Source: Sphingopyxis sp. QXT-31
GTDB taxonomy: Bacteria; Pseudomonadota; Alphaproteobacteria; Sphingomonadales; Sphingomonadaceae
Direction: 5' to 3'
Length of the DNA stretch: 64,000 nt
Assembly: GCF_001984035.1 (NCBI RefSeq)
Contig: NZ_CP019449.1
Coordinates: forward strand, 310,001-374,000
The notes under the pieces were generated by a model, which was given only the letters and a program-made list of their open reading frames with translations, was not told the DNA's origin and ran no database searches. Position 1 is the first letter of the stretch. Each line of letters begins with the position of its first letter. A program made the position numbers and the translations under genes. This document shows positions 1 through 64,000 of this stretch, one piece after another.

Positions 1-2071
1 AGGCTTCCTTCGCAAGACCGGGTTGACGCAGGACCAGCTCGAGGATCGCGATGGCGTGTATTTCGCCGTGATCGACAAGCCCGGTCGCGCGACCGCCGAA
101 GTGCTCGCCGAGGCGATCCCCGCGATCGTCCGCGGCTTTTCGTGGCCCAAGTCGATGCGCTGGGGCAAGAACAGCGCGAGCAGCGAAAGCCTGCGCTGGG
201 TGCGTCCGCTGTCGGGCATCGTTGCGATCTTCGGCGAGGAGCTGGTGCCGTGCGAAGTGAGCGGGATTTCCGCGGGTTTCGCGACGCGAGGGCACCGCTT
301 CCACTGCCCGGGCGAGATAACCATCGGCTCGGCGTCGGATTACACCGAGAAGCTTCGCGCGTGCCACGTCATCGTCGATCATGAGGAGCGGCAGGCGATC
401 ATCCGCGACGGCGCCGCCAAGGCCGCGGCCGATGCGGGGCTGGTGCTCGTCGAGGACGAGGGGCTGGTGATCGAGAATGCCGGGCTGACCGAATGGCCGG
501 TGCCCTTGCTCGGCCGCTTCGACGAAGCCTTCCTCGAAGTGCCGCCCGAGGTCATCCAGCTCACCGCGCGCGTGAACCAGAAATATTTCGTCGTGAACGG
601 GGCGGACGGGAAGCTGGCGAACGGCTTCGTCTGCACCGCGAACATCGACGCGAAGGACGGCGGCGCGGAGATCGTCGCGGGCAACCGCAAGGTGCTCGCG
701 GCGCGGCTGTCGGACGCGCGCTTCTTCTGGGAACAGGACCAGAAGAAGACGCTCGCGCAGCACGCCGAAAAGCTCGCGAACATCACTTTCCATGAAAAGC
801 TGGGGACGGTCGCCGACAAGGTCGAGCGCGTTGCGAAGCTCGCCGAATGGCTGGCAAGCGAGGGCATCGTGCCGAACTGCGACCCTGCGCTCGCGCGGCA
901 GGCGGCCGAGCTGGCCAAGGCCGATCTCGTCACCGAAATGGTCGGCGAATTCCCCGAATTGCAGGGCCTCATGGGCGGCTATTACGCCCGCGCCGAAGGC
1001 TTGCCCGCCGCGGTCGCCGACGCGATCCGCGACCATTACAAGCCGGCCGGGCAGGGCGATGACGTGCCAACCGCGCCGGTGACGGTGGCTGTGGCGTTGG
1101 CGGATAAGCTGGATTCAATAATTCAGTTCTTCTTGGCCGACGAGCGGCCAACTGGTTCTAAAGATCCATTCGCACTCCGTAGGTCCGCTATCGGCGTTGC
1201 GAGCCTGCTTATGGGAAATCGCCTGAGGCTTAATTTGCATAAGGCGTTTGCTAAGCCGATGGCGGATATATTGCGCCAAGTTGCGGATGAATTTGAGGGA
1301 TATGCCTCTCATAAGGAGGCCGCTGAGGCTCTCTACAGCGAACTTATGAAAACCGTTGGACGGATCGACGAAAGATTGGAGAGCCTCGATCTACCGACGT
1401 TGCGACGTTTCAAGAAGATCGTGGAGGATGCTCAACGTGCGGGGATGGTTTCACCTCGAATGTCATACTTTGCGACACTTCAGGATTATCCGGTTACGTA
1501 CTTTGGAAAGGTGAGCGATTCCGCGGTGACATTCCTCGCCGACCGCCTCAAGGTCCAGCAGCGCGAGGCCGGCGTTCGCCACGACCTGATCGATGCGGTG
1601 TTCGCGCTCGGCGGCGAGGATGATCTCGTGCGCCTGCTCGCGCGCGTAAAGGCGTTGCAGGCGTTCATGGCGACCGAGGACGGCACCAACCTGCTCGCGG
1701 GCTACAAGCGCGCAGCGAATATCCTGAAGCAGGCGGGCAAAGATACCGTCATCCCAGCGGAAGCTGGGATCGCTGGCGATGGTGCTTCGACGGTAGCGGC
1801 CCCAGCTTTCGCTGGGGTGACGGAAATGGACAAGGCCCTCCTCGCCGCGCTCGACGCCGCGGAGCCTGCCGCCTCCGCCGCGGTCGCCGACGAGCGCTTC
1901 ACCGATGCCATGGCGGCGCTTGCGTCGCTGCGGGCGCCGATCGATGCCTTTTTCGAGGGCGTGATGGTCAACGACCCCGACGGAGCGGTGCGCGCCTATC
2001 GGCTCGGGCTGCTGGCGCGCTTTACCGGCGCGGTGCATGGGGTCGCCGATTTCTCGAAGATCGAGGGCTGA
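1..2071 (+). CDS. glyS: Glycyl-tRNA synthetase beta subunit (5' end outside window)
   Basis: Beta chain of the bacterial alpha2beta2 glycyl-tRNA synthetase, which charges tRNA-Gly in the cytoplasm. The frame is open from base 2, so the N-terminal part lies upstream; about 689 residues are present. Family-typical stretches include MRWGKN, RGHRF, NQKYF, NRKVLAARLSDARFFWEQD, KDPFALRR and the C-terminal DRLKVQQREAGVRHDLIDAV block. Two oddities occur. From about 1085 to 1535 the codons are much less GC-biased, and the protein carries roughly 65 more residues than I recall for the E. coli enzyme at this point. At 1746-1823 an intergenic-type palindromic repeat is translated in frame as VIPAEAGI...PAFAGVTE. 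The identification is firm; the origin of the patch is inference. Confidence 0.95.
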   Translation, partial: GFLRKTGLTQDQLEDRDGVYFAVIDKPGRATAEVLAEAIPAIVRGFSWPKSMRWGKNSASSESLRWVRPLSGIVAIFGEELVPCEVSGISAGFATRGHRFHCPGEITIGSASDYTEKLRACHVIVDHEERQAIIRDGAAKAAADAGLVLVEDEGLVIENAGLTEWPVPLLGRFDEAFLEVPPEVIQLTARVNQKYFVVNGADGKLANGFVCTANIDAKDGGAEIVAGNRKVLAARLSDARFFWEQDQKKTLAQHAEKLANITFHEKLGTVADKVERVAKLAEWLASEGIVPNCDPALARQAAELAKADLVTEMVGEFPELQGLMGGYYARAEGLPAAVADAIRDHYKPAGQGDDVPTAPVTVAVALADKLDSIIQFFLADERPTGSKDPFALRRSAIGVASLLMGNRLRLNLHKAFAKPMADILRQVADEFEGYASHKEAAEALYSELMKTVGRIDERLESLDLPTLRRFKKIVEDAQRAGMVSPRMSYFATLQDYPVTYFGKVSDSAVTFLADRLKVQQREAGVRHDLIDAVFALGGEDDLVRLLARVKALQAFMATEDGTNLLAGYKRAANILKQAGKDTVIPAEAGIAGDGASTVAAPAFAGVTEMDKALLAALDAAEPAASAAVADERFTDAMAALASLRAPIDAFFEGVMVNDPDGAVRAYRLGLLARFTGAVHGVADFSKIEG
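1746..1823. repeat. Palindromic repeat inside glyS
   Basis: Inverted arms CGTCATCCCAGCGGAAGCTG and CAGCTTTCGCTGGGGTGACG enclose about 30 bases. The same element type lies between genes at 5315-5396, 51115-51275 and 52335-52469. Here it sits inside a reading frame with no stop or frameshift. Confidence 0.85.
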
Positions 2072-2101
2072 CGCCATCATGCCGCAGGAGCCGACCGGCC
2101 G

Positions 2102-2560
2102 GTGAAGGAAGAGTACCTCCCTTGGCTGGTCCTACTGTTTCCAGTCGTGTTCGCCTGTTTTTGGACGCTGATGGCCGGCATTCTTGCGCAAATGGGTTGG
2201 GCCAAATTCGCGCGTCGTTTTGCGTCGGACCGGCCCGTTCCGGATCGGGCGCAGCGCTATTTATGGGGATCGCTCTCCATCGGGCGCTCTTTCGGTTCGG
2301 CGAGCTACAACAATTGCATCAACATCTGGATCGACGATCAGGCGGTCTATCTGCGCCCATCGCTGCTGTTCCGCCCGTTTCATCCGCTGCTGCGCGTGAA
2401 CTGGCGCGACATTGCTTCGGTCGGGCCGCGCCGAGTGTTTCTGTTCAACGTGGTCGAGTTGCAGGTGAAACAAGATTTGCCTCCTCTGCTCTTCTCGGGC
2501 CGCTCGGGCCGCGCGGTCGCCGCGCAGTGGCATTCGTATGGCGGAGGCAGCCGCGCCTGA
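2102..2560 (+). CDS. Hypothetical membrane-anchored protein
   Basis: A 152-aa protein of unknown function lying between glyS and ppdK. Residues about 6-30 form one hydrophobic helix (WLVLLFPVVFACFWTLMAGIL). The remainder is soluble, with a beta-rich look around YNNCINIWIDDQAVYLRPSLLF, resembling small proteins whose second half is a PH-like fold. The start is a GTG 30 bases after the glyS stop. Codon use is less GC-biased than in ppdK, so it may be a later arrival. I do not recognise a family. Confidence 0.6.
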   Translation: MKEEYLPWLVLLFPVVFACFWTLMAGILAQMGWAKFARRFASDRPVPDRAQRYLWGSLSIGRSFGSASYNNCINIWIDDQAVYLRPSLLFRPFHPLLRVNWRDIASVGPRRVFLFNVVELQVKQDLPPLLFSGRSGRAVAAQWHSYGGGSRA

Positions 2561-2646
2561 AGCCGCTAAAGGAAAACTGAATCGACGATAGAGGGCAAGG
2601 TCCCTATTCCCCGCCAACCTCCTCCCCGGGGCAGCAGGAGCATGAA

Positions 2647-5307
<2,661 letters not shown>

Positions 5308-5314
5308 CCCCATC

Positions 5315-5396
5315 TTCGTCATCCCGGCGAAGGCCGGGATCTCACCCTCGCGTCACGACGCATCGGCGAGACCCCGGCCTTCGCCGGGGTGACGGG
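5315..5396. repeat. Palindromic intergenic repeat
   Basis: Inverted arms CGTCATCCCGGCGAAGGCC and GGCCTTCGCCGGGGTGACG flank about 40 bases between ppdK and the DUF1214 gene. Same family as the copy inside glyS. It could fold as a strong hairpin and stop ppdK transcription. Confidence 0.8.
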
Positions 5397-5416
5397 TGAA
5401 GGAAGGGGATAGGCGC

Positions 5417-5989
5417 ATGAAGAGCTGGCACCGCTATGCGATCACCTTGGTGGGCGGGTTGGCGGTGGGGCTCGGCGCGGCGTGGGCGCTCACCAACGGC
5501 GGGCTCGGCGACGGCGGCATCCGCAACGGCCCGTGGACAACCTCGCTCGGTTACGGGACCAAGGCGACCGATCCGCTGACGCGCGCGATGGTCGCGCGCT
5601 CGGGGCTGCTCGCGCTGCCGGCGAAGGAAACCGTCTACTGGATGGCGAAGACCGACGCGGCGGGCGCGCCGCTCGACGGCAATTGCCGTTACAGCCTGTC
5701 GGGCACGCCGCTCGACGCGCGCTGGTGGAGCGTCACCGTCTATGACGAGGCGGGCTATCTGGTGGATAATCCGGCGCGGGTCTGGTCGGTCAACGGCGCC
5801 AATGTCGCGCTCGACGCTAAGGGCGAGTGGCGCGTCACCATCGCGCCCGACAAGCCCGCGGGGGCCTGGCTGCCGGGGATCAAGGGGCAGAAATTCCAGC
5901 TGACCCTGCGCATGTACAATCCGGGCAAGGCGTTTCGCGCCGACCCCGAAAAAGCCGTGCTGCCGCGGCTCGTGAAAGAGGGCTGCTGA
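5417..5989 (+). CDS. DUF1214 domain protein
   Basis: A 190-aa protein with an N-terminal signal anchor (residues about 5-25, YAITLVGGLAVGLGAAWAL) followed by a DUF1214 domain: NGPWTTSLGYG, CRYSLSGTPLDARWWSVTVYD, LTLRMYNPG. DUF1214 often occurs fused or adjacent to DUF1254; the biochemical role is unknown and the protein probably faces the periplasm. I chose ATG 5417, which follows GGAAGGGGA, over the GTG 21 bases upstream that falls at the edge of the palindromic repeat. The next gene starts one base after the stop, so the pair is an operon. Confidence 0.85.
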   Translation: MKSWHRYAITLVGGLAVGLGAAWALTNGGLGDGGIRNGPWTTSLGYGTKATDPLTRAMVARSGLLALPAKETVYWMAKTDAAGAPLDGNCRYSLSGTPLDARWWSVTVYDEAGYLVDNPARVWSVNGANVALDAKGEWRVTIAPDKPAGAWLPGIKGQKFQLTLRMYNPGKAFRADPEKAVLPRLVKEGC

Positions 5990-5990
5990 G

Positions 5991-6518
5991 ATGGCCGGCT
6001 GGTTCCGTCCGCTCGTTTTCGGCGCGGTCTTTGCCGCGGCGACCGCTTGGGCCGCGATCGGCGCCATCCCCTATGCGCTGATGAACGTCGCGATGGACCG
6101 GCTGGGGCAGGGGGGCGTCAACCGCATGTCCTACGGCAATCTCGCGACCCCGGCGCGCCAGCCCGTGGTCCGGCCGAGCCCCGACCTCGCCTATTCGAGC
6201 TGCCCCTACGACCTGTCGGCGGGACCGTTGGCGATCGACGTGACCCCGGTCGCGGGGCGCTACAGCTCGCTCAGCGTCTTCGACGCGGCGACCGACGTGA
6301 TCTTCGTGCGCAACGATGTCGAGGCGGGAGGCAAGCCCTATCGAATCGTCGTCGCGCGCGACGGGCAGGCGGTGCCCGCGGGGGCCGAGGTCGTGCGCAC
6401 CGACCACGACCGCGGCATCGCGCTGATCCGTCTGCTGCTCAAGGATCCAGCGGAAATCGGGGAGCTCGACGCGGCGCGGCGCGAGTCGTCGTGCGCCGCG
6501 GTCACAAATCGGAAATAG
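5991..6518 (+). CDS. DUF1254 domain protein
   Basis: A 175-aa partner of the preceding DUF1214 protein. It starts one base after that gene's stop, so translation is probably coupled. Residues about 5-30 form a hydrophobic anchor. The body (NRMSYGNLATPARQPVVRPSPD, then YSSLSVFDAATDVIFVRND) matches the DUF1254 pattern of a beta-rich exported domain. In many bacteria both domains are on one polypeptide; here they are split, with DUF1214 first. Function unknown. The gene ends 44 bases before tRNA-Arg. Confidence 0.85.
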   Translation: MAGWFRPLVFGAVFAAATAWAAIGAIPYALMNVAMDRLGQGGVNRMSYGNLATPARQPVVRPSPDLAYSSCPYDLSAGPLAIDVTPVAGRYSSLSVFDAATDVIFVRNDVEAGGKPYRIVVARDGQAVPAGAEVVRTDHDRGIALIRLLLKDPAEIGELDAARRESSCAAVTNRK

Positions 6519-6562
6519 GGGGTTGCGCCCCCGCGCATCGGGTCTTAAAGGCGCCTCTCCAC

Positions 6563-6639
6563 GCACCCGTAGCTCAGCTGGATAGAGCATCAGACTACGA
6601 ATCTGAGGGTCGGACGTTCGAATCGTTCCGGGTGCGCCA
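6563..6639 (+). tRNA. tRNA-Arg (anticodon ACG)
   Basis: A 77-base cloverleaf with acceptor arms GCACCCG/CGGGTGC, encoded CCA, an anticodon stem TCAGA/TCTGA and loop CTACGAA, giving anticodon ACG, which is normally modified to inosine to read CGN codons. The T-arm is GGACG TTCGAAT CGTTCC. The 3' 46 bases double as the left attachment site of the element that follows, so the tRNA stays intact after integration. Confidence 0.97.
6594..6639. repeat. attL, 46-bp direct repeat in tRNA-Arg
   Basis: The segment from the anticodon loop (ACTACGAATC) to the CCA of tRNA-Arg is repeated without mismatch at 24256-24301. The bases on either side differ, so this is the exact crossover core plus tRNA homology. 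Confidence 0.95.
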
Positions 6640-6648
6640 GCTTTTCCT

Positions 6649-6681
6649 AGGCCTTCCGCATTTCGGTGCGGGAGGCCTTTT
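6649..6681 (+). terminator. Rho-independent terminator after tRNA-Arg
   Basis: Arms AGGCCTTCCGCA and TGCGGGAGGCCT pair over 12 bp with one G-T wobble, loop TTTCGG, followed by TTTT. It lies just inside the element, so the element itself supplies the terminator for the tRNA it interrupts. Confidence 0.8.
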
Positions 6682-6724
6682 GCTGCTAGCAATCACATAG
6701 CAAGCGCGGCGCCCATTTTCAGGC

Positions 6725-6913
6725 TTATGAGACGTTGCGAGCGGCGCGGCACTGATCGAGCTTCGCGGCTATCGCCTTCCATCGCTCCACGCCTGCCATG
6801 TCACCGGCAAGGGCTAACTCCCCGATCCGGGTTGCGATCCACAGTGGCGCGGCCTCGCCGTGCTGGCGCTCGACCAGCAGCGCACAGGCCCACAGTTCCC
6901 GCTCAGGCGTCAC
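6725..6913 (-). CDS. Small conserved phage-type protein (DUF6961-like)
   Basis: A 62-aa soluble helical protein reading MTPERELWACALLVERQHG at its start, with IATRIGELALAGDMAGVERW in the middle. From memory this matches a small family (DUF6961) common in alphaproteobacterial prophages; its function is unknown. The start is a GTG whose bases overlap the stop of the Rap1a-like gene (GTGA, 6913-6910), which implies translational coupling and excludes longer versions. It is the last gene of the ejection operon, next to attL. Confidence 0.7.
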   Translation of the reverse strand: MTPERELWACALLVERQHGEAAPLWIATRIGELALAGDMAGVERWKAIAAKLDQCRAARNVS

Positions 6914-7278
6914 GTGCACTTGAATGAAGCGAGAACGGCTTCCCCGACGAGCAGGGACGCTGACATATGCCGCTTCGCCGGATTGTCCCGAAGGTAGCCC
7001 GCCACGACATCGGTTAGCTGTCCCAGCGTCACGTTCGCGGGCAGGCAAAAGCTTCCCTTGTTGAACGCCGACACCATCAGCAGCGAGTCAGCGGCTCCCG
7101 CGATGTATGCGGTACATCGACCAATTCGAGTGAAATACTCAGCGTCGCGCTCGCTCACGCGGCAATCTTCCCAAAGGTCGTTGCCAGATTTGAAACCCGC
7201 CGCCGAGGCGGGCGCGGGAATGTGCATCGCCCCCGCTGCGAGGATAGCAAGCGCGCCATACCCAAACAGACTTCTCAT
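6910..7278 (-). CDS. Rap1a/Tai-like exported protein
   Basis: A 122-aa protein with a clear signal peptide (residues 1-27, ending PASA-AG) and four cysteines after cleavage, in DLWEDCRV, GRCTAYI, SFCLPANV and the C-terminal FKCT. The pattern, with FCLP...TLGQLTDVVAGYLRDNPAKRH, fits the Rap1a/Tai immunity-protein family, small periplasmic proteins that block type VI amidase effectors. Such proteins are also common in prophages, where their role is unclear. GGGAGG precedes the ATG. It lies 38 bases downstream of the giant ejection gene on the same strand, so it may be co-expressed. A protective role for the cell wall is inference. Confidence 0.75.
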   Translation of the reverse strand: MRSLFGYGALAILAAGAMHIPAPASAAGFKSGNDLWEDCRVSERDAEYFTRIGRCTAYIAGAADSLLMVSAFNKGSFCLPANVTLGQLTDVVAGYLRDNPAKRHMSASLLVGEAVLASFKCT

Positions 7279-7316
7279 ATCCGCCTCCCCCGAGTCACGC
7301 GGGCGAGCATAGACGG

Positions 7317-10300
7317 CTACTCCACCACCTCAAAGCCCGGCGGCGGCGGCGGATCGGAGCGACGACCGGCTGCGCTGCCGCGCTTCTTCTCGGGCTGCGA
7401 GGTTGGCAGCGGCTCACCGCCTAGCACGTTCGAGCGAGCGGCTTTGCGGGCATTGGTCATCACCTTCCCGATGGCGCTCTTTTGATCCTCAATCGACATC
7501 GCGCGATAGTCGGGCTGCTGGATCAATTCCGACACCCACTTATGGGCGAGCGTGCCGCCGACATATTGCAACTGGTTATAGACTGCGGGGCTGAGCTTCT
7601 TGCCCCCCACCGTCTCGTTTGGAGGCGAGATGACTGCGCCGACCCGAATAGCTTCATGCGTCGCCGGATCGCCCTTTTCGGTGCTGGTCCAGATCGGCGA
7701 CATGATGTCAGGCCCGAGACCGCCCTCGCTTACCATCTCCCGCCCCCATGCGTCACGCTTGGGCAGCAGATTGTCGGACAGCCCAGGAATGCGCGACTGG
7801 ATATATTCCAGCGTCCCATCGGTCTCGCGTGCGGTGGGGTCCATTGCGCGGGCGAGCTGGGCGACGCCGGTCGGCACCAGTGCGGAACCGGCGAAGCGAT
7901 CGATAAAGCGCCCGCCGTAGCGTTCGGGATCGCGGAGACCCGCGAGAGCATCGGAGAGGCCAGACAACCACGTCTTGTTTGCAAGGTTGCCCATGATCGC
8001 CGCAACGACCAGCCCCGCCCCCTTGTCCTTCTGCCCGCTCGTCATCCCGTCGCCGAGAGTGACCAAGTCGGCAGCAGTGCCAATCGTCAGCGCGAAGGGA
8101 TCGAGACGGCGATAGCTGTAATACTTGTCGCCGATTTTGATGCTGTAAGGCTCCCAGCCGTCCGCATCGAGCAGGCGACGCTTGTTCTTGTCCCGAGGGG
8201 CCGACCCGGTAATCAGCCCTTGTTCCGCAGCCTCCGCGACCAGCGCGCCGATCCCCGAGCCGATTGCCGCGCGAGCCACGGCAAGGTCTCGCGACGCACC
8301 ACCCGCAGCGAAGTCCTTGCGCCACTCCCGCAGCAGTGGCGCCGCAGGCGAGCGCTCCACCGCAAACTTGAACAGGTTAGTGGGGGTGCGGACGAACGGC
8401 AGAACGACCTTTAGAATCGGTGCAGTTTGGGTGGCTCGCGTCACTAGTGATCCAAGCTCGCCGAGCGGGCGCTGAAAGGTCGCATAGCGCGCATAGTCCA
8501 ACGCCTTCGACCACATCTCATCGGTCGGGTTCGCCACCAGTGCGGCGGCGCGCGCCTTGGCAGCTTCGCCCCGCAACCCTTCGCGCCGTGCAATGCGAAC
8601 AGCCTGCCCCGCCATTTCCGAGCGGCGGGCAATCGCCTTGAACATCTCGTCCTCAATCGTGAGGGCCGAGGTCGGCAGGCGCAATACCTTACCCTTAACC
8701 CCGCTCACCGCGCGTTGGCTGTGCGCCTCGACCTTGGTAGCGAGATCGGCAGGCTCAATGTCGGCGACGGCATTACCCCAGCGCTTCGCGGTATTCCATG
8801 CGCCGGGGGCGTCCCCCTCCTTGGCGGCGAAGCGCGCCGCCAGCTCTTGCACACCCTCTCGGGCACCGGTCATCAACCCGGCTGCGCGGGCGCCGACTTC
8901 GCTAAAGGCGAGACGTTCCGCCGCCCGCTTATTGAAAGCATGGCGAGCGGCGCCGAAGGCCGCAGCGGTCGCATGCTCGGGGATTTGAGCCAGCGTCGTC
9001 ATTGTGTTCGACATGACGTTAACAGCATGGGTCGCCGGGCCGCTAAGGATAAAATTGTACCAAACCTCGACCAGCTTATCTTTCAGCTTGGGCTTGTTGG
9101 CAGCCTCCACAAACTTGTTCAGGCTGGCGGGATCGCGCTCTAGCGTAATGATCATATCAGCGGCCTGGCGAACACGCTTGGTGCCGCCGCCCGCGCCAGC
9201 CAAACCCGCGAGAATGCGGCTCGGTGCGTCCTTGCTGCTCGCCGCCATCCGGAACTGTTGCAGCACGCGCCCAGCTTCCGCAGTCGCGCCGGCCACCTGC
9301 TCCTGAATCGCTACGTGACGGATCATCGCCTTGTGAAAAGCAGCCTCCAATTCATCGCCGGGATTTTCCGTGCGCTGAATTTTTCGAGCGAGTGCCACAA
9401 GCTCGTCGCCGGACTTCGACAGGATCGCGCGGGCGGCGTAGGCTTCTTCTGCGTTGAGCGCCTGCCCCTTGCGGCGGGACAGCAGATCATCGGCGGTCAT
9501 CCCGAGTTGGCGGGCAAGCGCCTTGGTTTCCTCGTTCGAGATCGTGCCGCGGCGAGCAGCGTCGAAGCCTTCCGCCACGTTGTCGGCGATCTTGAGCGCC
9601 TGCGAAATGTCCTGCGCGCTATCGAGCTTATCGACGCGGATATTGCCGACCTTGGAGAGAACCGCATTGTTCCAGTCGTCATAGGCCGTTGCGGGCGGGG
9701 TGTTCGCAATCAGGTCATCAAGCGTTGCAGGGGCGGACGTGTCGGAGTGCAGCGGCGCACCCTCTTGCCGCGCACGCTCGACCGCAAGGCGCTGATCGCG
9801 GGCGCCCTCGTAGGCCTGTATCTGTCCCTCATCCTCGGGCAGGAAGCGCCGACCGACACCCCGATAGGTGTCATCCAGCGCAGCGACAAACTCGGCATTG
9901 GTCGGCGGCGCGTCCAGTTCGGGGAAGTACCCCGCGCGCCATGCGCGTTCGGCGGCTTCGTCCAGTCCGATGCCCTCAGGGTTGACCAGCTTGCCGAGGC
10001 GGTTTTCGCCCCCGGCGAAGTCCTCGCCCTTGCGCGCTGCGTTGCTGATACCGGCAGCGGTTAGCTCGCCGCCGTCATCGCGAACGCCGTTCAGCGAGCG
10101 CATGAAGGTCACAAGGTCGGTCGGACCTTTGCGGGTTATCGTGGTCTCGGGATTGGCGCGCGAGGGAAATTGCGAGGTTTCCAGATAGTCGCGTTCGCGG
10201 GGAGGCTTCACCGGATCGAGACCGCCCCGAGCCAGCGCGGCAGCTTCCGCTTCTGTTAGTTCATTGGACGGACGCGGCAGCACGTCCCCCGGCTCCACGC

Positions 10301-12164
10301 GGGCGGTTGCGGCGCGCATCATCGCATCGGTCGGACCCTCGCCCATAGGACGGGTGCGAGTGGCGTTGACGTCGATTACATCGCGCTCGCGGGGGCCAGT
10401 GATCGAAGGCAGCGGCTCGCCACCCATATCTGCTCGCGCGCCGGGGGCGCCGCGCGCTGCTTCGTCCGCCGCCTCAAAGGCTCGTTGCATCTGAGCTTCG
10501 CTGATTTCTGCCGCGTCGTCACCGACCTGCGTCCGCAGCGATTCCTCGAAAGCCGCAACCCGCTGACCGTCCTGCGCCATTTCCGCCGAGGTCTCACTAC
10601 CGCGGAGGCGCAAGGATCGAGCAAAGCGCCCGGTCGCCCGCTTGACTAGATCGAAACCCTTGCCGAGAACGGCGCCGCCGCCAGCCCCCATCGCTGCATT
10701 CAAGGGGACGTTGGCGACACGCTGCATAAAAGTGCCGTCGCCGGACCCGAAACCATAGACGCCGCCGTATGCGCCACCGACCTTGGCGAAGCCAGCAGCG
10801 CCGCGCACACCAGCACCGACCGGCAAGGCAACTCCCGAGGTCAACTGACCGCCGAAGCGCATCCACGGGTGGTTTGTCTCGTCGTAGTCAATGATCGCGC
10901 GATTCTGGCGAACGTTGTTGTCGTAGATCTCGCCGAACGAGCGGTCGCTATTCCAGATGTTTTCGCGGTACTCGGTGCCGCCAATGGCATCGACCACACC
11001 CCCCATTTCGTCGAGGAAGCCGATAGGGTCACCGAAGCCGCGAGCAAAAGCGCCCGTCTTACCGTCGCCGGGGTTGATGATGGGAAGCGGAATAGGCGCA
11101 TCCGTGCCCGCAGCCTTGGCGGCAAAGAAGGCGTCAACGTCGCGGGGATCGAAGGTCATGCCGTTCACGTCGGCGAACTGCTTTAGCGTCTCCGGCGTGC
11201 TGCCAGGCGCCGCGAGCAAGGCGCCATAGGCTTCCTGAACCTCAGGCCGCATGCCGGCGAAAGCGTTTTGCTTTTTGAAGTCCGCGAGGGTCGCGGCGTC
11301 CCAAGACGAATAGTCGATCATGCCGAACTTTTCGCCCTTGCGGATCGCCTCGATAAACTCAGGATCGGCGACCGAGGCCGCTTTGCCTTTCGACTTCCAA
11401 TAGGCGTCAAGGTCGGCTTGGCTAAACGTCTGATCGCCCGACTTGCTGGCTAGGAAGCCATAATAGGCCTGCTCTTCCTCAGTCGGGAGGCGCTGAAACT
11501 CGGGGCGCAATTCCGGCAGATCGGCAGTCCATGCCAATTCCTCATCGGCACGCAGCTTGATCGGGCCGCGCTCAGCCATGCGCTGCACCTTGGGGGAAAG
11601 ATGCTGCGTCCCGTGACCGCCTTGCAGATTGAGGCGTGCGAGGCGTTCCGCTTCCGTATAGATTGCGCTGCGCTCAGGGTCGGCCTTAAGATATTCGGGC
11701 GCGGCATAGCCATGACCCTCGCGAAGCATCGGAACAATCGGGTCGGCGCCGCTGTTGTCGAGCGTCACGACCGGGCGCCCAAAGGTCTTTGCGCCGATAC
11801 CGCGGACGCTGGTTTGCGGCGTCACGAGACCGTCAAGGGCGCTGGTTGCAAGTTGCCCCAGCGGGACGAGGCTACCGTCAGGGGAAACCCCCGGCTGGTC
11901 GGCCTCGAATGCGTCGAAACCCTGAACCCGGCCATTGCGCTTATCGCCGAGGCGGATCGTATCGCCGTCAACCACATCGCCGGTTGCTTCCAGAGTAAAG
12001 CCAGCGGGGAGCGGCGAAACCTTGCGCTCGTCGGTTTCCCCCGGCGGTTGCGTGCCGAGGTCCACAATATCGCCAGCGGGCGTGTAGTCAGGCAAGCGCA
12101 GCGGCTTACTCTTGCGGGGGCGCTCGACTTCAAAACCGGGAGGAAGCGGGGGCAGACCTGCCAT
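7317..12164 (-). CDS. Giant virion ejection/polyvalent protein with SNase-like domain
   Basis: A 1615-aa protein resembling the largest internal virion (ejection) protein of podoviruses, a class that is injected with the genome. Residues 62-165 form a staphylococcal-nuclease-like domain: GDVVDGDTIRL, then R79 and E87 at the canonical 8-residue spacing, and R130 in KTFGR. A glycine/alanine-rich, membrane-active-looking segment spans about 435-520. A helical half follows with SGPATHAVNVMSN near 1040, ALTIEDEMFKAIARRSEM, and LPFVRTPTNLFKFAVERSP. These signatures recall large phage polyvalent proteins (LPD38-like C-terminus, from memory). Both termini carry a PPGFEV motif. I chose ATG 12164, 9 bases after GGAG and just past the upstream stop. 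The frame is intact over 4.8 kb. Confidence 0.8.
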   Translation of the reverse strand: MAGLPPLPPGFEVERPRKSKPLRLPDYTPAGDIVDLGTQPPGETDERKVSPLPAGFTLEATGDVVDGDTIRLGDKRNGRVQGFDAFEADQPGVSPDGSLVPLGQLATSALDGLVTPQTSVRGIGAKTFGRPVVTLDNSGADPIVPMLREGHGYAAPEYLKADPERSAIYTEAERLARLNLQGGHGTQHLSPKVQRMAERGPIKLRADEELAWTADLPELRPEFQRLPTEEEQAYYGFLASKSGDQTFSQADLDAYWKSKGKAASVADPEFIEAIRKGEKFGMIDYSSWDAATLADFKKQNAFAGMRPEVQEAYGALLAAPGSTPETLKQFADVNGMTFDPRDVDAFFAAKAAGTDAPIPLPIINPGDGKTGAFARGFGDPIGFLDEMGGVVDAIGGTEYRENIWNSDRSFGEIYDNNVRQNRAIIDYDETNHPWMRFGGQLTSGVALPVGAGVRGAAGFAKVGGAYGGVYGFGSGDGTFMQRVANVPLNAAMGAGGGAVLGKGFDLVKRATGRFARSLRLRGSETSAEMAQDGQRVAAFEESLRTQVGDDAAEISEAQMQRAFEAADEAARGAPGARADMGGEPLPSITGPRERDVIDVNATRTRPMGEGPTDAMMRAATARVEPGDVLPRPSNELTEAEAAALARGGLDPVKPPRERDYLETSQFPSRANPETTITRKGPTDLVTFMRSLNGVRDDGGELTAAGISNAARKGEDFAGGENRLGKLVNPEGIGLDEAAERAWRAGYFPELDAPPTNAEFVAALDDTYRGVGRRFLPEDEGQIQAYEGARDQRLAVERARQEGAPLHSDTSAPATLDDLIANTPPATAYDDWNNAVLSKVGNIRVDKLDSAQDISQALKIADNVAEGFDAARRGTISNEETKALARQLGMTADDLLSRRKGQALNAEEAYAARAILSKSGDELVALARKIQRTENPGDELEAAFHKAMIRHVAIQEQVAGATAEAGRVLQQFRMAASSKDAPSRILAGLAGAGGGTKRVRQAADMIITLERDPASLNKFVEAANKPKLKDKLVEVWYNFILSGPATHAVNVMSNTMTTLAQIPEHATAAAFGAARHAFNKRAAERLAFSEVGARAAGLMTGAREGVQELAARFAAKEGDAPGAWNTAKRWGNAVADIEPADLATKVEAHSQRAVSGVKGKVLRLPTSALTIEDEMFKAIARRSEMAGQAVRIARREGLRGEAAKARAAALVANPTDEMWSKALDYARYATFQRPLGELGSLVTRATQTAPILKVVLPFVRTPTNLFKFAVERSPAAPLLREWRKDFAAGGASRDLAVARAAIGSGIGALVAEAAEQGLITGSAPRDKNKRRLLDADGWEPYSIKIGDKYYSYRRLDPFALTIGTAADLVTLGDGMTSGQKDKGAGLVVAAIMGNLANKTWLSGLSDALAGLRDPERYGGRFIDRFAGSALVPTGVAQLARAMDPTARETDGTLEYIQSRIPGLSDNLLPKRDAWGREMVSEGGLGPDIMSPIWTSTEKGDPATHEAIRVGAVISPPNETVGGKKLSPAVYNQLQYVGGTLAHKWVSELIQQPDYRAMSIEDQKSAIGKVMTNARKAARSNVLGGEPLPTSQPEKKRGSAAGRRSDPPPPPGFEVVE

Positions 12165-12165
12165 G

Positions 12166-12615
12166 TTAGGCATCTCCAATAGGCTGCAGGACTTGGGCCC
12201 AAAAAGTGCGGGCTTCTTTCGTGATGGCGTGAGCATACGGCTCGGACGCGTCGGACATTTCGCGCAGCCTGTTCTCCATCGCATCGAATTGCTCGGGCGG
12301 GGCGCGGTCGGCGGCTACATCGAACAGGGCCATAGCGTCCGCCTGAAAGCCGGGACGGCGTGGGCCGAGAATTGTCGGCGCCACCATTTCCGAGAGTGCC
12401 GCCGAGAGATGCGCCGCTAAATTGATGGCAGCAAAATCACCATGCGCGGCCGCCAATCGTGCAAAGCAGAGCGCGTACAGGTGAACCAGCAAGTCAAAGC
12501 CGACGTCCTCGCCGTCAGCGATCCCCATAAGGTCAAGCGCGATTGCTAACTGGCTCTTGCCGCACCCATGAGCGGCAGCGTGCAGCATCGCGGCAGGGGA
12601 GGTGTCGCGGCTCAC
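12166..12615 (-). CDS. Hypothetical protein in ejection operon
   Basis: A 149-aa predicted soluble, mainly helical protein of unknown function. It lies between the ribbon-helix-helix gene and the giant ejection gene. The GTG start overlaps the upstream stop (GTGA at 12615-12612) and its own stop abuts the next start, so expression is tied to its neighbours. No signal peptide, membrane helix or catalytic motif is visible. It is rich in alanine, with HAAAHGCGKSQLAIALDL near the N-terminus; this contains GCGKS but lacks a full Walker A context, so I do not call an ATPase. Confidence 0.75.
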   Translation of the reverse strand: MSRDTSPAAMLHAAAHGCGKSQLAIALDLMGIADGEDVGFDLLVHLYALCFARLAAAHGDFAAINLAAHLSAALSEMVAPTILGPRRPGFQADAMALFDVAADRAPPEQFDAMENRLREMSDASEPYAHAITKEARTFWAQVLQPIGDA

Positions 12616-12782
12616 CCCTCGGCCAGTACTTTGTCGCGCACTGCGGCGCGGTACAATTCGGGGAGGCTCATACCGAGCGATCGGGCGCGAGCCTTAGCCG
12701 CTTCGACCAGCACGCTATTAGCCCGAAAGCTAATCGCCGTGTCGTGAACCACATTGCTGACTTTCTCTTTTTCGCCGGTCAT
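12612..12782 (-). CDS. Small ribbon-helix-helix-like protein
   Basis: A 56-aa protein with the N-terminal strand TAISFRANSVLVEAAKARA and then RARSLGMSLPELYRAAVRDK. This is the strand-helix-turn-helix pattern of Arc/CopG-type DNA-binding proteins, in which the ISFR strand would contact DNA as a dimer. Its ATG overlaps the upstream stop by one base (TGATG) and its own stop overlaps the next start (GTGA). It could regulate the ejection operon or be packaged as part of it. The family call is by pattern only. Confidence 0.7.
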   Translation of the reverse strand: MTGEKEKVSNVVHDTAISFRANSVLVEAAKARARSLGMSLPELYRAAVRDKVLAEG

Positions 12783-12955
12783 CAGTTCAACCTTTCTCGC
12801 TTGGCGGGGGCTGGCATTTCGCCGAGGGTGATGTCGGCGGGAACGTAAAACGCTGGTTCGCCCTTGGCTTGTCGGCGCTCAACAAGGCGGCGCTCTTGGC
12901 TCTGGCGCAGGGCCTCGCCAAAGGGGCTCGCGGCAATGGCGGCGAAGATGCCCAT
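12782..12955 (-). CDS. Small hypothetical protein in ejection operon
   Basis: A 57-aa protein beginning MGIFAAIAASPFGEALRQSQ, with a short hydrophobic N-terminus, a charged helical middle (QERRLVERRQ) and YVPADITLGEMPAPAKRE at the end. I chose the ATG that overlaps the stop of the 308-aa gene (TAATG); an alternative ATG lies 15 bases upstream. Function unknown. The position between ejection-type genes suggests a structural or assembly role. Confidence 0.65.
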   Translation of the reverse strand: MGIFAAIAASPFGEALRQSQERRLVERRQAKGEPAFYVPADITLGEMPAPAKRERLN

Positions 12956-13881
12956 TAGAACTTCACCCATTTGCCGTTGCGCAGGATGACCCGCTGGCCG
13001 GTCTTGGGGTTGACCGCAGTGGGCGCGTTCATGTCGCCAACGGTGACCTTTTCAACCGGCTTGCCCAGCGCCTTGCCGCGCCTTGCAATCTGCCTCCGAG
13101 CCTTAGCGAGCTGAACCCCGCCCTTTGCCACAGACAGCGCGTTCTTTGCTTCCTGCCAAGCCGAGTTGCTTTCCGCCACGTCAGCGTCGGCGACCTGCTC
13201 GCGGGCTCGCCCCCCATAATAATCGGGCGCGGTCTCGGCCTCTGCCTCGGCGGTGTCCGCCTTCGCCCGCTGTTCGCGCGCACGGTCTGGCTGGACCTCC
13301 CTGTCGCGGGTCTCGTCAAAGACAGCGTTCCACATTTCGGCGGTGTTCTTTGCGCCGACGCCAGCCGCGAGGCGATGCGTCAGGATGCCGACAATCTGCG
13401 CGCGTTCTTCGGGCGTCCCGGCTTCAAGAATGCGGAGAACTTCGCGGTCGTTCTCGTCGCCTTGTCCCGCCTCAATATCCGCATCGACCATTTTGGCAGC
13501 GGTGCGGGCAGCCAAGTCCCAACGGCCATTGCGCGCCGCGCCGATGGTTTCCGCGATGAGCGAATTGCTGCGGTCGGCGTCGCGCTCGGCAGCGTTCTTG
13601 TATAGCGGTTCAAGCGCCTGATGATGCTCCGGGAAGCGCAGCGCGATCTCGCGGTAGCCCTCATAGGTGGGGTTGGTGCCTAGGGATTTGACAGCTTCAA
13701 GGTAGGATTGTTCCCGCTCGCGTGCCGCCATGAACTTTGCTGACGCAATCTGCTGCTCGCCTCGCACCCCTGCGATTTGCGCTCGGGTCAGGTCCGACAG
13801 AAGCTGTTGCTGAACCTGCGCGGCATAGTCCGGCACAAGCGACATGCCCGCTCGGATAATTTCAGCATCGTTATAAGTCAT
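12955..13881 (-). CDS. Phage internal virion/ejection-type protein
   Basis: A 308-aa, strongly helical, charged protein starting MTYNDAEIIRAGMSLVPDYA. Coiled-coil-like stretches occur at about 30-60 (LTRAQIAGVRGEQQIASAKF) and 200-270 (EQRAKADTAEAEAET, then AKARRQIARRGKALG). The C-terminus PTAVNPKTGQRVILRNGKWVKF resembles a small basic tail found in phage structural proteins. Gene order (small gp7-like protein, this one, then the giant protein) parallels the three-protein ejection sets of P22 and T7. I infer a middle ejection protein; sequence alone does not prove it. Confidence 0.65.
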   Translation of the reverse strand: MTYNDAEIIRAGMSLVPDYAAQVQQQLLSDLTRAQIAGVRGEQQIASAKFMAAREREQSYLEAVKSLGTNPTYEGYREIALRFPEHHQALEPLYKNAAERDADRSNSLIAETIGAARNGRWDLAARTAAKMVDADIEAGQGDENDREVLRILEAGTPEERAQIVGILTHRLAAGVGAKNTAEMWNAVFDETRDREVQPDRAREQRAKADTAEAEAETAPDYYGGRAREQVADADVAESNSAWQEAKNALSVAKGGVQLAKARRQIARRGKALGKPVEKVTVGDMNAPTAVNPKTGQRVILRNGKWVKF

Positions 13882-13889
13882 AGCAAACC

Positions 13890-14588
13890 CTACCTGTTGA
13901 AGATGGTCCCGAAGCCGGTCGGCAAACCCATGCCGCCGCTCGAACCGGCGGCGCCGCGACCTCCGCCGCCGAAACCACCGATGATCATTGAGAGCGCGTC
14001 ATCGAAGCCTTGGCCGATGTTGCTCCAGTTCTGCGCGTTGATACCGCCACGGGTCAGGATGCCGTTTGCTCGGGCCTCGCCCTGCTGGGTCAAGAGATTG
14101 CTGACGTTGTTAGCCCTGTCGGCACCGAACGCTGCGACGGCACCAGTAGCGCCCGAACCCAAACCAGCGGCGCCCGCAAGCTGGGCCAACTGGCGGTCAA
14201 GCTCGCTCGCGTATCTATCGGCTCGGAAGTCGGCAAGGCCGCGCTGCGTGTTGCCGCCGCGAAGCCCGCCAGTCGCCGCGGCATTTGCCCTAATCGCTTC
14301 CTCGCCGTTGCGAATCTGCGCAAGAAGCTGGGGGCTGGTCTGAACGTACTCCATGAACGCTTGCTGCTTGGCGTCGCCGTTCAAGCCGATGCCATCACCA
14401 AGGCGCGACACCGAGGGCGCGAGCAGCGAGAGAAGCGGAGCATAGTCCTGCCGCGTCAAATCGAATTGGCGCGTTTGCTCGGCAATCGCCCGATCCATCG
14501 CCGCGACGCGCGCAGCTTCGGCCTTGCGGCTGGCCTTTTTCGCCTTTCCGCCGCCAATCAAGCCGCCGATTACGGAAAACAATCCCAC
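13890..14588 (-). CDS. Phage DNA-transfer (gp7-like) ejection protein
   Basis: A 232-aa protein with a glycine-rich hydrophobic N-terminus (GLFSVIGGLIGGGKAKKA) and a long helical body (RAIAEQTRQFDLTRQDYAPL, LLAQIRNGEEAIRANAAATG, RYASELDRQLAQLAGAAGLG) and a glycine-rich tail. This layout is typical of small DNA-transfer/ejection proteins annotated in podoviruses and prophages. The GTG start follows AGGAGG by 9 bases, a strong site for the first gene of the operon. In a phage it would be held in the capsid and ejected before the DNA. Confidence 0.75.
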   Translation of the reverse strand: MGLFSVIGGLIGGGKAKKASRKAEAARVAAMDRAIAEQTRQFDLTRQDYAPLLSLLAPSVSRLGDGIGLNGDAKQQAFMEYVQTSPQLLAQIRNGEEAIRANAAATGGLRGGNTQRGLADFRADRYASELDRQLAQLAGAAGLGSGATGAVAAFGADRANNVSNLLTQQGEARANGILTRGGINAQNWSNIGQGFDDALSMIIGGFGGGGRGAAGSSGGMGLPTGFGTIFNR

Positions 14589-14865
14589 AGTCTCAACCCT
14601 CCTAGAGAACAGGCTGGCACTTTACCGGGCGCCGTCCGGTTGAGCATTTCAACAGATTACATATGCCCCACAGGCGCCACACGCGCTCTTGTGCGGATTA
14701 CAGCGTCCGCATCCTATGCCCCTGATTGCGGGGGCCGAGGGGGAGAGGGAGCGAAGCGGGCGGGCGCCCATAGAAGGCCGTACAGCGCCAAGGCGCGCGA
14801 GCGCTAGGTAGGTAGCGCGCAGGTCTGAAATCGCCCTGAGGGAGTCTCAGCGGGCGCGGAGCGGG

Positions 14866-15069
14866 CTAGATCGAGAGGAGGTAGCCAACGCCCGCGAAGC
14901 CGAGCGAGAACGCCACAGCAACCAAAGCCTCAGACAGTCCGTGCAGATCGGTGGGAAGCCCTTGCTTGGCCCGCCGCTCGCGGAGGACGACGAAGCGAAC
15001 GAGCAGGGCGCTAGCCGCTATCCCGGCCAAGGCCGACAGTGCGTAAAGCTCAGGTATGCCCCCATCCAT
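14866..15069 (-). CDS. Small two-helix membrane protein (holin-like)
   Basis: A 67-aa protein with two predicted membrane helices (about residues 5-27, ELYALSALAGIAASALLVRFVV, and 46-66, EALVAVAFSLGFAGVGYLLS) joined by a basic loop RERRAKQGLP. Size and topology fit a class II holin or another phage membrane protein, but no endolysin gene is present, so this is only a possibility. I chose the internal ATG 15069; the longer frame adds a polar stretch ahead of the first helix. Confidence 0.55.
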   Translation of the reverse strand: MDGGIPELYALSALAGIAASALLVRFVVLRERRAKQGLPTDLHGLSEALVAVAFSLGFAGVGYLLSI

Positions 15070-15105
15070 AATTGAGCTTGTCGCGGAGGATCGCGGGCGC
15101 GTCAA

Positions 15106-15587
15106 GGTTGCGCCTGGAGCGACTCCACCCTCGCTCTGTTGGCCGGTGCGAGCGAGGCTGTCCTGCCTGTTACGGCGCGAGCGCGCCCCCGGAAGCTCGA
15201 AGCTTATCGGCGAGGGTGCAACTTTACGATGATAGCGTAAAGTTGCCGACAGGCGCTAACTCGCTAGAAACAAAAGGCCTTATGTTCGCTGGGTACAGAA
15301 ATGACCGCAACTTGCCGGCAGCGTCAGAGCGTCAAGGTTGCCCGCAAATGGAAATCGGCAGGGGGTACGATTCGGCGCTGGCTTGAATACCACGGAAAAC
15401 CGCCAATCCCAGTTGACGCAGCCACGGTTTTCTGCGGTTTTTTATACCGATTCGGCGTCGGCAGGAATTCGCCCCGGCGGCTCGAGATTTTTCCCGCGCG
15501 CTGAGGCGGGACACCGCGCGAAACCGCCATTCCCTGCACGAGGTAAAAGGTCAGCCAGAATTACCATTTGCGGAGCGCTCCGCAGGC
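15106..15587. other. Gene-free stretch with inverted repeats
   Basis: About 480 bases without a convincing gene. At 15219-15245 CAACTTTACG and CGTAAAGTTG form a perfect 10-bp inverted repeat with a 7-base spacer. Near 15395-15450 repeated ACGG(A/T)TTT-type blocks and GCGGTTTTTT look like a terminator for the leftward repressor transcript. A packaging or regulatory site could be here; nothing proves it. Confidence 0.5.
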
Positions 15588-15881
15588 TCAGGCGCGCGGC
15601 CATCCATCAACGCCAGTCGTGCGTCGTCGGATGTGCCCATCGAGAGCGCCTATAGCGACCGCCGCCGAGGAAACCGGCGGGCTTGGCAGTCCGTCCCGAT
15701 GTGCGGCAATCACATCGGTTATCGTCGAGCGGACCCGCCTCATAAGCTCATGCTCTTGTGGACCGCTCAGCGCGGCCTCGACTAATTGGACCTTGGTCCA
15801 GAGACCGGCAACGCCGTCATCTGTCAGTGGGCCGATAAGTGCGGCGCGAAGCTCTGCGATCCGCTCCAGCGCTTCCGTCAT
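15588..15881 (-). CDS. Hypothetical protein, co-transcribed with repressor
   Basis: A 97-aa protein beginning MTEALERIAELRAALIGPLT, mostly helical, with an arginine-rich end (GHIRRRTTGVDGWPRA). The ATG overlaps the stop of the XRE gene (ATGA at 15881-15878), so the two are translated from one message. Unknown function. A partner or modulator of the repressor is a reasonable guess from position only. Confidence 0.65.
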   Translation of the reverse strand: MTEALERIAELRAALIGPLTDDGVAGLWTKVQLVEAALSGPQEHELMRRVRSTITDVIAAHRDGLPSPPVSSAAVAIGALDGHIRRRTTGVDGWPRA

Positions 15882-16096
15882 TCCGGCACCGTCACACCGA
15901 CGCGCCCCGCCTTGTGCGAGAAGTCGGCGCCAGCTTCGACCAGCGCAGCGCGCATGGCATCAACCGAGGAAGCCGCGACTTGATTGCCGCTCTCAAAGCG
16001 GGCGATTGTTTCGCGCGTCAGGCCGCATAACCCAGCCAGATCGGCGGCGCGAAGGTTCAGCCCAAGGCGAGCCATTTTGCATTGGATCGGTGTCAT
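15878..16096 (-). CDS. XRE-family HTH repressor
   Basis: A 72-aa Cro/CI-like DNA-binding protein: MTPIQCKMARLGLNLRAADL, then LAGLCGLTRETIARFESGNQ, the HTH core, and SSVDAMRAALVEAGADF as the closing helix. I chose ATG 16096 because an upstream in-frame ATG at 16117 lies within a probable operator. It is transcribed away from the early operon at 16252, and the paired palindromic sites between the two make it the likely lysogeny-type switch of the element. Confidence 0.8.
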   Translation of the reverse strand: MTPIQCKMARLGLNLRAADLAGLCGLTRETIARFESGNQVAASSVDAMRAALVEAGADFSHKAGRVGVTVPE

Positions 16097-16099
16097 CAC

Positions 16100-16162
16100 T
16101 GTTACACCGTATGACATTTAGGGGATTGACGCAATGGTTAACGTCTGTCACACCATGTAACA
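16100..16162. promoter_or_regulatory. Paired 17-bp operator
   Basis: TGTTACACCGTATGACA (16100-16116) and, inverted, TGTTACATGGTGTGACA (16162-16146) match at 14 of 17 positions, and each is itself an imperfect palindrome. They lie 46 bp apart, centre to centre, between the divergent repressor and early operons; a TTGACG hexamer at 16126 lies between them. This is the expected arrangement for repressor control. Confidence 0.7.
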
Positions 16163-16251
16163 GCCAAGGCCAGAAGCCAAGGCGGACCGAGGCAGGGCGG
16201 CAACCCTAACCCCGGTCCTATCGCAAACCCTGATCTAGAGGGATTACGACT

Positions 16252-16653
16252 ATGGAGCGTACTAGCACCACCGCGCCCGAGGGCGCCACCACCTTAACCA
16301 CGAACCCCGACGCGGCAATCCTCGCAGCGTTCGAGCGCAGGGCAATCGCCTTTGAGACGACCCGCGCGCTGCCGTGCGACCCCGTAACTGGGGGAGAGTC
16401 GGACGCGCAATCAGAGCAGTGGGCGATTATCGACGCAGCGGAAGAAGAAATGCGCTCGACCATCGCCACCACACCGCGCGGCGCCGAATTGCAGATATGG
16501 CTTGCAGCAACCTACTTGTTCGACTCCGACAAGGACGAACCCCGCTGCTACAGCGCCGATCTCGATTATTTCGAGGCGCAGGGCAACAAGCGCGACTGGA
16601 CGGATCGCCTGCTTATCTCTGCAATGCGTTCGCTTCGGGAGCAAGGCAAGTGA
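16252..16653 (+). CDS. Hypothetical early protein 1
   Basis: A 133-aa acidic soluble protein of unknown function, first gene of the rightward operon controlled from the operator region. It has a low-complexity threonine-rich start (MERTSTTAPEGATTLTT), then helices around AILAAFERRAIAFETTR, and a conserved-looking end (YLFDSDKDEPRC, YFEAQGNKRDWTDRLL). No catalytic motif is recognisable. Its stop overlaps the next start (GTGA). Confidence 0.75.
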   Translation: MERTSTTAPEGATTLTTNPDAAILAAFERRAIAFETTRALPCDPVTGGESDAQSEQWAIIDAAEEEMRSTIATTPRGAELQIWLAATYLFDSDKDEPRCYSADLDYFEAQGNKRDWTDRLLISAMRSLREQGK

Positions 16654-16982
16654 GCGCCGCCGCCGCGAAACCGCACACCGCTTTCAGCATTCACGCCGTC
16701 GCGTACAAGATCGCAAGGCAGGCTTTCGAGCAGCACCGCGCAATCTGCCTTCCCGACGACGACGCGCCGCTTATGCACGACTACGAAAGCGCGTGCGCCC
16801 CGCTGATCGAAGCGCTCTTGAACACGGCAAGGAAGGCAATCCAGACCCCCGCCGCGTCGGTCGGCGAGGTATGGCAGAAGCTGACCATTTTCGCCGCCGA
16901 GGACATGCAAGACCTTGTGGATGCGAAAGACGTCATCGCCCACATCACCGCCGACGCGCTGCGGCTGGCAGGTGCGGAATGA
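16650..16982 (+). CDS. Hypothetical early protein 2
   Basis: A 110-aa helical protein (MSAAAAKPHTAFSIHAVAYK, then ARQAFEQHRAICLPDDDAPL). The GTG start overlaps the preceding stop and the gene ends in an ATGA overlap with the next. Unknown function. It shares the first codons GTGAGCGCCGCC with three other gene starts in the element. Confidence 0.7.
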   Translation: MSAAAAKPHTAFSIHAVAYKIARQAFEQHRAICLPDDDAPLMHDYESACAPLIEALLNTARKAIQTPAASVGEVWQKLTIFAAEDMQDLVDAKDVIAHITADALRLAGAE

Positions 16983-17335
16983 GCGCCGCCGTTGTGAAGC
17001 TGCCCACGGCAGCGCCGCGCAAGGTGAAGAATTGCACCCATGTCCCTTCGCGATGGGCTGCCATCAAATTGCGGGAGGGGCAGGCGGTCAAGTTCGAGAA
17101 GCGCCCGCCGTCGATCCGCGAGGCCGAGCAGGTCGCCGAGGCTATCAGCCCCATGACGCCCGAGCGTTGGCTCTTGCTGGCAATGCTCCACGCCATGCCC
17201 GCCGACCAATTCGAGCGGCTGGCTGCGTTCGGGGCGCATGGTCATCCCGCGATCCGGGGATTGATGAAACTCGCCAAGGGTAACGCGGGTCTCAATCTGG
17301 ACGTGATGAACGCGCTCGAAAGGCTCGGCAAGTGA
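16979..17335 (+). CDS. Hypothetical early protein 3
   Basis: A 118-aa protein starting MSAAVVKLPTAAPRKVKNC. The basic N-terminus is followed by helices (SIREAEQVAEAISPMTPERW, LLLAMLHAMPADQFERLAAF). No recognised domain. The ATG overlaps the previous stop (ATGA), and the stop overlaps the next GTG start. A nucleic-acid-binding role would fit the basic stretch but is not shown. Confidence 0.7.
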   Translation: MSAAVVKLPTAAPRKVKNCTHVPSRWAAIKLREGQAVKFEKRPPSIREAEQVAEAISPMTPERWLLLAMLHAMPADQFERLAAFGAHGHPAIRGLMKLAKGNAGLNLDVMNALERLGK

Positions 17336-17451
17336 GGGCGCGGCGGCAGGGGGACACCACCCCCATGACGCTCGCAATGATCGTGACGGCGTTGGGAGTG
17401 TCGTGGTTTACCGCCCAGTTGGTAGACCTCGCATTCGCGGTCCTGAAATGA
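17332..17451 (+). CDS. 39-aa membrane peptide
   Basis: A small protein, MRARRQGDTTPMTLAMIVTA and so on, with one membrane helix (about residues 13-37) after a basic head, consistent with a cytoplasm-in orientation. Its GTG overlaps the preceding stop and its TGA overlaps the next ATG, so it sits exactly in the coupled series. That tight fit is the main evidence that it is real. Confidence 0.55.
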   Translation: MRARRQGDTTPMTLAMIVTALGVSWFTAQLVDLAFAVLK

Positions 17452-17864
17452 GCGCCGCGAGCAAGAAAGGAGGGCAGCGCCTTTGGGCGCTGTTCACCGC
17501 CACGCCGCTCCTGTCCGATACCGAGCAATGGTCTGCGCTAGTCGAGGGGCGCAACATGCTCCCGGCAGAGCAGCGCCAGCCGAGGGAGCCGGAGAAGCCG
17601 AAGGGGCCGGGGTGGGACACCGACAACCCGCCGCCGCGTCATTGCGCCTTCGCGCAGCGCGGTCACGATCATCTGACGGTTTACTTCATCTTCGCGAATT
17701 GCACAGCGGCGCAGGCCGCAAGGCTTCGCAAGGCGATGCAGGAAGGCGCGGACACGTCCGATTGGGAATGGCCGCTGACACACGCGCCCAAGATCATTCA
17801 GCGCCTTAGCTGGAACGAGCGGCAAGAGGCGTGGCGCCTGTTTGGCGAAGGGGGCCAGCCGTGA
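17448..17864 (+). CDS. Hypothetical early protein 5
   Basis: A 138-aa protein (MSAASKKGGQRLWALFTATP). It has a proline-rich middle (REPEKPKGPGWDTDNPPP) and an aromatic-rich second half (HDHLTVYFIFANCT, DWEWPLTHAPKI). Unknown function. ATGA overlap at the start, GTGA overlap at the end. Confidence 0.7.
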   Translation: MSAASKKGGQRLWALFTATPLLSDTEQWSALVEGRNMLPAEQRQPREPEKPKGPGWDTDNPPPRHCAFAQRGHDHLTVYFIFANCTAAQAARLRKAMQEGADTSDWEWPLTHAPKIIQRLSWNERQEAWRLFGEGGQP

Positions 17865-18247
17865 GCGCCCGCATGGTCGTCTATGTCGGTCGGGGGCAAT
17901 CGCTCCCGGCAGATATAGCCCTTTCGCTTATCCCGTCGCTGCCGCGTCCCGCGCTCGAAAGGCTTGTGCAGCGCCTTATCGACGGGCTGGACGATATGGA
18001 CGCGCCCGCCGAGGATATGGAGGATGACGACCCCGCAGGCATGATGGACGAGGACGAGCTAACCACCGGGCCCGGTGTCTTTGTCGAGCATGGCACTTTC
18101 TATCGTGGTAGCGGCTGCCCGATCGCTGACCCCGGCGAATTGGGATGCACCGACTTGCCTATGGTGACCCATGACGGCGAGGATCAAACCGTCGTCGTCC
18201 TGCCCGCGCCGAGAGAGATCGAGCCTTACCGGTTTCGCGTGAGCTGA
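17861..18247 (+). CDS. Hypothetical early protein 6
   Basis: A 128-aa acidic protein (MSARMVVYVGRGQSLPADIA). A DDMDAPAEDMEDDDPAG segment near residue 48 is extremely acidic, which is seen in DNA mimics and in chaperone-type linkers but is not diagnostic. The second half has PGVFVEHGTFYRGSGCPIAD. It is the last gene before a strong terminator. The GTG start lies in the overlap with the previous stop. Confidence 0.7.
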   Translation: MSARMVVYVGRGQSLPADIALSLIPSLPRPALERLVQRLIDGLDDMDAPAEDMEDDDPAGMMDEDELTTGPGVFVEHGTFYRGSGCPIADPGELGCTDLPMVTHDGEDQTVVVLPAPREIEPYRFRVS

Positions 18248-18271
18248 TCCAACCGGCGCCAGTTACTTTGA

Positions 18272-18301
18272 AGGCGGGGGTTTCGGCCCCCGCCTTTTTT
18301 T
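18272..18301 (+). terminator. Rho-independent terminator of early operon
   Basis: GGCGGGGG and CCCCCGCC form a perfect 8-bp stem with loop TTTCGG, followed by seven T. It ends the operon that starts at 16252. Confidence 0.9.
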
Positions 18302-18342
18302 GTAACCTACGCCCCGGAGTGACGTCCGAGGGGATAGGTCAG

Positions 18343-19119
18343 GTGCTTCGCGGGTATTTCGACGACAGCGGGACGCATGGAGACTCTGAGATTGTTGTTT
18401 GGGCTGGCGTGATCGGCACCGAGAGCGCTTTTTCAAAGTTGGATAATGCGTGGCGCAAAATGCTGGCCGAGCCGCTGCCGGGGAAGCCTGCGCTACGGAA
18501 ATTCAGCTTGGGTGATTGCAGATCGGCCCAAGGCGAATTCAAAGACTACCGCCCTGTAGAGCGAGACGCGCTCCGGTATGAGGTCCGGCAGATAATCGCC
18601 GCCGCGGACCTTCACAGCATTGCCTACTGCATCCCGATAGCGACATATGACCGCATAATCCGCGGGCGGGTGCGAAAGGCGTACGGGCCGCCAGACGGCG
18701 TGGCGTTCGCGTCCTGCGCAGACTATGCACTCCAAGTCGCCGAGACACTCCGAGGCTCCCCTATCGCGTGCATATTTGATCAGGGCCAAGAGCGCCCTTG
18801 GCTCACTGCATTTCTGCGCGCAGCCGAGGAAAGGGCAAGTGCCAAAGGTATTACAACATCATACTCATTCGGTGCGGTTATAGATCATTGCGGGCTACAG
18901 GCAGCCGATACCATCGCGACAGAGCACTACTGGCAATACAAGAGGAATGCTGGCGCCGATGTGCCCGTGAGCGATCCTCACTTTGACAGCCTGCTGAGGC
19001 ACAACAAGCCAGCGGGCTGGATTTTACACGAAGCGGATTTGCAGAGATTGCGGCGTGACTATCTGAGGGAGCGTCCGTTGCGAGACTACCTGAAAACGGC
19101 AAAAAAGAGGTACGATTAA
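18343..19119 (+). CDS. DUF3800 protein
   Basis: A 258-aa protein with the DUF3800 signature: an N-terminal RGYFDDSGTHGDSE with paired acidic residues and a C-terminal DHCGLQAADTIATEHYW. The family is thought to have an RNase H-like fold and is frequent in mobile elements and next to defence genes; its substrate is unknown. The GTG start follows GAGGGG. The longer frame would begin inside the preceding terminator and is rejected. GC content is lower than in neighbouring genes, and it stands alone between a terminator and the probable origin. I read it as cargo. Confidence 0.8.
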   Translation: MLRGYFDDSGTHGDSEIVVWAGVIGTESAFSKLDNAWRKMLAEPLPGKPALRKFSLGDCRSAQGEFKDYRPVERDALRYEVRQIIAAADLHSIAYCIPIATYDRIIRGRVRKAYGPPDGVAFASCADYALQVAETLRGSPIACIFDQGQERPWLTAFLRAAEERASAKGITTSYSFGAVIDHCGLQAADTIATEHYWQYKRNAGADVPVSDPHFDSLLRHNKPAGWILHEADLQRLRRDYLRERPLRDYLKTAKKRYD

Positions 19120-19752
19120 GCCGGTCGCGTGAGTTGCCCTCAATCTGGTTTTTGTTCCGCTTGCACAGGTCGGCAAATTTGCCGAGGCTCGGCCCCGCTG
19201 GTCGGCGCCCGTCGTAGGAAGCAGGTGCCTCAGGGCGCGGCGTCGGGTCTCACTGTAAACTCTTACAGTGAGGGTCGCGCCCGCCAGTCACGGCCCGCCT
19301 ATACTGCCTCGCAAAATTCAGCCGCTTATAACGCGCGGGCGCGATACATGCCGCAGACCTTAGGGTATCTTAGGGTGCCAGCCGTTCGGCCTTGCCGTAA
19401 TCTTGCCGTCCTGGGGCTCGCCGATGTCAGGTTTTGTAAGGTCCGCGGTTTCAAGTTTTTTCAAGTCGCCTGCCCTTAATATAACGCGCGCGCGCCCGCG
19501 TTGGGCTGACAAAACTCCGGCCCCCTATACTGCCTGACAAAACTCGCCGCCTTAAACGCGCCCGCGCGTACTGCTCCACAAACCCCCACTTTTTACCCCC
19601 ACCTTGGATTTCATATTCTCGGACCCTGATCCCTACCCCCACCACCCACCCCCTATAAGGGGGGGTGGGGGTGGTGGGGAAACGGTCAGGAGGGATTGCC
19701 GACCCCCACTTTCCCCACTTTCCCCACCTTGATTTTGAAGTGGTGGGGAGGC
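19120..19752. other. Repeat-rich non-coding region, probable replication origin
   Basis: A 633-base gene-free stretch next to the helicase gene. It contains CACTGTAA/TTACAGTG (19251-19270), tandem CTTAGGGT copies near 19359-19378, and two related blocks starting CTATACTGCC at 19299 and 19525. A direct repeat CTGACAAAACTC lies at 19506 and 19534. A 47-bp C-rich/G-rich palindrome centred on CCCTATAAGG occupies 19633-19679, and several CCCCCACTTT-type repeats follow. The density of iteron-like repeats and the neighbouring RepA-type gene point to an origin; this is inference. Confidence 0.6.
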
Positions 19753-20997
19753 CTAGACTTCGGATGGATCGACCGCGTTGCCGACGACCACGAACGGGCG
19801 GTCATTGCCCTTGTTGTCAACGCGACGCTCGACCGCGAGCGCACCCGAGGCGAACCACGTCCGCAAGATTGCCTTGATCCGTCCCTTGTCCCGCTCAGCC
19901 GACAGGCAGGCCACTTCGGCGAGCGCATGGCCCACCCAATCTTTCGCCTGCACGCTCTCGCGATACTCCCCTGCCTTCACCCGCTGCTGCACCTCGTACA
20001 GATCGGCGGCGGTCAGGCCGTGGAATATGTCCGGCTTCTCCCACGGCGTCGCCACACCGACATAATCGGACGGCTCGCCATCCACGCCATTGCCGAGGCT
20101 CTGGCTTTCCAGCTTAATCCACGTCGCCGCGTCGGGCGGGGCCCGGTTGGCCTTGCCCATGTCGATCCGAACCAGCGACCGACGCAGTTGCGGGTCGGTA
20201 ATGCCCAATTCGTCTGCCTCCCGGTCTGACATGGGATTGATCGGAAGCACGACGCGGGCGGCATCGCGAAGCGCCACAGCCCCGCGCCCGTCCTCTGCCG
20301 TGACTTCGCGACCGCCGAGCTTCTTGGTATGGTGGACCAGCACGACCGCGCAGCCAGTGCTTTTGGCAAGGCGCTTCCATCGCTTCGTGATCGCGTCAAT
20401 CGCTCCGTTGTCGCTTTCCTGCGCTTGGTGGCTCGACACGAACGGGTCAACGGTGACCACCGCGATAGAGCGCGCCCGAATCGTCGCCTCAAGCTGCTGA
20501 AAGACGTCCTCAGCGAGGGCGAAACCGTCGCGATCCTCTGTTGCTGTGCAAAGGGGCTGGTCTAGCCCGCTATCGACCAGCAGGCGCCCCGCGCACTCGT
20601 CGGGACCGATGCCGTAGAACAGCGCCGCCGCCGAGATTTGCCGGTCAAGTTCCTCTTGCCCGTCCTCTAGGTTGTAGATCCACGCGGCTTGCGCTCCCCG
20701 AGGCAGAGCCTTCCCCAGCAGGGGGCGACCGGACGCGAGCGACAGGGCAATGGCGTTGCCGATCGTGCTCTTGCCCGTCCCCCCTGGCGCAATCACAACA
20801 GTGACCTCGCCGCGCAGCAGCCAATGGCCCATGAGCCAAGGGCGCGTCGGGATTTTCGACGGATCGGGCCAGCTATAAGGCGTGGCATTCAGCGGGCGTA
20901 GCGGTACGGTCGGTTTGCTGCCGACCACCCCCATACCGGGCATGAAATGCGGGCCGTCTATTTCGTCGGCAAGACTACGCGGCGGCGACATTAGCAT
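19753..20997 (-). CDS. RepA-type AAA/RecA-fold helicase
   Basis: A 414-aa replicative helicase of the plasmid/phage RepA class (AAA_25-like). Walker A is APGGTGKSTIGNAIAL near residue 70. The Walker B-like strand is SIAVVTVDPFVSSH, and the sensor-like VVLVHHTKK follows. The first 50 residues are a linker and the last 80 a helical tail. It would unwind DNA when the element replicates. The gene overlaps the upstream primase-like gene by 23 bases, and an ATG two codons in (20991) is an alternative start. It lies immediately beside the repeat-rich region. Confidence 0.85.
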   Translation of the reverse strand: MLMSPPRSLADEIDGPHFMPGMGVVGSKPTVPLRPLNATPYSWPDPSKIPTRPWLMGHWLLRGEVTVVIAPGGTGKSTIGNAIALSLASGRPLLGKALPRGAQAAWIYNLEDGQEELDRQISAAALFYGIGPDECAGRLLVDSGLDQPLCTATEDRDGFALAEDVFQQLEATIRARSIAVVTVDPFVSSHQAQESDNGAIDAITKRWKRLAKSTGCAVVLVHHTKKLGGREVTAEDGRGAVALRDAARVVLPINPMSDREADELGITDPQLRRSLVRIDMGKANRAPPDAATWIKLESQSLGNGVDGEPSDYVGVATPWEKPDIFHGLTAADLYEVQQRVKAGEYRESVQAKDWVGHALAEVACLSAERDKGRIKAILRTWFASGALAVERRVDNKGNDRPFVVVGNAVDPSEV

Positions 20998-21541
20998 TTC
21001 CCATCTCTACGGTTATCGGCGGCACGCGCCGGGGCTGCGACAAGCGTCTTCGCAGTCGGGCGGCAAGCATTGTCGTGTCGCAGAGGATTTCGTTCTGATC
21101 GCGCAGCGCGGCGACCTCGCAATCGGGCAGACCCCAATCAAGAATGCAGCAGGCTTGCCCCTCAGCGGCGATCCAAGCGAGCGGCGTTCCCACCACCAGC
21201 AGCTTGTCACCAGGCCAGACGCTACGCTCCATCACATCAGCCCCGAGGATCGACCCGCACCCCACCCGCCACCACCAGCGCGCAGGCTGAGACGAGCGAA
21301 AGGCAACAATGTCGATCAGCTCGCCGCGCTCGATCACCGGCACGACGAGCGCGGGCCTGCCTTCGGGATCGGGCCACCAGCGCCCAGCGTCGTCCGTGTC
21401 GATGCGCTCGACCCCGAACGGCATCTGACGCGACCCTAGCCCCGCCAAAGCGTCTGCGGACACTCCCAGCGCCAACAGGTGGTCGATGTGCGCCTGTCGC
21501 ACGTTCGACAGCGCGCGGCTGCAATCATCCAGCAGGGACAC
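20975..21541 (-). CDS. Primase-like (TOPRIM-type) protein
   Basis: A 188-aa protein encoded upstream of the helicase. It reads HIDHLLALGVSADALAGLGS, then ALVVPVIERGELIDIVAFRS and DKLLVVGTPLAWIAAEGQAC, an order that recalls the DnaG/TOPRIM helicase-partner proteins of satellites and phages. The usual EGxxD motif is degenerate (LVVGTPLAWIAAEG), so catalytic activity is doubtful. I chose the GTG at 21541, which overlaps the previous gene's end by 17 bases; the longer frame has an arginine/proline-rich, non-conserved look. Confidence 0.6.
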   Translation of the reverse strand: MSLLDDCSRALSNVRQAHIDHLLALGVSADALAGLGSRQMPFGVERIDTDDAGRWWPDPEGRPALVVPVIERGELIDIVAFRSSQPARWWWRVGCGSILGADVMERSVWPGDKLLVVGTPLAWIAAEGQACCILDWGLPDCEVAALRDQNEILCDTTMLAARLRRRLSQPRRVPPITVEMGNANVAAA

Positions 21542-21728
21542 GGGCGCCCCCTTTGGTTTCGTCGATGACGGGCAGCGACAGCAGCTTGGAGACCGTATCC
21601 GCAGCGGTGCAGGCCGAGAGATACCCGACATGGGTTTCCGCCACCAGCGGGCGGGGTGGGCCCGCGTCAGGAGGTAAGACCCTGACGCGGTACAGCACCC
21701 CGTCGCGGCTGAGATGGACCGCGGGCAT
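21525..21728 (-). CDS. Small hypothetical protein in replication operon
   Basis: A 67-aa protein (MPAVHLSRDGVLYRVRVLPP) of unknown function. ATG 21728 follows the upstream stop by one base (TGAAATG), so it is translationally coupled. The pattern YRVRVLPPDAGPPRPLVAET suggests a compact beta fold. Confidence 0.6.
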   Translation of the reverse strand: MPAVHLSRDGVLYRVRVLPPDAGPPRPLVAETHVGYLSACTAADTVSKLLSLPVIDETKGGARVPAG

Positions 21729-21729
21729 T

Positions 21730-22104
21730 TCAGGCAGCTTCCCCGAACAGGTCGCCTTGGCCGTCATCGCGCGTGACGTAACGAGCGGCAATCCAAAGGT
21801 TCACGGCAACGCCAGCCTCTCCCGGTGTGCGCTCACCCTTTTTTGCGATTTTGCCCTGTTTTTTGAGGTCGCTCAGTCTGGCGCGACAGATAGCAAGCTC
21901 GCTCCACGTCGCGCCGGGCGCGCGGAATACGGCATAGCTGCCAATCCCTTCAGGTCCGGCCTGCTCGACCACGGCGAGGGCGAAGGCGCATTGCGACAAT
22001 CGGGAGCCGTCGCGGTTGACCTTTCGGGCGCCGTCCTTGCTCGCGTCGTCATCGCGAAAGCCAGCCCCACGGGGATAGCGCGGCAGTTCATTATCGTTGC
22101 TCAT
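21730..22104 (-). CDS. Hypothetical protein, winged-helix-like
   Basis: A 124-aa protein. The segment LAVVEQAGPEGIGSYAVF, then WSELAICRARLSDLKKQGKIAKKGERTP, looks like a winged-helix domain (helix-helix-recognition helix followed by a basic wing). It may bind the origin or a promoter. ATG overlaps the upstream stop (ATGA). Function unassigned. Confidence 0.6.
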   Translation of the reverse strand: MSNDNELPRYPRGAGFRDDDASKDGARKVNRDGSRLSQCAFALAVVEQAGPEGIGSYAVFRAPGATWSELAICRARLSDLKKQGKIAKKGERTPGEAGVAVNLWIAARYVTRDDGQGDLFGEAA

Positions 22105-22301
22105 TTGGCATCTCCCGCCAAAGGGGGGTGGCCGTTGCGTTCAAGCAAGAGCGCAAGCCAGTCCCGTTGTTTCATGGAAAGGGGGCGATCCGCGCAGCAG
22201 CATTGCCCAAGGAATGAACCATTGCGCCAATTGAGCTTGGCCTCAGGATCGTTCAGCAAGGCGAGCGCGGCAGCGCGCACGGTGGGAAAGGCGGCGCTCA
22301 C
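22101..22301 (-). CDS. Small hypothetical protein
   Basis: A 66-aa protein with LLNDPEAKLNWRNGSFLGQC and PLSMKQRDWLALLLERNG. Similar short segments occur in phage replication regions as I recall, with no known activity. The GTG at 22301 overlaps the upstream stop (GTGA), and the start reads GTGAGCGCCGCC as in the early operon. A longer frame starting at 22385 is rejected because it overlaps the upstream gene far more. Confidence 0.6.
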   Translation of the reverse strand: MSAAFPTVRAAALALLNDPEAKLNWRNGSFLGQCCCADRPLSMKQRDWLALLLERNGHPPLAGDAK

Positions 22302-22522
22302 GTCCGATGTTCCCGCTGCAACCGGGGATCGCGGCGAGGATAAGCCAGCCGCTTCCAAGTCGTGCGGGCGCCGCGCCAGCCGCATGACAGACGTTGCACT
22401 TCCGCGAAGGAGAGGCTATTCGACGGGAACCCAATGCCTGTCAGCTTGAGGGTTTCGAGCCGTCCCGCGCCAACGGGGCGGCTCATTCGTTTATGGGGCC
22501 GACGCCCTTTCGGATGCGGCAC
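22298..22522 (-). CDS. Small basic hypothetical protein
   Basis: A 74-aa strongly basic protein ending YPRRDPRLQREHRT, with a central TGIGFPSNSLSFAEVQRLSC. It starts at a GTG three bases after the HTH gene stop, or at an internal ATG (22486). It may bind nucleic acid. The GTGA overlap with the following gene supports the reading frame. Confidence 0.5.
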   Translation of the reverse strand: MPHPKGRRPHKRMSRPVGAGRLETLKLTGIGFPSNSLSFAEVQRLSCGWRGARTTWKRLAYPRRDPRLQREHRT

Positions 22523-22525
22523 GGG

Positions 22526-22723
22526 TCAAGCCGCCTCGCTCGTCGAGGTGCGGGCACCGGCAGCGGCCCAAGCGTCCAGATCGGCGCGGGCATACACGAC
22601 CCGGCGCGTTCCAAGGCGGCTCCACGTAGGCCCATCGCCGCGCACTCGCATATGGTTTAGGGTTGAGACGCCCATGCGCAGATATTGCGCCGCCTCTTCG
22701 GTGTTGAGATAATTCGGTTGCAT
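22526..22723 (-). CDS. Excisionase/AlpA-like HTH protein
   Basis: A 65-aa protein with MQPNYLNTEEAAQYLRMGVS, then HMRVRGDGPTWSRLGTRRVV and YARADLDAWA: the winged MerR-like fold of excisionases and AlpA regulators. It is transcribed in the same direction as, and downstream of, the integrase end of the element and heads the replication operon, as in P4- and PICI-type satellites. It probably controls excision or activates the operon. ATG 22723 was chosen; a longer frame starts 33 bases upstream. Confidence 0.8.
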   Translation of the reverse strand: MQPNYLNTEEAAQYLRMGVSTLNHMRVRGDGPTWSRLGTRRVVYARADLDAWAAAGARTSTSEAA

Positions 22724-22879
22724 GAAAGTCGGTCTCCGCTCGCCAGCAAGAGACAATCACTTGCGGCGACGGCATACCAACTAAGGCACGTTGCGGCCAA
22801 AGTCGCATCCACAAATTACCAGGCCGTTTATAGGGTTAAGCTACTGATCTTGCATGATAATCTGAGATAGTAGCAATGG

Positions 22880-24118
22880 CTACTTTGCGGCGCTGATCGG
22901 CACTACATTGTCACCAACGGCAAGCAGGCCCGCCACATGCCCGCCCCATGTCGCCAGCGCTTCCCGCTTTTCGTCGGCGAAGGCGTACCGCTGATAAGTG
23001 CCAGCCACCCCGGCCTTGCGACGATTCTGGATAGCCTCGATCCAGTCGGACGGGATGCGCAGCCGTTGCAGGCCTGTTGCAACCGAGCGCCGCAGATCGT
23101 GGAAGCGCCAAGGCAGCACGGGCGCCGCGTCATCCTCGATAAGGTCGGCAATCTCACCGTCTAGCTTGCGCTTCGCCTTGGAATAGCCCGAGACGTGCGA
23201 CTTGCCGCCGTCAGTGGTCAGGACGTAACCCTTGCGAGGCCAAGCCTCACCGCCCGCCAGCGCGTCCAATTCAGCGACCGCTTGCGGCGACAGGGGAACA
23301 AGATGCTCCCTGTTGTTTTTCGCCCTGGCACTCGGCAGCAGCCATTCGCCGCGGTCGCGGTCAAGTTCCTGCCATTCGAGCGCGGCAACCTCGTCCCGGC
23401 GCTGCCCGGTGAGCAGCAGCAGGCGAACCAGCGCGCAGAAGGCGCGGGGCAGCTCGTCGCTCGCGATCCATACTAGGCGCAGTTCATTGTCGGAAAGCAC
23501 GCGGTCACGACTGGCGACCGGCTTAGGCGCTTCGACACCCTCTAGCGGGTTGCGGTCAATCTCACCCCGGCCTTGCGACCAGCGGAACAGGCGATGTGCG
23601 ACGGCGTAGACATTGCGGCGCATGGCAGGCCCGCCCTTGAGGTCATCGAGCAGCGCGACAATCTCTTGCCCCGTGATCGACGGCAGCGCCCGCTTGCCCA
23701 GCTTGGGACGCAGATGCAGCCGGAGCGCATCCTTGACGAACCCGCCCGACTTTACCCACCGCTTAGGCACTTCCAATGTCTCGAACCGATCCGCGACCGC
23801 ATCAAAGGTTAGGTCCGTAGCTTCGCGGACACGCTGGCGCTTATCGTCGGCGGGGTTTTTGCCTTGGCTTACCAGCATCAATAGGCGCTTTGCCTCGGCC
23901 TCAGCAGCGGCAGGCGTCCAAGCGCCATGCGAGCCGATAGTATAGCGCCGAGTCGTGGCGCCCCTGCCACCCATGCGATATTGCAGCAGATAGACCCGCT
24001 TGCCCGCCGGGGTGATCTTGACCCCGAAGCCGCGCGTGTCGGTGTCCCATAGGAAGGCGTCCCGATCCCCGGCTTGCATCGCATCCACAGAGCGCTTCGT
24101 GATCTTTCCTTGTGCCAT
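22880..24118 (-). CDS. Tyrosine recombinase (site-specific integrase)
   Basis: A 412-aa integrase of the P4/DUF4102 type. The N-terminal arm-binding domain has KITKRSVDAMQAGDRDAFLW and GFGVKITPAGKRVYLLQYRM. The catalytic domain has box I arginine in LTGQRRDEVAALEW, the HDLRRSVATGL box and the terminal GTYQRYAF with the nucleophilic tyrosine. It starts 138 bases inside attR, the usual place for enzymes that target tRNA genes. ATG 24118 is chosen; the longer frame runs into the attachment flank. It should catalyse integration at tRNA-Arg. Confidence 0.93.
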   Translation of the reverse strand: MAQGKITKRSVDAMQAGDRDAFLWDTDTRGFGVKITPAGKRVYLLQYRMGGRGATTRRYTIGSHGAWTPAAAEAEAKRLLMLVSQGKNPADDKRQRVREATDLTFDAVADRFETLEVPKRWVKSGGFVKDALRLHLRPKLGKRALPSITGQEIVALLDDLKGGPAMRRNVYAVAHRLFRWSQGRGEIDRNPLEGVEAPKPVASRDRVLSDNELRLVWIASDELPRAFCALVRLLLLTGQRRDEVAALEWQELDRDRGEWLLPSARAKNNREHLVPLSPQAVAELDALAGGEAWPRKGYVLTTDGGKSHVSGYSKAKRKLDGEIADLIEDDAAPVLPWRFHDLRRSVATGLQRLRIPSDWIEAIQNRRKAGVAGTYQRYAFADEKREALATWGGHVAGLLAVGDNVVPISAAK

Positions 24119-24255
24119 TCGCAAGCACATAGCAATCACGCGAGCGGCAAGCAACGACAACGTAGGGCAACCCGCAATATGATGGGGCGCGGAATTGCGA
24201 GGTTTAAGGGTGACAGGAACAATCGGCGGCAACTCGCGACAACGCAGACCACAAA

Positions 24256-24301
24256 ACTACGAATCTGAGGGTCGGACGTTCGAATCGTTCCGGGTGCGCC
24301 A
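24256..24301. repeat. attR, 46-bp direct repeat
   Basis: Perfect copy of 6594-6639, from the tRNA-Arg anticodon loop to CCA. It lacks the 5' half of the tRNA and is therefore only an attachment remnant. Confidence 0.95.
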
Positions 24302-24706
24302 TTTTCCTCAACGCCCCGTTATCAGGCCGGTTTTCGGCCCCGGGCGGCTTGTGCGCGAGGGGCGACGGGGCCGCGCCGGCGCTGCCGATGTTGGCCGCGA
24401 GGCCCGATGCAAGTGGATGAATACCCCGGGCAATACGTCCGAAACGTCTCGCGGTTTTTGATCGCGGGGCCTGTTATACCCCCCAGGCAGACGTCCGTGG
24501 CCGCTCCCGCGATCAACCGCCTATAGTGCGATTCGCGGCGAATTTACAGTATTGTCATTATGCCGATCGGCGCGCCGCTATTGTGCCGATCGGCGCTGTT
24601 TCTTGGCCCATCGGACAAGCCACGCATAGCTATGCCTGGTTGCCAGCCGCGGGGCCCTCGGCCAGTCTGCAAAGCGGGACAAGGCGCGGCCGCGCAAGGG
24701 AGAGAT
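24302..24706. other. Gene-free core flank before glk
   Basis: About 400 bases between attR and glucokinase. GGCCGGTTTTCGGCC near 24325 may be the original tRNA terminator. Two copies of TGCCGATCGGCGC lie at about 24560 and 24586 as small palindromes upstream of glk. No gene seen. Confidence 0.5.
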
Positions 24707-25678
24707 ATGAGCGAGAAGATCGTCACCGTCGACATCGGCGGCACCCATGCGCGCTTCGCGTTCGCCGAGGTGGCGGGCGGGCGCTGTACCGCGCTCGGCG
24801 AGGCGGTGACGCTGCACACCAGGGACCATGCGAGCTTCCAGACCGCGTGGGAGGATTTTGCCGAGCAGCAGGGCGGCAGCCTGCCGCGCGGGGTCGCGAT
24901 CGCCATCGCCGGGCCGACGCGCGGCGAGATCATCCGTTTCACCAACAATCCGTGGATCATCCGCCCCGCGCTGGTCGGCGAGAAGCTGGGTGTCGACCGC
25001 TGGTTGCTGGTCAATGATTTCGAGGCGGTGGGGCATGCGGTGGCGCAGGCCGACGCCGGCTATTTCGAGACTTTGTGCGGTCCCGACGTGGCGCTGCCCG
25101 ATGGCGGGACGATCAGCGTCATCGGTCCGGGCACAGGCCTCGGCGTCGCGCATATCTGGCGCGATGGCGCCGACTATCGCGTCCAGGCGACCGAGGGCGG
25201 GCATATCGACTTCGCGCCGCTCGACAGCATCGAGGATGCGATCCTCGCACGGCTCCGGAAACGTCACCGCCGCGTGTCGATCGAGCGCATCGTCTCGGGT
25301 CCCGGCATCGTCGATATCTATGAGACGCTCGCGGCGATGGAGGGGCGCGCGGTGACGCCGCTCGACGACCGCACGATCTGGACCAACGGCACCAGCGGCG
25401 ACGACAGCCTCGCCGCCGCCGCGATCGACCGTTTCTGCCTGTCGCTCGGCAGCGTGTCGGGTGACCTGGCGCTGGCGCAGGGGGCGAGCGGGGTGGTGAT
25501 CGCGGGCGGGCTGGGGCTGCGGATCAAGGACAGCCTCGTCAAATCGGGTTTCCCCGAACGCTTCGTCGAAAAGGGGCGCTTCGAGGGCTTCATGAGCGCG
25601 CTGCCGGTCAAGCTGATCACCCATCCGCAGCCGGGACTGTTCGGCGCCGCGGCCGCCTTCGCACGCCTTTATCCCTGA
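24707..25678 (+). CDS. glk: Glucokinase
   Basis: Phosphorylates glucose with ATP in the cytoplasm, feeding the Entner-Doudoroff route typical of sphingomonads. The 323-aa length is standard. Motifs of the proteobacterial Glk family are present: VDIGGTHARFAF (phosphate loop), LVNDFEAVGHAV, IGPGTGLGVAHI, TEGGHIDFAP and IAGGLGLRIKDSLVKSGFPE. ATG 24707 is preceded by AGGGAGAG. A longer frame from 24560 is open but has no conserved residues. It stands alone. Confidence 0.95.
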   Translation: MSEKIVTVDIGGTHARFAFAEVAGGRCTALGEAVTLHTRDHASFQTAWEDFAEQQGGSLPRGVAIAIAGPTRGEIIRFTNNPWIIRPALVGEKLGVDRWLLVNDFEAVGHAVAQADAGYFETLCGPDVALPDGGTISVIGPGTGLGVAHIWRDGADYRVQATEGGHIDFAPLDSIEDAILARLRKRHRRVSIERIVSGPGIVDIYETLAAMEGRAVTPLDDRTIWTNGTSGDDSLAAAAIDRFCLSLGSVSGDLALAQGASGVVIAGGLGLRIKDSLVKSGFPERFVEKGRFEGFMSALPVKLITHPQPGLFGAAAAFARLYP

Positions 25679-25754
25679 CGCGGTGCAACATCCCCTTTCG
25701 CATGGGAGTTTCGCTGGGTAGAGCAGGCGAAACGCACAAGGGGATTTCACGCAT

Positions 25755-26693
25755 ATGCCTTCAGGACTTTTCGCGTTGCTCGACGATGTGGCGACCATCG
25801 CCAAGGTGGCAGCGGCGAGCCTCGACGATATCGGCGCGGCGGCGTCGAAGGCGGGGGTGAAGGCGGCGGGCGTCGTCGTCGACGACACCGCGGTGACCCC
25901 CCGATATTTGACCGGCTTTACCCCCGACCGCGAACTGCCGATCATCTGGCGCATCGCCAAGGGGTCGATCTTCAACAAGATCGTGCTGATCCTGCCGGTG
26001 CTGCTGCTGCTGTCCGCGCTGGCGCAATGGGCGATTACGCCGCTGCTGATGGTCGGCGGCGCCTATCTCTGTTTCGAGGGTGCCGAGAAGGTGCTGCACT
26101 CGCTGCAGAAGAGCAAAACCACGCTGGCGGAAGATGCCGCCGTGGTCGCGGATGCGAACCATGAAGAGGCGATGGTGAAGGGCGCGATCCGCACCGACTT
26201 CATCCTGTCGGCCGAGATCATGGTGATCGCGCTCAACGAGGTGCTCGACGAACCGCTGGGCATGCGCGCTGCGACGCTGGGCGTGGTCGCGCTGGCGATC
26301 ACCGTCGCGGTCTATGGCGTGGTGGGGCTGATCGTGAAGATGGACGACATCGGGCTTGCCATGAGCAAGGGCAAGGCCGCCGCGGGCCGCGCGATCGGGC
26401 GCGGGCTGGTGGCCTTCATGCCGAAGCTGCTCGCGGCGCTGGCCTTCATCGGCACTGCGGCGATGCTGTGGGTCGGTGGGCAGATCGTGCTGCACGGGCT
26501 CGACGAATATCATATCGGCGGTCTCGGCCACGGCCTGCACGACTTCGCGCATGCGGTCGCGGGCGGGCTGCCGGGTGCGGGGGTGTGGGAATGGCTGATC
26601 AATGCCGGCGGGGCGGGCATCTTCGGGCTGCTGCTCGGCGGGGTGATCGTCGGAGCGCTGCACCTGCTGCCGGGCAAGAAGGCGGCGCACTGA
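25755..26693 (+). CDS. DUF808 family inner-membrane protein
   Basis: A 312-aa YedI/DUF808-type membrane protein. It opens SGLFALLDDVATIAKVAAAS, followed by SIFNKIVLILPVLLLLSALA and at least five further hydrophobic helices. The highly conserved DDVA and the GGAYLCFEGAEKVLH segment are family hallmarks. The function is unknown. The gene stands between glucokinase and an aminotransferase, 76 bases after glk. Confidence 0.9.
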   Translation: MPSGLFALLDDVATIAKVAAASLDDIGAAASKAGVKAAGVVVDDTAVTPRYLTGFTPDRELPIIWRIAKGSIFNKIVLILPVLLLLSALAQWAITPLLMVGGAYLCFEGAEKVLHSLQKSKTTLAEDAAVVADANHEEAMVKGAIRTDFILSAEIMVIALNEVLDEPLGMRAATLGVVALAITVAVYGVVGLIVKMDDIGLAMSKGKAAAGRAIGRGLVAFMPKLLAALAFIGTAAMLWVGGQIVLHGLDEYHIGGLGHGLHDFAHAVAGGLPGAGVWEWLINAGGAGIFGLLLGGVIVGALHLLPGKKAAH

Positions 26694-26715
26694 GGCGAGC
26701 GAAAGGAGGTCGGAC

Positions 26716-28032
26716 ATGCAGGGCGAGAATGATCCGCTGGCGGCCTTCTGGATGCCCTTCACGGCGAATAAGGCTTATAAATCCAACCCGCGCCAGCTCG
26801 TGTCGGCGAGCGGCATGTTCTACCGGAGCGCAGACGGGCGCGAGATCCTCGACGGGACCGCGGGCCTCTGGTGCTGCAACGCCGGGCATTGCCGACCCGA
26901 GATTGCCGAGGCGATCGCCGAGGCCGCGCGCACGCTCGATTTTGCGCCGACCTTCCAGCTCGGCCATCCCCTGGTGTTCGAACTCGCCAGCCGCGTCGCG
27001 GCGATCATGCCCGAGGGGCTCGACCGGATATTCTTTACCAACAGCGGCAGCGAATCGGTCGACAGCGCGCTGAAAATTGCCCTCGCGGTGCAGCGCGCGC
27101 GTGGGCAGGCGAGCCGGACGCGGCTGATCGGGCGCGAGCGCGGCTATCATGGCACGGGTTTTGGCGGGATCGGGGTCGGCGGGATCGGCAACAATCGGCG
27201 GGCGTTCGGGCCGGGGATCGCGGGGACCGACCATATCCGGCATACGCATGGGGTGGCGGGCAATGAATTCGCGCGCGGTTTCCCGCCGCATGGCGCCGAG
27301 CTCGCCGACGATCTGCAGCGGCTGGTCGACCTGCACGGCGCCGAGACGATCGCCGCGGTGATCGTCGAGCCGATGGCGGGATCGACCGGGGTGCTGATCC
27401 CGCCTGTCGGCTATCTCCAGCGGCTGCGCGAGATCTGTGACCGGCATGGCATTTTGCTGATCTTCGACGAGGTGATCACGGCGTTCGGCCGTGTCGGCGC
27501 GGCGACGGCGGCCGAGGCTTGGGGTGTGACCCCCGATATCATCACGCTGGCCAAGGGGCTTACCAACGCCGCGGTGCCGATGGGCGCGGTGGCGGTGAAG
27601 CGCGAGTTGCACGATGCCGTGATCGAAAGCGTGGCGGGCGGGATCGAGCTGTTCCACGGCTATACCTATTCGGGTCATCCGCTCGCAAGCGCAGCGGGGC
27701 TCGCGACGCTCGACCTCTATGCGCGCGAGGGGCTGTTCGATCGTGCAGCGGATCTCGCGGCTTATTGGAACGAGGCGGCGCACAGCCTGAAGGGGCGGCG
27801 GCATGTGATCGACATCCGCACGATCGGGCTGGTCGCGGGGATCGAGCTCGAGCCGCGACCCGGCGCACCGACCGCGCGCGCGACCGAGCTGTTCCATGCG
27901 TGCTTCGACAACGGCCTGCTGGTGCGGGCGACGGGCGACATCATCGCGCTGTCGCCGCCGTTGATCGTCGAGAAGGCCGAGATCGACCGGATGTTCGGGA
28001 TGCTGGGGGATTTGGTCGAGGGGATCGGGTGA
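26716..28032 (+). CDS. Class III aminotransferase (omega-amino acid:pyruvate type)
   Basis: A 438-aa PLP enzyme likely transferring the amino group of beta-alanine or other omega-amino acids/amines to pyruvate. The N-terminus DPLAAFWMPFTANKAYKSNP with FYRSADGREILDGTAGLWCC is typical of beta-alanine-pyruvate transaminases. The PLP phosphate-binding SGSESVDSALKIA, the cofactor-pairing aspartate in ILLIFDEVITAFGR and the Schiff-base lysine 280 in ITLAKGLTNAAVPMG are all present. The substrate cannot be fixed from sequence alone. It starts 22 bases after the DUF808 gene, with GAAAGGAGG before the ATG. Confidence 0.88.
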   Translation: MQGENDPLAAFWMPFTANKAYKSNPRQLVSASGMFYRSADGREILDGTAGLWCCNAGHCRPEIAEAIAEAARTLDFAPTFQLGHPLVFELASRVAAIMPEGLDRIFFTNSGSESVDSALKIALAVQRARGQASRTRLIGRERGYHGTGFGGIGVGGIGNNRRAFGPGIAGTDHIRHTHGVAGNEFARGFPPHGAELADDLQRLVDLHGAETIAAVIVEPMAGSTGVLIPPVGYLQRLREICDRHGILLIFDEVITAFGRVGAATAAEAWGVTPDIITLAKGLTNAAVPMGAVAVKRELHDAVIESVAGGIELFHGYTYSGHPLASAAGLATLDLYAREGLFDRAADLAAYWNEAAHSLKGRRHVIDIRTIGLVAGIELEPRPGAPTARATELFHACFDNGLLVRATGDIIALSPPLIVEKAEIDRMFGMLGDLVEGIG

Positions 28033-28041
28033 GAGCCGAAA

Positions 28042-28178
28042 AATCCTCCCCGCTTGCGGGGAGGGGGACCGCCGAAGGCGGTGGAGGGGGCTGCCGGCCC
28101 GAAGCGACGTCGCGTAAGCACGCGAGCCCCCTCCGTCAGCGCTTCGCGCTGCCACCCCCCCGCGAGCGGGGAGGATTT
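28042..28178. repeat. Long palindromic repeat between convergent genes
   Basis: AAATCCTCCCCGC and its mirror near 28170 enclose repeated GGAGGGGG blocks with a GCCCCCTCCGTCAGCGC core. The copy at 34581-34717 shares this plan. It probably terminates both converging transcripts. Confidence 0.75.
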
Positions 28179-28182
28179 CTTG

Positions 28183-29397
28183 TTACCGAACCCGCAACCC
28201 GCCCTTCCACATCATCGTCGCGCGGCCCTGCACGGGCATGCCGTCGAAGGGGGTGTTGCCCGCCCAGGCGGCCATCTTCTTGGTGTCGACCTGCCACGGG
28301 GTGCCTTCGTCGATCAGGATCAGATCGGCCTCGAGCCCCGGCTCGATCCGCCCCGCAGCGACGCCGAGCAGCTTGGCGGGATTGGCGGCAAGCAAGTCGA
28401 AGAGGCGCGACGGGGTGACATGACCGTCGCGCACGAGCCCAAGCCCCATCGCGAGCAACGTCTCGGCGCCCGCCATGCCGGGCAGCGCCTCGGCAAAGGG
28501 CAGGCGCTTGTCCTCGGGGCCGCGCGGGTCGTGGCCCGAGGTGAGGATGTCGATCGTGCCGTTGGCAATCGCCGCCAGGCAGGCGTGGCGGTCGTCCTCG
28601 CTGCGCAGCGGCGGCGAGAGGCGCGCGAAGGTGCGGAAATCGCCGATCGCGGTGTCGGAGAGGAACAGATGCGCGGGGGTGATGCCGCAGGTGACGGGCA
28701 GGCCCTTGGCCTTCGCCGCGCGGATCAGGTCGAGCCCGCGCGCGGTGGTGACCTGGCGGAAATGGATCGGCGCGCCGGTCTCCTCCACCAGCATCAGGTC
28801 GCGCGCGATCGCCATCGCTTCGGCGATCGCGGGGGCCGAGGCGAGCCCGAGGCGCGTCGCCATCTCGCCGTCGGTCGCGACCGCGCCCGCGGTGAGCCCC
28901 TCATCCTCGGCATGCGCGATGACCGTGAGGCCGAGCGAGGCGGCATAGGCGAGGACGCGCCGCATCACCCCTGCGTCGGCGATGCGCCCGCGGCCGGTCG
29001 CGACGGCGCGCGCGCCCGCCTGTTTCATCAGGCCGATCTCGGCGAGTTCCTTGCCCTCGAGGCCTTTCGTGGCGGCGGCAAGCGGGTGGACCCAGAGGTC
29101 GGGTTTGCCGCCCTTCGCGGCGCGCTCGACCAGCCCGGCGCCGTCGAGCGGGCCGCTGTCGGGCATCAGCGCGGCGCGCGTGATGCCGCCGAAGTGGAAG
29201 GCGGGCTTGTCGGTCGCGAAGACGCCGAGGTCGATGATGCCGGGGGCGAGCCACTGGCCTTTCGCATCGACCGTCTCGACATAGCCGGGCGTTTCCGGCG
29301 GGTTCAGCGCGGCGATGCGGCCGTCCTCGACGCGCAGGCTGACGGTGTCGCCGCCGAGCAGGCGCGCGTTCGTGATCAGGAGCGGGTTCAGTTCCAT
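28183..29397 (-). CDS. pyrC: Dihydroorotase homologue lacking the HxH metal motif (PyrC')
   Basis: A 404-aa amidohydrolase-fold protein encoded with aspartate carbamoyltransferase. The strand that should read DxHxH is [14 protein letters not shown], so the zinc-binding histidine pair is gone. The later region keeps [26 protein letters not shown] and [20 protein letters not shown]. This matches the non-catalytic PyrC' that Pseudomonas uses as a structural partner of PyrB. The active dihydroorotase must then be encoded elsewhere. ATG 29397 overlaps the pyrB stop by 10 bases (ATGGAACTGA). A longer frame reaching 30288 is a shadow of pyrB. Confidence 0.88.
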
Positions 29398-30383
29398 CCC
29401 GCCACTCCCCGCTTGCGCCGCGTCAATATGTCGAGGCACGCCATGCGCACCGCGACCCCCATCTCGACCTGCTCGGTGATCGTCGAGCGGGCTGGATCGT
29501 CGGCAACACTGCTGTCGATCTCCACCCCGCGGTTCATCGGACCGGGGTGCATGACGATCGCCTCGGGCTTGGCCTTTTCGAGGCGCCTGGGGGTGAGGCC
29601 GTAGAGCGCGTGATATTCGCGCGCCGAGGGCAGGTAGGCGCCGTCCATGCGCTCGTTCTGCAGGCGGAGCATCATTACGACGTCGGCATCCTTGATGCCC
29701 TCGTCCATGTCGGTGAAGGTGGTGACGTGCATCCGTTCCATCGCCGGAGGGGTGAGCGTCGGTGGCGCGACGATGCGCACTTCGTTGCCGAGCAGGGTGA
29801 GCGCGAGGATGTTCGAGCGGGCGACGCGGCTGTGGAGAACGTCGCCGCAGATCGCGATGGTGAGGCCTTCGACGCGGCCGAGGCGGCGGCGGATGGTGAG
29901 CGCGTCGAGCAAGGCCTGCGTCGGATGTTCGTGGCGGCCGTCGCCCGCATTGAGCACGGGGCAGTCGACCTTGTCGGCGATGAGCTGCACCGCGCCCGAC
30001 GACGCATGGCGGATCACCATCGCATCGGCGCGCATCGCGTTGAGCGTCATCGCGGTGTCGATCAGCGTCTCGCCCTTCTTCACGCTCGACTGCGCGGCGT
30101 GCATGTTGACGACGTCGGCACCGAGACGCTTGCCCGCGATCTCGAACGACAGCAAAGTGCGCGTCGAATTTTCGAAAAAGGCGTTGATGATCGTGAGGCC
30201 CGCGAGCCGGTCGTCGTGCTTCGCGGCGCCGCTGCGGTTGAGTTCGACCCATTGTTCGGCGGCGTCGAGGACGTAGCTGATCTCCCATGGGGTCAGCTGG
30301 GCGATGCCGATCAGGTGGCGATGGCGAAAGGCATCGCCGCCGGGCGGATAGTCGCTGGCGGGTCGGGTGGTGAAGCTTGTCAT
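29388..30383 (-). CDS. pyrB: Aspartate carbamoyltransferase catalytic chain
   Basis: Second step of pyrimidine synthesis, joining carbamoyl phosphate and aspartate. It has 331 aa with the carbamoyl-phosphate signature [20 protein letters not shown], then [12 protein letters not shown] and the aspartate loop [16 protein letters not shown] 30383 is used; the 13 codons upstream of it overlap the neighbouring DUF1294 gene. It is followed in overlap by the PyrC' gene, forming a pyrBC' complex pair. Confidence 0.95.
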
Positions 30384-30396
30384 TAAAGCCGAGCGT

Positions 30397-30714
30397 TTAA
30401 GAGGCGGCGCGCCAATAGGCAAGCGCCGTGGCGGCCAGCGGATCGAGCAAGCCCAAGAGCCACAGGCCGAGCAGCAGAAATTGCAGGCCCAGGTAAGCGA
30501 TCATGATGGCGGCGAAGGGCTGTTTGCGGGTTTTGTGGCGGACGAGCCGCGACGCGGCGAAGGCGCCGGTCGCGCCGCCGAAAAAAGCCCAGCCGAGCAA
30601 TGTGCTTTCGCTGATCCGCTGGCCGCCCGTTTCGGCGCGGCGCTTGTCGACGACCATCAGGATGAAGGCGATGCCGTTCGCCGCGATCAGCCAGTAGAGG
30701 ATATATTCGGTCAT
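30397..30714 (-). CDS. DUF1294 membrane protein
   Basis: A 105-aa inner-membrane protein with three to four helices. The cytoplasmic loop [20 protein letters not shown] is followed by [27 protein letters not shown], the DUF1294 hallmark. Function unknown. Its ATG overlaps the ruvX stop (ATGA), and its stop is 13 bases before the pyrB start, so ruvX, this gene, pyrB and pyrC' may form one transcript. Confidence 0.85.
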
Positions 30715-31172
30715 GCCCGCGTCAGCGCATCGATCGCGCCCTGCAGGATGAAGGCCGCGGCGGCGCTATCGACGCGTTCGGCGCGTTTGGCGCGGCTCAC
30801 GTCGGCGGCGATCATCGCGCGCTCGACCGCGGCGGTCGACCAGCGTTCGTCCCAGAGCAGGATCGGCAGCCCGAGCGGCAGCAGGTTGCGCGCGAAGGCG
30901 CGCGTCGACTGCGTGCGCGGGCTGTCGCTGCCGTCCATGTTGAGCGGCAGGCCGACGACGAGGCCGGTGATGCTGTGCTGGGCGATGAGCGCCTTGAGCG
31001 CTTCGAGGTCGACCGAGAATTTCTTGCGGATGATCGTCTTGTCGGGGGTCGCGAAGCTCCAGTTCACATCGCAGAAGGCGACGCCGATCGTCTTGGTGCC
31101 GACGTCGAGGCCCATCAGGCGGCCGCCGTTCGGCAGCGCGGCGGCGAAATCGGGGGCGGCGGTGGTGATCAT
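30711..31172 (-). CDS. ruvX: RuvX/YqgF family Holliday-junction resolvase-like protein
   Basis: A 153-aa RNase H-fold protein involved in processing pre-16S rRNA and possibly recombination intermediates. Motifs: [16 protein letters not shown] (first catalytic Asp), [26 protein letters not shown] and [16 protein letters not shown] (last Asp). The length is standard. It is the first gene of the set leading to pyrB. Confidence 0.93.
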
Positions 31173-31188
31173 GGCCCGCCCTCTCTAC

Positions 31189-31268
31189 CCGTTCGTGTCG
31201 AGCGAAGTCGAGACACCCCGAAGCGTTACGCGTCCCAAGCGTGTCTCGACTACGCTCGACACGAACGG
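31189..31268. repeat. Palindromic repeat, CGTTCGTGTCGAG type
   Basis: Arms CCGTTCGTGTCGAGCGAAGT and its complement at the right (ends CGACACGAACGG) enclose about 25 bases. An inverted-repeat twin lies at 32663-32742, on the other side of the DUF3089 gene. Confidence 0.85.
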
Positions 31269-31290
31269 AATTCGGGTTGGGCACCCTGAA

Positions 31291-32604
31291 TCAGGACTTG
31301 GCTTTGTCCTTAGGCGCCTCGGCCTTCGGCGTCGCAGCCGCCGGCAACGGCAGCGGCGCGGCCGCCGGTGGAACCGGCGACGGCTTGCCCTCGTAGGTTG
31401 CCAGCCGCCGCAGCACGTCGGCGCGGACATTCGCCCAGAAGAGGGTGATGTCGAAGACATGATAGTTGTTGCCCGGCAGGACGTAGCTCGGCGCATAGTC
31501 CTTCGCGATGTCGGCGTCGCCGATCATCAGCAGTCCGCGCGTGTCGTCGCATTTCGCACCGATCTTGCCCGCGATCAGCGAGCCGCCCTTGAAGCCATCG
31601 ATGGGCTTCAGCGTGCCGATATTGTCGCTGCGCCTGGCTGCGGTGTCGGGAATACCGGTGATCGGATTGGTGCACAGCATGCGCGTGTCGCGGCGCGGGC
31701 GGCCGTCGAAACCGACGGTGCCGTCATAGGCGTCGAGCACCATCTGCGGGTCGGCGGGCTCGGCGAAGCTTGCCCAGCTCAGCACGCAGCCCTTCTCCTC
31801 GGGGGTCTCGCACGCGGGCAGGCCGAGCCCCGCGATGTCGGTGTCGCGGCTGACCGGCCAGCCGATGACATAGGCCGCAACGATGCGCTTCGCGAGCGGG
31901 GTGCCCGCGATGCGGTTCTTGAGCAAAGTGGTGAGGTGGAGCGCGCCCTGGCTGTGGCCCGCGAGGATGATCGGTTTGTTCGCCGGAATATTCTCCAGGA
32001 ACGCGTCGAACGCCTGTTCGACGTCGCGATAGGCGGCGTCGATCGCCTTGCCCGCGGTGACGCGGTCCTCGGCGAGGAAGGCGCCGAGCGTCGCCTGGCG
32101 GTAGCGCGGCGCCCAGACCTCGCCGGCATCGCCGAACGAGCTCGCCATGCCCTGCATGAACAGGGTCGCGCGGTGGTTGGCGTCGCGGTCGTCTAGCGGG
32201 GCGTTCCAGCTTGAGCGGCTGTAATAGCTGGTCGGATGGACGAAGAAGATCGCGGCGTCGCCCTTTGGCGCGGCTTCGGCCTCGTCGGCGGCAGCGGTCT
32301 GGGTCGCGGCGTTGGCGGGCGGGATCAGCTTGTCGGTCGCGGCCTTGGCGCTGTCGGGCGCGCGGGCATCGCCGCCGGTTGCGGGCGGGCGCCAGTCGGA
32401 CGGATCATTCTCCAGCCCCGGGCGCGCGAACCACATCTTGGGATCGTCATAGGCGTTGGGCGCCGCCGCTGTCTGTTCGACGAATTCGGTGCTGGGCACC
32501 AGCGCGGTGCGCGCGAACCAGCCGGGCGCGAACTGGTAGGCGAGGCCGACGCCGAAGATGAGGAAGATGATGACGGCGATGAGATAGAGAAATTTGCGGG
32601 CCAT
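31291..32604 (-). CDS. DUF3089 alpha/beta-hydrolase-like protein
   Basis: A 437-aa protein anchored by one N-terminal helix (LYLIAVIIFLIFGVGLAYQF), with a large periplasmic domain. The nucleophile elbow GHSQGALHLTTLL and the early FFVHPTSYYSRSSWNAP are typical of the DUF3089 hydrolase-like family. Other signatures are CVLSWASFAEPADPQ and GALHL. A C-terminal low-complexity tail (PVPPAAAPLPLPAA) is added. The substrate is unknown. The gene is bracketed by two copies of the same palindromic repeat. Confidence 0.85.
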   Translation of the reverse strand: MARKFLYLIAVIIFLIFGVGLAYQFAPGWFARTALVPSTEFVEQTAAAPNAYDDPKMWFARPGLENDPSDWRPPATGGDARAPDSAKAATDKLIPPANAATQTAAADEAEAAPKGDAAIFFVHPTSYYSRSSWNAPLDDRDANHRATLFMQGMASSFGDAGEVWAPRYRQATLGAFLAEDRVTAGKAIDAAYRDVEQAFDAFLENIPANKPIILAGHSQGALHLTTLLKNRIAGTPLAKRIVAAYVIGWPVSRDTDIAGLGLPACETPEEKGCVLSWASFAEPADPQMVLDAYDGTVGFDGRPRRDTRMLCTNPITGIPDTAARRSDNIGTLKPIDGFKGGSLIAGKIGAKCDDTRGLLMIGDADIAKDYAPSYVLPGNNYHVFDITLFWANVRADVLRRLATYEGKPSPVPPAAAPLPLPAAATPKAEAPKDKAKS

Positions 32605-32662
32605 TGGGGCTCCAGTGGGGAGGGGAGAGCGGCGAGGCGGCTTTGACTTTTAGTCCCTTTAG

Positions 32663-32742
32663 CCGTTCGCATCGAGCGAAGTCGAGATGCCCATCGGTCG
32701 TGCGCCGCTTCGGGGTGTCTCGACTTCGCTCGACACGAACGG
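32663..32742. repeat. Palindromic repeat, CGTTCGTGTCGAG type
   Basis: Arms CCGTTCGCATCGAGCGAAGT and its near-complement at the right (ends CGACACGAACGG). Same family as 31189-31268. Confidence 0.85.
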
Positions 32743-32789
32743 GAATGGGTGCGCTATCTGGCTTGCGCGCGCGGCTTAAACAAGCCCAG

Positions 32790-34577
32790 ATGTGGGACAT
32801 GACCGACGCGCCCGCAAGCCCGCCCGCCCCCGAGTCGCCCCCGTCCTCGTCACGCCTCGACGAAAGCGACGCGCCCTGGCCGCTGCGGCCGTGGATCCTG
32901 GCGGCGATCTGCGCGCTGGCGGGGATCGCCTTTCACCTGACGATCGACTGGCGTTACGCGCCGGACCTCGACCCCGGCCGCAATGCGCTGGCAGCGTTCA
33001 TCACGGTATCGACGCTGGTCTTCGTGCTCGGGGTCGAACTGCGGCGCTGGCACTGGGCGCTGGGCTTTGCGCTGATCTGGGGTGCGGTGATCGGGCTGAT
33101 CGTCTGCACCTCGGCCGGATATAATATCAACGCCTCGCCCTTCGAATGGCCCTTCTGGTCGGGGCTGCTCGCGGTGCTGATCGCGACGCCCCTGTTCCAG
33201 ACGCGGCGCGACGTCGCGCCCGACTGGCGCTTCTGGAAATTGTGGACGATGCCGTACGATCGGCTGCACAGCCACGCCTGGACCGACGCCGTGATCGGTG
33301 CCGCGGGGCTGGCCTTCACTGGATTGAGCTTCCTGCTCGTGCTGCTGATCGGGCAGATGTTCAGCCTGATCGGGATCGACCTGGTCATGGAGATGTTCGA
33401 GACCGGCTGGTTCCCGTGGATGCTCGCGGGCGCGGCGTTCGGCGGTGCGGTGGGCCTGCTGCGCGAGCGCGACAGGCTGGTCGCGACGCTGCAGAAACTG
33501 GTGATGATCGTGCTCGCGGTGCTGGCGCCGGTGCTGGCGGTCGCGGTGCTACTGTTCCTGCTGTCGCTGCTCGGCACGGGGCTGACCCCGCTCTGGGATT
33601 CGGGCTTTTCGACCGCGGCGCTGATGATGGCGGCAGCGGCCTTTGCGGTGCTGCTCGCCAATGCGGTGATCGGCAACGGGCGCGAGGAACGATCGGGCAA
33701 TCGGCTGCTCCACGGCGCGGCGGCGATGCTGGTCGCGGCGGTGCTGCCGCTCGCGGTGATCGCCTTTTATTCGATGCATCTGCGCGTGATCCAGTACGGC
33801 TGGACCCCCGAGCGCCTATGGGGCGTCGTCGCGGCGATGGTCGCGCTTGCTTATGGCGCGGCGGGGCTGTGGGCGGTGGTGCGCGGGCGGCTCGATTTCG
33901 ACGATCTGCTGCGGCCGCTCCAACAGAAGCTGGCGATCGGGCTGGCCTTGCTCGCCTTGTTCCTCGCGCTGCCGGTGATGGATTTCGGCGCGATCTCGAC
34001 GCGCGATCAGCTCGCGCGACTCCAAAGCGGGACGGTGAAGGCCGACCAGTTCGACTGGGCGGCGATGGCGTTCGATTTCGGGCCCGAGGGGCGGGGGGCG
34101 CTGGCCGACATCTCGAAATCGCCCGACAAGGCGAAGGCCGACCTCGCCAAATGGGCGCTGGCGACGAAGAACCGCTGGGACCTGAACATCGCGGGCGAGC
34201 CGGTCGATGCCGCGGAGGTAAGCTTTGGCGCCAAGCCGATCCGCGAGAAGGTGCGCGTGCTGCCCGCGGGGCAGGTGCTGGCCGACGATGCCTATAAGGC
34301 GATCGACGAGCGCGGGCAGTGCCGTGCGGCGCCCTGCGCGGCCTATATGCTGGGGCCGGACCAGATGGTGGTGATCGGCAAGGGCGACAATGTCGTGCTG
34401 TTCGCGCGCGATGCGAAGACCAAGGCGTGGCAGGAGGATTATCAGGGCTTTTCGGGCGCCGCGATGGCGCAGCAGAGGGCGATCGATGACGTCGACAAGG
34501 CGGTCATCGAGGTGCGACCGATCCAGCGGCGGCAGGTCTTCGTCAACGGCAAGCCCGTCGGCGAGGATTTCGAATGA
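32790..34577 (+). CDS. DUF4153 multi-pass membrane protein
   Basis: A 595-aa protein with about ten to twelve hydrophobic helices in the first two-thirds (WPLRPWILAAICALAGIAFH, LSFLLVLLIGQMFSLIGIDL, LAVLAPVLAVAVLLFLL) and a soluble C-terminal domain from about residue 410. This agrees with the DUF4153 architecture; the role is unknown. ATG 32790 and ATG 32799 (MTDAP) are both possible. The open frame upstream runs through the palindromic repeat and is ignored. Confidence 0.8.
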   Translation: MWDMTDAPASPPAPESPPSSSRLDESDAPWPLRPWILAAICALAGIAFHLTIDWRYAPDLDPGRNALAAFITVSTLVFVLGVELRRWHWALGFALIWGAVIGLIVCTSAGYNINASPFEWPFWSGLLAVLIATPLFQTRRDVAPDWRFWKLWTMPYDRLHSHAWTDAVIGAAGLAFTGLSFLLVLLIGQMFSLIGIDLVMEMFETGWFPWMLAGAAFGGAVGLLRERDRLVATLQKLVMIVLAVLAPVLAVAVLLFLLSLLGTGLTPLWDSGFSTAALMMAAAAFAVLLANAVIGNGREERSGNRLLHGAAAMLVAAVLPLAVIAFYSMHLRVIQYGWTPERLWGVVAAMVALAYGAAGLWAVVRGRLDFDDLLRPLQQKLAIGLALLALFLALPVMDFGAISTRDQLARLQSGTVKADQFDWAAMAFDFGPEGRGALADISKSPDKAKADLAKWALATKNRWDLNIAGEPVDAAEVSFGAKPIREKVRVLPAGQVLADDAYKAIDERGQCRAAPCAAYMLGPDQMVVIGKGDNVVLFARDAKTKAWQEDYQGFSGAAMAQQRAIDDVDKAVIEVRPIQRRQVFVNGKPVGEDFE

Positions 34578-34580
34578 ATT

Positions 34581-34717
34581 GATCCTCCCTGTCGCGAAGC
34601 GATGGGGAGGTGGCAGCGCGGAGCGCTGACGGAGGGCTTTGACGCGACGTCGCTGGCCCCTCCACCACTCGCTTCGCGAGCGGTCCCCCTCCCCATGACT
34701 TCGTCACAGGGAGGATC
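34581..34717. repeat. Long palindromic repeat
   Basis: GATCCTCCCTGTC and its mirror GGGAGGATC at the right end. Internal halves GAGCGCTGACGGAGGGC and GGCCCCTCCACC resemble the copy at 28042-28178. It lies between the DUF4153 gene and gatC. Confidence 0.75.
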
Positions 34718-34781
34718 AGGACGGTTGAAGCGCGCGGGGGAGGATGCTAGCGGCCCAGCTTCTCCCGCAAAGGCACAGAGA

Positions 34782-35084
34782 ATGGCAATCGATCAGGCAA
34801 CGGTCAGGAAAATAGCGTCGCTGGCGCGCATCGCGATCAGCGATGCGGAAGCCGCCGCGATGGAAGGCGAATTGAACGGCATCCTCGGCTGGGTCGAGCA
34901 ACTCGGCGAAGTCGACGTGACCGGGGTCGAGCCGATGACCGCGGTGATCCCCAACACGCTGCGGCTGCGCGACGATGTGATCGACGCCGACCCGCTGACC
35001 GGGGGCAACCGCCGCGACGATGTGCTGGCGAATGCGCCGGCGGCGATGCACGGCTTTTTCGGCGTGCCCAAGGTGATCGAATAA
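34782..35084 (+). CDS. gatC: Glutamyl/aspartyl-tRNA amidotransferase subunit C
   Basis: The small clamp subunit (100 aa) of GatCAB, which converts Glu-tRNA-Gln and Asp-tRNA-Asn to the correctly charged forms. The pattern [39 protein letters not shown] and the end [17 protein letters not shown] is characteristic. ATG 34782 follows AGAGA; the longer upstream frame includes repeat sequence. Its stop overlaps the gatA start (TAATG). Confidence 0.95.
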
Positions 35085-36565
35085 TGACCGACCTGACCAA
35101 TCTGACCGTCGCGCAGATCCGCGACGGGCACCGCGCGGGCGATTTCAGCGCCGTCGAGGTCGCCGAGGCGTTCAACGCCAATGTCGCCGGCGCCAAGTCG
35201 CTTAATGCGTTCATCGTCGAGACCCCCGAGCATGCGCTTGCCGCCGCGAAGGCGGCCGACGCCGACCGCGCGGCGGGGACGCTGAAGCCGCTGTCGGGCG
35301 TGCCGATTGGGATGAAGGATCTGTTCTGCACCAATGGGGTGCAGACGACCGCGGCGAGCCATATGCTCGAAGGTTTTGTGCCGCGCTATGAATCGACCGT
35401 CAGCCAGAAATTGTGGGACGCGGGCGCGGGGATGCTGGGCAAGCTGAACCTCGACCAGTTCGCGATGGGGTCGTCGAACGAGACGAGCTATTTTGGCAAT
35501 GTGATCAGCCCGTGGAAGCGCAAGGACGGGGGCAATGCCGCGCTCGCGCCGGGCGGCTCGTCGGGCGGGTCGTCGACCGCGATCGCGGCGCGGCTGTGCC
35601 CCGCGGCGACCGGCACCGACACGGGCGGTTCGATCCGCCAGCCCGCGGCCTTCACCGGGATTTCGGGGATCAAACCGACCTATGGCCGCTGCTCGCGCTG
35701 GGGCATTGTGGCGTTCGCGAGCTCGCTCGATCAGGCGGGGCCGATGGCGCGCGACGTCAAGGACTGCGCGATCATGCTCGAAAATATGGCGGGCTTCGAT
35801 CCCAAGGATGCGACCAGCCTGAATATGGCGGTGCCCGATTGGGAAGCGGCTTTGTCGAGCGATCTCAAGGGTAAGACGGTCGGTATTCCCAAGGAATATC
35901 GCCTCGAAGGCATCGATCCCGAGATCGACGCGATGTGGGATTCCGGTATCGCGATGCTGAAGGATGCGGGGGCCGAGGTCGTCGACATCAGCCTGCCGCA
36001 CACCAAATATGCGCTGCCGGCCTATTATATCATCGCGCCGGCCGAGGCGTCGTCGAACCTCGCGCGCTATGACGGCGTGCGCTACGGCCTGCGCGACCTG
36101 CCCGATGGCGCGGGGTTGCAGGATATGTACGCCGCGACGCGCGCCGACGGCTTCGGGCCCGAGGTCAAGCGCCGTATCATGATCGGCACCTATGTGCTGT
36201 CGGCCGGCTTCTATGACGCGTACTATACGCAGGCGCAGAAGGTGCGGACGCTGATCGCGCGCGATTTCGAGGCGGCTTTTGCGAGCTGCGACGTAATCCT
36301 CGCCCCGACCGCGCCGTCGGCGGCGTTCGGCCTCGGCGAGAAGATGGCCGATCCACTGGCGATGTACCTCAACGACGTGTTCGCGGTCCCTGCGAGCCTC
36401 GCCGGCCTGCCCGCGATGTCGGTCCCCGCGGCGCTGAACCGCGAAGGGCTGCCGCTGGGGCTGCAGATCATCGGCAAGGCGTTCGACGAGCAGGGCGTGC
36501 TCAACGCCGGTCTGGCAATTGAAGAACGGGCGGGCTTTACGGCGCGGGCGGAGAAGTGGTGGTAA
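35084..36565 (+). CDS. gatA: Glutamyl/aspartyl-tRNA amidotransferase subunit A
   Basis: The 493-aa amidase subunit that releases ammonia from glutamine. The amidase-signature triad is present: lysine in [14 protein letters not shown], cis-serine and serine in [14 protein letters not shown] and [15 protein letters not shown]. Standard length. The gatC stop overlaps its ATG. Unusually, it is followed by an unrelated gene before gatB. Confidence 0.96.
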
Positions 36566-37461
36566 CCCGCCATATCCTCTTCGCCGCGATAGTGGCTTGC
36601 GCAGCCCTGCTTTCGCCAGGTTTCGCTTTGGCCAAGGAGAGCAAGGCCTCCGCGATCGATTGTGTCGACCATGCCGACCCGATCAACCGGGCCGCCACCG
36701 CAGGCATGGTCGCATTGCTGAGCGCGAATGCCGACAAGTGGAACCCCGACTACGCCTTTTCGATCGGGGCCACGGGGAGCCTGGGACGCCTGTTCGACAG
36801 CGAAGGGCGGGCGGTTCATCCGAAGGAAATGGCACGCATGATCTCGGGCGCGCCGAGCTTTTCGGGTAAAAAGCGCAAGCGCGTGGAACTTGGCGTCAGC
36901 GACAGCGCGTCGGGCGACCGATCCTATGCGAAGGCGCTTGGCGACGCACTGGGTGTTCGTGTCGAGGGCTGCGACGGTGACGCCTATTTCCTGAGCGGCG
37001 GCGCGATGATGTGCGGCAACCGGCCGGTCTATCCCGAGGCGGCGGGGGGCGACATCGGGCGGTCGGCGCCGTCGGGCTTCGCGCTGGGCGGCAACTTCAC
37101 GATGATGTTGTGCGCGCGGCCGGGCGAGTCGATCAATCCGACAAGCGCTTTGTCGGCGGCGGTCGCCTATGGTCTGTATCGCGACGAAATCGAGCGGCTC
37201 GAAGCAACGGCGGCCGGCGATAGCGCAGCGGCCTTTCGCTTGTATCAATATAATTGGATTGCGCGCCGCGACCGGGGCACCGCGATGCAATGGCTGACAA
37301 CGGCGGCCGATTTGGGGCATGATGTGGCGCGGTATAACCTAGCCTATGAATATCTGGAATCGGGCGATGCCGCGAAGATGGCGAGCGCCGGGGAGATCAT
37401 GGACGAGCTGGTTGCAAAGCGCTTTGCCGGCTCCGATTTGCGGGCATATTATGGTGGATGA
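36556..37461 (+). CDS. Exported protein wedged between gatA and gatB
   Basis: A 301-aa protein with a signal peptide ([20 protein letters not shown]) and an unknown body containing several cysteines. A C-terminal segment reading [26 protein letters not shown] resembles one Sel1-like (TPR) repeat. Its GTG start (36556 or 36559) overlaps the gatA stop and its own stop overlaps the gatB start, so it is translated within the gat operon. Its presence there is not typical, and no functional link is evident. Confidence 0.75.
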
Positions 37462-38938
37462 AAACGTGACGGAATCGACATATCGCATCAAGGGCGAAAC
37501 TGGCGAGTGGGAGGTCGTGATCGGCCTTGAGGTCCATGCGCAGGTCACCTCCAACGCCAAGCTGTTCTCGGGCGCCGCGACGGCGTTTGGCGCGGAGCCG
37601 AACACGCAGGTGAGCCTTGTGGACGCGGCCATGCCGGGCATGCTGCCGGTGCCGAACCGCGAGTGCATCCGCCAGGCGGTGCGTACGGGCATGGCGATCG
37701 ACGCGCAGATCAACAAATGGTCGCGGTTCGACCGCAAGAATTATTTCTACGCCGACCTGCCGCAGGGTTACCAGATTTCGCAGCTTTATCATCCGCTTGT
37801 CGGTGAAGGTTCGCTGACGATCGAGGCCGATGAAAAGGCCGGTCTGCCCGAGGCAAAGGTGATCGGAATCGAGCGCATCCATGTCGAGCAGGACGCCGGC
37901 AAGCTGATGCACGACCAGCATCCGACGATGTCCTATGTCGACCTCAACCGCTCGGGTGTCGCGTTGATGGAGATCGTGTCGCGCCCCGACATGCGTTCGC
38001 CCGCCGAGGCCGGCGCCTATGTGCGCAAGCTGCGCTCGATCCTGCGCTATGTTGGCTCGTGCGACGGCAATATGGAAGAGGGCTCGATGCGCGCCGACGT
38101 GAACGTGTCGGTCCGCAAGCCCGGCGACGAATTCGGCACGCGCACCGAGACGAAGAATGTCAATTCGGTGCGCTTCGTAATGGCGGTGATCGAGGGCGAG
38201 GCGAAGCGTCAGGTCGAACTGATCGAGAGCGGCGGCACGGTGGTGCAGGAAACGCGGCTGTACGATCCCGACCGCAACGAGACGCGCTCGATGCGATCGA
38301 AGGAAGATGCGCATGATTACCGCTATTTCCCCGATCCCGATCTGCTGCCGCTCGAACTCGACGATGCGTTTCTCGCCGAGTGCCGCGAAAGCCTGCCCGA
38401 ACTGCCCGACGCCAAGCGCGCGCGCTATCTCGGCGAGGGCATCAGCGCCTATAACGCCGATGTGCTGACCGCTGAGGTCGAGGCGGCGCGCTGGTTCGAT
38501 ACGCTGCTCGATGCGGGCGCGAAGCCGGTTGCCGCGGCGAACTGGGTGACGAGCGAGCTGTTCGGCGCGCTCAACCGGCTGGGCCGCGACATTTCGGATT
38601 CGCCCGTCAGCCCGGCGCAGGCCGCCGAATTGCTCGGCCTCGTCGCCGACGGCACGATTTCGGGCACCATTGCGAAACAGGTGTTCGAGAAGATGCTCGA
38701 AAGCGGCGACGGCGCCGCGGTTATCGTCGAACGCGACGGCCTCAAGCAGACGAGCGATACCGGCGCGATCGAAGCCGAGATCGCCAAGATCCTGGCCGCC
38801 AATGCCGACAAGGTCGAACAGTATAAGGGCGGCAAGGAAGCGCTGTTCGGCTTCTTCGTCGGGCAGACGATGAAGGCGATGCAGGGCAAGGCGAACCCGC
38901 AGGTCGTCAATGAATTGCTCAAGAAGGCGCTCGGATGA
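37451..38938 (+). CDS. gatB: Glutamyl/aspartyl-tRNA amidotransferase subunit B
   Basis: The 495-aa kinase/transfer subunit. It carries [39 protein letters not shown], the [18 protein letters not shown] block and the YqeY-like tail ending [17 protein letters not shown] 37451 was chosen, although it overlaps the previous gene by 11 bases, because the conserved N-terminus follows it. Completes the gatCAB set. Confidence 0.96.
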
Positions 38939-39030
38939 CGCTTCCTCTGTGATCCGCATTACGGCTATCCGGCCGCTTCGGCGTCATAGGCATTGATATC
39001 GATGCAAAAATGATGACGAAGGACGGGATG

Positions 39031-39507
39031 ATGAGGAAGTTTAATCTGATCGTGCTCGGCGCCATGCTGGCGTTGGGCGGCATGGCGAACGCCGCGCCGG
39101 CGGTGAACGAAGGCTATGACTGGGCGCTGCGCGTCAGCAACGAGGATCGCGCCGACGCCGCGATCCTCGCCTATGAGGTCGACGGCACCGACGACCAGCC
39201 GCTCAATTTCACCTGCGAGCAAGCCAGCAACCGCATCTTCGTCGGTATCTCTGGTCATTCGCCCGACCTGAGTGCGATCGACCTGGTGTCGGGCGACGCG
39301 GCGCTGCACGTCGCCGGGACGACCGAGACGGAGGAAATGCCCTATTTCTCCTCGACCGAGGAAATCGCGGGCGATGCACCCTTCTTCCGCGCCTTCGTCG
39401 CGAAAGGATGGCTGCGGATGACCGACGGCACCGCGAGCTTTGAGATGGCGGCGACGGCGAGCGGCAAGCAGGCGATCGCCGACTTCGCCCGCTTCTGCAC
39501 CGGCTGA
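39031..39507 (+). CDS. Small exported protein, unknown function
   Basis: A 158-aa protein with signal peptide MRKFNLIVLGAMLALGGMAN and an unknown body (AAILAYEVDGTDDQPLNFTC, then RIFVGISGHSPDLSAIDLV). ATG 39031 or 39028 follows AAGGA. The second in-frame ATG at 39010 is less well placed. One base separates its stop from the amidohydrolase start, so the pair is an operon. Confidence 0.75.
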   Translation: MRKFNLIVLGAMLALGGMANAAPAVNEGYDWALRVSNEDRADAAILAYEVDGTDDQPLNFTCEQASNRIFVGISGHSPDLSAIDLVSGDAALHVAGTTETEEMPYFSSTEEIAGDAPFFRAFVAKGWLRMTDGTASFEMAATASGKQAIADFARFCTG

Positions 39508-39508
39508 C

Positions 39509-40849
39509 ATGCGGCCCGCGCTCCGCGCGTTGCTGAGCCTGTGGCTGGTGCTGGCGGGCGCCGGGGCGGCGCGCGCCGAGACGATTGTGTTCACCGACGT
39601 CAACGTCGTGCCGATGGACCGTGAGCGCGTGATCCCGCGCACGACGGTGATCGTCACCGACGGCGTCATTTCGAGCATCGGGATCAAGGCGAAGCTGCCC
39701 GCGGGAACCCCCGTCATCGACGGCAAGGGCGCCTGGCTGCTGCCTGGGCTTGCCGACATGCACAATCATGTGACGTCGCGCGACGATCTAGCGCTGCTGC
39801 TCGCCAATGGCGTGACGACGATGCTCAACATGGGCGAGGCGACCAACGCCTTTGCCGGTCGGACGCGGATTGCGGTGAACAAGGGCGAGGTGCCGGGGCC
39901 CCATATCTTTACCGGCTTCGTCGTCGACGGCGACCCGCAATATGGGCATTTCGTCGTGCGCACGCCCGAGGAAGCGCGCGCGACCGTACGGCTGGCCAAG
40001 GCCAACGGCTACAGCTTCATCAAAGTCTATAACAACCTCTCGGCCGAGGCCTTTGCTGCGCTAGCCGCCGAGGCGAAAGCACAAGGGATCGGCGTCGTCG
40101 GGCATAATGTGAAGGCCGTCGGCCTCGCGAAGCAGCTCGCCGCGGGGCAGGCGATGGTCGCGCATGTCGAGGAATTCTTCTACGGCTTCTTCCCCGAACC
40201 GCCCGAGGGCGATCAGCAGGCGCCCCCCGACGACGCGCGGATCGCCGAGGCAATCGCGCTGCTGAAGGCGCATGGCGCGTTCGTGACCTCGGACCTGTTC
40301 ACCTATCGCACCATCGCGGCGCAGTTCGGCAAGCCCGACGTCGTGCAGGCCTATCTCGCCGCGCCCGAGGCACGCTATCTGGCACCGGGCGACCGGATCG
40401 ACTGGGCGCGCTCGGGCTATCAGAAGAAGGCGATCGACCTGTCGCGGCGCGTGGCGTTCGAGGCGCGTTTCGTGAAGGCGATGGCCGATGCCGGGGTGCC
40501 GCTGATCACCGGCGGCGACGCGCCGTCGATCCCGGGGCTGGTGCCTGGCTGGGCGCTGCATGGCGAGATCGACGCGATGCTTGAGGCAGGGCTGCCACCG
40601 TGGCAGGCGCTGTCCGCGGCGACGCGCACGCCGGGGGAGTTCATCGCGAAGACCGTTCCGGAAGCGCCGAAGTTCGGCATGGTCGCGCCGGGCTATCGCG
40701 CGGACCTGTTGCTCGTCGCCGACAATCCGCTCGCGAAACCCGCGACTCTGCGCACGCCGCTGGGCGTGATGGCGAACGGGCGCTGGCACGATGCCCCGGC
40801 GCTGCGGGGGATGCTGGAAGCCGTCGCTGCCGTGCGCCAAGTCCCCTGA
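39509..40849 (+). CDS. Exported amidohydrolase
   Basis: A 446-aa secreted metal-dependent hydrolase. A signal peptide (LLSLWLVLAGAGAARA) is followed by the imidazolonepropionase-like barrel. The metal HxH is LPGLADMHNHVTSRDD, the bridging lysine lies in SFIKVYNN, the histidines are in VVGHNVKAV and VAHVEEFF, and the catalytic aspartate in LITGGDAPSIPG. The substrate may be a peptide or other amide. It starts one base after the preceding stop. Confidence 0.88.
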   Translation: MRPALRALLSLWLVLAGAGAARAETIVFTDVNVVPMDRERVIPRTTVIVTDGVISSIGIKAKLPAGTPVIDGKGAWLLPGLADMHNHVTSRDDLALLLANGVTTMLNMGEATNAFAGRTRIAVNKGEVPGPHIFTGFVVDGDPQYGHFVVRTPEEARATVRLAKANGYSFIKVYNNLSAEAFAALAAEAKAQGIGVVGHNVKAVGLAKQLAAGQAMVAHVEEFFYGFFPEPPEGDQQAPPDDARIAEAIALLKAHGAFVTSDLFTYRTIAAQFGKPDVVQAYLAAPEARYLAPGDRIDWARSGYQKKAIDLSRRVAFEARFVKAMADAGVPLITGGDAPSIPGLVPGWALHGEIDAMLEAGLPPWQALSAATRTPGEFIAKTVPEAPKFGMVAPGYRADLLLVADNPLAKPATLRTPLGVMANGRWHDAPALRGMLEAVAAVRQVP

Positions 40850-40857
40850 GCGAGCCG

Positions 40858-41781
40858 TCAGGGCGCCGGTTCGATGTGGACCAGCCCCTTGTGCCAGATG
40901 AGCAGGCCGCCGCGCCCGTCGTCGTCGCGCGACACGAGCGGGCCATAGGTCCCCGCGGCGAACGCCTTTTCACGGTTCTTGGCCTCGAAACCCTTGAGCT
41001 CGGCCGCCGACAGCGCCAGCGCATAGGGGATCAGCCGTTCGATCTCGGCAAAGGCCGCGGCCAGCGACGTCTCGGCCAGCTTGCCGCCCTCGGCACTCCA
41101 CTGCGCCACATTGGCGCCATGGTCGTAGGAGCGCTTGGGAAGTTCGACGATGCTGGAAATCGTCTGGCGATAATGCGCCGGCGCCGCGGTGTCGGATTTG
41201 CCGCCCTTCCCGGTCACGCGCCGCGCCAGCGCGATCTCGGCATTGACGCGGATCTGGGTGAAGTCGGGCGAGAGCCCGTAATTATAGGTGACGAAGGCGA
41301 ATTGCGGCGCGTCGGTCGCGGTGACGAACGCCAGCCGGCCGGCGGGCGAAGCCTCGCGCGACGTCGCGATCGTCTGCGCGGCGAACCATTCGGGTGTGCG
41401 GAGCGCCGCCTCGGTTGTCGCGAGCGCGAGCGCGTCGACGTCGAAATCAGCGAGCGCTTCGCGCAGCGGCGCGACCGTCGCGTCCGCGCGCGCCTGCGCA
41501 TTTTCGCTCATTCGCTCGCGCTTGTCGTCCATCGCGCCGATGATCAGCGACCCGAGCAGCCCGCCGCCGCCGCTGTCGTCGTCGGCGACGCGGCCGATGT
41601 CGATGCTGGTGCCGATGCTTTTCTGCGGAAGGATCAGCTCGACCGCGCGGCCGCCGGCGACGAGGCGGTCCTTTTCCGCGAGCACCGGCGGTGCTGCGAG
41701 CGGTTTGGGCTCGGCCGAGGCAGCGGTCGCGCTCGCGACGACGAGGAAGGCCGTGAGGCCAAGTCCGGTGAGTGGACGCAA
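40858..41781 (-). CDS. Exported protein, unknown function
   Basis: A 307-aa secreted protein starting at a TTG five bases after GGAGG (41781). This gives the signal peptide LRPLTGLGLTAFLVVASATA with cleavage near ASA-EPK. The body has a glycine/aspartate-rich loop (RVADDDSGGGGLLGSLIIGA) and FVTYNYGLSPDFTQIRVNAE. No family recognised. The longer frame upstream is low in conserved features. It probably belongs with the next two genes, which are also exported. Confidence 0.75.
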   Translation of the reverse strand: MRPLTGLGLTAFLVVASATAASAEPKPLAAPPVLAEKDRLVAGGRAVELILPQKSIGTSIDIGRVADDDSGGGGLLGSLIIGAMDDKRERMSENAQARADATVAPLREALADFDVDALALATTEAALRTPEWFAAQTIATSREASPAGRLAFVTATDAPQFAFVTYNYGLSPDFTQIRVNAEIALARRVTGKGGKSDTAAPAHYRQTISSIVELPKRSYDHGANVAQWSAEGGKLAETSLAAAFAEIERLIPYALALSAAELKGFEAKNREKAFAAGTYGPLVSRDDDGRGGLLIWHKGLVHIEPAP

Positions 41782-41851
41782 GATCGCCTCCGAAAACTGG
41801 AGAATACGGGCCGCCTGACCATGTCCGGCGGCCCGATATCTCAGGTGCGGC

Positions 41852-42610
41852 TTATTTCGCCGCTTTGATGCCCTTGGCATATTCGACGAAATTCTTGACG
41901 AAGACTTCGCGCAGTTCCTTTTCGGCGGCCTCGGTCTCGTCGGTGGTTTTCGGCGGGAAGTAGGACAGGCCGTTGCCGCCACGTCCTTTGACCATGTTGG
42001 TCTTGGTCTTGCCGTTGCGGAAGTCCTTGAAGATGAAGCGGTTGTTGAGCGAGCGCCCGTAAATCGCCTTTTTGGTGTAGAAATTCTGCGTGATCACCAG
42101 CTCGACATAGCAGGGTGCGGTCGACGAACTGAGGCGCGTGTCAGCCTTGGTCGTGATCTTGCGGTCGGCGATCGGGGTTTCCCAGATGATCTGCGACGGC
42201 GGCAGCTTGAGCTCGGCGAGCAGGTCGATCGACTTCAGCGCATCGACCTGCATCTGCGGGCCGAGCGCTTCCTTCAGATATTCGGCTTCGCTCATATTGC
42301 GGTCCTTGTTCGCCGCGGCGTCGGCAACGGCGCCGACGATGCCGAAGCCCGAGAGCCAGCCGGTGGTCTGCGCCTGACCTTCGAGGGTCGGGAAGACATG
42401 GAGTTCGCATGCCGGGGCAACGGCGGCTTCGGGTGCGGCGACCGTGGTGGGGGCCGCAGCGGTTTCGACCACGGCCTCGGGCGCGGCGGCTTCGACCGCG
42501 GCTTCTACCGCGACGGCGGCCTCGGCCTGACTGTCCTGCGACATGGCAGGGGCGGCCGACAGGCCGACGGCGACGACCGCGATGGCGACCGCGGACGGGA
42601 CAAACTTCAT
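41852..42610 (-). CDS. Exported protein, unknown function
   Basis: A 252-aa protein with signal peptide MKFVPSAVAIAVVAVGLSAA and an alanine/valine-rich linker (AVAVEAAVEAAAPEAVVETA). The C-terminal domain includes RFIFKDFRNGKTKTN and FVKNFVEYAKGIKAAK. No family is recognised. It lies between two other exported proteins on the same strand and may be envelope-associated. Confidence 0.75.
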   Translation of the reverse strand: MKFVPSAVAIAVVAVGLSAAPAMSQDSQAEAAVAVEAAVEAAAPEAVVETAAAPTTVAAPEAAVAPACELHVFPTLEGQAQTTGWLSGFGIVGAVADAAANKDRNMSEAEYLKEALGPQMQVDALKSIDLLAELKLPPSQIIWETPIADRKITTKADTRLSSSTAPCYVELVITQNFYTKKAIYGRSLNNRFIFKDFRNGKTKTNMVKGRGGNGLSYFPPKTTDETEAAEKELREVFVKNFVEYAKGIKAAK

Positions 42611-42632
42611 AACGACTCTCCTTTTGCAAAAC

Positions 42633-43352
42633 TCATTCGGAAATCGGGGGCGAGACGGCATCGGACGTTGCCGCGAACGCCGAGCCCGCGGCGAAGGCGG
42701 CGACATCGACCCCGGCGACGGGCAGCGGCGCGATGGCGTAGGAAATCGTCTCGCCGGTGCGCGCCTTGAGTTCGCGGCCCCGGGGGATCACGCCGGGCTT
42801 GCCGTGAATGAAGCCCGAAAAGACGCCGACGGCGAACCAGGTCGCGGCGGTCGCGCCATTCTTGTTCGCGCCTTCCTCGCGGTATCGGCCGCTGAGTGCG
42901 ACTTGCCGGCCGTCGAGGTCGAGATGGCGCAGCGAGATGCCCAGGATGCCGGGCTTGCCGAAGCCGCCCTTGTTGGCCGCGAAGGTGACTTCGCCAAAGC
43001 CCTTCGTCCCCTGGGGGATTACGATGCGGTCGAGGTCATAGACGTCGAAGAGAACGGTAACGCCGAACCGGTCGCCGACCGAACTGGCGGTCGTCGACAG
43101 TTCTTCGTCCAGCATCAGCAGCACAGAGGTGCCCGCGGCGAGGGTGGCGGTCGGGCCGGAATCGGGTGCCGGTACGGCAACGGCGGCGAGCGATTGCGCC
43201 ACGACGAGGTCGGGTTCGGTCGCGATCGACGCCGCGACTACCGGTGGTGCCGGATCGTCGATTACGGACGGTTGGGCAACACCGCTCACCCCGAGCAGCA
43301 TCGACACCGGAACGGCCGCGGACAGACGCGCGGCCCAACGCCCCCAATTCAT
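42633..43352 (-). CDS. Exported protein, unknown function
   Basis: A 239-aa protein with signal peptide WAARLSAAVPVSMLLGVSGV. A beta-rich domain follows (ATLAAGTSVLLMLDEELSTT, DRIVIPQGTKGFGEVTFAAN), reminiscent of the TrbI/VirB10-like 'G-T-V' pattern in envelope proteins but not assigned. First gene of the minus-strand trio at 40858-43352. The 300 bases upstream, to 43652, hold no gene. Confidence 0.75.
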   Translation of the reverse strand: MNWGRWAARLSAAVPVSMLLGVSGVAQPSVIDDPAPPVVAASIATEPDLVVAQSLAAVAVPAPDSGPTATLAAGTSVLLMLDEELSTTASSVGDRFGVTVLFDVYDLDRIVIPQGTKGFGEVTFAANKGGFGKPGILGISLRHLDLDGRQVALSGRYREEGANKNGATAATWFAVGVFSGFIHGKPGVIPRGRELKARTGETISYAIAPLPVAGVDVAAFAAGSAFAATSDAVSPPISE

Positions 43353-43652
43353 TCAGCGACCCCCGAGACCCCGCCCCCCGGCGGGATTGATACGACCGCT
43401 AATCGGCGGCGGCGGCTTTGCAAGTCTTTTCGTCGCCACTGCGACAGAAACGCGGCGGGCCGAATGATAACGACTGTTTTCGATAATTCACTTCACAAAG
43501 TGGCGCCTATTATGTCGCGCAACTGAACAGAAGCCCGTCGAAAACCGGGCAGCGTCGGCGCATTGCTTTCGCCTTGCCGAATCCGTCGGCAGGTTGCATG
43601 CCTTGGGAAGGGGAATATCCGCCGCGGGGGCGGCGGACAAAAGGGGGAATTC

Positions 43653-44279
43653 ATGTTCAAATTGGGAATGATCGGCCTGATCGCGGGCGGAGCGCTGAGC
43701 TGGTGGGGCGGGCAGGGCCTCTATGAGAGTATCAACGCGGGCAAGCGCGTCGACATCACGGTCGCGCAATTGATGTCGCAGAAGCCGGGGGTCGGCTGGT
43801 ACCGGATCACCGACGCGCGCTGGTTCCTGATCGACGGTGGCGTGATCACCAGCGGCGAGTCGGGATCGGCGGGCGCCGATATCTACAGTCCCGTGCGCAC
43901 CGCGACCCCCGGGCCCGGCAAGATCCAGGTGCTGGTGCACCGCGAGGATTCCGCCGAAGCCGGGCTGCTGATGGGGCTGCTGCAGGAACCCGACCCGGCC
44001 AAGGCCGAGGCGACGATCAAGGGCAACCCGCTCTATACCAAGGAGCGGCCGGTCGAGGGCATGATCGAGTTCGGGATCAATGCGGACAGCGGCGACAACG
44101 ACGCGGTCAAGAAGTCCTTCGGACCCGAACTGGCCGACGATTATGTCGTGATCTCCGACGGGGCGAAGCCCGCGGGCTATCTGCTGCCGCTCGCGGGGCT
44201 GCTCGCCGGGCTCGCGGTGCTGGGCTATACGCTCTTCGGTTTCATCCGGCGTGATCCGCCGCAGCCCGACTATCGATAG
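43653..44279 (+). CDS. Hypothetical membrane protein
   Basis: A 208-aa protein with an N-terminal helix (GMIGLIAGGALSWWGGQGLY) and a C-terminal helix (YLLPLAGLLAGLAVLGYTLF) flanking a soluble domain (GWYRITDARWFLIDGGVITS). It has the ring-type topology of envelope proteins. ATG 43653 follows AGGGGGAA. Unknown function. First of a plus-strand set of three. Confidence 0.75.
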   Translation: MFKLGMIGLIAGGALSWWGGQGLYESINAGKRVDITVAQLMSQKPGVGWYRITDARWFLIDGGVITSGESGSAGADIYSPVRTATPGPGKIQVLVHREDSAEAGLLMGLLQEPDPAKAEATIKGNPLYTKERPVEGMIEFGINADSGDNDAVKKSFGPELADDYVVISDGAKPAGYLLPLAGLLAGLAVLGYTLFGFIRRDPPQPDYR

Positions 44280-44360
44280 GGCGCGATTTCTGACACATTC
44301 AGGACGGGGCGCAGGGAATGATTCAGATCCCCGCCCCGATTATATCCGGGGGGGGACGGG

Positions 44361-44962
44361 ATGCCGAAGATTTACCTGTCGGTCGCCATCGTGGCGGCCT
44401 CATTTTGCATAGCGACGACGGCGGCAAACGCGCAGGCGATCAAGGCGCCGGTCCCGATGCGCACGTTCAGCGCCGAGGAGATCGACGCGGTCGCGATGCC
44501 CGACACCGCGTTTGAGGCGACCCCCGCCGACGTCGAAACCTATGACAAATATTTCTATTTCCACCGCGACGGCACCGATTTCATACCGCCTACAACGACA
44601 TCAGCGAATGCGACGCGGTGTCGAGCGGGATCAACTTTTACGCCGGCGGCGACAGCTATATGTCGACTTATTACGCCACCCAATATGGCATGGCGGGCGC
44701 GCTGGGCGGCGCGATCGGATCGGCGATGGCCGATGCGATCTTCGGGTCGGCGGAGCGGCGGCGCATCCGCCGGATCAACATGCGCAACTGTATGGGATTC
44801 AAGGGCTACGACCGTTATGGCATGGAGAAGGAACGGTGGCAGGCCTTTCACTTCGAGGAAGGCTTTGGCCGGGTGGAGGACGAGAAGCGCACCGGCTATC
44901 TGATGAAGCAGGCGCGCGTCGCCTCTGGCCCCAAGCCGAAAGCGGAGGTACTGCCGAAATGA
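44361..44962 (+). pseudogene. Frameshifted exported protein
   Basis: A signal peptide (YLSVAIVAASFCIATTAANA) and the following region are in one frame up to about 44582. The rest is in the next frame. A single missing base around GATTTCATACC would restore HTAYNDISECDAVSSGINF, followed by GAIGSAMADAIFGSAERRR. The restored product would have about 200 residues. Whether this is a true mutation or an assembly error cannot be told here. The end overlaps the next start (ATGA). Function unknown; a glycine-zipper-like helix lies in the second part. Confidence 0.7.
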
Positions 44963-45909
44963 TCCGCACCCTGTTTTGCGCCGCCGCGCTCGCTGCCGCG
45001 CTCCCGTCCGTCGCCGCTGCGCAGCTCACCTCGGAGTCGATCGAAGAAAAGAACCTGATTTCGGGGAAAGCGAAGATCGAGCCCGACAGCGGCTATATCT
45101 TCGTCAGCGGTCCGTTCCGGCAGAATGCGCTGCTGTTGCGGTTGCCCGACGATGCGACCGTCGCCGCCTATGAAAAGGACTGGGCCGAAGCGCTGGCCAA
45201 GGTGCAGAAGAAATATCCGGGCAAGCTCAAAAACTGGGAATCGCGAGCCGAGGTGGCGCGGCAGACCAAGGGCAGAATGCCCGAAAAGCCGATCGAACCG
45301 ACGGCGGAGAATTTCGCGATCGGCGCGATCGAGCTTCGCGATCCGGTGTCTTTCGGCCCGCAATATGTGTTCGCGAAGAGCGAGAGCCCCGAAAACTATA
45401 GTTATCTGACCAAGGTTAAGCCTGGCCGCTATGCCTATTACGGCCCGATCTTCGTCGCCGGCGGCGGCGCGATGGCAGGCTTCTGCTATTGCATGGGCAC
45501 CGTCGCGTTCGAGGTGAAGCCGGGAGTCATTACCGATACCGGCAACTTCTTCCTCGTCGGTCCGGGGCTGGACCCCGATTTTCCGCAGACAGGGCCGTTG
45601 GCCGGTTCCGAAGCGGGGCTGTACCGTCCGCAGAACCTCGGCGCCGAGCATGGTCCGCTGCGCTTTGGCGTGCCCGACTCGCTCAAGGCCTTTCCCTACG
45701 CCGAGGCCGATTTTCGCGCTTATGGCAAACTCGACAATTTCTATGGGCTATCGGTCAGCCGTATGCCGCCCATTCCGGGTGTGCTCGCTTATGATCGCGA
45801 CAAGATTGTCGACTTAAAGGCGGTCGCGCCGACCGACGGCGCCCGGGCATCCGAGGCGAGCGCGGCTACTAGCGTAGCGGTGCCTGCCACACCATCTTCG
45901 CTTCCTTGA
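44959..45909 (+). CDS. Exported protein, unknown function
   Basis: A 316-aa secreted protein with signal peptide IRTLFCAAALAAALPSVAAA. The body includes YIFVSGPFRQNALLLRLPDD, then YSYLTKVKPGRYAYYGPIFV and AMAGFCYCMGTVAFEVKPGV. No family is recognised. ATG overlaps the preceding stop (ATGA). Its 3' end overlaps that of the convergent amidohydrolase by 41 bases. Confidence 0.75.
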   Translation: MIRTLFCAAALAAALPSVAAAQLTSESIEEKNLISGKAKIEPDSGYIFVSGPFRQNALLLRLPDDATVAAYEKDWAEALAKVQKKYPGKLKNWESRAEVARQTKGRMPEKPIEPTAENFAIGAIELRDPVSFGPQYVFAKSESPENYSYLTKVKPGRYAYYGPIFVAGGGAMAGFCYCMGTVAFEVKPGVITDTGNFFLVGPGLDPDFPQTGPLAGSEAGLYRPQNLGAEHGPLRFGVPDSLKAFPYAEADFRAYGKLDNFYGLSVSRMPPIPGVLAYDRDKIVDLKAVAPTDGARASEASAATSVAVPATPSSLP

Positions 45910-47554
45910 TCGTCGCAACGACGCGGATGTTCCTGATCTGCTCGACAGGCGTCGTCAGCGGGTTCTTGTCGAGGATGACGAAATCGGCGAGCAGGCCGGG
46001 CTTGATCCGGCCCTTGCGATCCTCCTCGAACGCTTGCCACGCCGGGCCGGTGGTGAGCGCCTGTAACGCTTCATAGGCGTTCAGCCTCTCGCCCGCACCG
46101 CTGACCACGCCGGTGGGCGAAACGCGCGCCATCGAGGTCCAGAGCATGAAGCGCGTGTCGAGCGGAGTGACGCTGAAATCGCTGTGGTTGGAGGGTATCA
46201 GCCCCGCGGCGCGCGCCGAGCGCAATGGGCTGATGAAATCGACGACCTCGGCCGGGAAATTGGTGCGGTGGACGTCGGCCCAATACCAGGCGTGGTTCGA
46301 GAAATAGGCGGGGCCCACGCCGATGCGGGCGTAGGCGGGAAGCTGGTCGCGGCGCTGGAACTGCGAGTGGATGACGACCGGGCGGCGGTCGTCGGCCGCC
46401 TTGATGCCGAGCGCGTCGAAGCCCCGGATCGCCATGTCGATCGCGGCGTCGCCATTGGCGTGGACGAAGAGCTGCCAGCCGCTATCGTGGACCTTCTTTG
46501 CCTGCGCGATGAAATCGGCCTCCGACAGCACGGGCTGGCCGTGCCAGGGATGCGTCCCCTCGGGGCTGCCGCGTGCGTAGTCGCGGGTGAAATAGCCGGT
46601 GCGCGCCTGCACCGATCCGTCGAGGACGAATTTGATGCCCTGAAGCTTTACATGGTCGGTGTAGGTTCCGAATTTGAGACCAGGCTGCGCGAGCAGCGCG
46701 TCGAGGCCGGTCGAGAAGGGCAGTAGCGCGAGGTCGATCTTGAGCCGCTTGCGTGCGGCGTCGCTCGTCAGGAAGGCGATATCGGGCGCCAACGTCGCGC
46801 CGTCCTGCGCGTGCGTATAGCCCTCGGCGAAATAGGCGATTTGCGCGGCGTCGAGCGCGGCGAGCTTCTGCTCCGCGGTCGGCTGCGGCATCTTGGCGAG
46901 CATCAGGAACATCGCCTTTTCGAGCAGCACGCCGTTGAGTTTTCCCGCTTCGTCGCGCGGCATGATGCCGCCGGGCGGAACCGGCGTCGCTTCGTCGATC
47001 CCCGCCGCGGCGAGCGCGGCGCTGTTCGCGACCACGCCGTGGAGCGAGACGTGCAGCAGCAGGATCGGCCGGTCCGCCGCGACCGCGTCGAGTTCGGCGC
47101 GCGTGATGTGGCGCTTCTCGGCGAGCGCTTCCTGGTCATATTGCCACACGATCGCCCACTGGCCTAGCGGCATCGCCCCGGCGGCGATATGGGTGCGGAT
47201 CGCGGCCTGCAGATCGGGGATGTCGGCGGGCGGTGCTGCGGCGGCGCGCAGGTCCAGCCCGCCTGCCATCTGCGTCGCGACGGTGAAATGCGAATGGGCG
47301 TCGATGAAGCCGGGAAGCATCGTCGCGCCCTTAAGGTCGTGGACGGCTGCCTTGCCGCCCGCGACTTTGCGCGCTTCCTTCTCGCTGCCGGCGAAGGCGA
47401 TGCGCTCTCCCTCGGTCACGACCGCCTCGACCGTCTGCGGCGTGTTGCCGTCCATCGTGACGATCGTCCCGCCATGATAGAGTGTGGTTTCCTGCGCCGC
47501 GGCTGGCGTGGCGAGCGCTAGCAGCAGCGCGGCGAGCGCGGTCGGTCTTCTCAT
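45869..47554 (-). CDS. Exported amidohydrolase (YtcJ type)
   Basis: A 561-aa secreted amidohydrolase of the YtcJ/amidohydrolase-3 group. It has a signal peptide (ALAALLLALATPAAAQ), metal ligands LPGFIDAHSHFTVAT, FVHANGDAAIDMAIR and VIHSQFQRRDQ, and the late IPSNHSDFSVTPLDTRFMLW. ATG 47554 follows GGAGAGA; the longer frame from 47575 lacks a site. The substrate is unknown. Convergent with the preceding exported protein. Confidence 0.88.
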   Translation of the reverse strand: MRRPTALAALLLALATPAAAQETTLYHGGTIVTMDGNTPQTVEAVVTEGERIAFAGSEKEARKVAGGKAAVHDLKGATMLPGFIDAHSHFTVATQMAGGLDLRAAAAPPADIPDLQAAIRTHIAAGAMPLGQWAIVWQYDQEALAEKRHITRAELDAVAADRPILLLHVSLHGVVANSAALAAAGIDEATPVPPGGIMPRDEAGKLNGVLLEKAMFLMLAKMPQPTAEQKLAALDAAQIAYFAEGYTHAQDGATLAPDIAFLTSDAARKRLKIDLALLPFSTGLDALLAQPGLKFGTYTDHVKLQGIKFVLDGSVQARTGYFTRDYARGSPEGTHPWHGQPVLSEADFIAQAKKVHDSGWQLFVHANGDAAIDMAIRGFDALGIKAADDRRPVVIHSQFQRRDQLPAYARIGVGPAYFSNHAWYWADVHRTNFPAEVVDFISPLRSARAAGLIPSNHSDFSVTPLDTRFMLWTSMARVSPTGVVSGAGERLNAYEALQALTTGPAWQAFEEDRKGRIKPGLLADFVILDKNPLTTPVEQIRNIRVVATIKEAKMVWQAPLR

Positions 47555-47633
47555 AGGTCTCTCCCCGGCCGCCATGCTGGCGGGCGAGGAGGGGGCGGGT
47601 CAAGACCTGCTATGCAACCAATGGGGCGTGCGC

Positions 47634-47852
47634 TCAAATCTGCTGCGGCGGCACCTCGTCCGGCCCGCGGCCGGGCTCGTCGATATCGCCGCCGCCGGGC
47701 GCACCGGGGACTTCGAGCGGCTGGCCGGCGGGGTCTTCGAGCGGGGTCGGCTGCACCGGCTGTTCGGGCGGCGCGACGGGGTCGATCACGTCGGGTTTGG
47801 GTTTGGGCAGCGGGTCCGCCGCATGGACATGCAGGCTGGAATTGAAGGTCAT
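47634..47852 (-). CDS. Small proline-rich protein
   Basis: A 72-aa low-complexity protein (MTFNSSLHVHAADPLPKPKP), then runs of proline with glycine and aspartate. ATG 47852 follows AGGAGAAAAAGG, an excellent ribosome site, which is the main reason for calling it. The remainder of a longer minus-strand frame extending over tig is a shadow. Unknown function. Confidence 0.65.
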   Translation of the reverse strand: MTFNSSLHVHAADPLPKPKPDVIDPVAPPEQPVQPTPLEDPAGQPLEVPGAPGGGDIDEPGRGPDEVPPQQI

Positions 47853-48036
47853 CCTTTTTCTCCTTGCCCGATCAACGAGCGGGGCAGGGGTGCGTTCCGC
47901 AAGTCGGCGCGGATCGCGCACTTTCGGGGTGTTCCGGGCCTTGCCCTTGGCCGCGCGTCTGCTATAGCCCCGCGCGGCCCGCACGGGCGTGCGCGGCTTT
48001 GCGCGCTTCTTCGTGCACCCGGCCGAAGCTTCCCAA

Positions 48037-48121
48037 GCGGGCGTGGCGGAATTGGTAGACGCGCTGGTTTTAGGTACCAGTATCGCAAGATGTGGGGGTT
48101 CGAGTCCCTTCGCCCGCACCA
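48037..48121 (+). tRNA. tRNA-Leu (anticodon TAG)
   Basis: An 85-base class II tRNA with acceptor arms GCGGGCG/CGCCCGC, encoded CCA, a long variable arm and anticodon stem CTGGT/ACCAG around loop TTTAGGT, giving TAG, which reads CTN leucine codons. Confidence 0.96.
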
Positions 48122-48182
48122 GTTTCGCCCTCGCGCAAGGCCGGAAAACCAAGAGATTTTGAGCAAGGATAAGACCAAGGCA

Positions 48183-49757
48183 ATGAAGACCGTCGAAACG
48201 CTGAACGAAGGCCTGAAGCGCGAATATCGCGTCACCATCACCGCCAAGGATATCGATGCCCGCGTCGATGACGAGGTGAAGAGCATCGCGCCGACCGTGC
48301 GCATGCCCGGCTTTCGCCCCGGCAAGGTGCCGCCGAACCTGATCCGCAAGATGCACGGCGCCGCGCTGTCGGCCGACGCGCTGAACAAGGCGATCGAGGC
48401 GGGCGTCCGCGACCTGATCGCCAAGGAAAAGCTGCGCCCCGCGCTGCAGCCCGCCGTCACGCTCGGCGAAGATTATGAAGCCGGCAAGGATGCCGAAGTC
48501 ACCGTCGCATTGGAAGTGCTGCCCGACATCGAGGCGCCGTCGATCGAAGGCCTGAAGCTCGAGCGCCTGACCGTTCCCGCCGACGACAAGGCGGTGATGG
48601 CCAAGATCGAGGAATTCGCCGCGCAGATGAAGCGCTTCGAGGAAGCGCCGAAGACCAAAAAGGCCGCCCAGGGCGACCAGGTCATCATCGACTTCGCCGG
48701 CAGCGTCGACGGCGTCGCCTTCGACGGCGGCACCGGCGAGGACATGGCGGTCGAAATCGGTTCGGGCCAGCTGATCCCCGGCTTCGAAGACCAGCTGGTC
48801 GGCGTCAAGACCGGCGACGAAAAGGTGCTGAAAGTCACCTTCCCCGAGGATTATCCGGTCGAAAACCTCAAGGGCCAGCCCGCCGACTTCGCCGTCACGG
48901 TGAAGGAAGTGAAGGTCCCGGCCGCGGCGTCGATCGACGACGAATTCGCCAAATCGCTGGGTCTTGAGAGCCTCGACAAGCTCAAGGAAATCATGAAGGA
49001 CCAGGTCGAGCAGGAACTGAACGGCCTGACCCGCACCCATATGAAGCGCAAGCTGCTCGACCAGCTCGCTGCTGCCCATGATTTCGACGTGCCGCCGACG
49101 ATGGTCGAGGCCGAGTTCGGCCAGATCTGGCAGCAGCTCGAGCATGAAGCGAGCCACGAGGAAGACGTCGAGGCGGCGAAGGCCGAGCTCGAAAAGGACC
49201 GCGACGAATATCGTTCGATCGCCGTCCGCCGCGTCCGCCTGGGTCTGCTCCTCTCGGAAATCGGCCAGGCGCACGGCGTCCAGGTTTCACAGCAGGAAAT
49301 GCAGCGCCTGGTCGCGCAGGCCGCGCAGCAGTATCGCCCCGAAGACCGCCAGCGCTTCATGGAATATGTGCAGCAGGACCCGCTCGCCGCGGCCCAGCTC
49401 CGCGCGCCGCTCTATGAGGACAAGGTCGTCGATTTCCTGTTCGACAAGGCCGAGATCAGCGACCGCGAAACCACCCGCGAGGAGCTGGAAGCCGCGATCG
49501 AGGCCGATGACGACGGCGGTCACGTCCATGGCCCGGGCTGCGGCCACGACCATGACCACGACCACAAGCCCGCCAAAAAGGCTGCCGCGAAGAAGCCGGC
49601 CGCCAAGAAGGACGCGGTGAAGGAAGAGGCCAAGGCCGAGGAAGCTCCGGCCAAGAAGGCGCCGGCGAAAAAGGCTGCGGCTCCCAAGGCCGAAGCCGAG
49701 GAAAAGCCGGCTGCTGCCAAGAAGGCTCCGGCCAAGAAGGCCGCTGCGAAGAAATAA
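48183..49757 (+). CDS. tig: Trigger factor (ribosome-associated chaperone/PPIase)
   Basis: Folds nascent chains at the ribosome exit. The 524 residues begin with the ribosome-binding domain, including the signature MPGFRPGKVPPNLIRK at about 40-56. The PPIase domain follows (QVIIDFAGSVDGVAFDGGTG) and then the helical arms. An extra tail from about residue 440 has GHVHGPGCGHDHDHDHKPAK and then many AKKAPAKKA blocks. The ordinary enzyme is about 430-450 aa long, so about 80 residues are added. ATG 48183 follows AAGG. Terminator at 49780. Confidence 0.96.
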   Translation: MKTVETLNEGLKREYRVTITAKDIDARVDDEVKSIAPTVRMPGFRPGKVPPNLIRKMHGAALSADALNKAIEAGVRDLIAKEKLRPALQPAVTLGEDYEAGKDAEVTVALEVLPDIEAPSIEGLKLERLTVPADDKAVMAKIEEFAAQMKRFEEAPKTKKAAQGDQVIIDFAGSVDGVAFDGGTGEDMAVEIGSGQLIPGFEDQLVGVKTGDEKVLKVTFPEDYPVENLKGQPADFAVTVKEVKVPAAASIDDEFAKSLGLESLDKLKEIMKDQVEQELNGLTRTHMKRKLLDQLAAAHDFDVPPTMVEAEFGQIWQQLEHEASHEEDVEAAKAELEKDRDEYRSIAVRRVRLGLLLSEIGQAHGVQVSQQEMQRLVAQAAQQYRPEDRQRFMEYVQQDPLAAAQLRAPLYEDKVVDFLFDKAEISDRETTREELEAAIEADDDGGHVHGPGCGHDHDHDHKPAKKAAAKKPAAKKDAVKEEAKAEEAPAKKAPAKKAAAPKAEAEEKPAAAKKAPAKKAAAKK

Positions 49758-49779
49758 GCTTCTCGCCGAGTGAATAGGG

Positions 49780-49821
49780 AAAAGGCCGTGTGGAGGATGT
49801 TCCGCCCGGCCTTTTCTTTTT
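49780..49821 (+). terminator. Terminator of tig
   Basis: AAAAGGCCG and CGGCCTTTT pair over 9 bp across an 18-base loop, then CTTTTT. Weak loop but correct position, 22 bases after the stop. Confidence 0.65.
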
Positions 49822-49881
49822 GGGGCTGGAGCGGCTGCGGGGTGGGCGTTGTCAGCTTTGGGGCGGAGAGCTGTCGTAAAG

Positions 49882-50045
49882 CCCTCTCCCCTTGAGGGGA
49901 GAGGATAGCGCAGCTTGCTCCGTCAGGAGCTAGCGAAGCTTGGAGAGGGGTGCTTGGACGCCTCTGGCGGTCGGAAACCCCTCTCAACTCCGGCTAGGCA
50001 GCAGGCTGCCAAGCCTGCGTATCTCTCCCCTCAAGGGGAGAGAGT
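49882..50045. repeat. Long inverted repeat between tig and GNAT gene
   Basis: Blocks CTCTCCCCTTGAGGGGAGAG at the left and CTCTCCCCTCAAGGGGAGAG at the right are themselves hairpins. The region between holds GAGAGGGG/CCCCTCTC pairs and CAAGCTT-like islands. The whole 164-bp element can fold as a nested hairpin. The stretch 49758-50094 contains no gene. Confidence 0.75.
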
Positions 50046-50094
50046 ATAACCCTGCGAACGTCGCGTTCCGCCCGTAACCTGCCATCTGCCGAGG

Positions 50095-50682
50095 CTAAAG
50101 CGCCCGCGTCCAATATTGCAGCTCGTGTCGCTCTTCGCCTTCCCCGCCGATCGTCTTCCAGTCGAACCGCGCCGTGACACCCGCCAGCGGCGCATAGCCG
50201 CGCCCGCGCCAGAAGGCGTCGAGGGGGCGGTGGTCCGCTGGGCGGGCAGGGTGATTGCCCGCGCGGATGACGCTGCAGAAGGCGACGTGCGATGCGCCGA
50301 GCGCGCGCGCCTGGGCTTCGCGGTGGTCGAAGAAGGCGTGGCCCATGCCCTGACCGCGATATCTGGGCAGCAGCACCGATTCGCCGAAATAGAAGCAACG
50401 CGCGATGTCGAAACCGGCGGCGGCGAGCGGCGCTTGCCAAGCCTCGTCCTGCGTGACGAGCGGCGCGGCGGTAGCGGCGCCGACGATCGTCTCGCCGTCG
50501 CGCGCGACGACGATCACCGCACCCGCGGCCGCGGCGAAATCGGCGAGATAATCGGCCTCATAGGCGGCGTTGCCGTCGTAGAGATAGGGGAAGGCGCGGA
50601 AAACCGTAATGCGCAATGCGGCGAGCGCGGGAATGACCTCGGCCAGCCCCGCGCCCGTCACGGGCGCGACGGTGACACTCAT
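50095..50682 (-). CDS. GNAT-family N-acetyltransferase
   Basis: A 195-aa acetyl-CoA-dependent acetyltransferase. The acetyl-CoA-binding motif A is SVLLPRYRGQGMGHAFFDHR, and the fold end is FWRGRGYAPLAGVTARFDWK. The substrate cannot be deduced. Start overlaps the SnoaL-like gene stop (ATGA), so the two are one operon. Confidence 0.88.
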   Translation of the reverse strand: MSVTVAPVTGAGLAEVIPALAALRITVFRAFPYLYDGNAAYEADYLADFAAAAGAVIVVARDGETIVGAATAAPLVTQDEAWQAPLAAAGFDIARCFYFGESVLLPRYRGQGMGHAFFDHREAQARALGASHVAFCSVIRAGNHPARPADHRPLDAFWRGRGYAPLAGVTARFDWKTIGGEGEERHELQYWTRAL

Positions 50683-51077
50683 GCGCCGACCTGTTTCAAC
50701 CAGTCGGCGAGGTTGTAATAAGTAGTGATGCGGTCGATCAGCCCGGCGTCGTTGACGGACAGGAAGGCGCCCGCGGGAAGCACATAGGTCTGGCCGCTCG
50801 CTTCGGGCTGGCCGTCGTCGGTCGCGAGATAAGTGCCATTGACGGTGAATTCGGCGGCGGCGCGGTCGCCCTCGGCGAAGACCACCATGTCGGTGAGCCG
50901 CTCGCGGTAGCAGCGCGTCATGTGCGTGTTGAACTCAGCGAAAAGCGCCTTGCCGTGGCGCGGTGCGCCCTGGTTGACGTCGTGGCGCACATCCTCAGCG
51001 ACGAGCGCGAGCATTGCGTCGGTGTCGCCGGCGTTGAAGGCGGCGTAATAGGCGGTGACGATGTCGCGGGTGGTCAT
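50679..51077 (-). CDS. SnoaL/ketosteroid-isomerase-like protein
   Basis: A 132-aa NTF2-fold protein. The pattern TAYYAAFNAGDTDAMLALVAEDV, then AEFTVNGTYLATDDGQPEASGQT and a tail ITTYYNLADWLKQV is characteristic of SnoaL-like proteins, whose ligands vary. It precedes the acetyltransferase gene with an ATGA overlap. Confidence 0.85.
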   Translation of the reverse strand: MTTRDIVTAYYAAFNAGDTDAMLALVAEDVRHDVNQGAPRHGKALFAEFNTHMTRCYRERLTDMVVFAEGDRAAAEFTVNGTYLATDDGQPEASGQTYVLPAGAFLSVNDAGLIDRITTYYNLADWLKQVGA

Positions 51078-51114
51078 GCGTATGGCTCCAAATCCTGTTC
51101 CACGTCCCCCATAT

Positions 51115-51275
51115 CGTCATTCCCGCGAAGGCGGGAATCCAGCTTTTTCCTTTTTCGTGCCTTCGCGCCTTTGCGTGAGATTTTTCTGGTTTCACGCAAA
51201 GGCGCAAAGGCGCAAAGGCACGAAGAGAAGACGAAAGAAAGGAAGCTGGATTCCCGCCTTCGCGGGAATAACGAG
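51115..51275. repeat. Nested palindromic repeat
   Basis: Outer arms CGTCATTCCCGCGAAGGCGG and its complement near 51250 belong to the family seen in glyS. An inner pair, CGTGCCTTCGCGCCTTTGCG (51156) and CGCAAAGGCGCAAAGGCACG, forms another palindrome inside it. The inner one looks like a second element inserted into the first. Confidence 0.8.
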
Positions 51276-51291
51276 GCTAGCGTGAGGACCC

Positions 51292-51909
51292 CTAAATCAC
51301 GTCCATATTATAGCAATGCCAGCTGAAGATCGCCGCGGCGCCGCGGTGGGGGCGCCAGGCTTCGGCGAGTTCGCGGATCGCTTTCTCGCTGGGGCGCGCG
51401 TCGAGTTGCATGATACGCCCGACCGCTTCCTGTACGGCTAGGTCGCCCGCGGGCCAGACGTCGGGGCGGCCTTCCGCGAAGAGCAGATAGATTTCGGCCG
51501 ACCAGCGCCCGATGCCCTTGACCTTGGTCAGCAGCGCGATCGCCTCCTCGTCGTCGGCGGGCAGCGCGTCGAAGGCGAGGTCGCCATCGATCACCAATTG
51601 CGCGAGGCTCTTGGCATAGCCCTGCTTCTGCGCCGACAGGCCGCAGGCGCGCAGCGCGTCGAACTCGGCCGCCGCCATCACCTCGGCGGGGCAGCCCGCG
51701 CCGAATCCCGCTTCAAGCTTGTTCCAGATCGAGGTCGCGGCGGCGACGCTGACCTGCTGGCCGACGATGGTGCGGAGCAAAGTCGCATAGCCGGGCTCGC
51801 GGATGCGCGGCTCGGGATAACCGACGTGGCCGAGCGCGCGCGCGAAGCCCGGCTCGATCCGCGCGAGCGCGTCGATCCCGGCGTTCAACTGCTCCTGGCC
51901 CAGACCCAT
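51292..51909 (-). CDS. DNA-3-methyladenine glycosylase (AlkA/MAG-like)
   Basis: A 205-aa HhH-GPD base-excision glycosylase that removes alkylated bases. The helix-hairpin-helix is LLTKVKGIGRWSAEIYLLFA, and the catalytic aspartate is in WPAGDLAVQEAVGRI. The N-terminal signature TLLRTIVGQQVSVAAATSIW is also conserved. ATG 51909 follows GGGGAA. Confidence 0.93.
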   Translation of the reverse strand: MGLGQEQLNAGIDALARIEPGFARALGHVGYPEPRIREPGYATLLRTIVGQQVSVAAATSIWNKLEAGFGAGCPAEVMAAAEFDALRACGLSAQKQGYAKSLAQLVIDGDLAFDALPADDEEAIALLTKVKGIGRWSAEIYLLFAEGRPDVWPAGDLAVQEAVGRIMQLDARPSEKAIRELAEAWRPHRGAAAIFSWHCYNMDVI

Positions 51910-52009
51910 GCCGATATTCCCCTTTTGTTCACATCGCTAACTAGCAGCGCTTGATTTGCGGTGCAACGCGGGACATAGGCCAAGCCGAATCAAACCTATG
52001 GGGACGAGC

Positions 52010-52327
52010 ATGGCCAAGCTGATTGTCGTGACGCGCGACGGAACCGAGCATGAGATCGAAGGCGACACGAGCCTGACCGTGATGGAAAATATCCGCGACG
52101 CGGGTTTCGACGAACTGCTCGCGCTGTGCGGCGGCTGCTGCTCGTGCGCGACGTGCCACGTCCATGTCGAGGCCGGCGCGACCGACCAGCTGCCCGCGAT
52201 GAGCGAAGACGAGAACGACCTGCTCGATTCGACCACCGACCGCGACGAAAATTCGCGCCTGTCGTGCCAGCTGCCGTTCAGCGAAGCGCTCGACGGACTG
52301 AAGGTGCGCATCGCCGCGGAAGACTGA
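52010..52327 (+). CDS. 2Fe-2S ferredoxin (adrenodoxin type)
   Basis: A 105-aa electron carrier. The cluster cysteines are C40, C46, C49 (in [15 protein letters not shown]) and C86 (RLSCQLP), with the CX5CX2CX36C spacing of the adrenodoxin/Isc or P450-redox type. An additional CGGCC pair precedes. ATG 52010 gives the normal length; the longer frame from 51956 has no conserved residues. It may serve P450 or Fe-S assembly; neighbours give no clue. Confidence 0.92.
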
Positions 52328-52334
52328 TCCAGCC

Positions 52335-52469
52335 GCGTCATCCCCGCGAAAGCTGGGATCGCTTGCATTCCTTATGGACGATAGCGGCCAGTTAAGGGTT
52401 GGACATGCCCCGCATGTCCAAGGTTGTCCGGGGACAACCCGACCCTTCACTCTTTCGCTGGGGCGACGA
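52335..52469. repeat. Palindromic repeat, CGTCATCC type, with inner hairpins
   Basis: CGCGTCATCCCCGCGAAAGC and CTTTCGCTGGGGCGACG form the outer arms; inner TTGGACATGC/GCATGTCCAA and TTGTCCGGGGACAA add hairpins. Lies between convergent ferredoxin and rlmB genes, where it may terminate both. Confidence 0.7.
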
Positions 52470-53237
52470 TTAGGGTGTAGCCGTCGCGACCGCATAGAGC
52501 GCGATCGCCGCGGCGTTGGAAATGTTCAGGCTTTCCATGCGCGGCGAGATCGGCAGTTTTGCCAGCACGTCGCAATGTTCCATGACATTGTGGCGCATGC
52601 CGTCCCCCTCGGAGCCCAGCACCAGCGCGACCTTGTTGCCGTCGAGCACCGAGCCGAGCACCGTGTCGGTGTCGCCCATCAGCCCTATGCGCCAATATTG
52701 CGCCTCGGCGATCTCTTCCAGCGCGCGCGACAGGTTGACGACGCGCACCCATGGCACGGTTTCGAGCGCGCCCGACGCCGAGCGCGCGATGACGCCGCTT
52801 TCGGGCGGGCTGTGGCGGTCCTGCGTGACGATCGCGGCGGCATCGAAGGCCGCAGCAGAACGCAGCACCGCGCCGATATTATGCGGGTCGGTGACCTGGT
52901 CGAGGATAATCAGCGGACGCCGGCTGTCGGCGTCGACCTCTTCCTGCAGCAGGTCGCCGAGATAGATGCTTTCGAGCGGGTCGACTTCGATCACCAACCC
53001 CTGGTGCGGCGCGTCGCGCGCGACGAGGCGCGCGAGGTCGGTGACGTCGGCATAGTTGATCGGAACCACCGGCGGCAGGTCGAGCTGGCCCAGCGCCTCG
53101 CGCGTGCCCCAGATGCGCTTGACGGTGCGTTCGGGATTGGCGAGCGCGGCGAGCACGGCGTGGCGGCCCCAGAAACGGATGGGCTGGCCCTTGGACGACT
53201 GGCCGGCGGGGCGGCGATGGCGCGAAAATTGTCTCAT
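52470..53237 (-). CDS. rlmB: 23S rRNA 2'-O-methyltransferase RlmB-like (SPOUT)
   Basis: A 255-aa SPOUT/TrmH-family enzyme that methylates 23S rRNA (G2251 in E. coli) using SAM. The N-terminal substrate-binding part has IRFWGRHAVLAALANPERTV. The knot motifs are LIILDQVTDPHNIGAVLRSA, VALVLGSEGDGMRHNVMEHC and LPISPRMESLNISNAAAIAL. The chosen ATG at 53237 yields the normal length, while a much longer frame upstream crosses tRNA-Tyr on the opposite strand. Divergent from the tRNA. Confidence 0.92.
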   Translation of the reverse strand: MRQFSRHRRPAGQSSKGQPIRFWGRHAVLAALANPERTVKRIWGTREALGQLDLPPVVPINYADVTDLARLVARDAPHQGLVIEVDPLESIYLGDLLQEEVDADSRRPLIILDQVTDPHNIGAVLRSAAAFDAAAIVTQDRHSPPESGVIARSASGALETVPWVRVVNLSRALEEIAEAQYWRIGLMGDTDTVLGSVLDGNKVALVLGSEGDGMRHNVMEHCDVLAKLPISPRMESLNISNAAAIALYAVATATP

Positions 53238-53317
53238 AACGCCGCGCCTTTCCCACGAGCGGCATTGACAGGCAAGCCCGCTTTCGCCAATGGACCGCTT
53301 CCCGACGCGGACCCCAT

Positions 53318-53403
53318 GGACAGGTGGCCGAGTGGTTAAAGGCAGCAGACTGTAAATCTGCCCGGTTTTCCGTACGCTGGTTCGAATCCAGCCCTGTCCA
53401 CCA
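53318..53403 (+). tRNA. tRNA-Tyr (anticodon GTA)
   Basis: An 86-base class II tRNA with acceptor arms GGACAGG/CCTGTCC, CCA end, and anticodon stem GCAGA/TCTGC around loop CTGTAAA, giving GTA (TAC/TAT codons). The 3' end borders a second integrase gene, so it is the likely attachment site of the second element. Confidence 0.96.
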
Positions 53404-53515
53404 CCCTCCCATCCGAGGGTGTCCGCCGAACCCCCTAGAAATCCCAGAAAACTTAGCGTATCATCCACGCATCGTCCGCATGCGTCCGGGGCAATTTGCC
53501 TGCAGCCGCAGCGTA

Positions 53516-53595
53516 GTGTGGGGGAAGTGTGGGGGAAGATTGTCTTTCCCCCACACTCGTGTCCCCCAGAATGTGGGGAGAAAGTGTGGGGGAAG
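53516..53595. repeat. GTGTGGGGGAAG repeats upstream of integrase
   Basis: Copies at 53516-53527, 53527-53538 and 53584-53595, and an inverted copy (CTTTCCCCCACAC) at 53544-53556, all between tRNA-Tyr and the integrase. Position and spacing are what arm-type integrase-binding sites show. The role is inferred. Confidence 0.65.
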
Positions 53596-53601
53596 ATTCC
53601 C

Positions 53602-54834
53602 ATGGGCAAACTCACGGCGGTTGCAGTCAAGGCCGCTCTCGCGAATCCGGGCACGTACCAGGATGGTGACGGCTTGTTTTTGAAGGTCGACAAGCGGGGA
53701 GGGGCGTCCTGGACCCTTCGCCTGCAGCGCGACGGCAAGCGTCAGGACATCGGGCTGGGCAGTGCGAAGTTGTTCACTTTGGCGCAGGTCCGCGAGAAGG
53801 CCGGCGAGCTTCGCAAGGCGGTCAAGGTCGACCGGCGCGACATATTGGCTGAGCGGAAGGACGAGGCGTCTGCTAAGGTGACGTTTCGCGAGGCGGCGAG
53901 GCAATATCACGCCGAGAACGAGGCGGGATGGAAGAGCGAGATCTACGCCCGCCAATGGCTTTCCAGCCTTGAGAATTACGCCTTCCCGAAACTGGGCGAC
54001 GAGCAGACCGGTGCGATTGTCGCCGCTGACATCATAAACGTGCTCACGCCGATTTGGCAGGAGATACCGGAGACCGCCCGTCAGGTGCGCAACCGGATCT
54101 GCACCGTGCTGGATTATGCGCATGCAAAGGGCTGGCGTTCACGCGAGGCTCCCTCAGGTAATAGCAGCCTGAAAGCGGGGCGTGGCTTGCCGCGGCAACT
54201 CAAGAAAACCGAGAATCGCAAGGCGATGCCATATGCGGCTTTGCCCGGTTTCATCACTGCACTGCAGCGCAAGCCATCCTACAGCAGGCTTGCGCTGGAA
54301 CTACTCATCCTGACCGGTGCGCGCAGCCAGGAGGTGCGTCTGGCGACTTGGGACGAACTCGACATCGAAGCGCGGCTATGGACTGTGCCCGCCGATCATA
54401 TGAAGCGTGGCAAGTCGCATATCGTGCCGCTGTCCGATGCCGCGCTGGAAGTGATTGCAAAAGCGCATGCTTTCAGGCTCCCGGACACAGACGTGATTTT
54501 CCCCGGTGCGAGTGGGAAGAATATGTCCGATATGACGCTGCTCAAAGTCCTTCGTGACATGGCTGAGCCTTTTCATGTCCACGGCTTCCGGTCGACATTC
54601 ACCGATTGGGCGGCGAACGAGGGTTTTCCTGACGCTGTCGTGGAAGCCGCTCTAGCGCACAAGACGCCCGATGCAGTGCAGGCCGCTTATCGCAGAACAA
54701 CATATCTCGGCACGGAGGATAAGCCCGGCGCACGCGTCAATCTCATGGGCGCCTGGGGGCATTATTGTCTCGGAAGGGAAGCGGTTACGAAAGCCGGAGA
54801 AGGTACGGACGTTGGTGAAACCTCAAAGTCATAG
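53602..54834 (+). CDS. Tyrosine recombinase (second element)
   Basis: A 410-aa integrase of the P4/DUF4102 type: GKLTAVAVKAALANPGTYQD with WTLRLQRDGKRQDIGLG at the N-terminus, then box I arginine in LTGARSQEVRLATWDEL, HVHGFRSTFTDWA and the tyrosine in HKTPDAVQAAYRRTTYL. ATG 53602 is preceded by GGGGGAAGATT, so the ribosome site lies in the last repeat. The frame is open further upstream across the repeats, but this start fits the family. Confidence 0.93.
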   Translation: MGKLTAVAVKAALANPGTYQDGDGLFLKVDKRGGASWTLRLQRDGKRQDIGLGSAKLFTLAQVREKAGELRKAVKVDRRDILAERKDEASAKVTFREAARQYHAENEAGWKSEIYARQWLSSLENYAFPKLGDEQTGAIVAADIINVLTPIWQEIPETARQVRNRICTVLDYAHAKGWRSREAPSGNSSLKAGRGLPRQLKKTENRKAMPYAALPGFITALQRKPSYSRLALELLILTGARSQEVRLATWDELDIEARLWTVPADHMKRGKSHIVPLSDAALEVIAKAHAFRLPDTDVIFPGASGKNMSDMTLLKVLRDMAEPFHVHGFRSTFTDWAANEGFPDAVVEAALAHKTPDAVQAAYRRTTYLGTEDKPGARVNLMGAWGHYCLGREAVTKAGEGTDVGETSKS

Positions 54835-55060
54835 GAGCGGTCATTTCGACGATGCCGGGATGAGTGGCCATCTTCCGCGCGATTCGCGGGCGCTGTCTGC
54901 TGGGGTAGAGGCCGCGATTGGTGATCCGTTCTACACCGTAGGGACACACTTTCTCGAAATGGCCCGGCCTGCGGCCGGAGAGAGATAGAGGCGGATTGGC
55001 CTTTGCGGCGCACATGGAGCGGGGAGAGAGTCTTCCGGCGGTGCGCCTCGGAGGTGGCTT

Positions 55061-57166
55061 ATGGCCAAGCATCAATCCAAACTCGTCCTTAACCCGTCGC
55101 GCGACATCCCGCTCGACCGGCTGGAGCTTTCCCAATCCAATGTCCGGCGCATCAAGGCCGGCGTATCCATCGACGCACTCGCCGCGGATATTGCGCGTCG
55201 CGGGTTGCTCCATGGCCTCAATGTGAGGCCCATTCTCGACGAGACGGGGGAGGAAACCGGCCGGTATGAGATACCGGCCGGTGGTCGGCGCTACCGCGCG
55301 CTCGCCCTGCTCGTAAAGAGGAAGCTTCTCGCGAAAGATGCGCCGATCCCCTGCGTTGTCCGCGCCGCTAACGATGACATCCTCGCCGAAGACGACAGTT
55401 ACGCTGAAAACGCGATGCGCGAGGCGTTGCATCCCCTCGACCAGTTTCGGGCCATGCAGGCGATGGTGGACAAGGGCGACGATGTCGAGGCGATCGCCGC
55501 GCACCATTTCGTCACTCCGGCAGTGGTCCGTCAGCGCCTGAAGCTCGCCGGGGTCTCGCCAAAGCTGCACGACGCCTATGCGGACGACGAAATCTCCCTC
55601 GAACAGTTGATGGCATTCACCATCTCGGACGATTTCGAGCGGCAGATCAAGGTCTTCGAACTTCTGACCGAGAGCCGCAGCCTCGCGCCGCATCTCATCC
55701 GCCAGAAGCTCACCGAAAATGTCGTCCGCGCGGCTGACAAGCGCGCACGCTTCGTGACCGCCGACGCCTATATCGAAGCCGGCGGCGGAATCGTTCGTGA
55801 CCTGTTCGAGGCCGATGGCGGCGGCTGGCTCACCGATCCCGCGCTGCTCGACCGTCTCGTCGACGAGAAACTGAAGGCCGAGGGCGACGCGTTGCTCGCA
55901 GAAGGCTGGAAGTGGGTAGCGACCTCGGTCGATCTTCCCTGGGATGCGCTCCGCGACCACCGCGAGATCGATCGGGACGAGGTGCCGATGACGGCCGAGG
56001 AGGAGGCGCGTGTCGCCGAGCTCGAAGCCGAGGGCGAAGAAATCGATCGCGAATGGTCGGAAGCCGAGGAGGTGCCGGACGACATTCACGCGCGCGTCGA
56101 CGCGATCAATGCCGAATATGCGGCGATCGAGAAGCGGCCGCTGACCTTCGCGCCGGAGGAGATCGCGATCGCCGGCGTGTTCGTGTCGCTCGAGCGCGAC
56201 GGTTCGATCCGCATCGACCGGGGTTATGTCCGGCCCGACGATGAGCTTGTCGATGACAACGAGGCGATCGGCGACGACGCTTCTGGTACCGAGGTCGCGC
56301 CGGTCGCGGAAGCAGATTCGGCCCTGAGTGCGCAACCGCCCGAGAACGCCGACGATGGCGAATGGGCCGAGGAGCTGAAGCCGCTACCCGATCGTCTTGT
56401 TTCGGATCTGACGGCCTGGCGGACGCTCGCGCTGCAAGATGCTTTCGCGCAGGATTCGGCAACCGCCTATCTCGCGCTGCTGCATGCGCTCGTGCTCGGC
56501 TGCTTCTACAGCTTCAGCAGGGAGAGCTGCCTGCAGGTCGCGGCGAGCCGGGTCTATTTCAGCAACGCCCCGTCCAACCTCCGCGATTGCGCGCCGGCAG
56601 AGGCGATCGATGCGCGCGGGGCCGAATGGAAGGAACGGCTGCCGAAATCGGACAAGGACGTGTGGGCGTATCTGCTCGGCTTGGGTGACGAGGACCGGGC
56701 GATGCTTCTCGCTCACTGCGTGTCGGTCGCGGTCAACGCGCAGGCCGAGATCGTCCCCAAATATGACAGTGGCCGGGTATCGGCGCACGGCGTCGCGCGG
56801 CGTCTCGCGCACAGCGACATCCTCGCACGCGCGGTCGGTCTCGATGTCTATGCCGCCGGCTGGCGGCCCACCGAGGGCAATTACTTCCGCAGCGTGACGA
56901 AACCGCGGATCATCGCCGACGTCACCGAGGCGCGGGGCGAGAATATTGCCGCCATGATCGACCATCTCAAAAAGGGGGAGATGGCCCGCGAAGCGGAGCG
57001 GCTCCTTGAGGAGAGTGACTGGATTCCCGCCTGCATGCGGACGCCCGACATCGAGGGTGAAGGCGCGCCTGCGCTCGGCAAAGACGACGACAAGGGGGAA
57101 CTGCCCGCCTTTCTGGCGGAAGACGGGGAAGGAGGTGACGACGCAGCTGCGATCGCGGCCGAATGA
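55061..57166 (+). CDS. ParB-like partition/regulatory protein of integrative elements
   Basis: A 701-aa protein with an N-terminal ParB nuclease-like domain (SQSNVRRIKAGVSIDALAAD, RYEIPAGGRRYRALALLV and ENAMREALHPLDQFRAMQAM) and a helix-turn-helix KorB-like part after it. The remainder is a long, acidic helical extension with an acidic linker (EADSALSAQPPENADDGEWA). Such long ParB relatives occur on plasmids and integrative elements, where they maintain or regulate the element; whether this one cuts or binds CTP is not shown. ATG 55061 follows GGAGG. Confidence 0.88.
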   Translation: MAKHQSKLVLNPSRDIPLDRLELSQSNVRRIKAGVSIDALAADIARRGLLHGLNVRPILDETGEETGRYEIPAGGRRYRALALLVKRKLLAKDAPIPCVVRAANDDILAEDDSYAENAMREALHPLDQFRAMQAMVDKGDDVEAIAAHHFVTPAVVRQRLKLAGVSPKLHDAYADDEISLEQLMAFTISDDFERQIKVFELLTESRSLAPHLIRQKLTENVVRAADKRARFVTADAYIEAGGGIVRDLFEADGGGWLTDPALLDRLVDEKLKAEGDALLAEGWKWVATSVDLPWDALRDHREIDRDEVPMTAEEEARVAELEAEGEEIDREWSEAEEVPDDIHARVDAINAEYAAIEKRPLTFAPEEIAIAGVFVSLERDGSIRIDRGYVRPDDELVDDNEAIGDDASGTEVAPVAEADSALSAQPPENADDGEWAEELKPLPDRLVSDLTAWRTLALQDAFAQDSATAYLALLHALVLGCFYSFSRESCLQVAASRVYFSNAPSNLRDCAPAEAIDARGAEWKERLPKSDKDVWAYLLGLGDEDRAMLLAHCVSVAVNAQAEIVPKYDSGRVSAHGVARRLAHSDILARAVGLDVYAAGWRPTEGNYFRSVTKPRIIADVTEARGENIAAMIDHLKKGEMAREAERLLEESDWIPACMRTPDIEGEGAPALGKDDDKGELPAFLAEDGEGGDDAAAIAAE

Positions 57167-57205
57167 TTCCGCGCCGCTCTACGCGGCGACTTGACCTCTC
57201 AACTT

Positions 57206-57241
57206 CGAAAGCCCGGCCATCGCGCCGGGCTTTCGCTTTTT
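57206..57241 (+). terminator. Terminator after ParB-like gene
   Basis: CGAAAGCCCGGC and GCCGGGCTTTCG form a perfect 12-bp stem with loop CATCGC, followed by CTTTTT. Confidence 0.93.
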
Positions 57242-57314
57242 CGGAGAAGTGAAATGAACAGTTTTCATCTTCAGGCCGCGCTTGTTTGCCGGCCCATCGC
57301 GTGGGGAGGTCGTC

Positions 57315-57818
57315 ATGGCTGACCGCGTTTCCGTCACCTTCACCCTTGGCGGCCGGATTTCGGCTGCCGACTTTGAGGCATTGGTCTCGGTCATCGTCGC
57401 CGAAGGTCTGTCGACCGAGTGGGACGGACCGGCCTTCGAAGCCTCGCATCGTACTGAGGGCGAGCCTCTCGAACTTTTTGCCAATGAGGTTGCGTGGGGC
57501 AAAGTCGAGGCTCTCGAGAATTTCTGCGCCGACCATGGTCTTGCCTACCACTTCTGGGCCGGCGGCTACTTCGCAGAATGGGGCGCCGAGCGGATCATAT
57601 ACCGGGGCGAGGGCGCGCCCGACTCCTTCGTTGCGGACGAATCCGATCGGGTCCTGATCGATCGCGGTGAAGTTGAACGGCGCGGGAGCATCGACGCTGT
57701 GCTCGCCTATTTCGATGCCGCCGAATTCACCGTGCCGCCGCTTGTCGTCGACGGCGATCGCGAGCCGGGCGTGGAAGGTGCGACGGCCGCGAACGCGCAG
57801 GAGGGTGATCATGGCTGA
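57315..57818 (+). CDS. Conserved small protein of integrative elements
   Basis: A 167-aa acidic protein (MADRVSVTFTLGGRISAADF), with LSTEWDGPAFEASHRTEGEP and YHFWAGGYFAEWGAERIIYR. No domain recognised. ATG 57315 follows GGGGAGG; a longer frame starts 33 bases before. The stop overlaps the next start, so the two are one unit. Its role in the element is unknown. Confidence 0.75.
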   Translation: MADRVSVTFTLGGRISAADFEALVSVIVAEGLSTEWDGPAFEASHRTEGEPLELFANEVAWGKVEALENFCADHGLAYHFWAGGYFAEWGAERIIYRGEGAPDSFVADESDRVLIDRGEVERRGSIDAVLAYFDAAEFTVPPLVVDGDREPGVEGATAANAQEGDHG

Positions 57819-58326
57819 TTATCACTCTCCTACGATCGTTCGGCCCGACATTCCTCGCAGCGCCATGACACTGCTGGAGCATCGACTGCTCATCGGAATG
57901 TTCAGCTTCGAGGGCGAGGAGGACGCGATTTACTTCTTCGCCGAAGACTATGTGAACGACCTCCTCCATCTTCGGGTTTCCGAGGTGCTCTGGCTCATGC
58001 AGTCCGATCCAAACCCTGACCCCGCCAGCTATGCGAGCAGGACGGTCAGCGAGGCGTTGGACAAGCTCGATCCGGGCGAAGATGAACTCGCGCTCGACAT
58101 GTCCGTTATCGGCTATGACGACATCTTCCAAGACATCGTGAGGCGTTGCGATGCGCTCGACGATGTCGAGGTCGTAACGGCCTGGACCTGCACCAAGATG
58201 CAGCCCGACGGGTTTGGCGGCATGGCAACGCTGATCACGGCGGATGCGATAGCATCGATGAACACCGGCAGCTTTCTCGAGGAGGCCCGCGCGCGGATCA
58301 AGGACGGCGTCGCGCCGAAAAACTGA
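57811..58326 (+). CDS. Conserved small protein of integrative elements
   Basis: A 171-aa acidic protein (ADYHSPTIVRPDIPRSAMTL) with FSFEGEEDAIYFFAEDYVND and LALDMSVIGYDDIFQDIVRR. Unknown function. ATG 57811 follows GAGGGTGATC and overlaps the upstream stop by 8 bases. It ends just before a strong terminator. Confidence 0.75.
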   Translation: MADYHSPTIVRPDIPRSAMTLLEHRLLIGMFSFEGEEDAIYFFAEDYVNDLLHLRVSEVLWLMQSDPNPDPASYASRTVSEALDKLDPGEDELALDMSVIGYDDIFQDIVRRCDALDDVEVVTAWTCTKMQPDGFGGMATLITADAIASMNTGSFLEEARARIKDGVAPKN

Positions 58327-58348
58327 CCATCACTTAGTTGTCCAACTT

Positions 58349-58376
58349 GGCCCGGCCCATGCGCCGGGCCTTTTTC
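58349..58376 (+). terminator. Terminator after 58326 gene
   Basis: GGCCCGGC and GCCGGGCC form a perfect 8-bp stem with loop CCATGC, followed by five T. Confidence 0.9.
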
Positions 58377-58392
58377 ATTTTTGGAGGCTGCC

Positions 58393-59037
58393 ATGCCCGA
58401 AATTATCGAAACAACCGTCTATCAGATTGGCGAGCTGTCGGACGAAGCCCGCGAGAAAGCGCGGGGATGGTACCGCCAGGGCGGGTTCGACTATGACTGG
58501 TGGGAATTCGTCTACGACGATTTCGAGCGCATCTGCACTATGCTCGGGGTCGAACTGCATACGCGGCCTGTCCGCCTCTATGGTGGCGGAACGCGGCGAA
58601 AGCCGAGCATCTGGTTCTCGGGCTTCTGGAGCCAGGGCGACGGCGCCTGCTTCGAGGGCAACTATAGCTACGCGAAGGGCTCGTCCGCCGCGATCCGCGC
58701 CTATGCCCCCACGGATGAGGAGCTTCATCGGATCGCCGATGCGCTCGCCGACATCCAATGGCGCAATTTCTTCCAGCTGCGCGCATGCGCGACGCATCGC
58801 GGCCGATACTATCACGAATATTGCATGGCGATCTCGGTCGAGCGTGACAGCCCGGTCTATCAGGAGATGACCGCGGCCGCCGAGGATGATGTGACCGAGG
58901 CGCTCCGTGATCTCGCGCGCTGGCTCTATCGGCGACTCGAGGAGGAGTTTGACGGCTTGAACGCCGACGAGGCCGTCGACGAGGCGATCGCCGCCAATGA
59001 ATATAGCTTCACCGCGGAGGGCAGTCGCTTCGGCTGA
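58393..59037 (+). CDS. Conserved protein of integrative elements (annotated elsewhere as antitoxin-like)
   Basis: A 214-aa protein (MPEIIETTVYQIGELSDEAR) with aromatic-rich segments WYRQGGFDYDWWEFVYDDFE and KPSIWFSGFWSQGDGACFEG. Homologues are sometimes labelled antitoxin of a toxin-antitoxin stability system, from memory; no toxin partner is next to it, so I do not endorse that function. ATG 58393 follows GGAGG. Its transcription unit lies between a terminator and the helicase gene. Confidence 0.75.
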   Translation: MPEIIETTVYQIGELSDEAREKARGWYRQGGFDYDWWEFVYDDFERICTMLGVELHTRPVRLYGGGTRRKPSIWFSGFWSQGDGACFEGNYSYAKGSSAAIRAYAPTDEELHRIADALADIQWRNFFQLRACATHRGRYYHEYCMAISVERDSPVYQEMTAAAEDDVTEALRDLARWLYRRLEEEFDGLNADEAVDEAIAANEYSFTAEGSRFG

Positions 59038-59129
59038 GAGCAAGAGAGGGGCCGGGAAGGGGGAACGGCCCGGGTCCGAGAGAGAGCGGCGGGCGGTTCG
59101 TCCCTTCCTTCTCTCTCGAGGACTTACCG

Positions 59130-62100
59130 ATGCGAAACATTCTTCCCGAGGCGGCGCCGGGCGCCGCCGCGTCCTCCGGTGCGGCGGTTCCAGCGAGCGC
59201 CGCTGAACGGATCATCGCCGCTGCCGAGCTCATGCAGCCGCTGCTGGAGGCCGGAGCGCCTTTCGACACCAGCCAGCTCCGCGAGGCGATGGTCGGCGCC
59301 TTCGGCTCGGGCGACGCGGAAGGAGCCTGGGACTGGAAGACCGCTTATGACGCGTGCGAGGTCGCGCAGGTGATGCTGCTGCGCCGCTATGGCGGCGCCT
59401 TGGCGGTCCGCAGCCGGTCCGACCAGAGCCGCCTCGCTATGTGGCAGCGGCTCGCGAGCCGCATCCCGACCCAGACGCGCCGCTCCGAAGAGGGGCAATC
59501 GTTCCAGCAATTTTCGACGCCGCTGCCGCTCGCCTTCGTCGCCGCGCGCGCGGCGTCGATTTCATCGGGCAACGTCGTGCTCGAGCCGTCCGCCGGCACG
59601 GGGATGCTGGCGATCCATGCCGAGCTTGCCGGTGCCGGGCTATTGCTCAACGAGTATGCGGACGCACGGGCCGACATTCTCGGCCTCGTTTTTCCTTCCG
59701 CTGCGGTGACCCGCCACGACGCGGCCTCGATCGACGATCGTCTCGGCGCCGGCGTGGTGCCCGATGTGGTGCTCATGAACCCGCCCTTTTCGGCGGCGGC
59801 CAATGTCGACAGGCCCATGCGCGATGTTGCGCTCCGCCATGTCGCCTCCGCGCTTGCGCGGCTCCGCGACGGCGGCCGGCTCGTGGCGATTGTCGGTGCG
59901 AACTGCTCGCCCGAGGCCTCGGCTTTCCGGTCCCGCTTCGAGCGCCTGCAGGAGCAGGGGACTTTGCTCTTCTCTGCCGCCGTTGCGGGCAAAGTCTATG
60001 CGAAGCATGGGACGACCACCGCAACTCGCCTGCTTGTCATCGACAAGATTGCGGTGAAGGATCCGACTTGCTTCATTGCCAGCCGCGGCGAGGCCCCCGA
60101 TGCCGAGACGCTGCTGCAGTGGGTCGAAGATGAGCTTCCGCCGCGCTCGGGGCCGCCGACGGGCGCACAGCCCATTGTCGTACCGCAGATCGCGGCCTCC
60201 CGCGTTGGTCAGCGCCAGCGCGGTGCCGGACGTGGCGACCCGGCGGCCGCGTACATTGGCGGCACGGTCGATGAACTCGACTATGAGCTCGTCGACTGGA
60301 CATCACCCGAGGGTCAGCTCGCCGACAGCATCTATGAGCCCTATGCGCTCCAGTCGCTCCGGATCCCGCTCGCCCGTCCGCATCCGACGGCACTCGTCCA
60401 GTCGGCGGCGATGGCGTCGGTTGCGCCGCCCAAACCTTCATATCGCCCGCATCTGCCCTCGCCGCTGATCGCCGAATGCATATTGTCGGACGCGCAACTC
60501 GAATCCGTCATCTATGCGGGCGAGGCGCATCAGGGGCACCTATCGGGAGCATGGAACGTCGACGACGACTGGGACAGCGTCGGCGCGGCCAGCGACGATG
60601 CTGAGGCGGCGGTCCACTTCCGGCGCGGCTGGTTCCTGGGAGACGGCACCGGCGCGGGCAAGGGGCGGCAGGTCGCCGGGATCATTCTCGACAATTGGCT
60701 GAAGGGTCGCCGGCGCGCGCTGTGGATTTCGAAGTCGGACAAATTGCTCGAGGACGCGCAGCGCGACTGGTCGGCGCTCGGCCAGGAGAAATTGCTCGTC
60801 ACGCCGCTCTCGCGTTTCAAGCAGGGCACGCCGGTCAAGCTCGGCGAAGGCATCCTCTTCACCACCTATGCGACGCTTCGGTCGCAGGGGCGCGAGGGCA
60901 AGGCGAGCCGGATCGAGCAGGTCGTCGAGTGGCTCGGCCGCGATTTCGACGGCGTCATCATCTTCGACGAGGCGCACGCCATGGCCAATGCGGCGGGCGG
61001 CAAGGGCGAGCGCGGCGACCAGAAGCCCTCGCAGCAGGGGCGGGCCGGGCTTCGCCTGCAGCATGCGCTCCCCGATGCGCGTATCGTCTATGTGTCGGCG
61101 ACCGGCGCGACGACGGTGCAGAACCTCGCTTACGCGCAGCGTCTCGGGCTCTGGGGCGGCACCGACTTCCCCTTCGCGACGCGCTCCGAATTCGTCGCGG
61201 CGATCGAGGAGGGCGGCGTTGCTGCGATGGAGGTGCTCGCGCGCGACCTGAAAGCGCTCGGTCTCTATGCCGCGCGATCGCTGTCCTTCGATGGAGTGGA
61301 ATATGAGTTGCTCGAACATGCGCTGACCGAGGAGCAGCGCCGCATCTACGACAGCTATGCCGGCGCCTTCCAGGTCATCCACAACAATCTCGATGCTGCG
61401 ATGGAGGCTGCTGGCGTGACAAGCAGCGAGCATGGGACGCTAAACGCGCAGGCGAAGTCGGCGGCGCGATCGGCGTTCGAGAGCACCAAGCAGCGCTTCT
61501 TCAACCATCTCATCACCGCGATGCAGACGCCGAGCGTCGTCGCGAGCATCAAGCGCGACCTCGACGAGGGCCATGCCGCCGTTGTCCAGATCGTCTCGAC
61601 CGGCGAGGCGCTGCAGGAACGGCGGCTCGCCGAGATCCCGGCGGAGGAGTTCGACGATGTGTCGCTCGACATCACGCCGCGCGAATATGTGCTCGACTAT
61701 CTCCAGCACAGCTTTCCTGTGCAGCTGTTCGAGCCCTGCACGGATGGCGAGGGCAATCTCTCGTCGCGCCCCGCCTATGACGGCGACGGCAATCCGATCG
61801 TCAATCGTGAGGCGGTCCGACGCCGCGATGCAATGATCGAGAAGCTTGCATCGCTGCCGCCGGTGCCGGGGGCCCTCGACCAGATCGTCCAGCATTTCGG
61901 GGCCGAGGCGGTCGCAGAAGTCACGGGGCGGTCGCGGCGGATCATTCCGAAGACAAATGGTGACGGGTCGGTGCGCTTCGCGGTGCAGAACCGACCTGGC
62001 AGCGCCAATATCGGCGAGACGCATGCCTTCATGGACGATGCCAAGCAGATCCTCATTTTTTCCGAGGCCGGCGGGACGGGGCGCTCCTATCATGCCGACC

Positions 62101-63485
62101 TCGGAGCGAAGAACCAGCGCCGCCGCATCCACTATCTGCTCGAGGCGGGCTGGAAGGCCGATGCTGCGATCCAGGGGTTCGGACGCACCAATCGCACCAA
62201 TCAGAAGCAGCCGCCGATGTTCCGGCCGGTCTCGACCGACGTGAAGGCGCAGAAGCGCTTCATCTCGACGATCGCCCGGCGTCTCGACTCCATGGGGGCG
62301 ATCACGCGCGGCCAGCGGCAGACCGGCGGGCAGAATATGTTCCGGCCCGAGGACAATCTGGAATCGCATTATGCGCGCGACAGCCTGCGTCAGCTCTATG
62401 TCCTCGTCGCCGACGGCAAGGTCGATGGCTGTTCGCTCACGGCCTTCGAGAGCGCGACCGGCCTGTCGCTGTTGGATGCCGACGGCGGGCTCCGCGACGA
62501 GCTGCCGCCGATCACGACCTTCCTCAACCGCATGCTCGCGCTCACCATCGACCTCCAGAACATCCTCTTCGAGGCCTTCGAAGGTTTGTTGGTGGCGCGG
62601 ATCGAGGCGGCGGTGGCGTCGGGGAACTACGAAATCGGGCTCGAGACCCTGCGCGCCGCGAGCTTCGTCGTCGATGCGCGGCAGACGATCTACACCCATC
62701 CCGGCACAGGCGCTGCGACCGAATTGCTGACGGTGAGCCGCAAGGACCGGGTGACGCCGATGTCGATCGACGAGGCGCGAGCGCTCGCCGGGGCGCGCGA
62801 GGGCGCGCTCGTGGTCAATGCGCGCTCGGGCCGCGCGGCCGTCCGTCTTCGTGCGCGGAGCCTCTTCGACGATGACGGCGAAATTCATCGCCGCATCCGG
62901 CTGCAGCGACCGCTCGAGAAGCTGCACATGCTCGAAGCCGATTATCTGACGTCGCATTGGGAGACGGTCGATGCTGGACGCTTTGCCGAGGCCTGGAACG
63001 CCGAGGTCGCCGAGCTTCCCGAGTTTGAAGCCTCGACGATGCATATCGTCACCGGTCTGCTGCTCCCGATCTGGGGACGCCTGCCGAAGGAATCGTCGCG
63101 CGTGTACCGGCTTCAGACCGATGCCGGCGAGCGGGTTATCGGGCGCAAAGTGTCGGCAGCCTGGGCGGCGGCGGTGACCGGCGTCGCCGAGGTCAAGCTC
63201 GCGCCGTCCGATGCCTGGCGCATGCTGCTCGCGGGCGAGGCGGGCCTCGAGCTCGCCGAGGGGCAGGCACTGAAGCGGGTACGGTCGATGAACGATTGGC
63301 GGATCGAGCTCTCGGGGTTCAACGATCTTGGCGTCGAGCGCCTCAAATCGATGGGCTTGATCTCCGAGATCGTCTCGTGGAAATTGAAGCTCTACGTGCC
63401 GGCAGGGGCTGCTGGCGCCGATGTGTTCGAACGCCTGGTCGATCGATTTCCGATTGTGCGGGTTCTCGAGCGCAAGGCCGCCTGA
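59130..63485 (+). CDS. Methyltransferase/strawberry-notch helicase fusion protein
   Basis: A 1451-aa protein. The N-terminal domain (about 120-310) is an adenine methyltransferase with the SAM motif VVLEPSAGTGMLAIHAELAG near residue 151 and DVVLMNPPFS near 216. The C-terminal part is a strawberry-notch-type SF2 helicase/NTPase: Walker A DGTGAGKGRQVAGIIL (about 505), DEAH in VIIFDEAHAMANA (611), VYVSATGATTVQNLAYA and motif VI IQGFGRTNRTNQ (about 1012). Such proteins occur in plasmids, ICEs and phages and may protect or process incoming DNA. The start ATG 59130 is preceded by GAGGA. Intact frame. Confidence 0.9.
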   Translation: MRNILPEAAPGAAASSGAAVPASAAERIIAAAELMQPLLEAGAPFDTSQLREAMVGAFGSGDAEGAWDWKTAYDACEVAQVMLLRRYGGALAVRSRSDQSRLAMWQRLASRIPTQTRRSEEGQSFQQFSTPLPLAFVAARAASISSGNVVLEPSAGTGMLAIHAELAGAGLLLNEYADARADILGLVFPSAAVTRHDAASIDDRLGAGVVPDVVLMNPPFSAAANVDRPMRDVALRHVASALARLRDGGRLVAIVGANCSPEASAFRSRFERLQEQGTLLFSAAVAGKVYAKHGTTTATRLLVIDKIAVKDPTCFIASRGEAPDAETLLQWVEDELPPRSGPPTGAQPIVVPQIAASRVGQRQRGAGRGDPAAAYIGGTVDELDYELVDWTSPEGQLADSIYEPYALQSLRIPLARPHPTALVQSAAMASVAPPKPSYRPHLPSPLIAECILSDAQLESVIYAGEAHQGHLSGAWNVDDDWDSVGAASDDAEAAVHFRRGWFLGDGTGAGKGRQVAGIILDNWLKGRRRALWISKSDKLLEDAQRDWSALGQEKLLVTPLSRFKQGTPVKLGEGILFTTYATLRSQGREGKASRIEQVVEWLGRDFDGVIIFDEAHAMANAAGGKGERGDQKPSQQGRAGLRLQHALPDARIVYVSATGATTVQNLAYAQRLGLWGGTDFPFATRSEFVAAIEEGGVAAMEVLARDLKALGLYAARSLSFDGVEYELLEHALTEEQRRIYDSYAGAFQVIHNNLDAAMEAAGVTSSEHGTLNAQAKSAARSAFESTKQRFFNHLITAMQTPSVVASIKRDLDEGHAAVVQIVSTGEALQERRLAEIPAEEFDDVSLDITPREYVLDYLQHSFPVQLFEPCTDGEGNLSSRPAYDGDGNPIVNREAVRRRDAMIEKLASLPPVPGALDQIVQHFGAEAVAEVTGRSRRIIPKTNGDGSVRFAVQNRPGSANIGETHAFMDDAKQILIFSEAGGTGRSYHADLGAKNQRRRIHYLLEAGWKADAAIQGFGRTNRTNQKQPPMFRPVSTDVKAQKRFISTIARRLDSMGAITRGQRQTGGQNMFRPEDNLESHYARDSLRQLYVLVADGKVDGCSLTAFESATGLSLLDADGGLRDELPPITTFLNRMLALTIDLQNILFEAFEGLLVARIEAAVASGNYEIGLETLRAASFVVDARQTIYTHPGTGAATELLTVSRKDRVTPMSIDEARALAGAREGALVVNARSGRAAVRLRARSLFDDDGEIHRRIRLQRPLEKLHMLEADYLTSHWETVDAGRFAEAWNAEVAELPEFEASTMHIVTGLLLPIWGRLPKESSRVYRLQTDAGERVIGRKVSAAWAAAVTGVAEVKLAPSDAWRMLLAGEAGLELAEGQALKRVRSMNDWRIELSGFNDLGVERLKSMGLISEIVSWKLKLYVPAGAAGADVFERLVDRFPIVRVLERKAA

Positions 63486-63496
63486 AGGAGCCCCGC

Positions 63497-64000
63497 ATGA
63501 CCAGCACAGCCGCCGATATCGCACGCCGCCTCGCCGACAATGCCGAGGCCGTGTGCCGCCGCTATCTCTCCAACGGCCGCCGCGAAGGCCATTATTGGAT
63601 GGTCGGTGACATAAGGAACAGTCCCGGCCGCAGCCTCTATGTCCGTTTGTCGGCGCGCGGCGAAGGCGGCGGGGCGGCGGGAAAGTGGACCGATGCCGCG
63701 AGCGGCGATCATGGCGATCTCCTCGACGTCATCGCCGCAAGCTGCGGGCATATGGGCTTTCGAGAGACGCTCGACGAGGCACGGCATTTCCTCAGCCTGC
63801 CGATGCCGGATCCATCGCCCCCGGGGCCGAAAGCGAAGAAGACCGCGCAGGGATCGCGGGAGGCGGCGCGGCGCCTATGGGCGGGGTCGAGGCCGATGGC
63901 GGGCACGCTGGTTCGCTTCTATCTAAATGCTCGCAAGATCATCGACCTCAGGGCCGGGGATCCGCTCCGCTTTCATCCGCATTGCTTCTATCGACCTTCC
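63497..64000 (+). CDS. Primase-like (TOPRIM/DUF7146) protein, truncated by window end
   Basis: The frame is open from ATG 63497 (11 bases after the helicase stop, with GAAGGAG before it) to the last base, 168 codons. It reads VCRRYLSNGRREGHYWMVGD, then GKWTDAASGDHGDLLDVIAA and LNARKIIDLRAGDPLRFHPH. These match the N-terminal region of the DUF7146/TOPRIM primase-type proteins that accompany strawberry-notch genes in integrative elements, from memory. The TOPRIM core would lie beyond the window. Confidence 0.8.
   Translation, partial: MTSTAADIARRLADNAEAVCRRYLSNGRREGHYWMVGDIRNSPGRSLYVRLSARGEGGGAAGKWTDAASGDHGDLLDVIAASCGHMGFRETLDEARHFLSLPMPDPSPPGPKAKKTAQGSREAARRLWAGSRPMAGTLVRFYLNARKIIDLRAGDPLRFHPHCFYRPS

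Follow-up and report, generated by a model that had tools for sequence, protein, structure and literature searches.

The window analysed here is a stretch of 64,000 nucleotides from Sphingopyxis sp. QXT-31, of which positions 6594 to 24301 are occupied by a 17.7-kb element of mobile DNA. A tRNA-Arg(acg) gene, detected with ARAGORN and the Rfam tRNA model at 6563–6639 on the forward strand, provides the left attachment site with its 3' end. The 46-bp att repeats described in the earlier note on this DNA were found as claimed: the left copy (6594–6639) coincides with the 3' end of the tRNA gene and is identical to the right copy (24256–24301). The unoccupied insertion site is kept in three of 80 genomes of the genus. 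For the tyrosine integrase (22880–24232, reverse strand; PF00589, E 1.4e-13), relatives with an E-value of 1e-60 or lower occur in 27 of 80 genus genomes, its own included. With its own integrase and att sites the element is organized as an integrative satellite would be.

The same applies to its regulation and replication genes. The proposed AlpA/Xis-type HTH protein (22526–22756, reverse; PF12728, E 1.5e-9; phrog_66) and the AAA_25 helicase-type replication protein (19753–20997, reverse; PF13481, E 3.8e-38; relatives in 31 of 296 genomes of the family, counting its own) were, like the integrase, confirmed by Pfam. The 218-aa ORF at 20975–21631 (reverse), with homologues in three relatives (G315, G437 and G249), was assigned to replication by its position; the protein, labelled primase-like in the earlier note, matches neither a Pfam nor a PHROG family. 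DUF3987 and CHC2/toprim primases are present in relatives. A repressor with a paired operator had also been proposed. An operator-like sequence is indeed there: an 18-nt inverted repeat occurs twice (16099–16116 and 16146–16163, together 16099–16163), where the HTH gene begins and ahead of the divergent operon. The repressor-like protein itself (15878–16117, reverse; cluster C5), which has homologues in relatives, gave a weak HTH_31 match (E 1.2e-4) under the Pfam cut-off. The rightward operon of small genes (16252–18247, forward; clusters C13, C16, C4 and others) recurs in relatives and is followed by a 283-aa protein (18268–19119, forward), probably cargo, which matches no family; its reading as DUF3800 found no Pfam support.

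The left part of the element is taken up by a leftward operon (14588–6725) encoding a P22 gp7 homologue, a gp20-type protein, a 1615-aa giant protein and then a Rap1a protein. The 232-aa gp7 homologue (13890–14588, reverse) matched phrog_598 "DNA ejection" with E 7e-27 and, under the cut-off, PF25688 P22_gp7 with E 3.4e-5; over residues 37–192 it is 63 % to its counterpart in Sphingopyxis phage VSN-002. The 308-aa protein (12955–13881, reverse; cluster C2) matched no Pfam or PHROG family and no phage protein, and the patterns of its own family revealed no relative in the genome contigs or viral contigs. Twelve other homologues were recovered among 8000 scored candidates, and the resulting 13-row profile matched the gene directly after gp7 in three P22-like prophages (G257, G251 and G225; E 2e-13 to 1e-22 for gp20-position genes of such prophages) as well as gp20 in a provirus that matches VSN-002. 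The giant protein (7317–12164, reverse; family C0) combines an SNase-like N-terminus with a T7-type internal virion protein D core. Its residues 1025–1467 correspond to phrog_6651 "internal virion protein" (E 3.8e-40), and it matched internal virion protein D of Desulfovibrio phage ProddE with E 1e-35, which places this third protein in the T7-type, internal virion class; VSN-002's own third protein showed no match to it. Residues 49–199 matched "thermonuclease family" proteins on seven plasmids (E to 2e-11), and the giant profile found only two designed proteins (E 0.5) among PDB sequences. The three proteins claimed to lie in the P22/T7 order thus match phage ejection or internal virion proteins, a gp20-type gene directly after gp7 and a large internal-virion-type third; the sole non-virion match is the nuclease-like N-terminus of the giant.

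Smaller genes accompany the module. A small protein (12166–12615, reverse; cluster C1), which has no Pfam match, recurs beside the module in relatives, as does a 56-aa protein of the same cluster (12612–12782, reverse), whose ribbon-helix-helix-like appearance, noted by eye only, was without Pfam support. A 62-aa ORF (12782–12970, reverse) overlaps its neighbours. Directly 3' of the giant gene lies the Rap1a gene (6910–7278, reverse; PF18602, E 6.1e-19), whose product has a signal-peptide-like start by eye; the same arrangement was found in G057 (E 1e-17) and G329 (E 1e-6). Of the original designation Rap1a/Tai-like the first half holds, and the second is not supported, as the Tai paper makes no mention of Rap1a. 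The operon ends with a small ORF of family C27 (6725–7048, reverse; 64 aa if the start is at 6919) with homologues in G315, G224, G057 and the headed phage contig G466. The genes called in the window are open, and those of the module overlap or are separated by a few bases, in agreement with the intact, coupled frames reported before.

Between 6594 and 24301 neither the reference proteins nor, for 13 window ORFs, the HMM scans brought up a gene for head, packaging or lysis, which upholds the earlier observation that terminase, portal and capsid genes are not recognisable; the term headless is used here for the lack of a match to the reference proteins and HMMs used. The virion gene set is incomplete, as in satellites, and comprises no recognisable capsid and terminase of the element's own, as a cf-PICI would have. 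In comparisons with 62 reference proteins terminase, portal and coat genes were recognisable in none of 24 element regions, so that att-bounded relatives of the same layout with full head genes were not encountered among them. The ten att-bounded elements gave no head genes in HMM scans either, among the matches listed (the first 25 of 94 PHROG and 39 Pfam families), and no family of the P4-type Sid, Psu or Delta proteins was among those listed. These scans covered ORFs of 80–1000 aa except four of 129 that straddled sequence pieces, and the home-made gene caller used sometimes starts genes late. Hidden head genes were rejected on the basis of the reference-protein and HMM scans.

Of 397 Sphingomonadaceae genomes sampled, 22, belonging to 15 genera, gave a match to the giant protein, in two cases as broken pieces. 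The 24 regions studied exclude a T7-like prophage (G302) and the short pieces with internal stops in G157 and G258, and second, partial giant matches in G088 and G315 lie outside them. Repeats flank ten of the 24, at seven kinds of tRNA gene; in the other 14, some of which end at contig ends, exact repeats of at least 17 nt at a tRNA were not found. Only six relatives have a recognised gp7-type partner, a point against the explanation preferred below. In some relatives the module is adjoined by a tail fibre or spike gene, and some carry PADLOC-type matches. DUF5681 proteins are encoded 3' of the giant gene in four elements (only one of the four above the Pfam cut-off), and nine of 17 aligned giant proteins have, by eye, a peptidase-like end, which looks M15-like and reached sub-threshold Pfam values of E 0.012 and 0.042. 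The window element has neither the DUF5681 protein nor, by eye, the peptidase-like domain, which was likewise counted against that explanation. Giant patterns derived from the window alone found nothing in viral contigs; a search with the 17-row giant alignment yielded 150 relatives there, of which 80 were kept. The backbone gene C7 had no match in 50,697 phage records. A scan of named genomes gave at least 23 named loci, each tested for head genes with at most 10 kb of flank on either side; eight of 23 duplicated regions already in the set and were dropped before trees were built.

The same module, with an acetyltransferase gene followed by gp7, gp20 and giant in the same order, is present in two phage contigs with head genes, G466 and G467. 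G466 further shares C4-, C27- and primase-like genes with the elements, and immediately upstream of its TerL it encodes a clear DUF5681 protein; together with the DUF5681 proteins of the four elements this was counted in favour of the satellite reading. Since headed podophage contigs possess it, this is a genuine virion module for which donors or helpers exist. The genome of Sphingopyxis sp. QXT-31 contains two TerL loci and no second gp7 homologue that would mark a helper, which counts against the satellite reading.

The locus shows an element at tRNA-Arg with integrase, excisionase- and replication-type genes and a podovirus-type ejection module, and with no recognisable head or packaging genes. 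We consider it, with a probability of about 0.7, to be an integrative phage satellite that borrows podovirus particles and supplies its own ejection apparatus, its mobilisation by a helper being presumed. The suggestion of such a satellite in the earlier note is supported to this extent, and the use of its ejection proteins in particles is likewise what we infer.

The element could instead be a remnant, now degenerating where it was inserted, of a G466-type temperate podovirus whose genes for head, packaging and lysis have gone. The gene content and module order of G466 are in line with such a descent, and damaged versions occur: in G329 the version at the same tRNA-Arg has shrunk to 6 kb and its giant gene is truncated, and the pieces in G157 and G258 are broken by stops. 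Decay is contradicted by the giant frame, open over at least 1490 aa in 21 of the 24 regions, by the several tRNA sites and integrases in use, and by dN/dS of 0.09–0.24 for the giant gene in ten pairs of headless elements (some sharing a member; dS 0.7–2.1, near saturation). Purifying selection acts on the giant gene across headless elements, and this comparison shows that headless relatives keep a podovirus ejection module under selection. The window falls within a wholly headless group of 25 elements (SH-aLRT 99), and since its giant gene is of the type under purifying selection, a private deletion does not account for it; the broken genes and relaxed selection of a decayed prophage are not seen, and recent decay was rejected. 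The 39 headless elements do not form one clade on the tree, where four transitions are forced, another point against the satellite reading, and a single headless clade was rejected (AU p 0.041), so a few separate transitions are kept; the smaller tree, with 12 IMG/VR rows, comes from an IQ-TREE quick search with no mixture model and has long branches. An old origin through head-gene loss from a G466-type podovirus is likely, recent decay of the whole lineage is not, and a remnant decaying in place is improbable.

Satellites interfere with their helpers, and the element might accordingly serve as a defence island whose mismatched ejection proteins and Rap1a poison podovirus progeny or block entry, with its own transfer secondary or lost. 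The position of Rap1a in three elements and the PADLOC-type matches of some relatives agree with this, but the integrase, AlpA and replication genes, the unoccupied site and the use of many tRNAs as att sites indicate continuing transfer, and a giant with nuclease- and envelope-type domains would suit delivery more than poisoning; we regard this role as unlikely. By far the least probable is that the element is a minimal but autonomous phage whose head genes escaped recognition; the many ORFs of unassigned function leave some room for this. The ten att-bounded elements (6.0–26.6 kb) contain 33 called ORFs of at least 350 aa, of which 31 were classed by BLAST cluster or HMM as giant, gp20-cluster, integrase/recombinase, replication, insertion-sequence or tail-spike-like. 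The two exceptions, a 523-aa ORF in G221 (one of the four straddling ORFs, later scanned over 463 aa, with a weak nucleotidyltransferase match) and a 414-aa ORF in G057 (no significant match), do not recur among the ten.

If the element is a satellite with its own ejection apparatus, infection or induction of a podovirus would lead it to excise, replicate and be packaged in the helper's heads, inside which its gp7-, gp20- and giant-type proteins would be loaded with or instead of the helper's set. At adsorption these proteins would leave first and form a channel across the envelope, and the satellite DNA would enter together with the nuclease-like domain of the giant. The tail fibre or spike of relatives may also alter the receptor, and Rap1a, as a periplasmic product, may obstruct additional ejection complexes in the cell that carries the element. 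The related elements in sister genera point to a lineage of phage parasites, so far undescribed, that provide the injection step themselves. With somewhat better than even odds, this is an old Sphingomonadaceae satellite lineage that takes podovirus heads and tail and replaces the injection machine (in several members also the receptor-binding spike). The stolen particle would then bring in satellite DNA and an injected, nuclease-bearing giant under rules set by the satellite.

If a widespread lineage contributes nothing but the injected proteins, in some members along with a spike, then entry itself would be a step over which phages and their parasites compete. One could then test which components of a virion determine the host it reaches, and whether the ejection proteins of one genome can stand in for those of another. 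The relatives also provide a natural alignment, and a large one, of podovirus ejection proteins that occur apart from their heads.

In the portion of the literature consulted, satellites either take heads, tails or packaging factors from a helper or provide them, and none found there supplies its own ejection proteins. PICI, P4-like satellites and PICMI are similarly small integrative elements with integrase, AlpA, primase/helicase, cargo slots and an incomplete virion set, but they redirect capsids or packaging, and ejection proteins are not described in them in the sources at hand. VSN-002, sharing gp7, and G466 and G467, sharing the whole module, differ from the window element in having terminase, portal and coat genes. 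Kapi1 belongs to the P22-like podoviruses. EcCIMP1, with Kapi1 as its temperate helper (PMC11773190), resembles the case proposed here as a satellite mobilised by a temperate podovirus; the words ejection and injection are absent from the available text of that paper. The Pseudomonas satellite AH14b (PMC4936722), of 16.8 kb, likewise has an integrase, AlpA, a toprim primase, a helicase-like gene and no head genes, but carries its own lambda tail-assembly-I homologue, and injection and transglycosylase are absent from the available text. Polyvalent proteins (PMC5512222) are also very large, multidomain and delivered with phage or plasmid DNA, although "SNase" and "internal virion" are absent from the main text of their description. 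In cf-PICI and the Streptomyces satellites MulchRoom and MiniFlayer (PMC10690885) the satellite, as here, gives part of the virion and the helper the rest; according to the available text they supply head and terminase, MiniFlayer also having a tail fibre, whereas the window lineage would supply the ejection set and sometimes a fibre or spike. If this reverse division of labour is real, one virion would be shared out between two genomes, with the boundary at the head/ejection interface, and the arrangement would mirror that of the capsid-forming PICIs.

The host genome is a single contig of 4.29 Mb, in which the window occupies 310001-374000, and window positions 6594-24301 are flanked by identical 46-bp direct repeats, the left copy being the 3' end of tRNA-Arg(acg). 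The empty site, with the two flanks joined, was matched uninterrupted at 86-89 % in three (G345, G326, G335) of the 80 genus genomes searched, the host's own among the 80. Because of the repeats at tRNA-Arg and the uninterrupted empty site in relatives, the 17,708 bp at 6594-24301 form an inserted element. It encodes integrase, AlpA-type HTH, AAA_25 and Rap1a proteins with Pfam matches and a repressor-like HTH matched under the Pfam cut-off, at the start of whose gene lies a paired inverted repeat. A 56-aa ORF (12612-12782), ribbon-helix-helix-like by eye though lacking Pfam support for this reading, recurs at the module start in relatives. Proteins closely related to the AAA_25 one (48-76 % identity) were observed in other sphingomonad regions (L052-L060), and the giant gene was not found in the 10-20 kb read beside them; the AAA_25-type replication backbone is common to more than one island type.

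The earlier note had assigned a podovirus-type ejection module to this element, and all three of its proteins match phage ejection or internal virion types. The 232-aa protein matched a PHROG 'DNA ejection' family (E 7e-27) and, under the curated cut-off, Pfam P22_gp7 (E 3.4e-5); its residues 37-192 share 63 % identity with gp7 from Sphingopyxis phage VSN-002. The 308-aa protein matched no family and nothing in phage records and has 12 database homologues besides itself. The resulting 13-member profile matched the gene immediately 3' of gp7 in three P22-like sphingomonad prophages (G257, G251, G225) and, in a G352 provirus, gp20 (E 2e-13 to 1e-22), so this protein is of gp20 type. The tested proteins of a provirus on the Sphingopyxis chromosome G352:C1 (L073, L074) were 100 % identical to those of VSN-002. 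The giant 1615-aa protein matched a PHROG 'internal virion protein' at residues 1025-1467 (E 4e-40), internal virion proteins of T7-like phages (61 phage records) and, at residues 49-199, 'thermonuclease family' proteins of seven sphingomonad plasmids (E down to 2e-11). Pfam SNase was found in three of six scanned members of the giant family (G062, E 2e-8; G088, 3e-5; G058, 0.003, under cut-off) and not in those of the window, G315 and G433. By eye, an M15-peptidase-like stretch is present in nine of 17 aligned giants (N-terminal in two, C-terminal in seven) and absent from the window's; its Pfam scores, E 0.012 and 0.042, stay under threshold.

With its 600 C-terminal residues as the query, the giant protein matched 22 of 397 sampled family genomes in 15 of 96 genera, including two short pieces with stops (G157, G258), and seven of 80 genus genomes, one of them a T7-like prophage (G302); the host's own genome is counted in both figures. 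Named genomes hold at least 27 giant loci, at least 23 strong (L269-L291) and at least four weak elsewhere. Hosts of the strong loci are Sphingopyxis, Sphingobium, Sphingomonas, Novosphingobium, Tsuneonella, Erythrobacter, Qipengyuania, Altererythrobacter and kin, some being MAGs with higher-rank names only. Among the 24 regions compared in anatomy, the window included, the giant frame is open for at least 1490 aa in 21 (G452, 1430; G160, 1330; G329, 885), and ten are bounded by exact 19-63 bp repeats at tRNA genes (Arg, Lys and Gln twice each; Tyr, Asn, Thr and Glu). Nine of the ten measure 17.5-26.6 kb, and the tenth, in G329, is a remnant of 6.0 kb that shares the window element's tRNA-Arg site. 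Typically, integrase and AlpA come first, then small genes, replication genes (AAA_25, or DUF3987 plus a CHC2/toprim primase), a rightward operon, an HTH gene, a variable slot and lastly the ejection module; G404 and G274 deviate from this layout. The giant gene has as its neighbour a gene of cluster C2 (that of the window's 308-aa protein) or C6 (resembling the gp20-position genes of the phage contigs G466 and G467) in 21 of the 24 regions; for further named loci the figure is 13 of 14. A gp7-type gene was recognised by PHROG in the window, G006, G331 and L286 and by BLAST in G404 and L278; in L271 PHROG recognised another ejection family. PADLOC matches in the ten bounded elements (HEC-09, E 3e-43; DrmD, 1e-32; PDC-M04A, 3e-32) suggest defence cargo in relatives, and others, such as a DnaG-like one, are probably replication genes. 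SRAP-type (SOS-associated peptidase) cargo was noticed at L155:18141-18752 and L160:10300-10881; Pfam SRAP occurs in two of 125 scanned ORFs and the corresponding cluster, C17, has four members.

Searching the 24 regions by tblastn with 62 proteins of six phages returned only ejection-type, acetyltransferase and integrase matches, besides one of 36 residues between the G282 spike gene and a VSN-002 protein. The 23 named loci gave no match to head proteins from G466 or G467, and as a positive control G466 gp10 found all six P22-like prophage loci offered. Terminase PF03237 occurs in 21 of the 24 genomes and in none of the elements; the smallest distance on a shared contig is about 54 kb (G203), a result limited by fragmented assemblies. 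Among the 25 families listed per library, HMM searches with 125 ORFs of the ten bounded elements revealed no head family; the tail-fibre-like protein of G433 did match PHROGs that carry the labels head decoration and virion structural protein. Of the 33 called ORFs of at least 350 aa in these elements, all except those of 523 aa in G221 and 414 aa in G057 are assigned by cluster or HMM to something other than a head gene. The element thus stands as described earlier, with no recognisable head genes, and the att-bounded relatives, in which a full head set had been sought, are likewise headless, i.e. unmatched by the head and packaging references and HMMs used.

The ejection module accompanies head genes in two IMG/VR contigs, G466 (30.9 kb, with integrase) and G467 (23.2 kb), which carry PHROG terminase large subunit (E 4e-91 and 7e-57), portal (2e-45 and 2e-7) and major head protein (9e-60 and 1e-13). 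Their gp10 is followed by acetyltransferase, gp7-type, gp20-position and giant genes, a four-gene order shared by the headless G006 element; G466 additionally holds C4-, C27- and primase-like genes known from the headless elements. The module of the headless elements is therefore a real virion module, and phages of this type are possible donors or helpers. A Bordetella bronchiseptica record listed as a plasmid, NZ_CP132331.1 (L307), with terminase, portal, major capsid, holin, lysozyme and integrase genes and proteins at 17080-19091 matching the giant core at 38 %, looks like a podophage genome.

In a giant-core tree of 130 rows the smallest group holding all 39 headless elements has 41 members (support 0.997), the other two being G466 and G467. 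In a 61-row tree the window lies within a group of 25 headless elements (SH-aLRT 99), which with three further headless ones and G466 forms a 29-member group (support 96); elsewhere in this tree G467 pairs with headless G274, the long-branched phage L306 with headless G375, and an IMG/VR contig with headless L284. The headless label changes five times, four of these forced by well-supported branches, versus 18 for shuffled labels, and a single headless clade was marginally rejected (AU p 0.041). On these grounds there were a few origins of the headless state, or a few transfers of the module, and then a long headless radiation. The giant gene has dN/dS of 0.09-0.24 in ten pairs of headless elements (0.16-0.66 for the neighbouring C2/C6 gene, seven available pairs), and its protein is kept functional by selection despite the absence of head genes.

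The proposed satellite would be packaged in podovirus particles and load them with ejection proteins of its own. Some relatives have a tail fibre or spike gene close to the giant gene (PHROG tail families; G282, E 2e-13; G433, 1e-20; G452, 2e-9), with weaker structural matches in G249, G160 and G058, and such genes would let the satellite pick receptors. The giant gene is closely followed on its 3' side by one for a DUF5681-type protein in G062, G249, G006 and G160 (E 4e-4 to 2e-6), only that of G160 above the Pfam cut-off. In G466 a clear DUF5681 protein (E 4e-9) is encoded immediately upstream of TerL, where a small terminase usually lies, so a role in redirecting packaging is suggested. The window element has neither a DUF5681 protein nor a spike gene, and its genome no second gp7 match, which counts against the proposed mechanism. 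Three elements, those of the window, G057 and G329, encode a Rap1a-family protein immediately 3' of the giant gene (window 6910-7278; L107:5854-6213; L161:18668-19024). It possibly serves exclusion or immunity, Rap1a being a candidate for guarding the periplasm against additional ejection complexes.

The earlier note's observation is confirmed, and the satellite reading has been strengthened by the widespread lineage, the headless group of 25 and the low dN/dS of the giant gene; integrative elements that lack heads and carry a podovirus ejection module form a widespread lineage under selection. Among the open-access papers listed, none showed a satellite with ejection or internal virion proteins, and narrower searches on satellites and internal virion proteins with further terms gave no paper, which is weak evidence as subscription journals and preprints lay mostly outside the search. 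One listed paper combining phage satellites and ejection protein has the latter term only in its reference list, as does a molecular-piracy review. Among described satellites, EcCIMP1, with Kapi1 as the helper phage, is presented without the word 'ejection' (PMC11773190), AH14b lacks a structural set (PMC4936722), MiniFlayer brings head and tail fibre, and cf-PICIs bring their own heads and packaging and take tails from the helper (PMC10690885).
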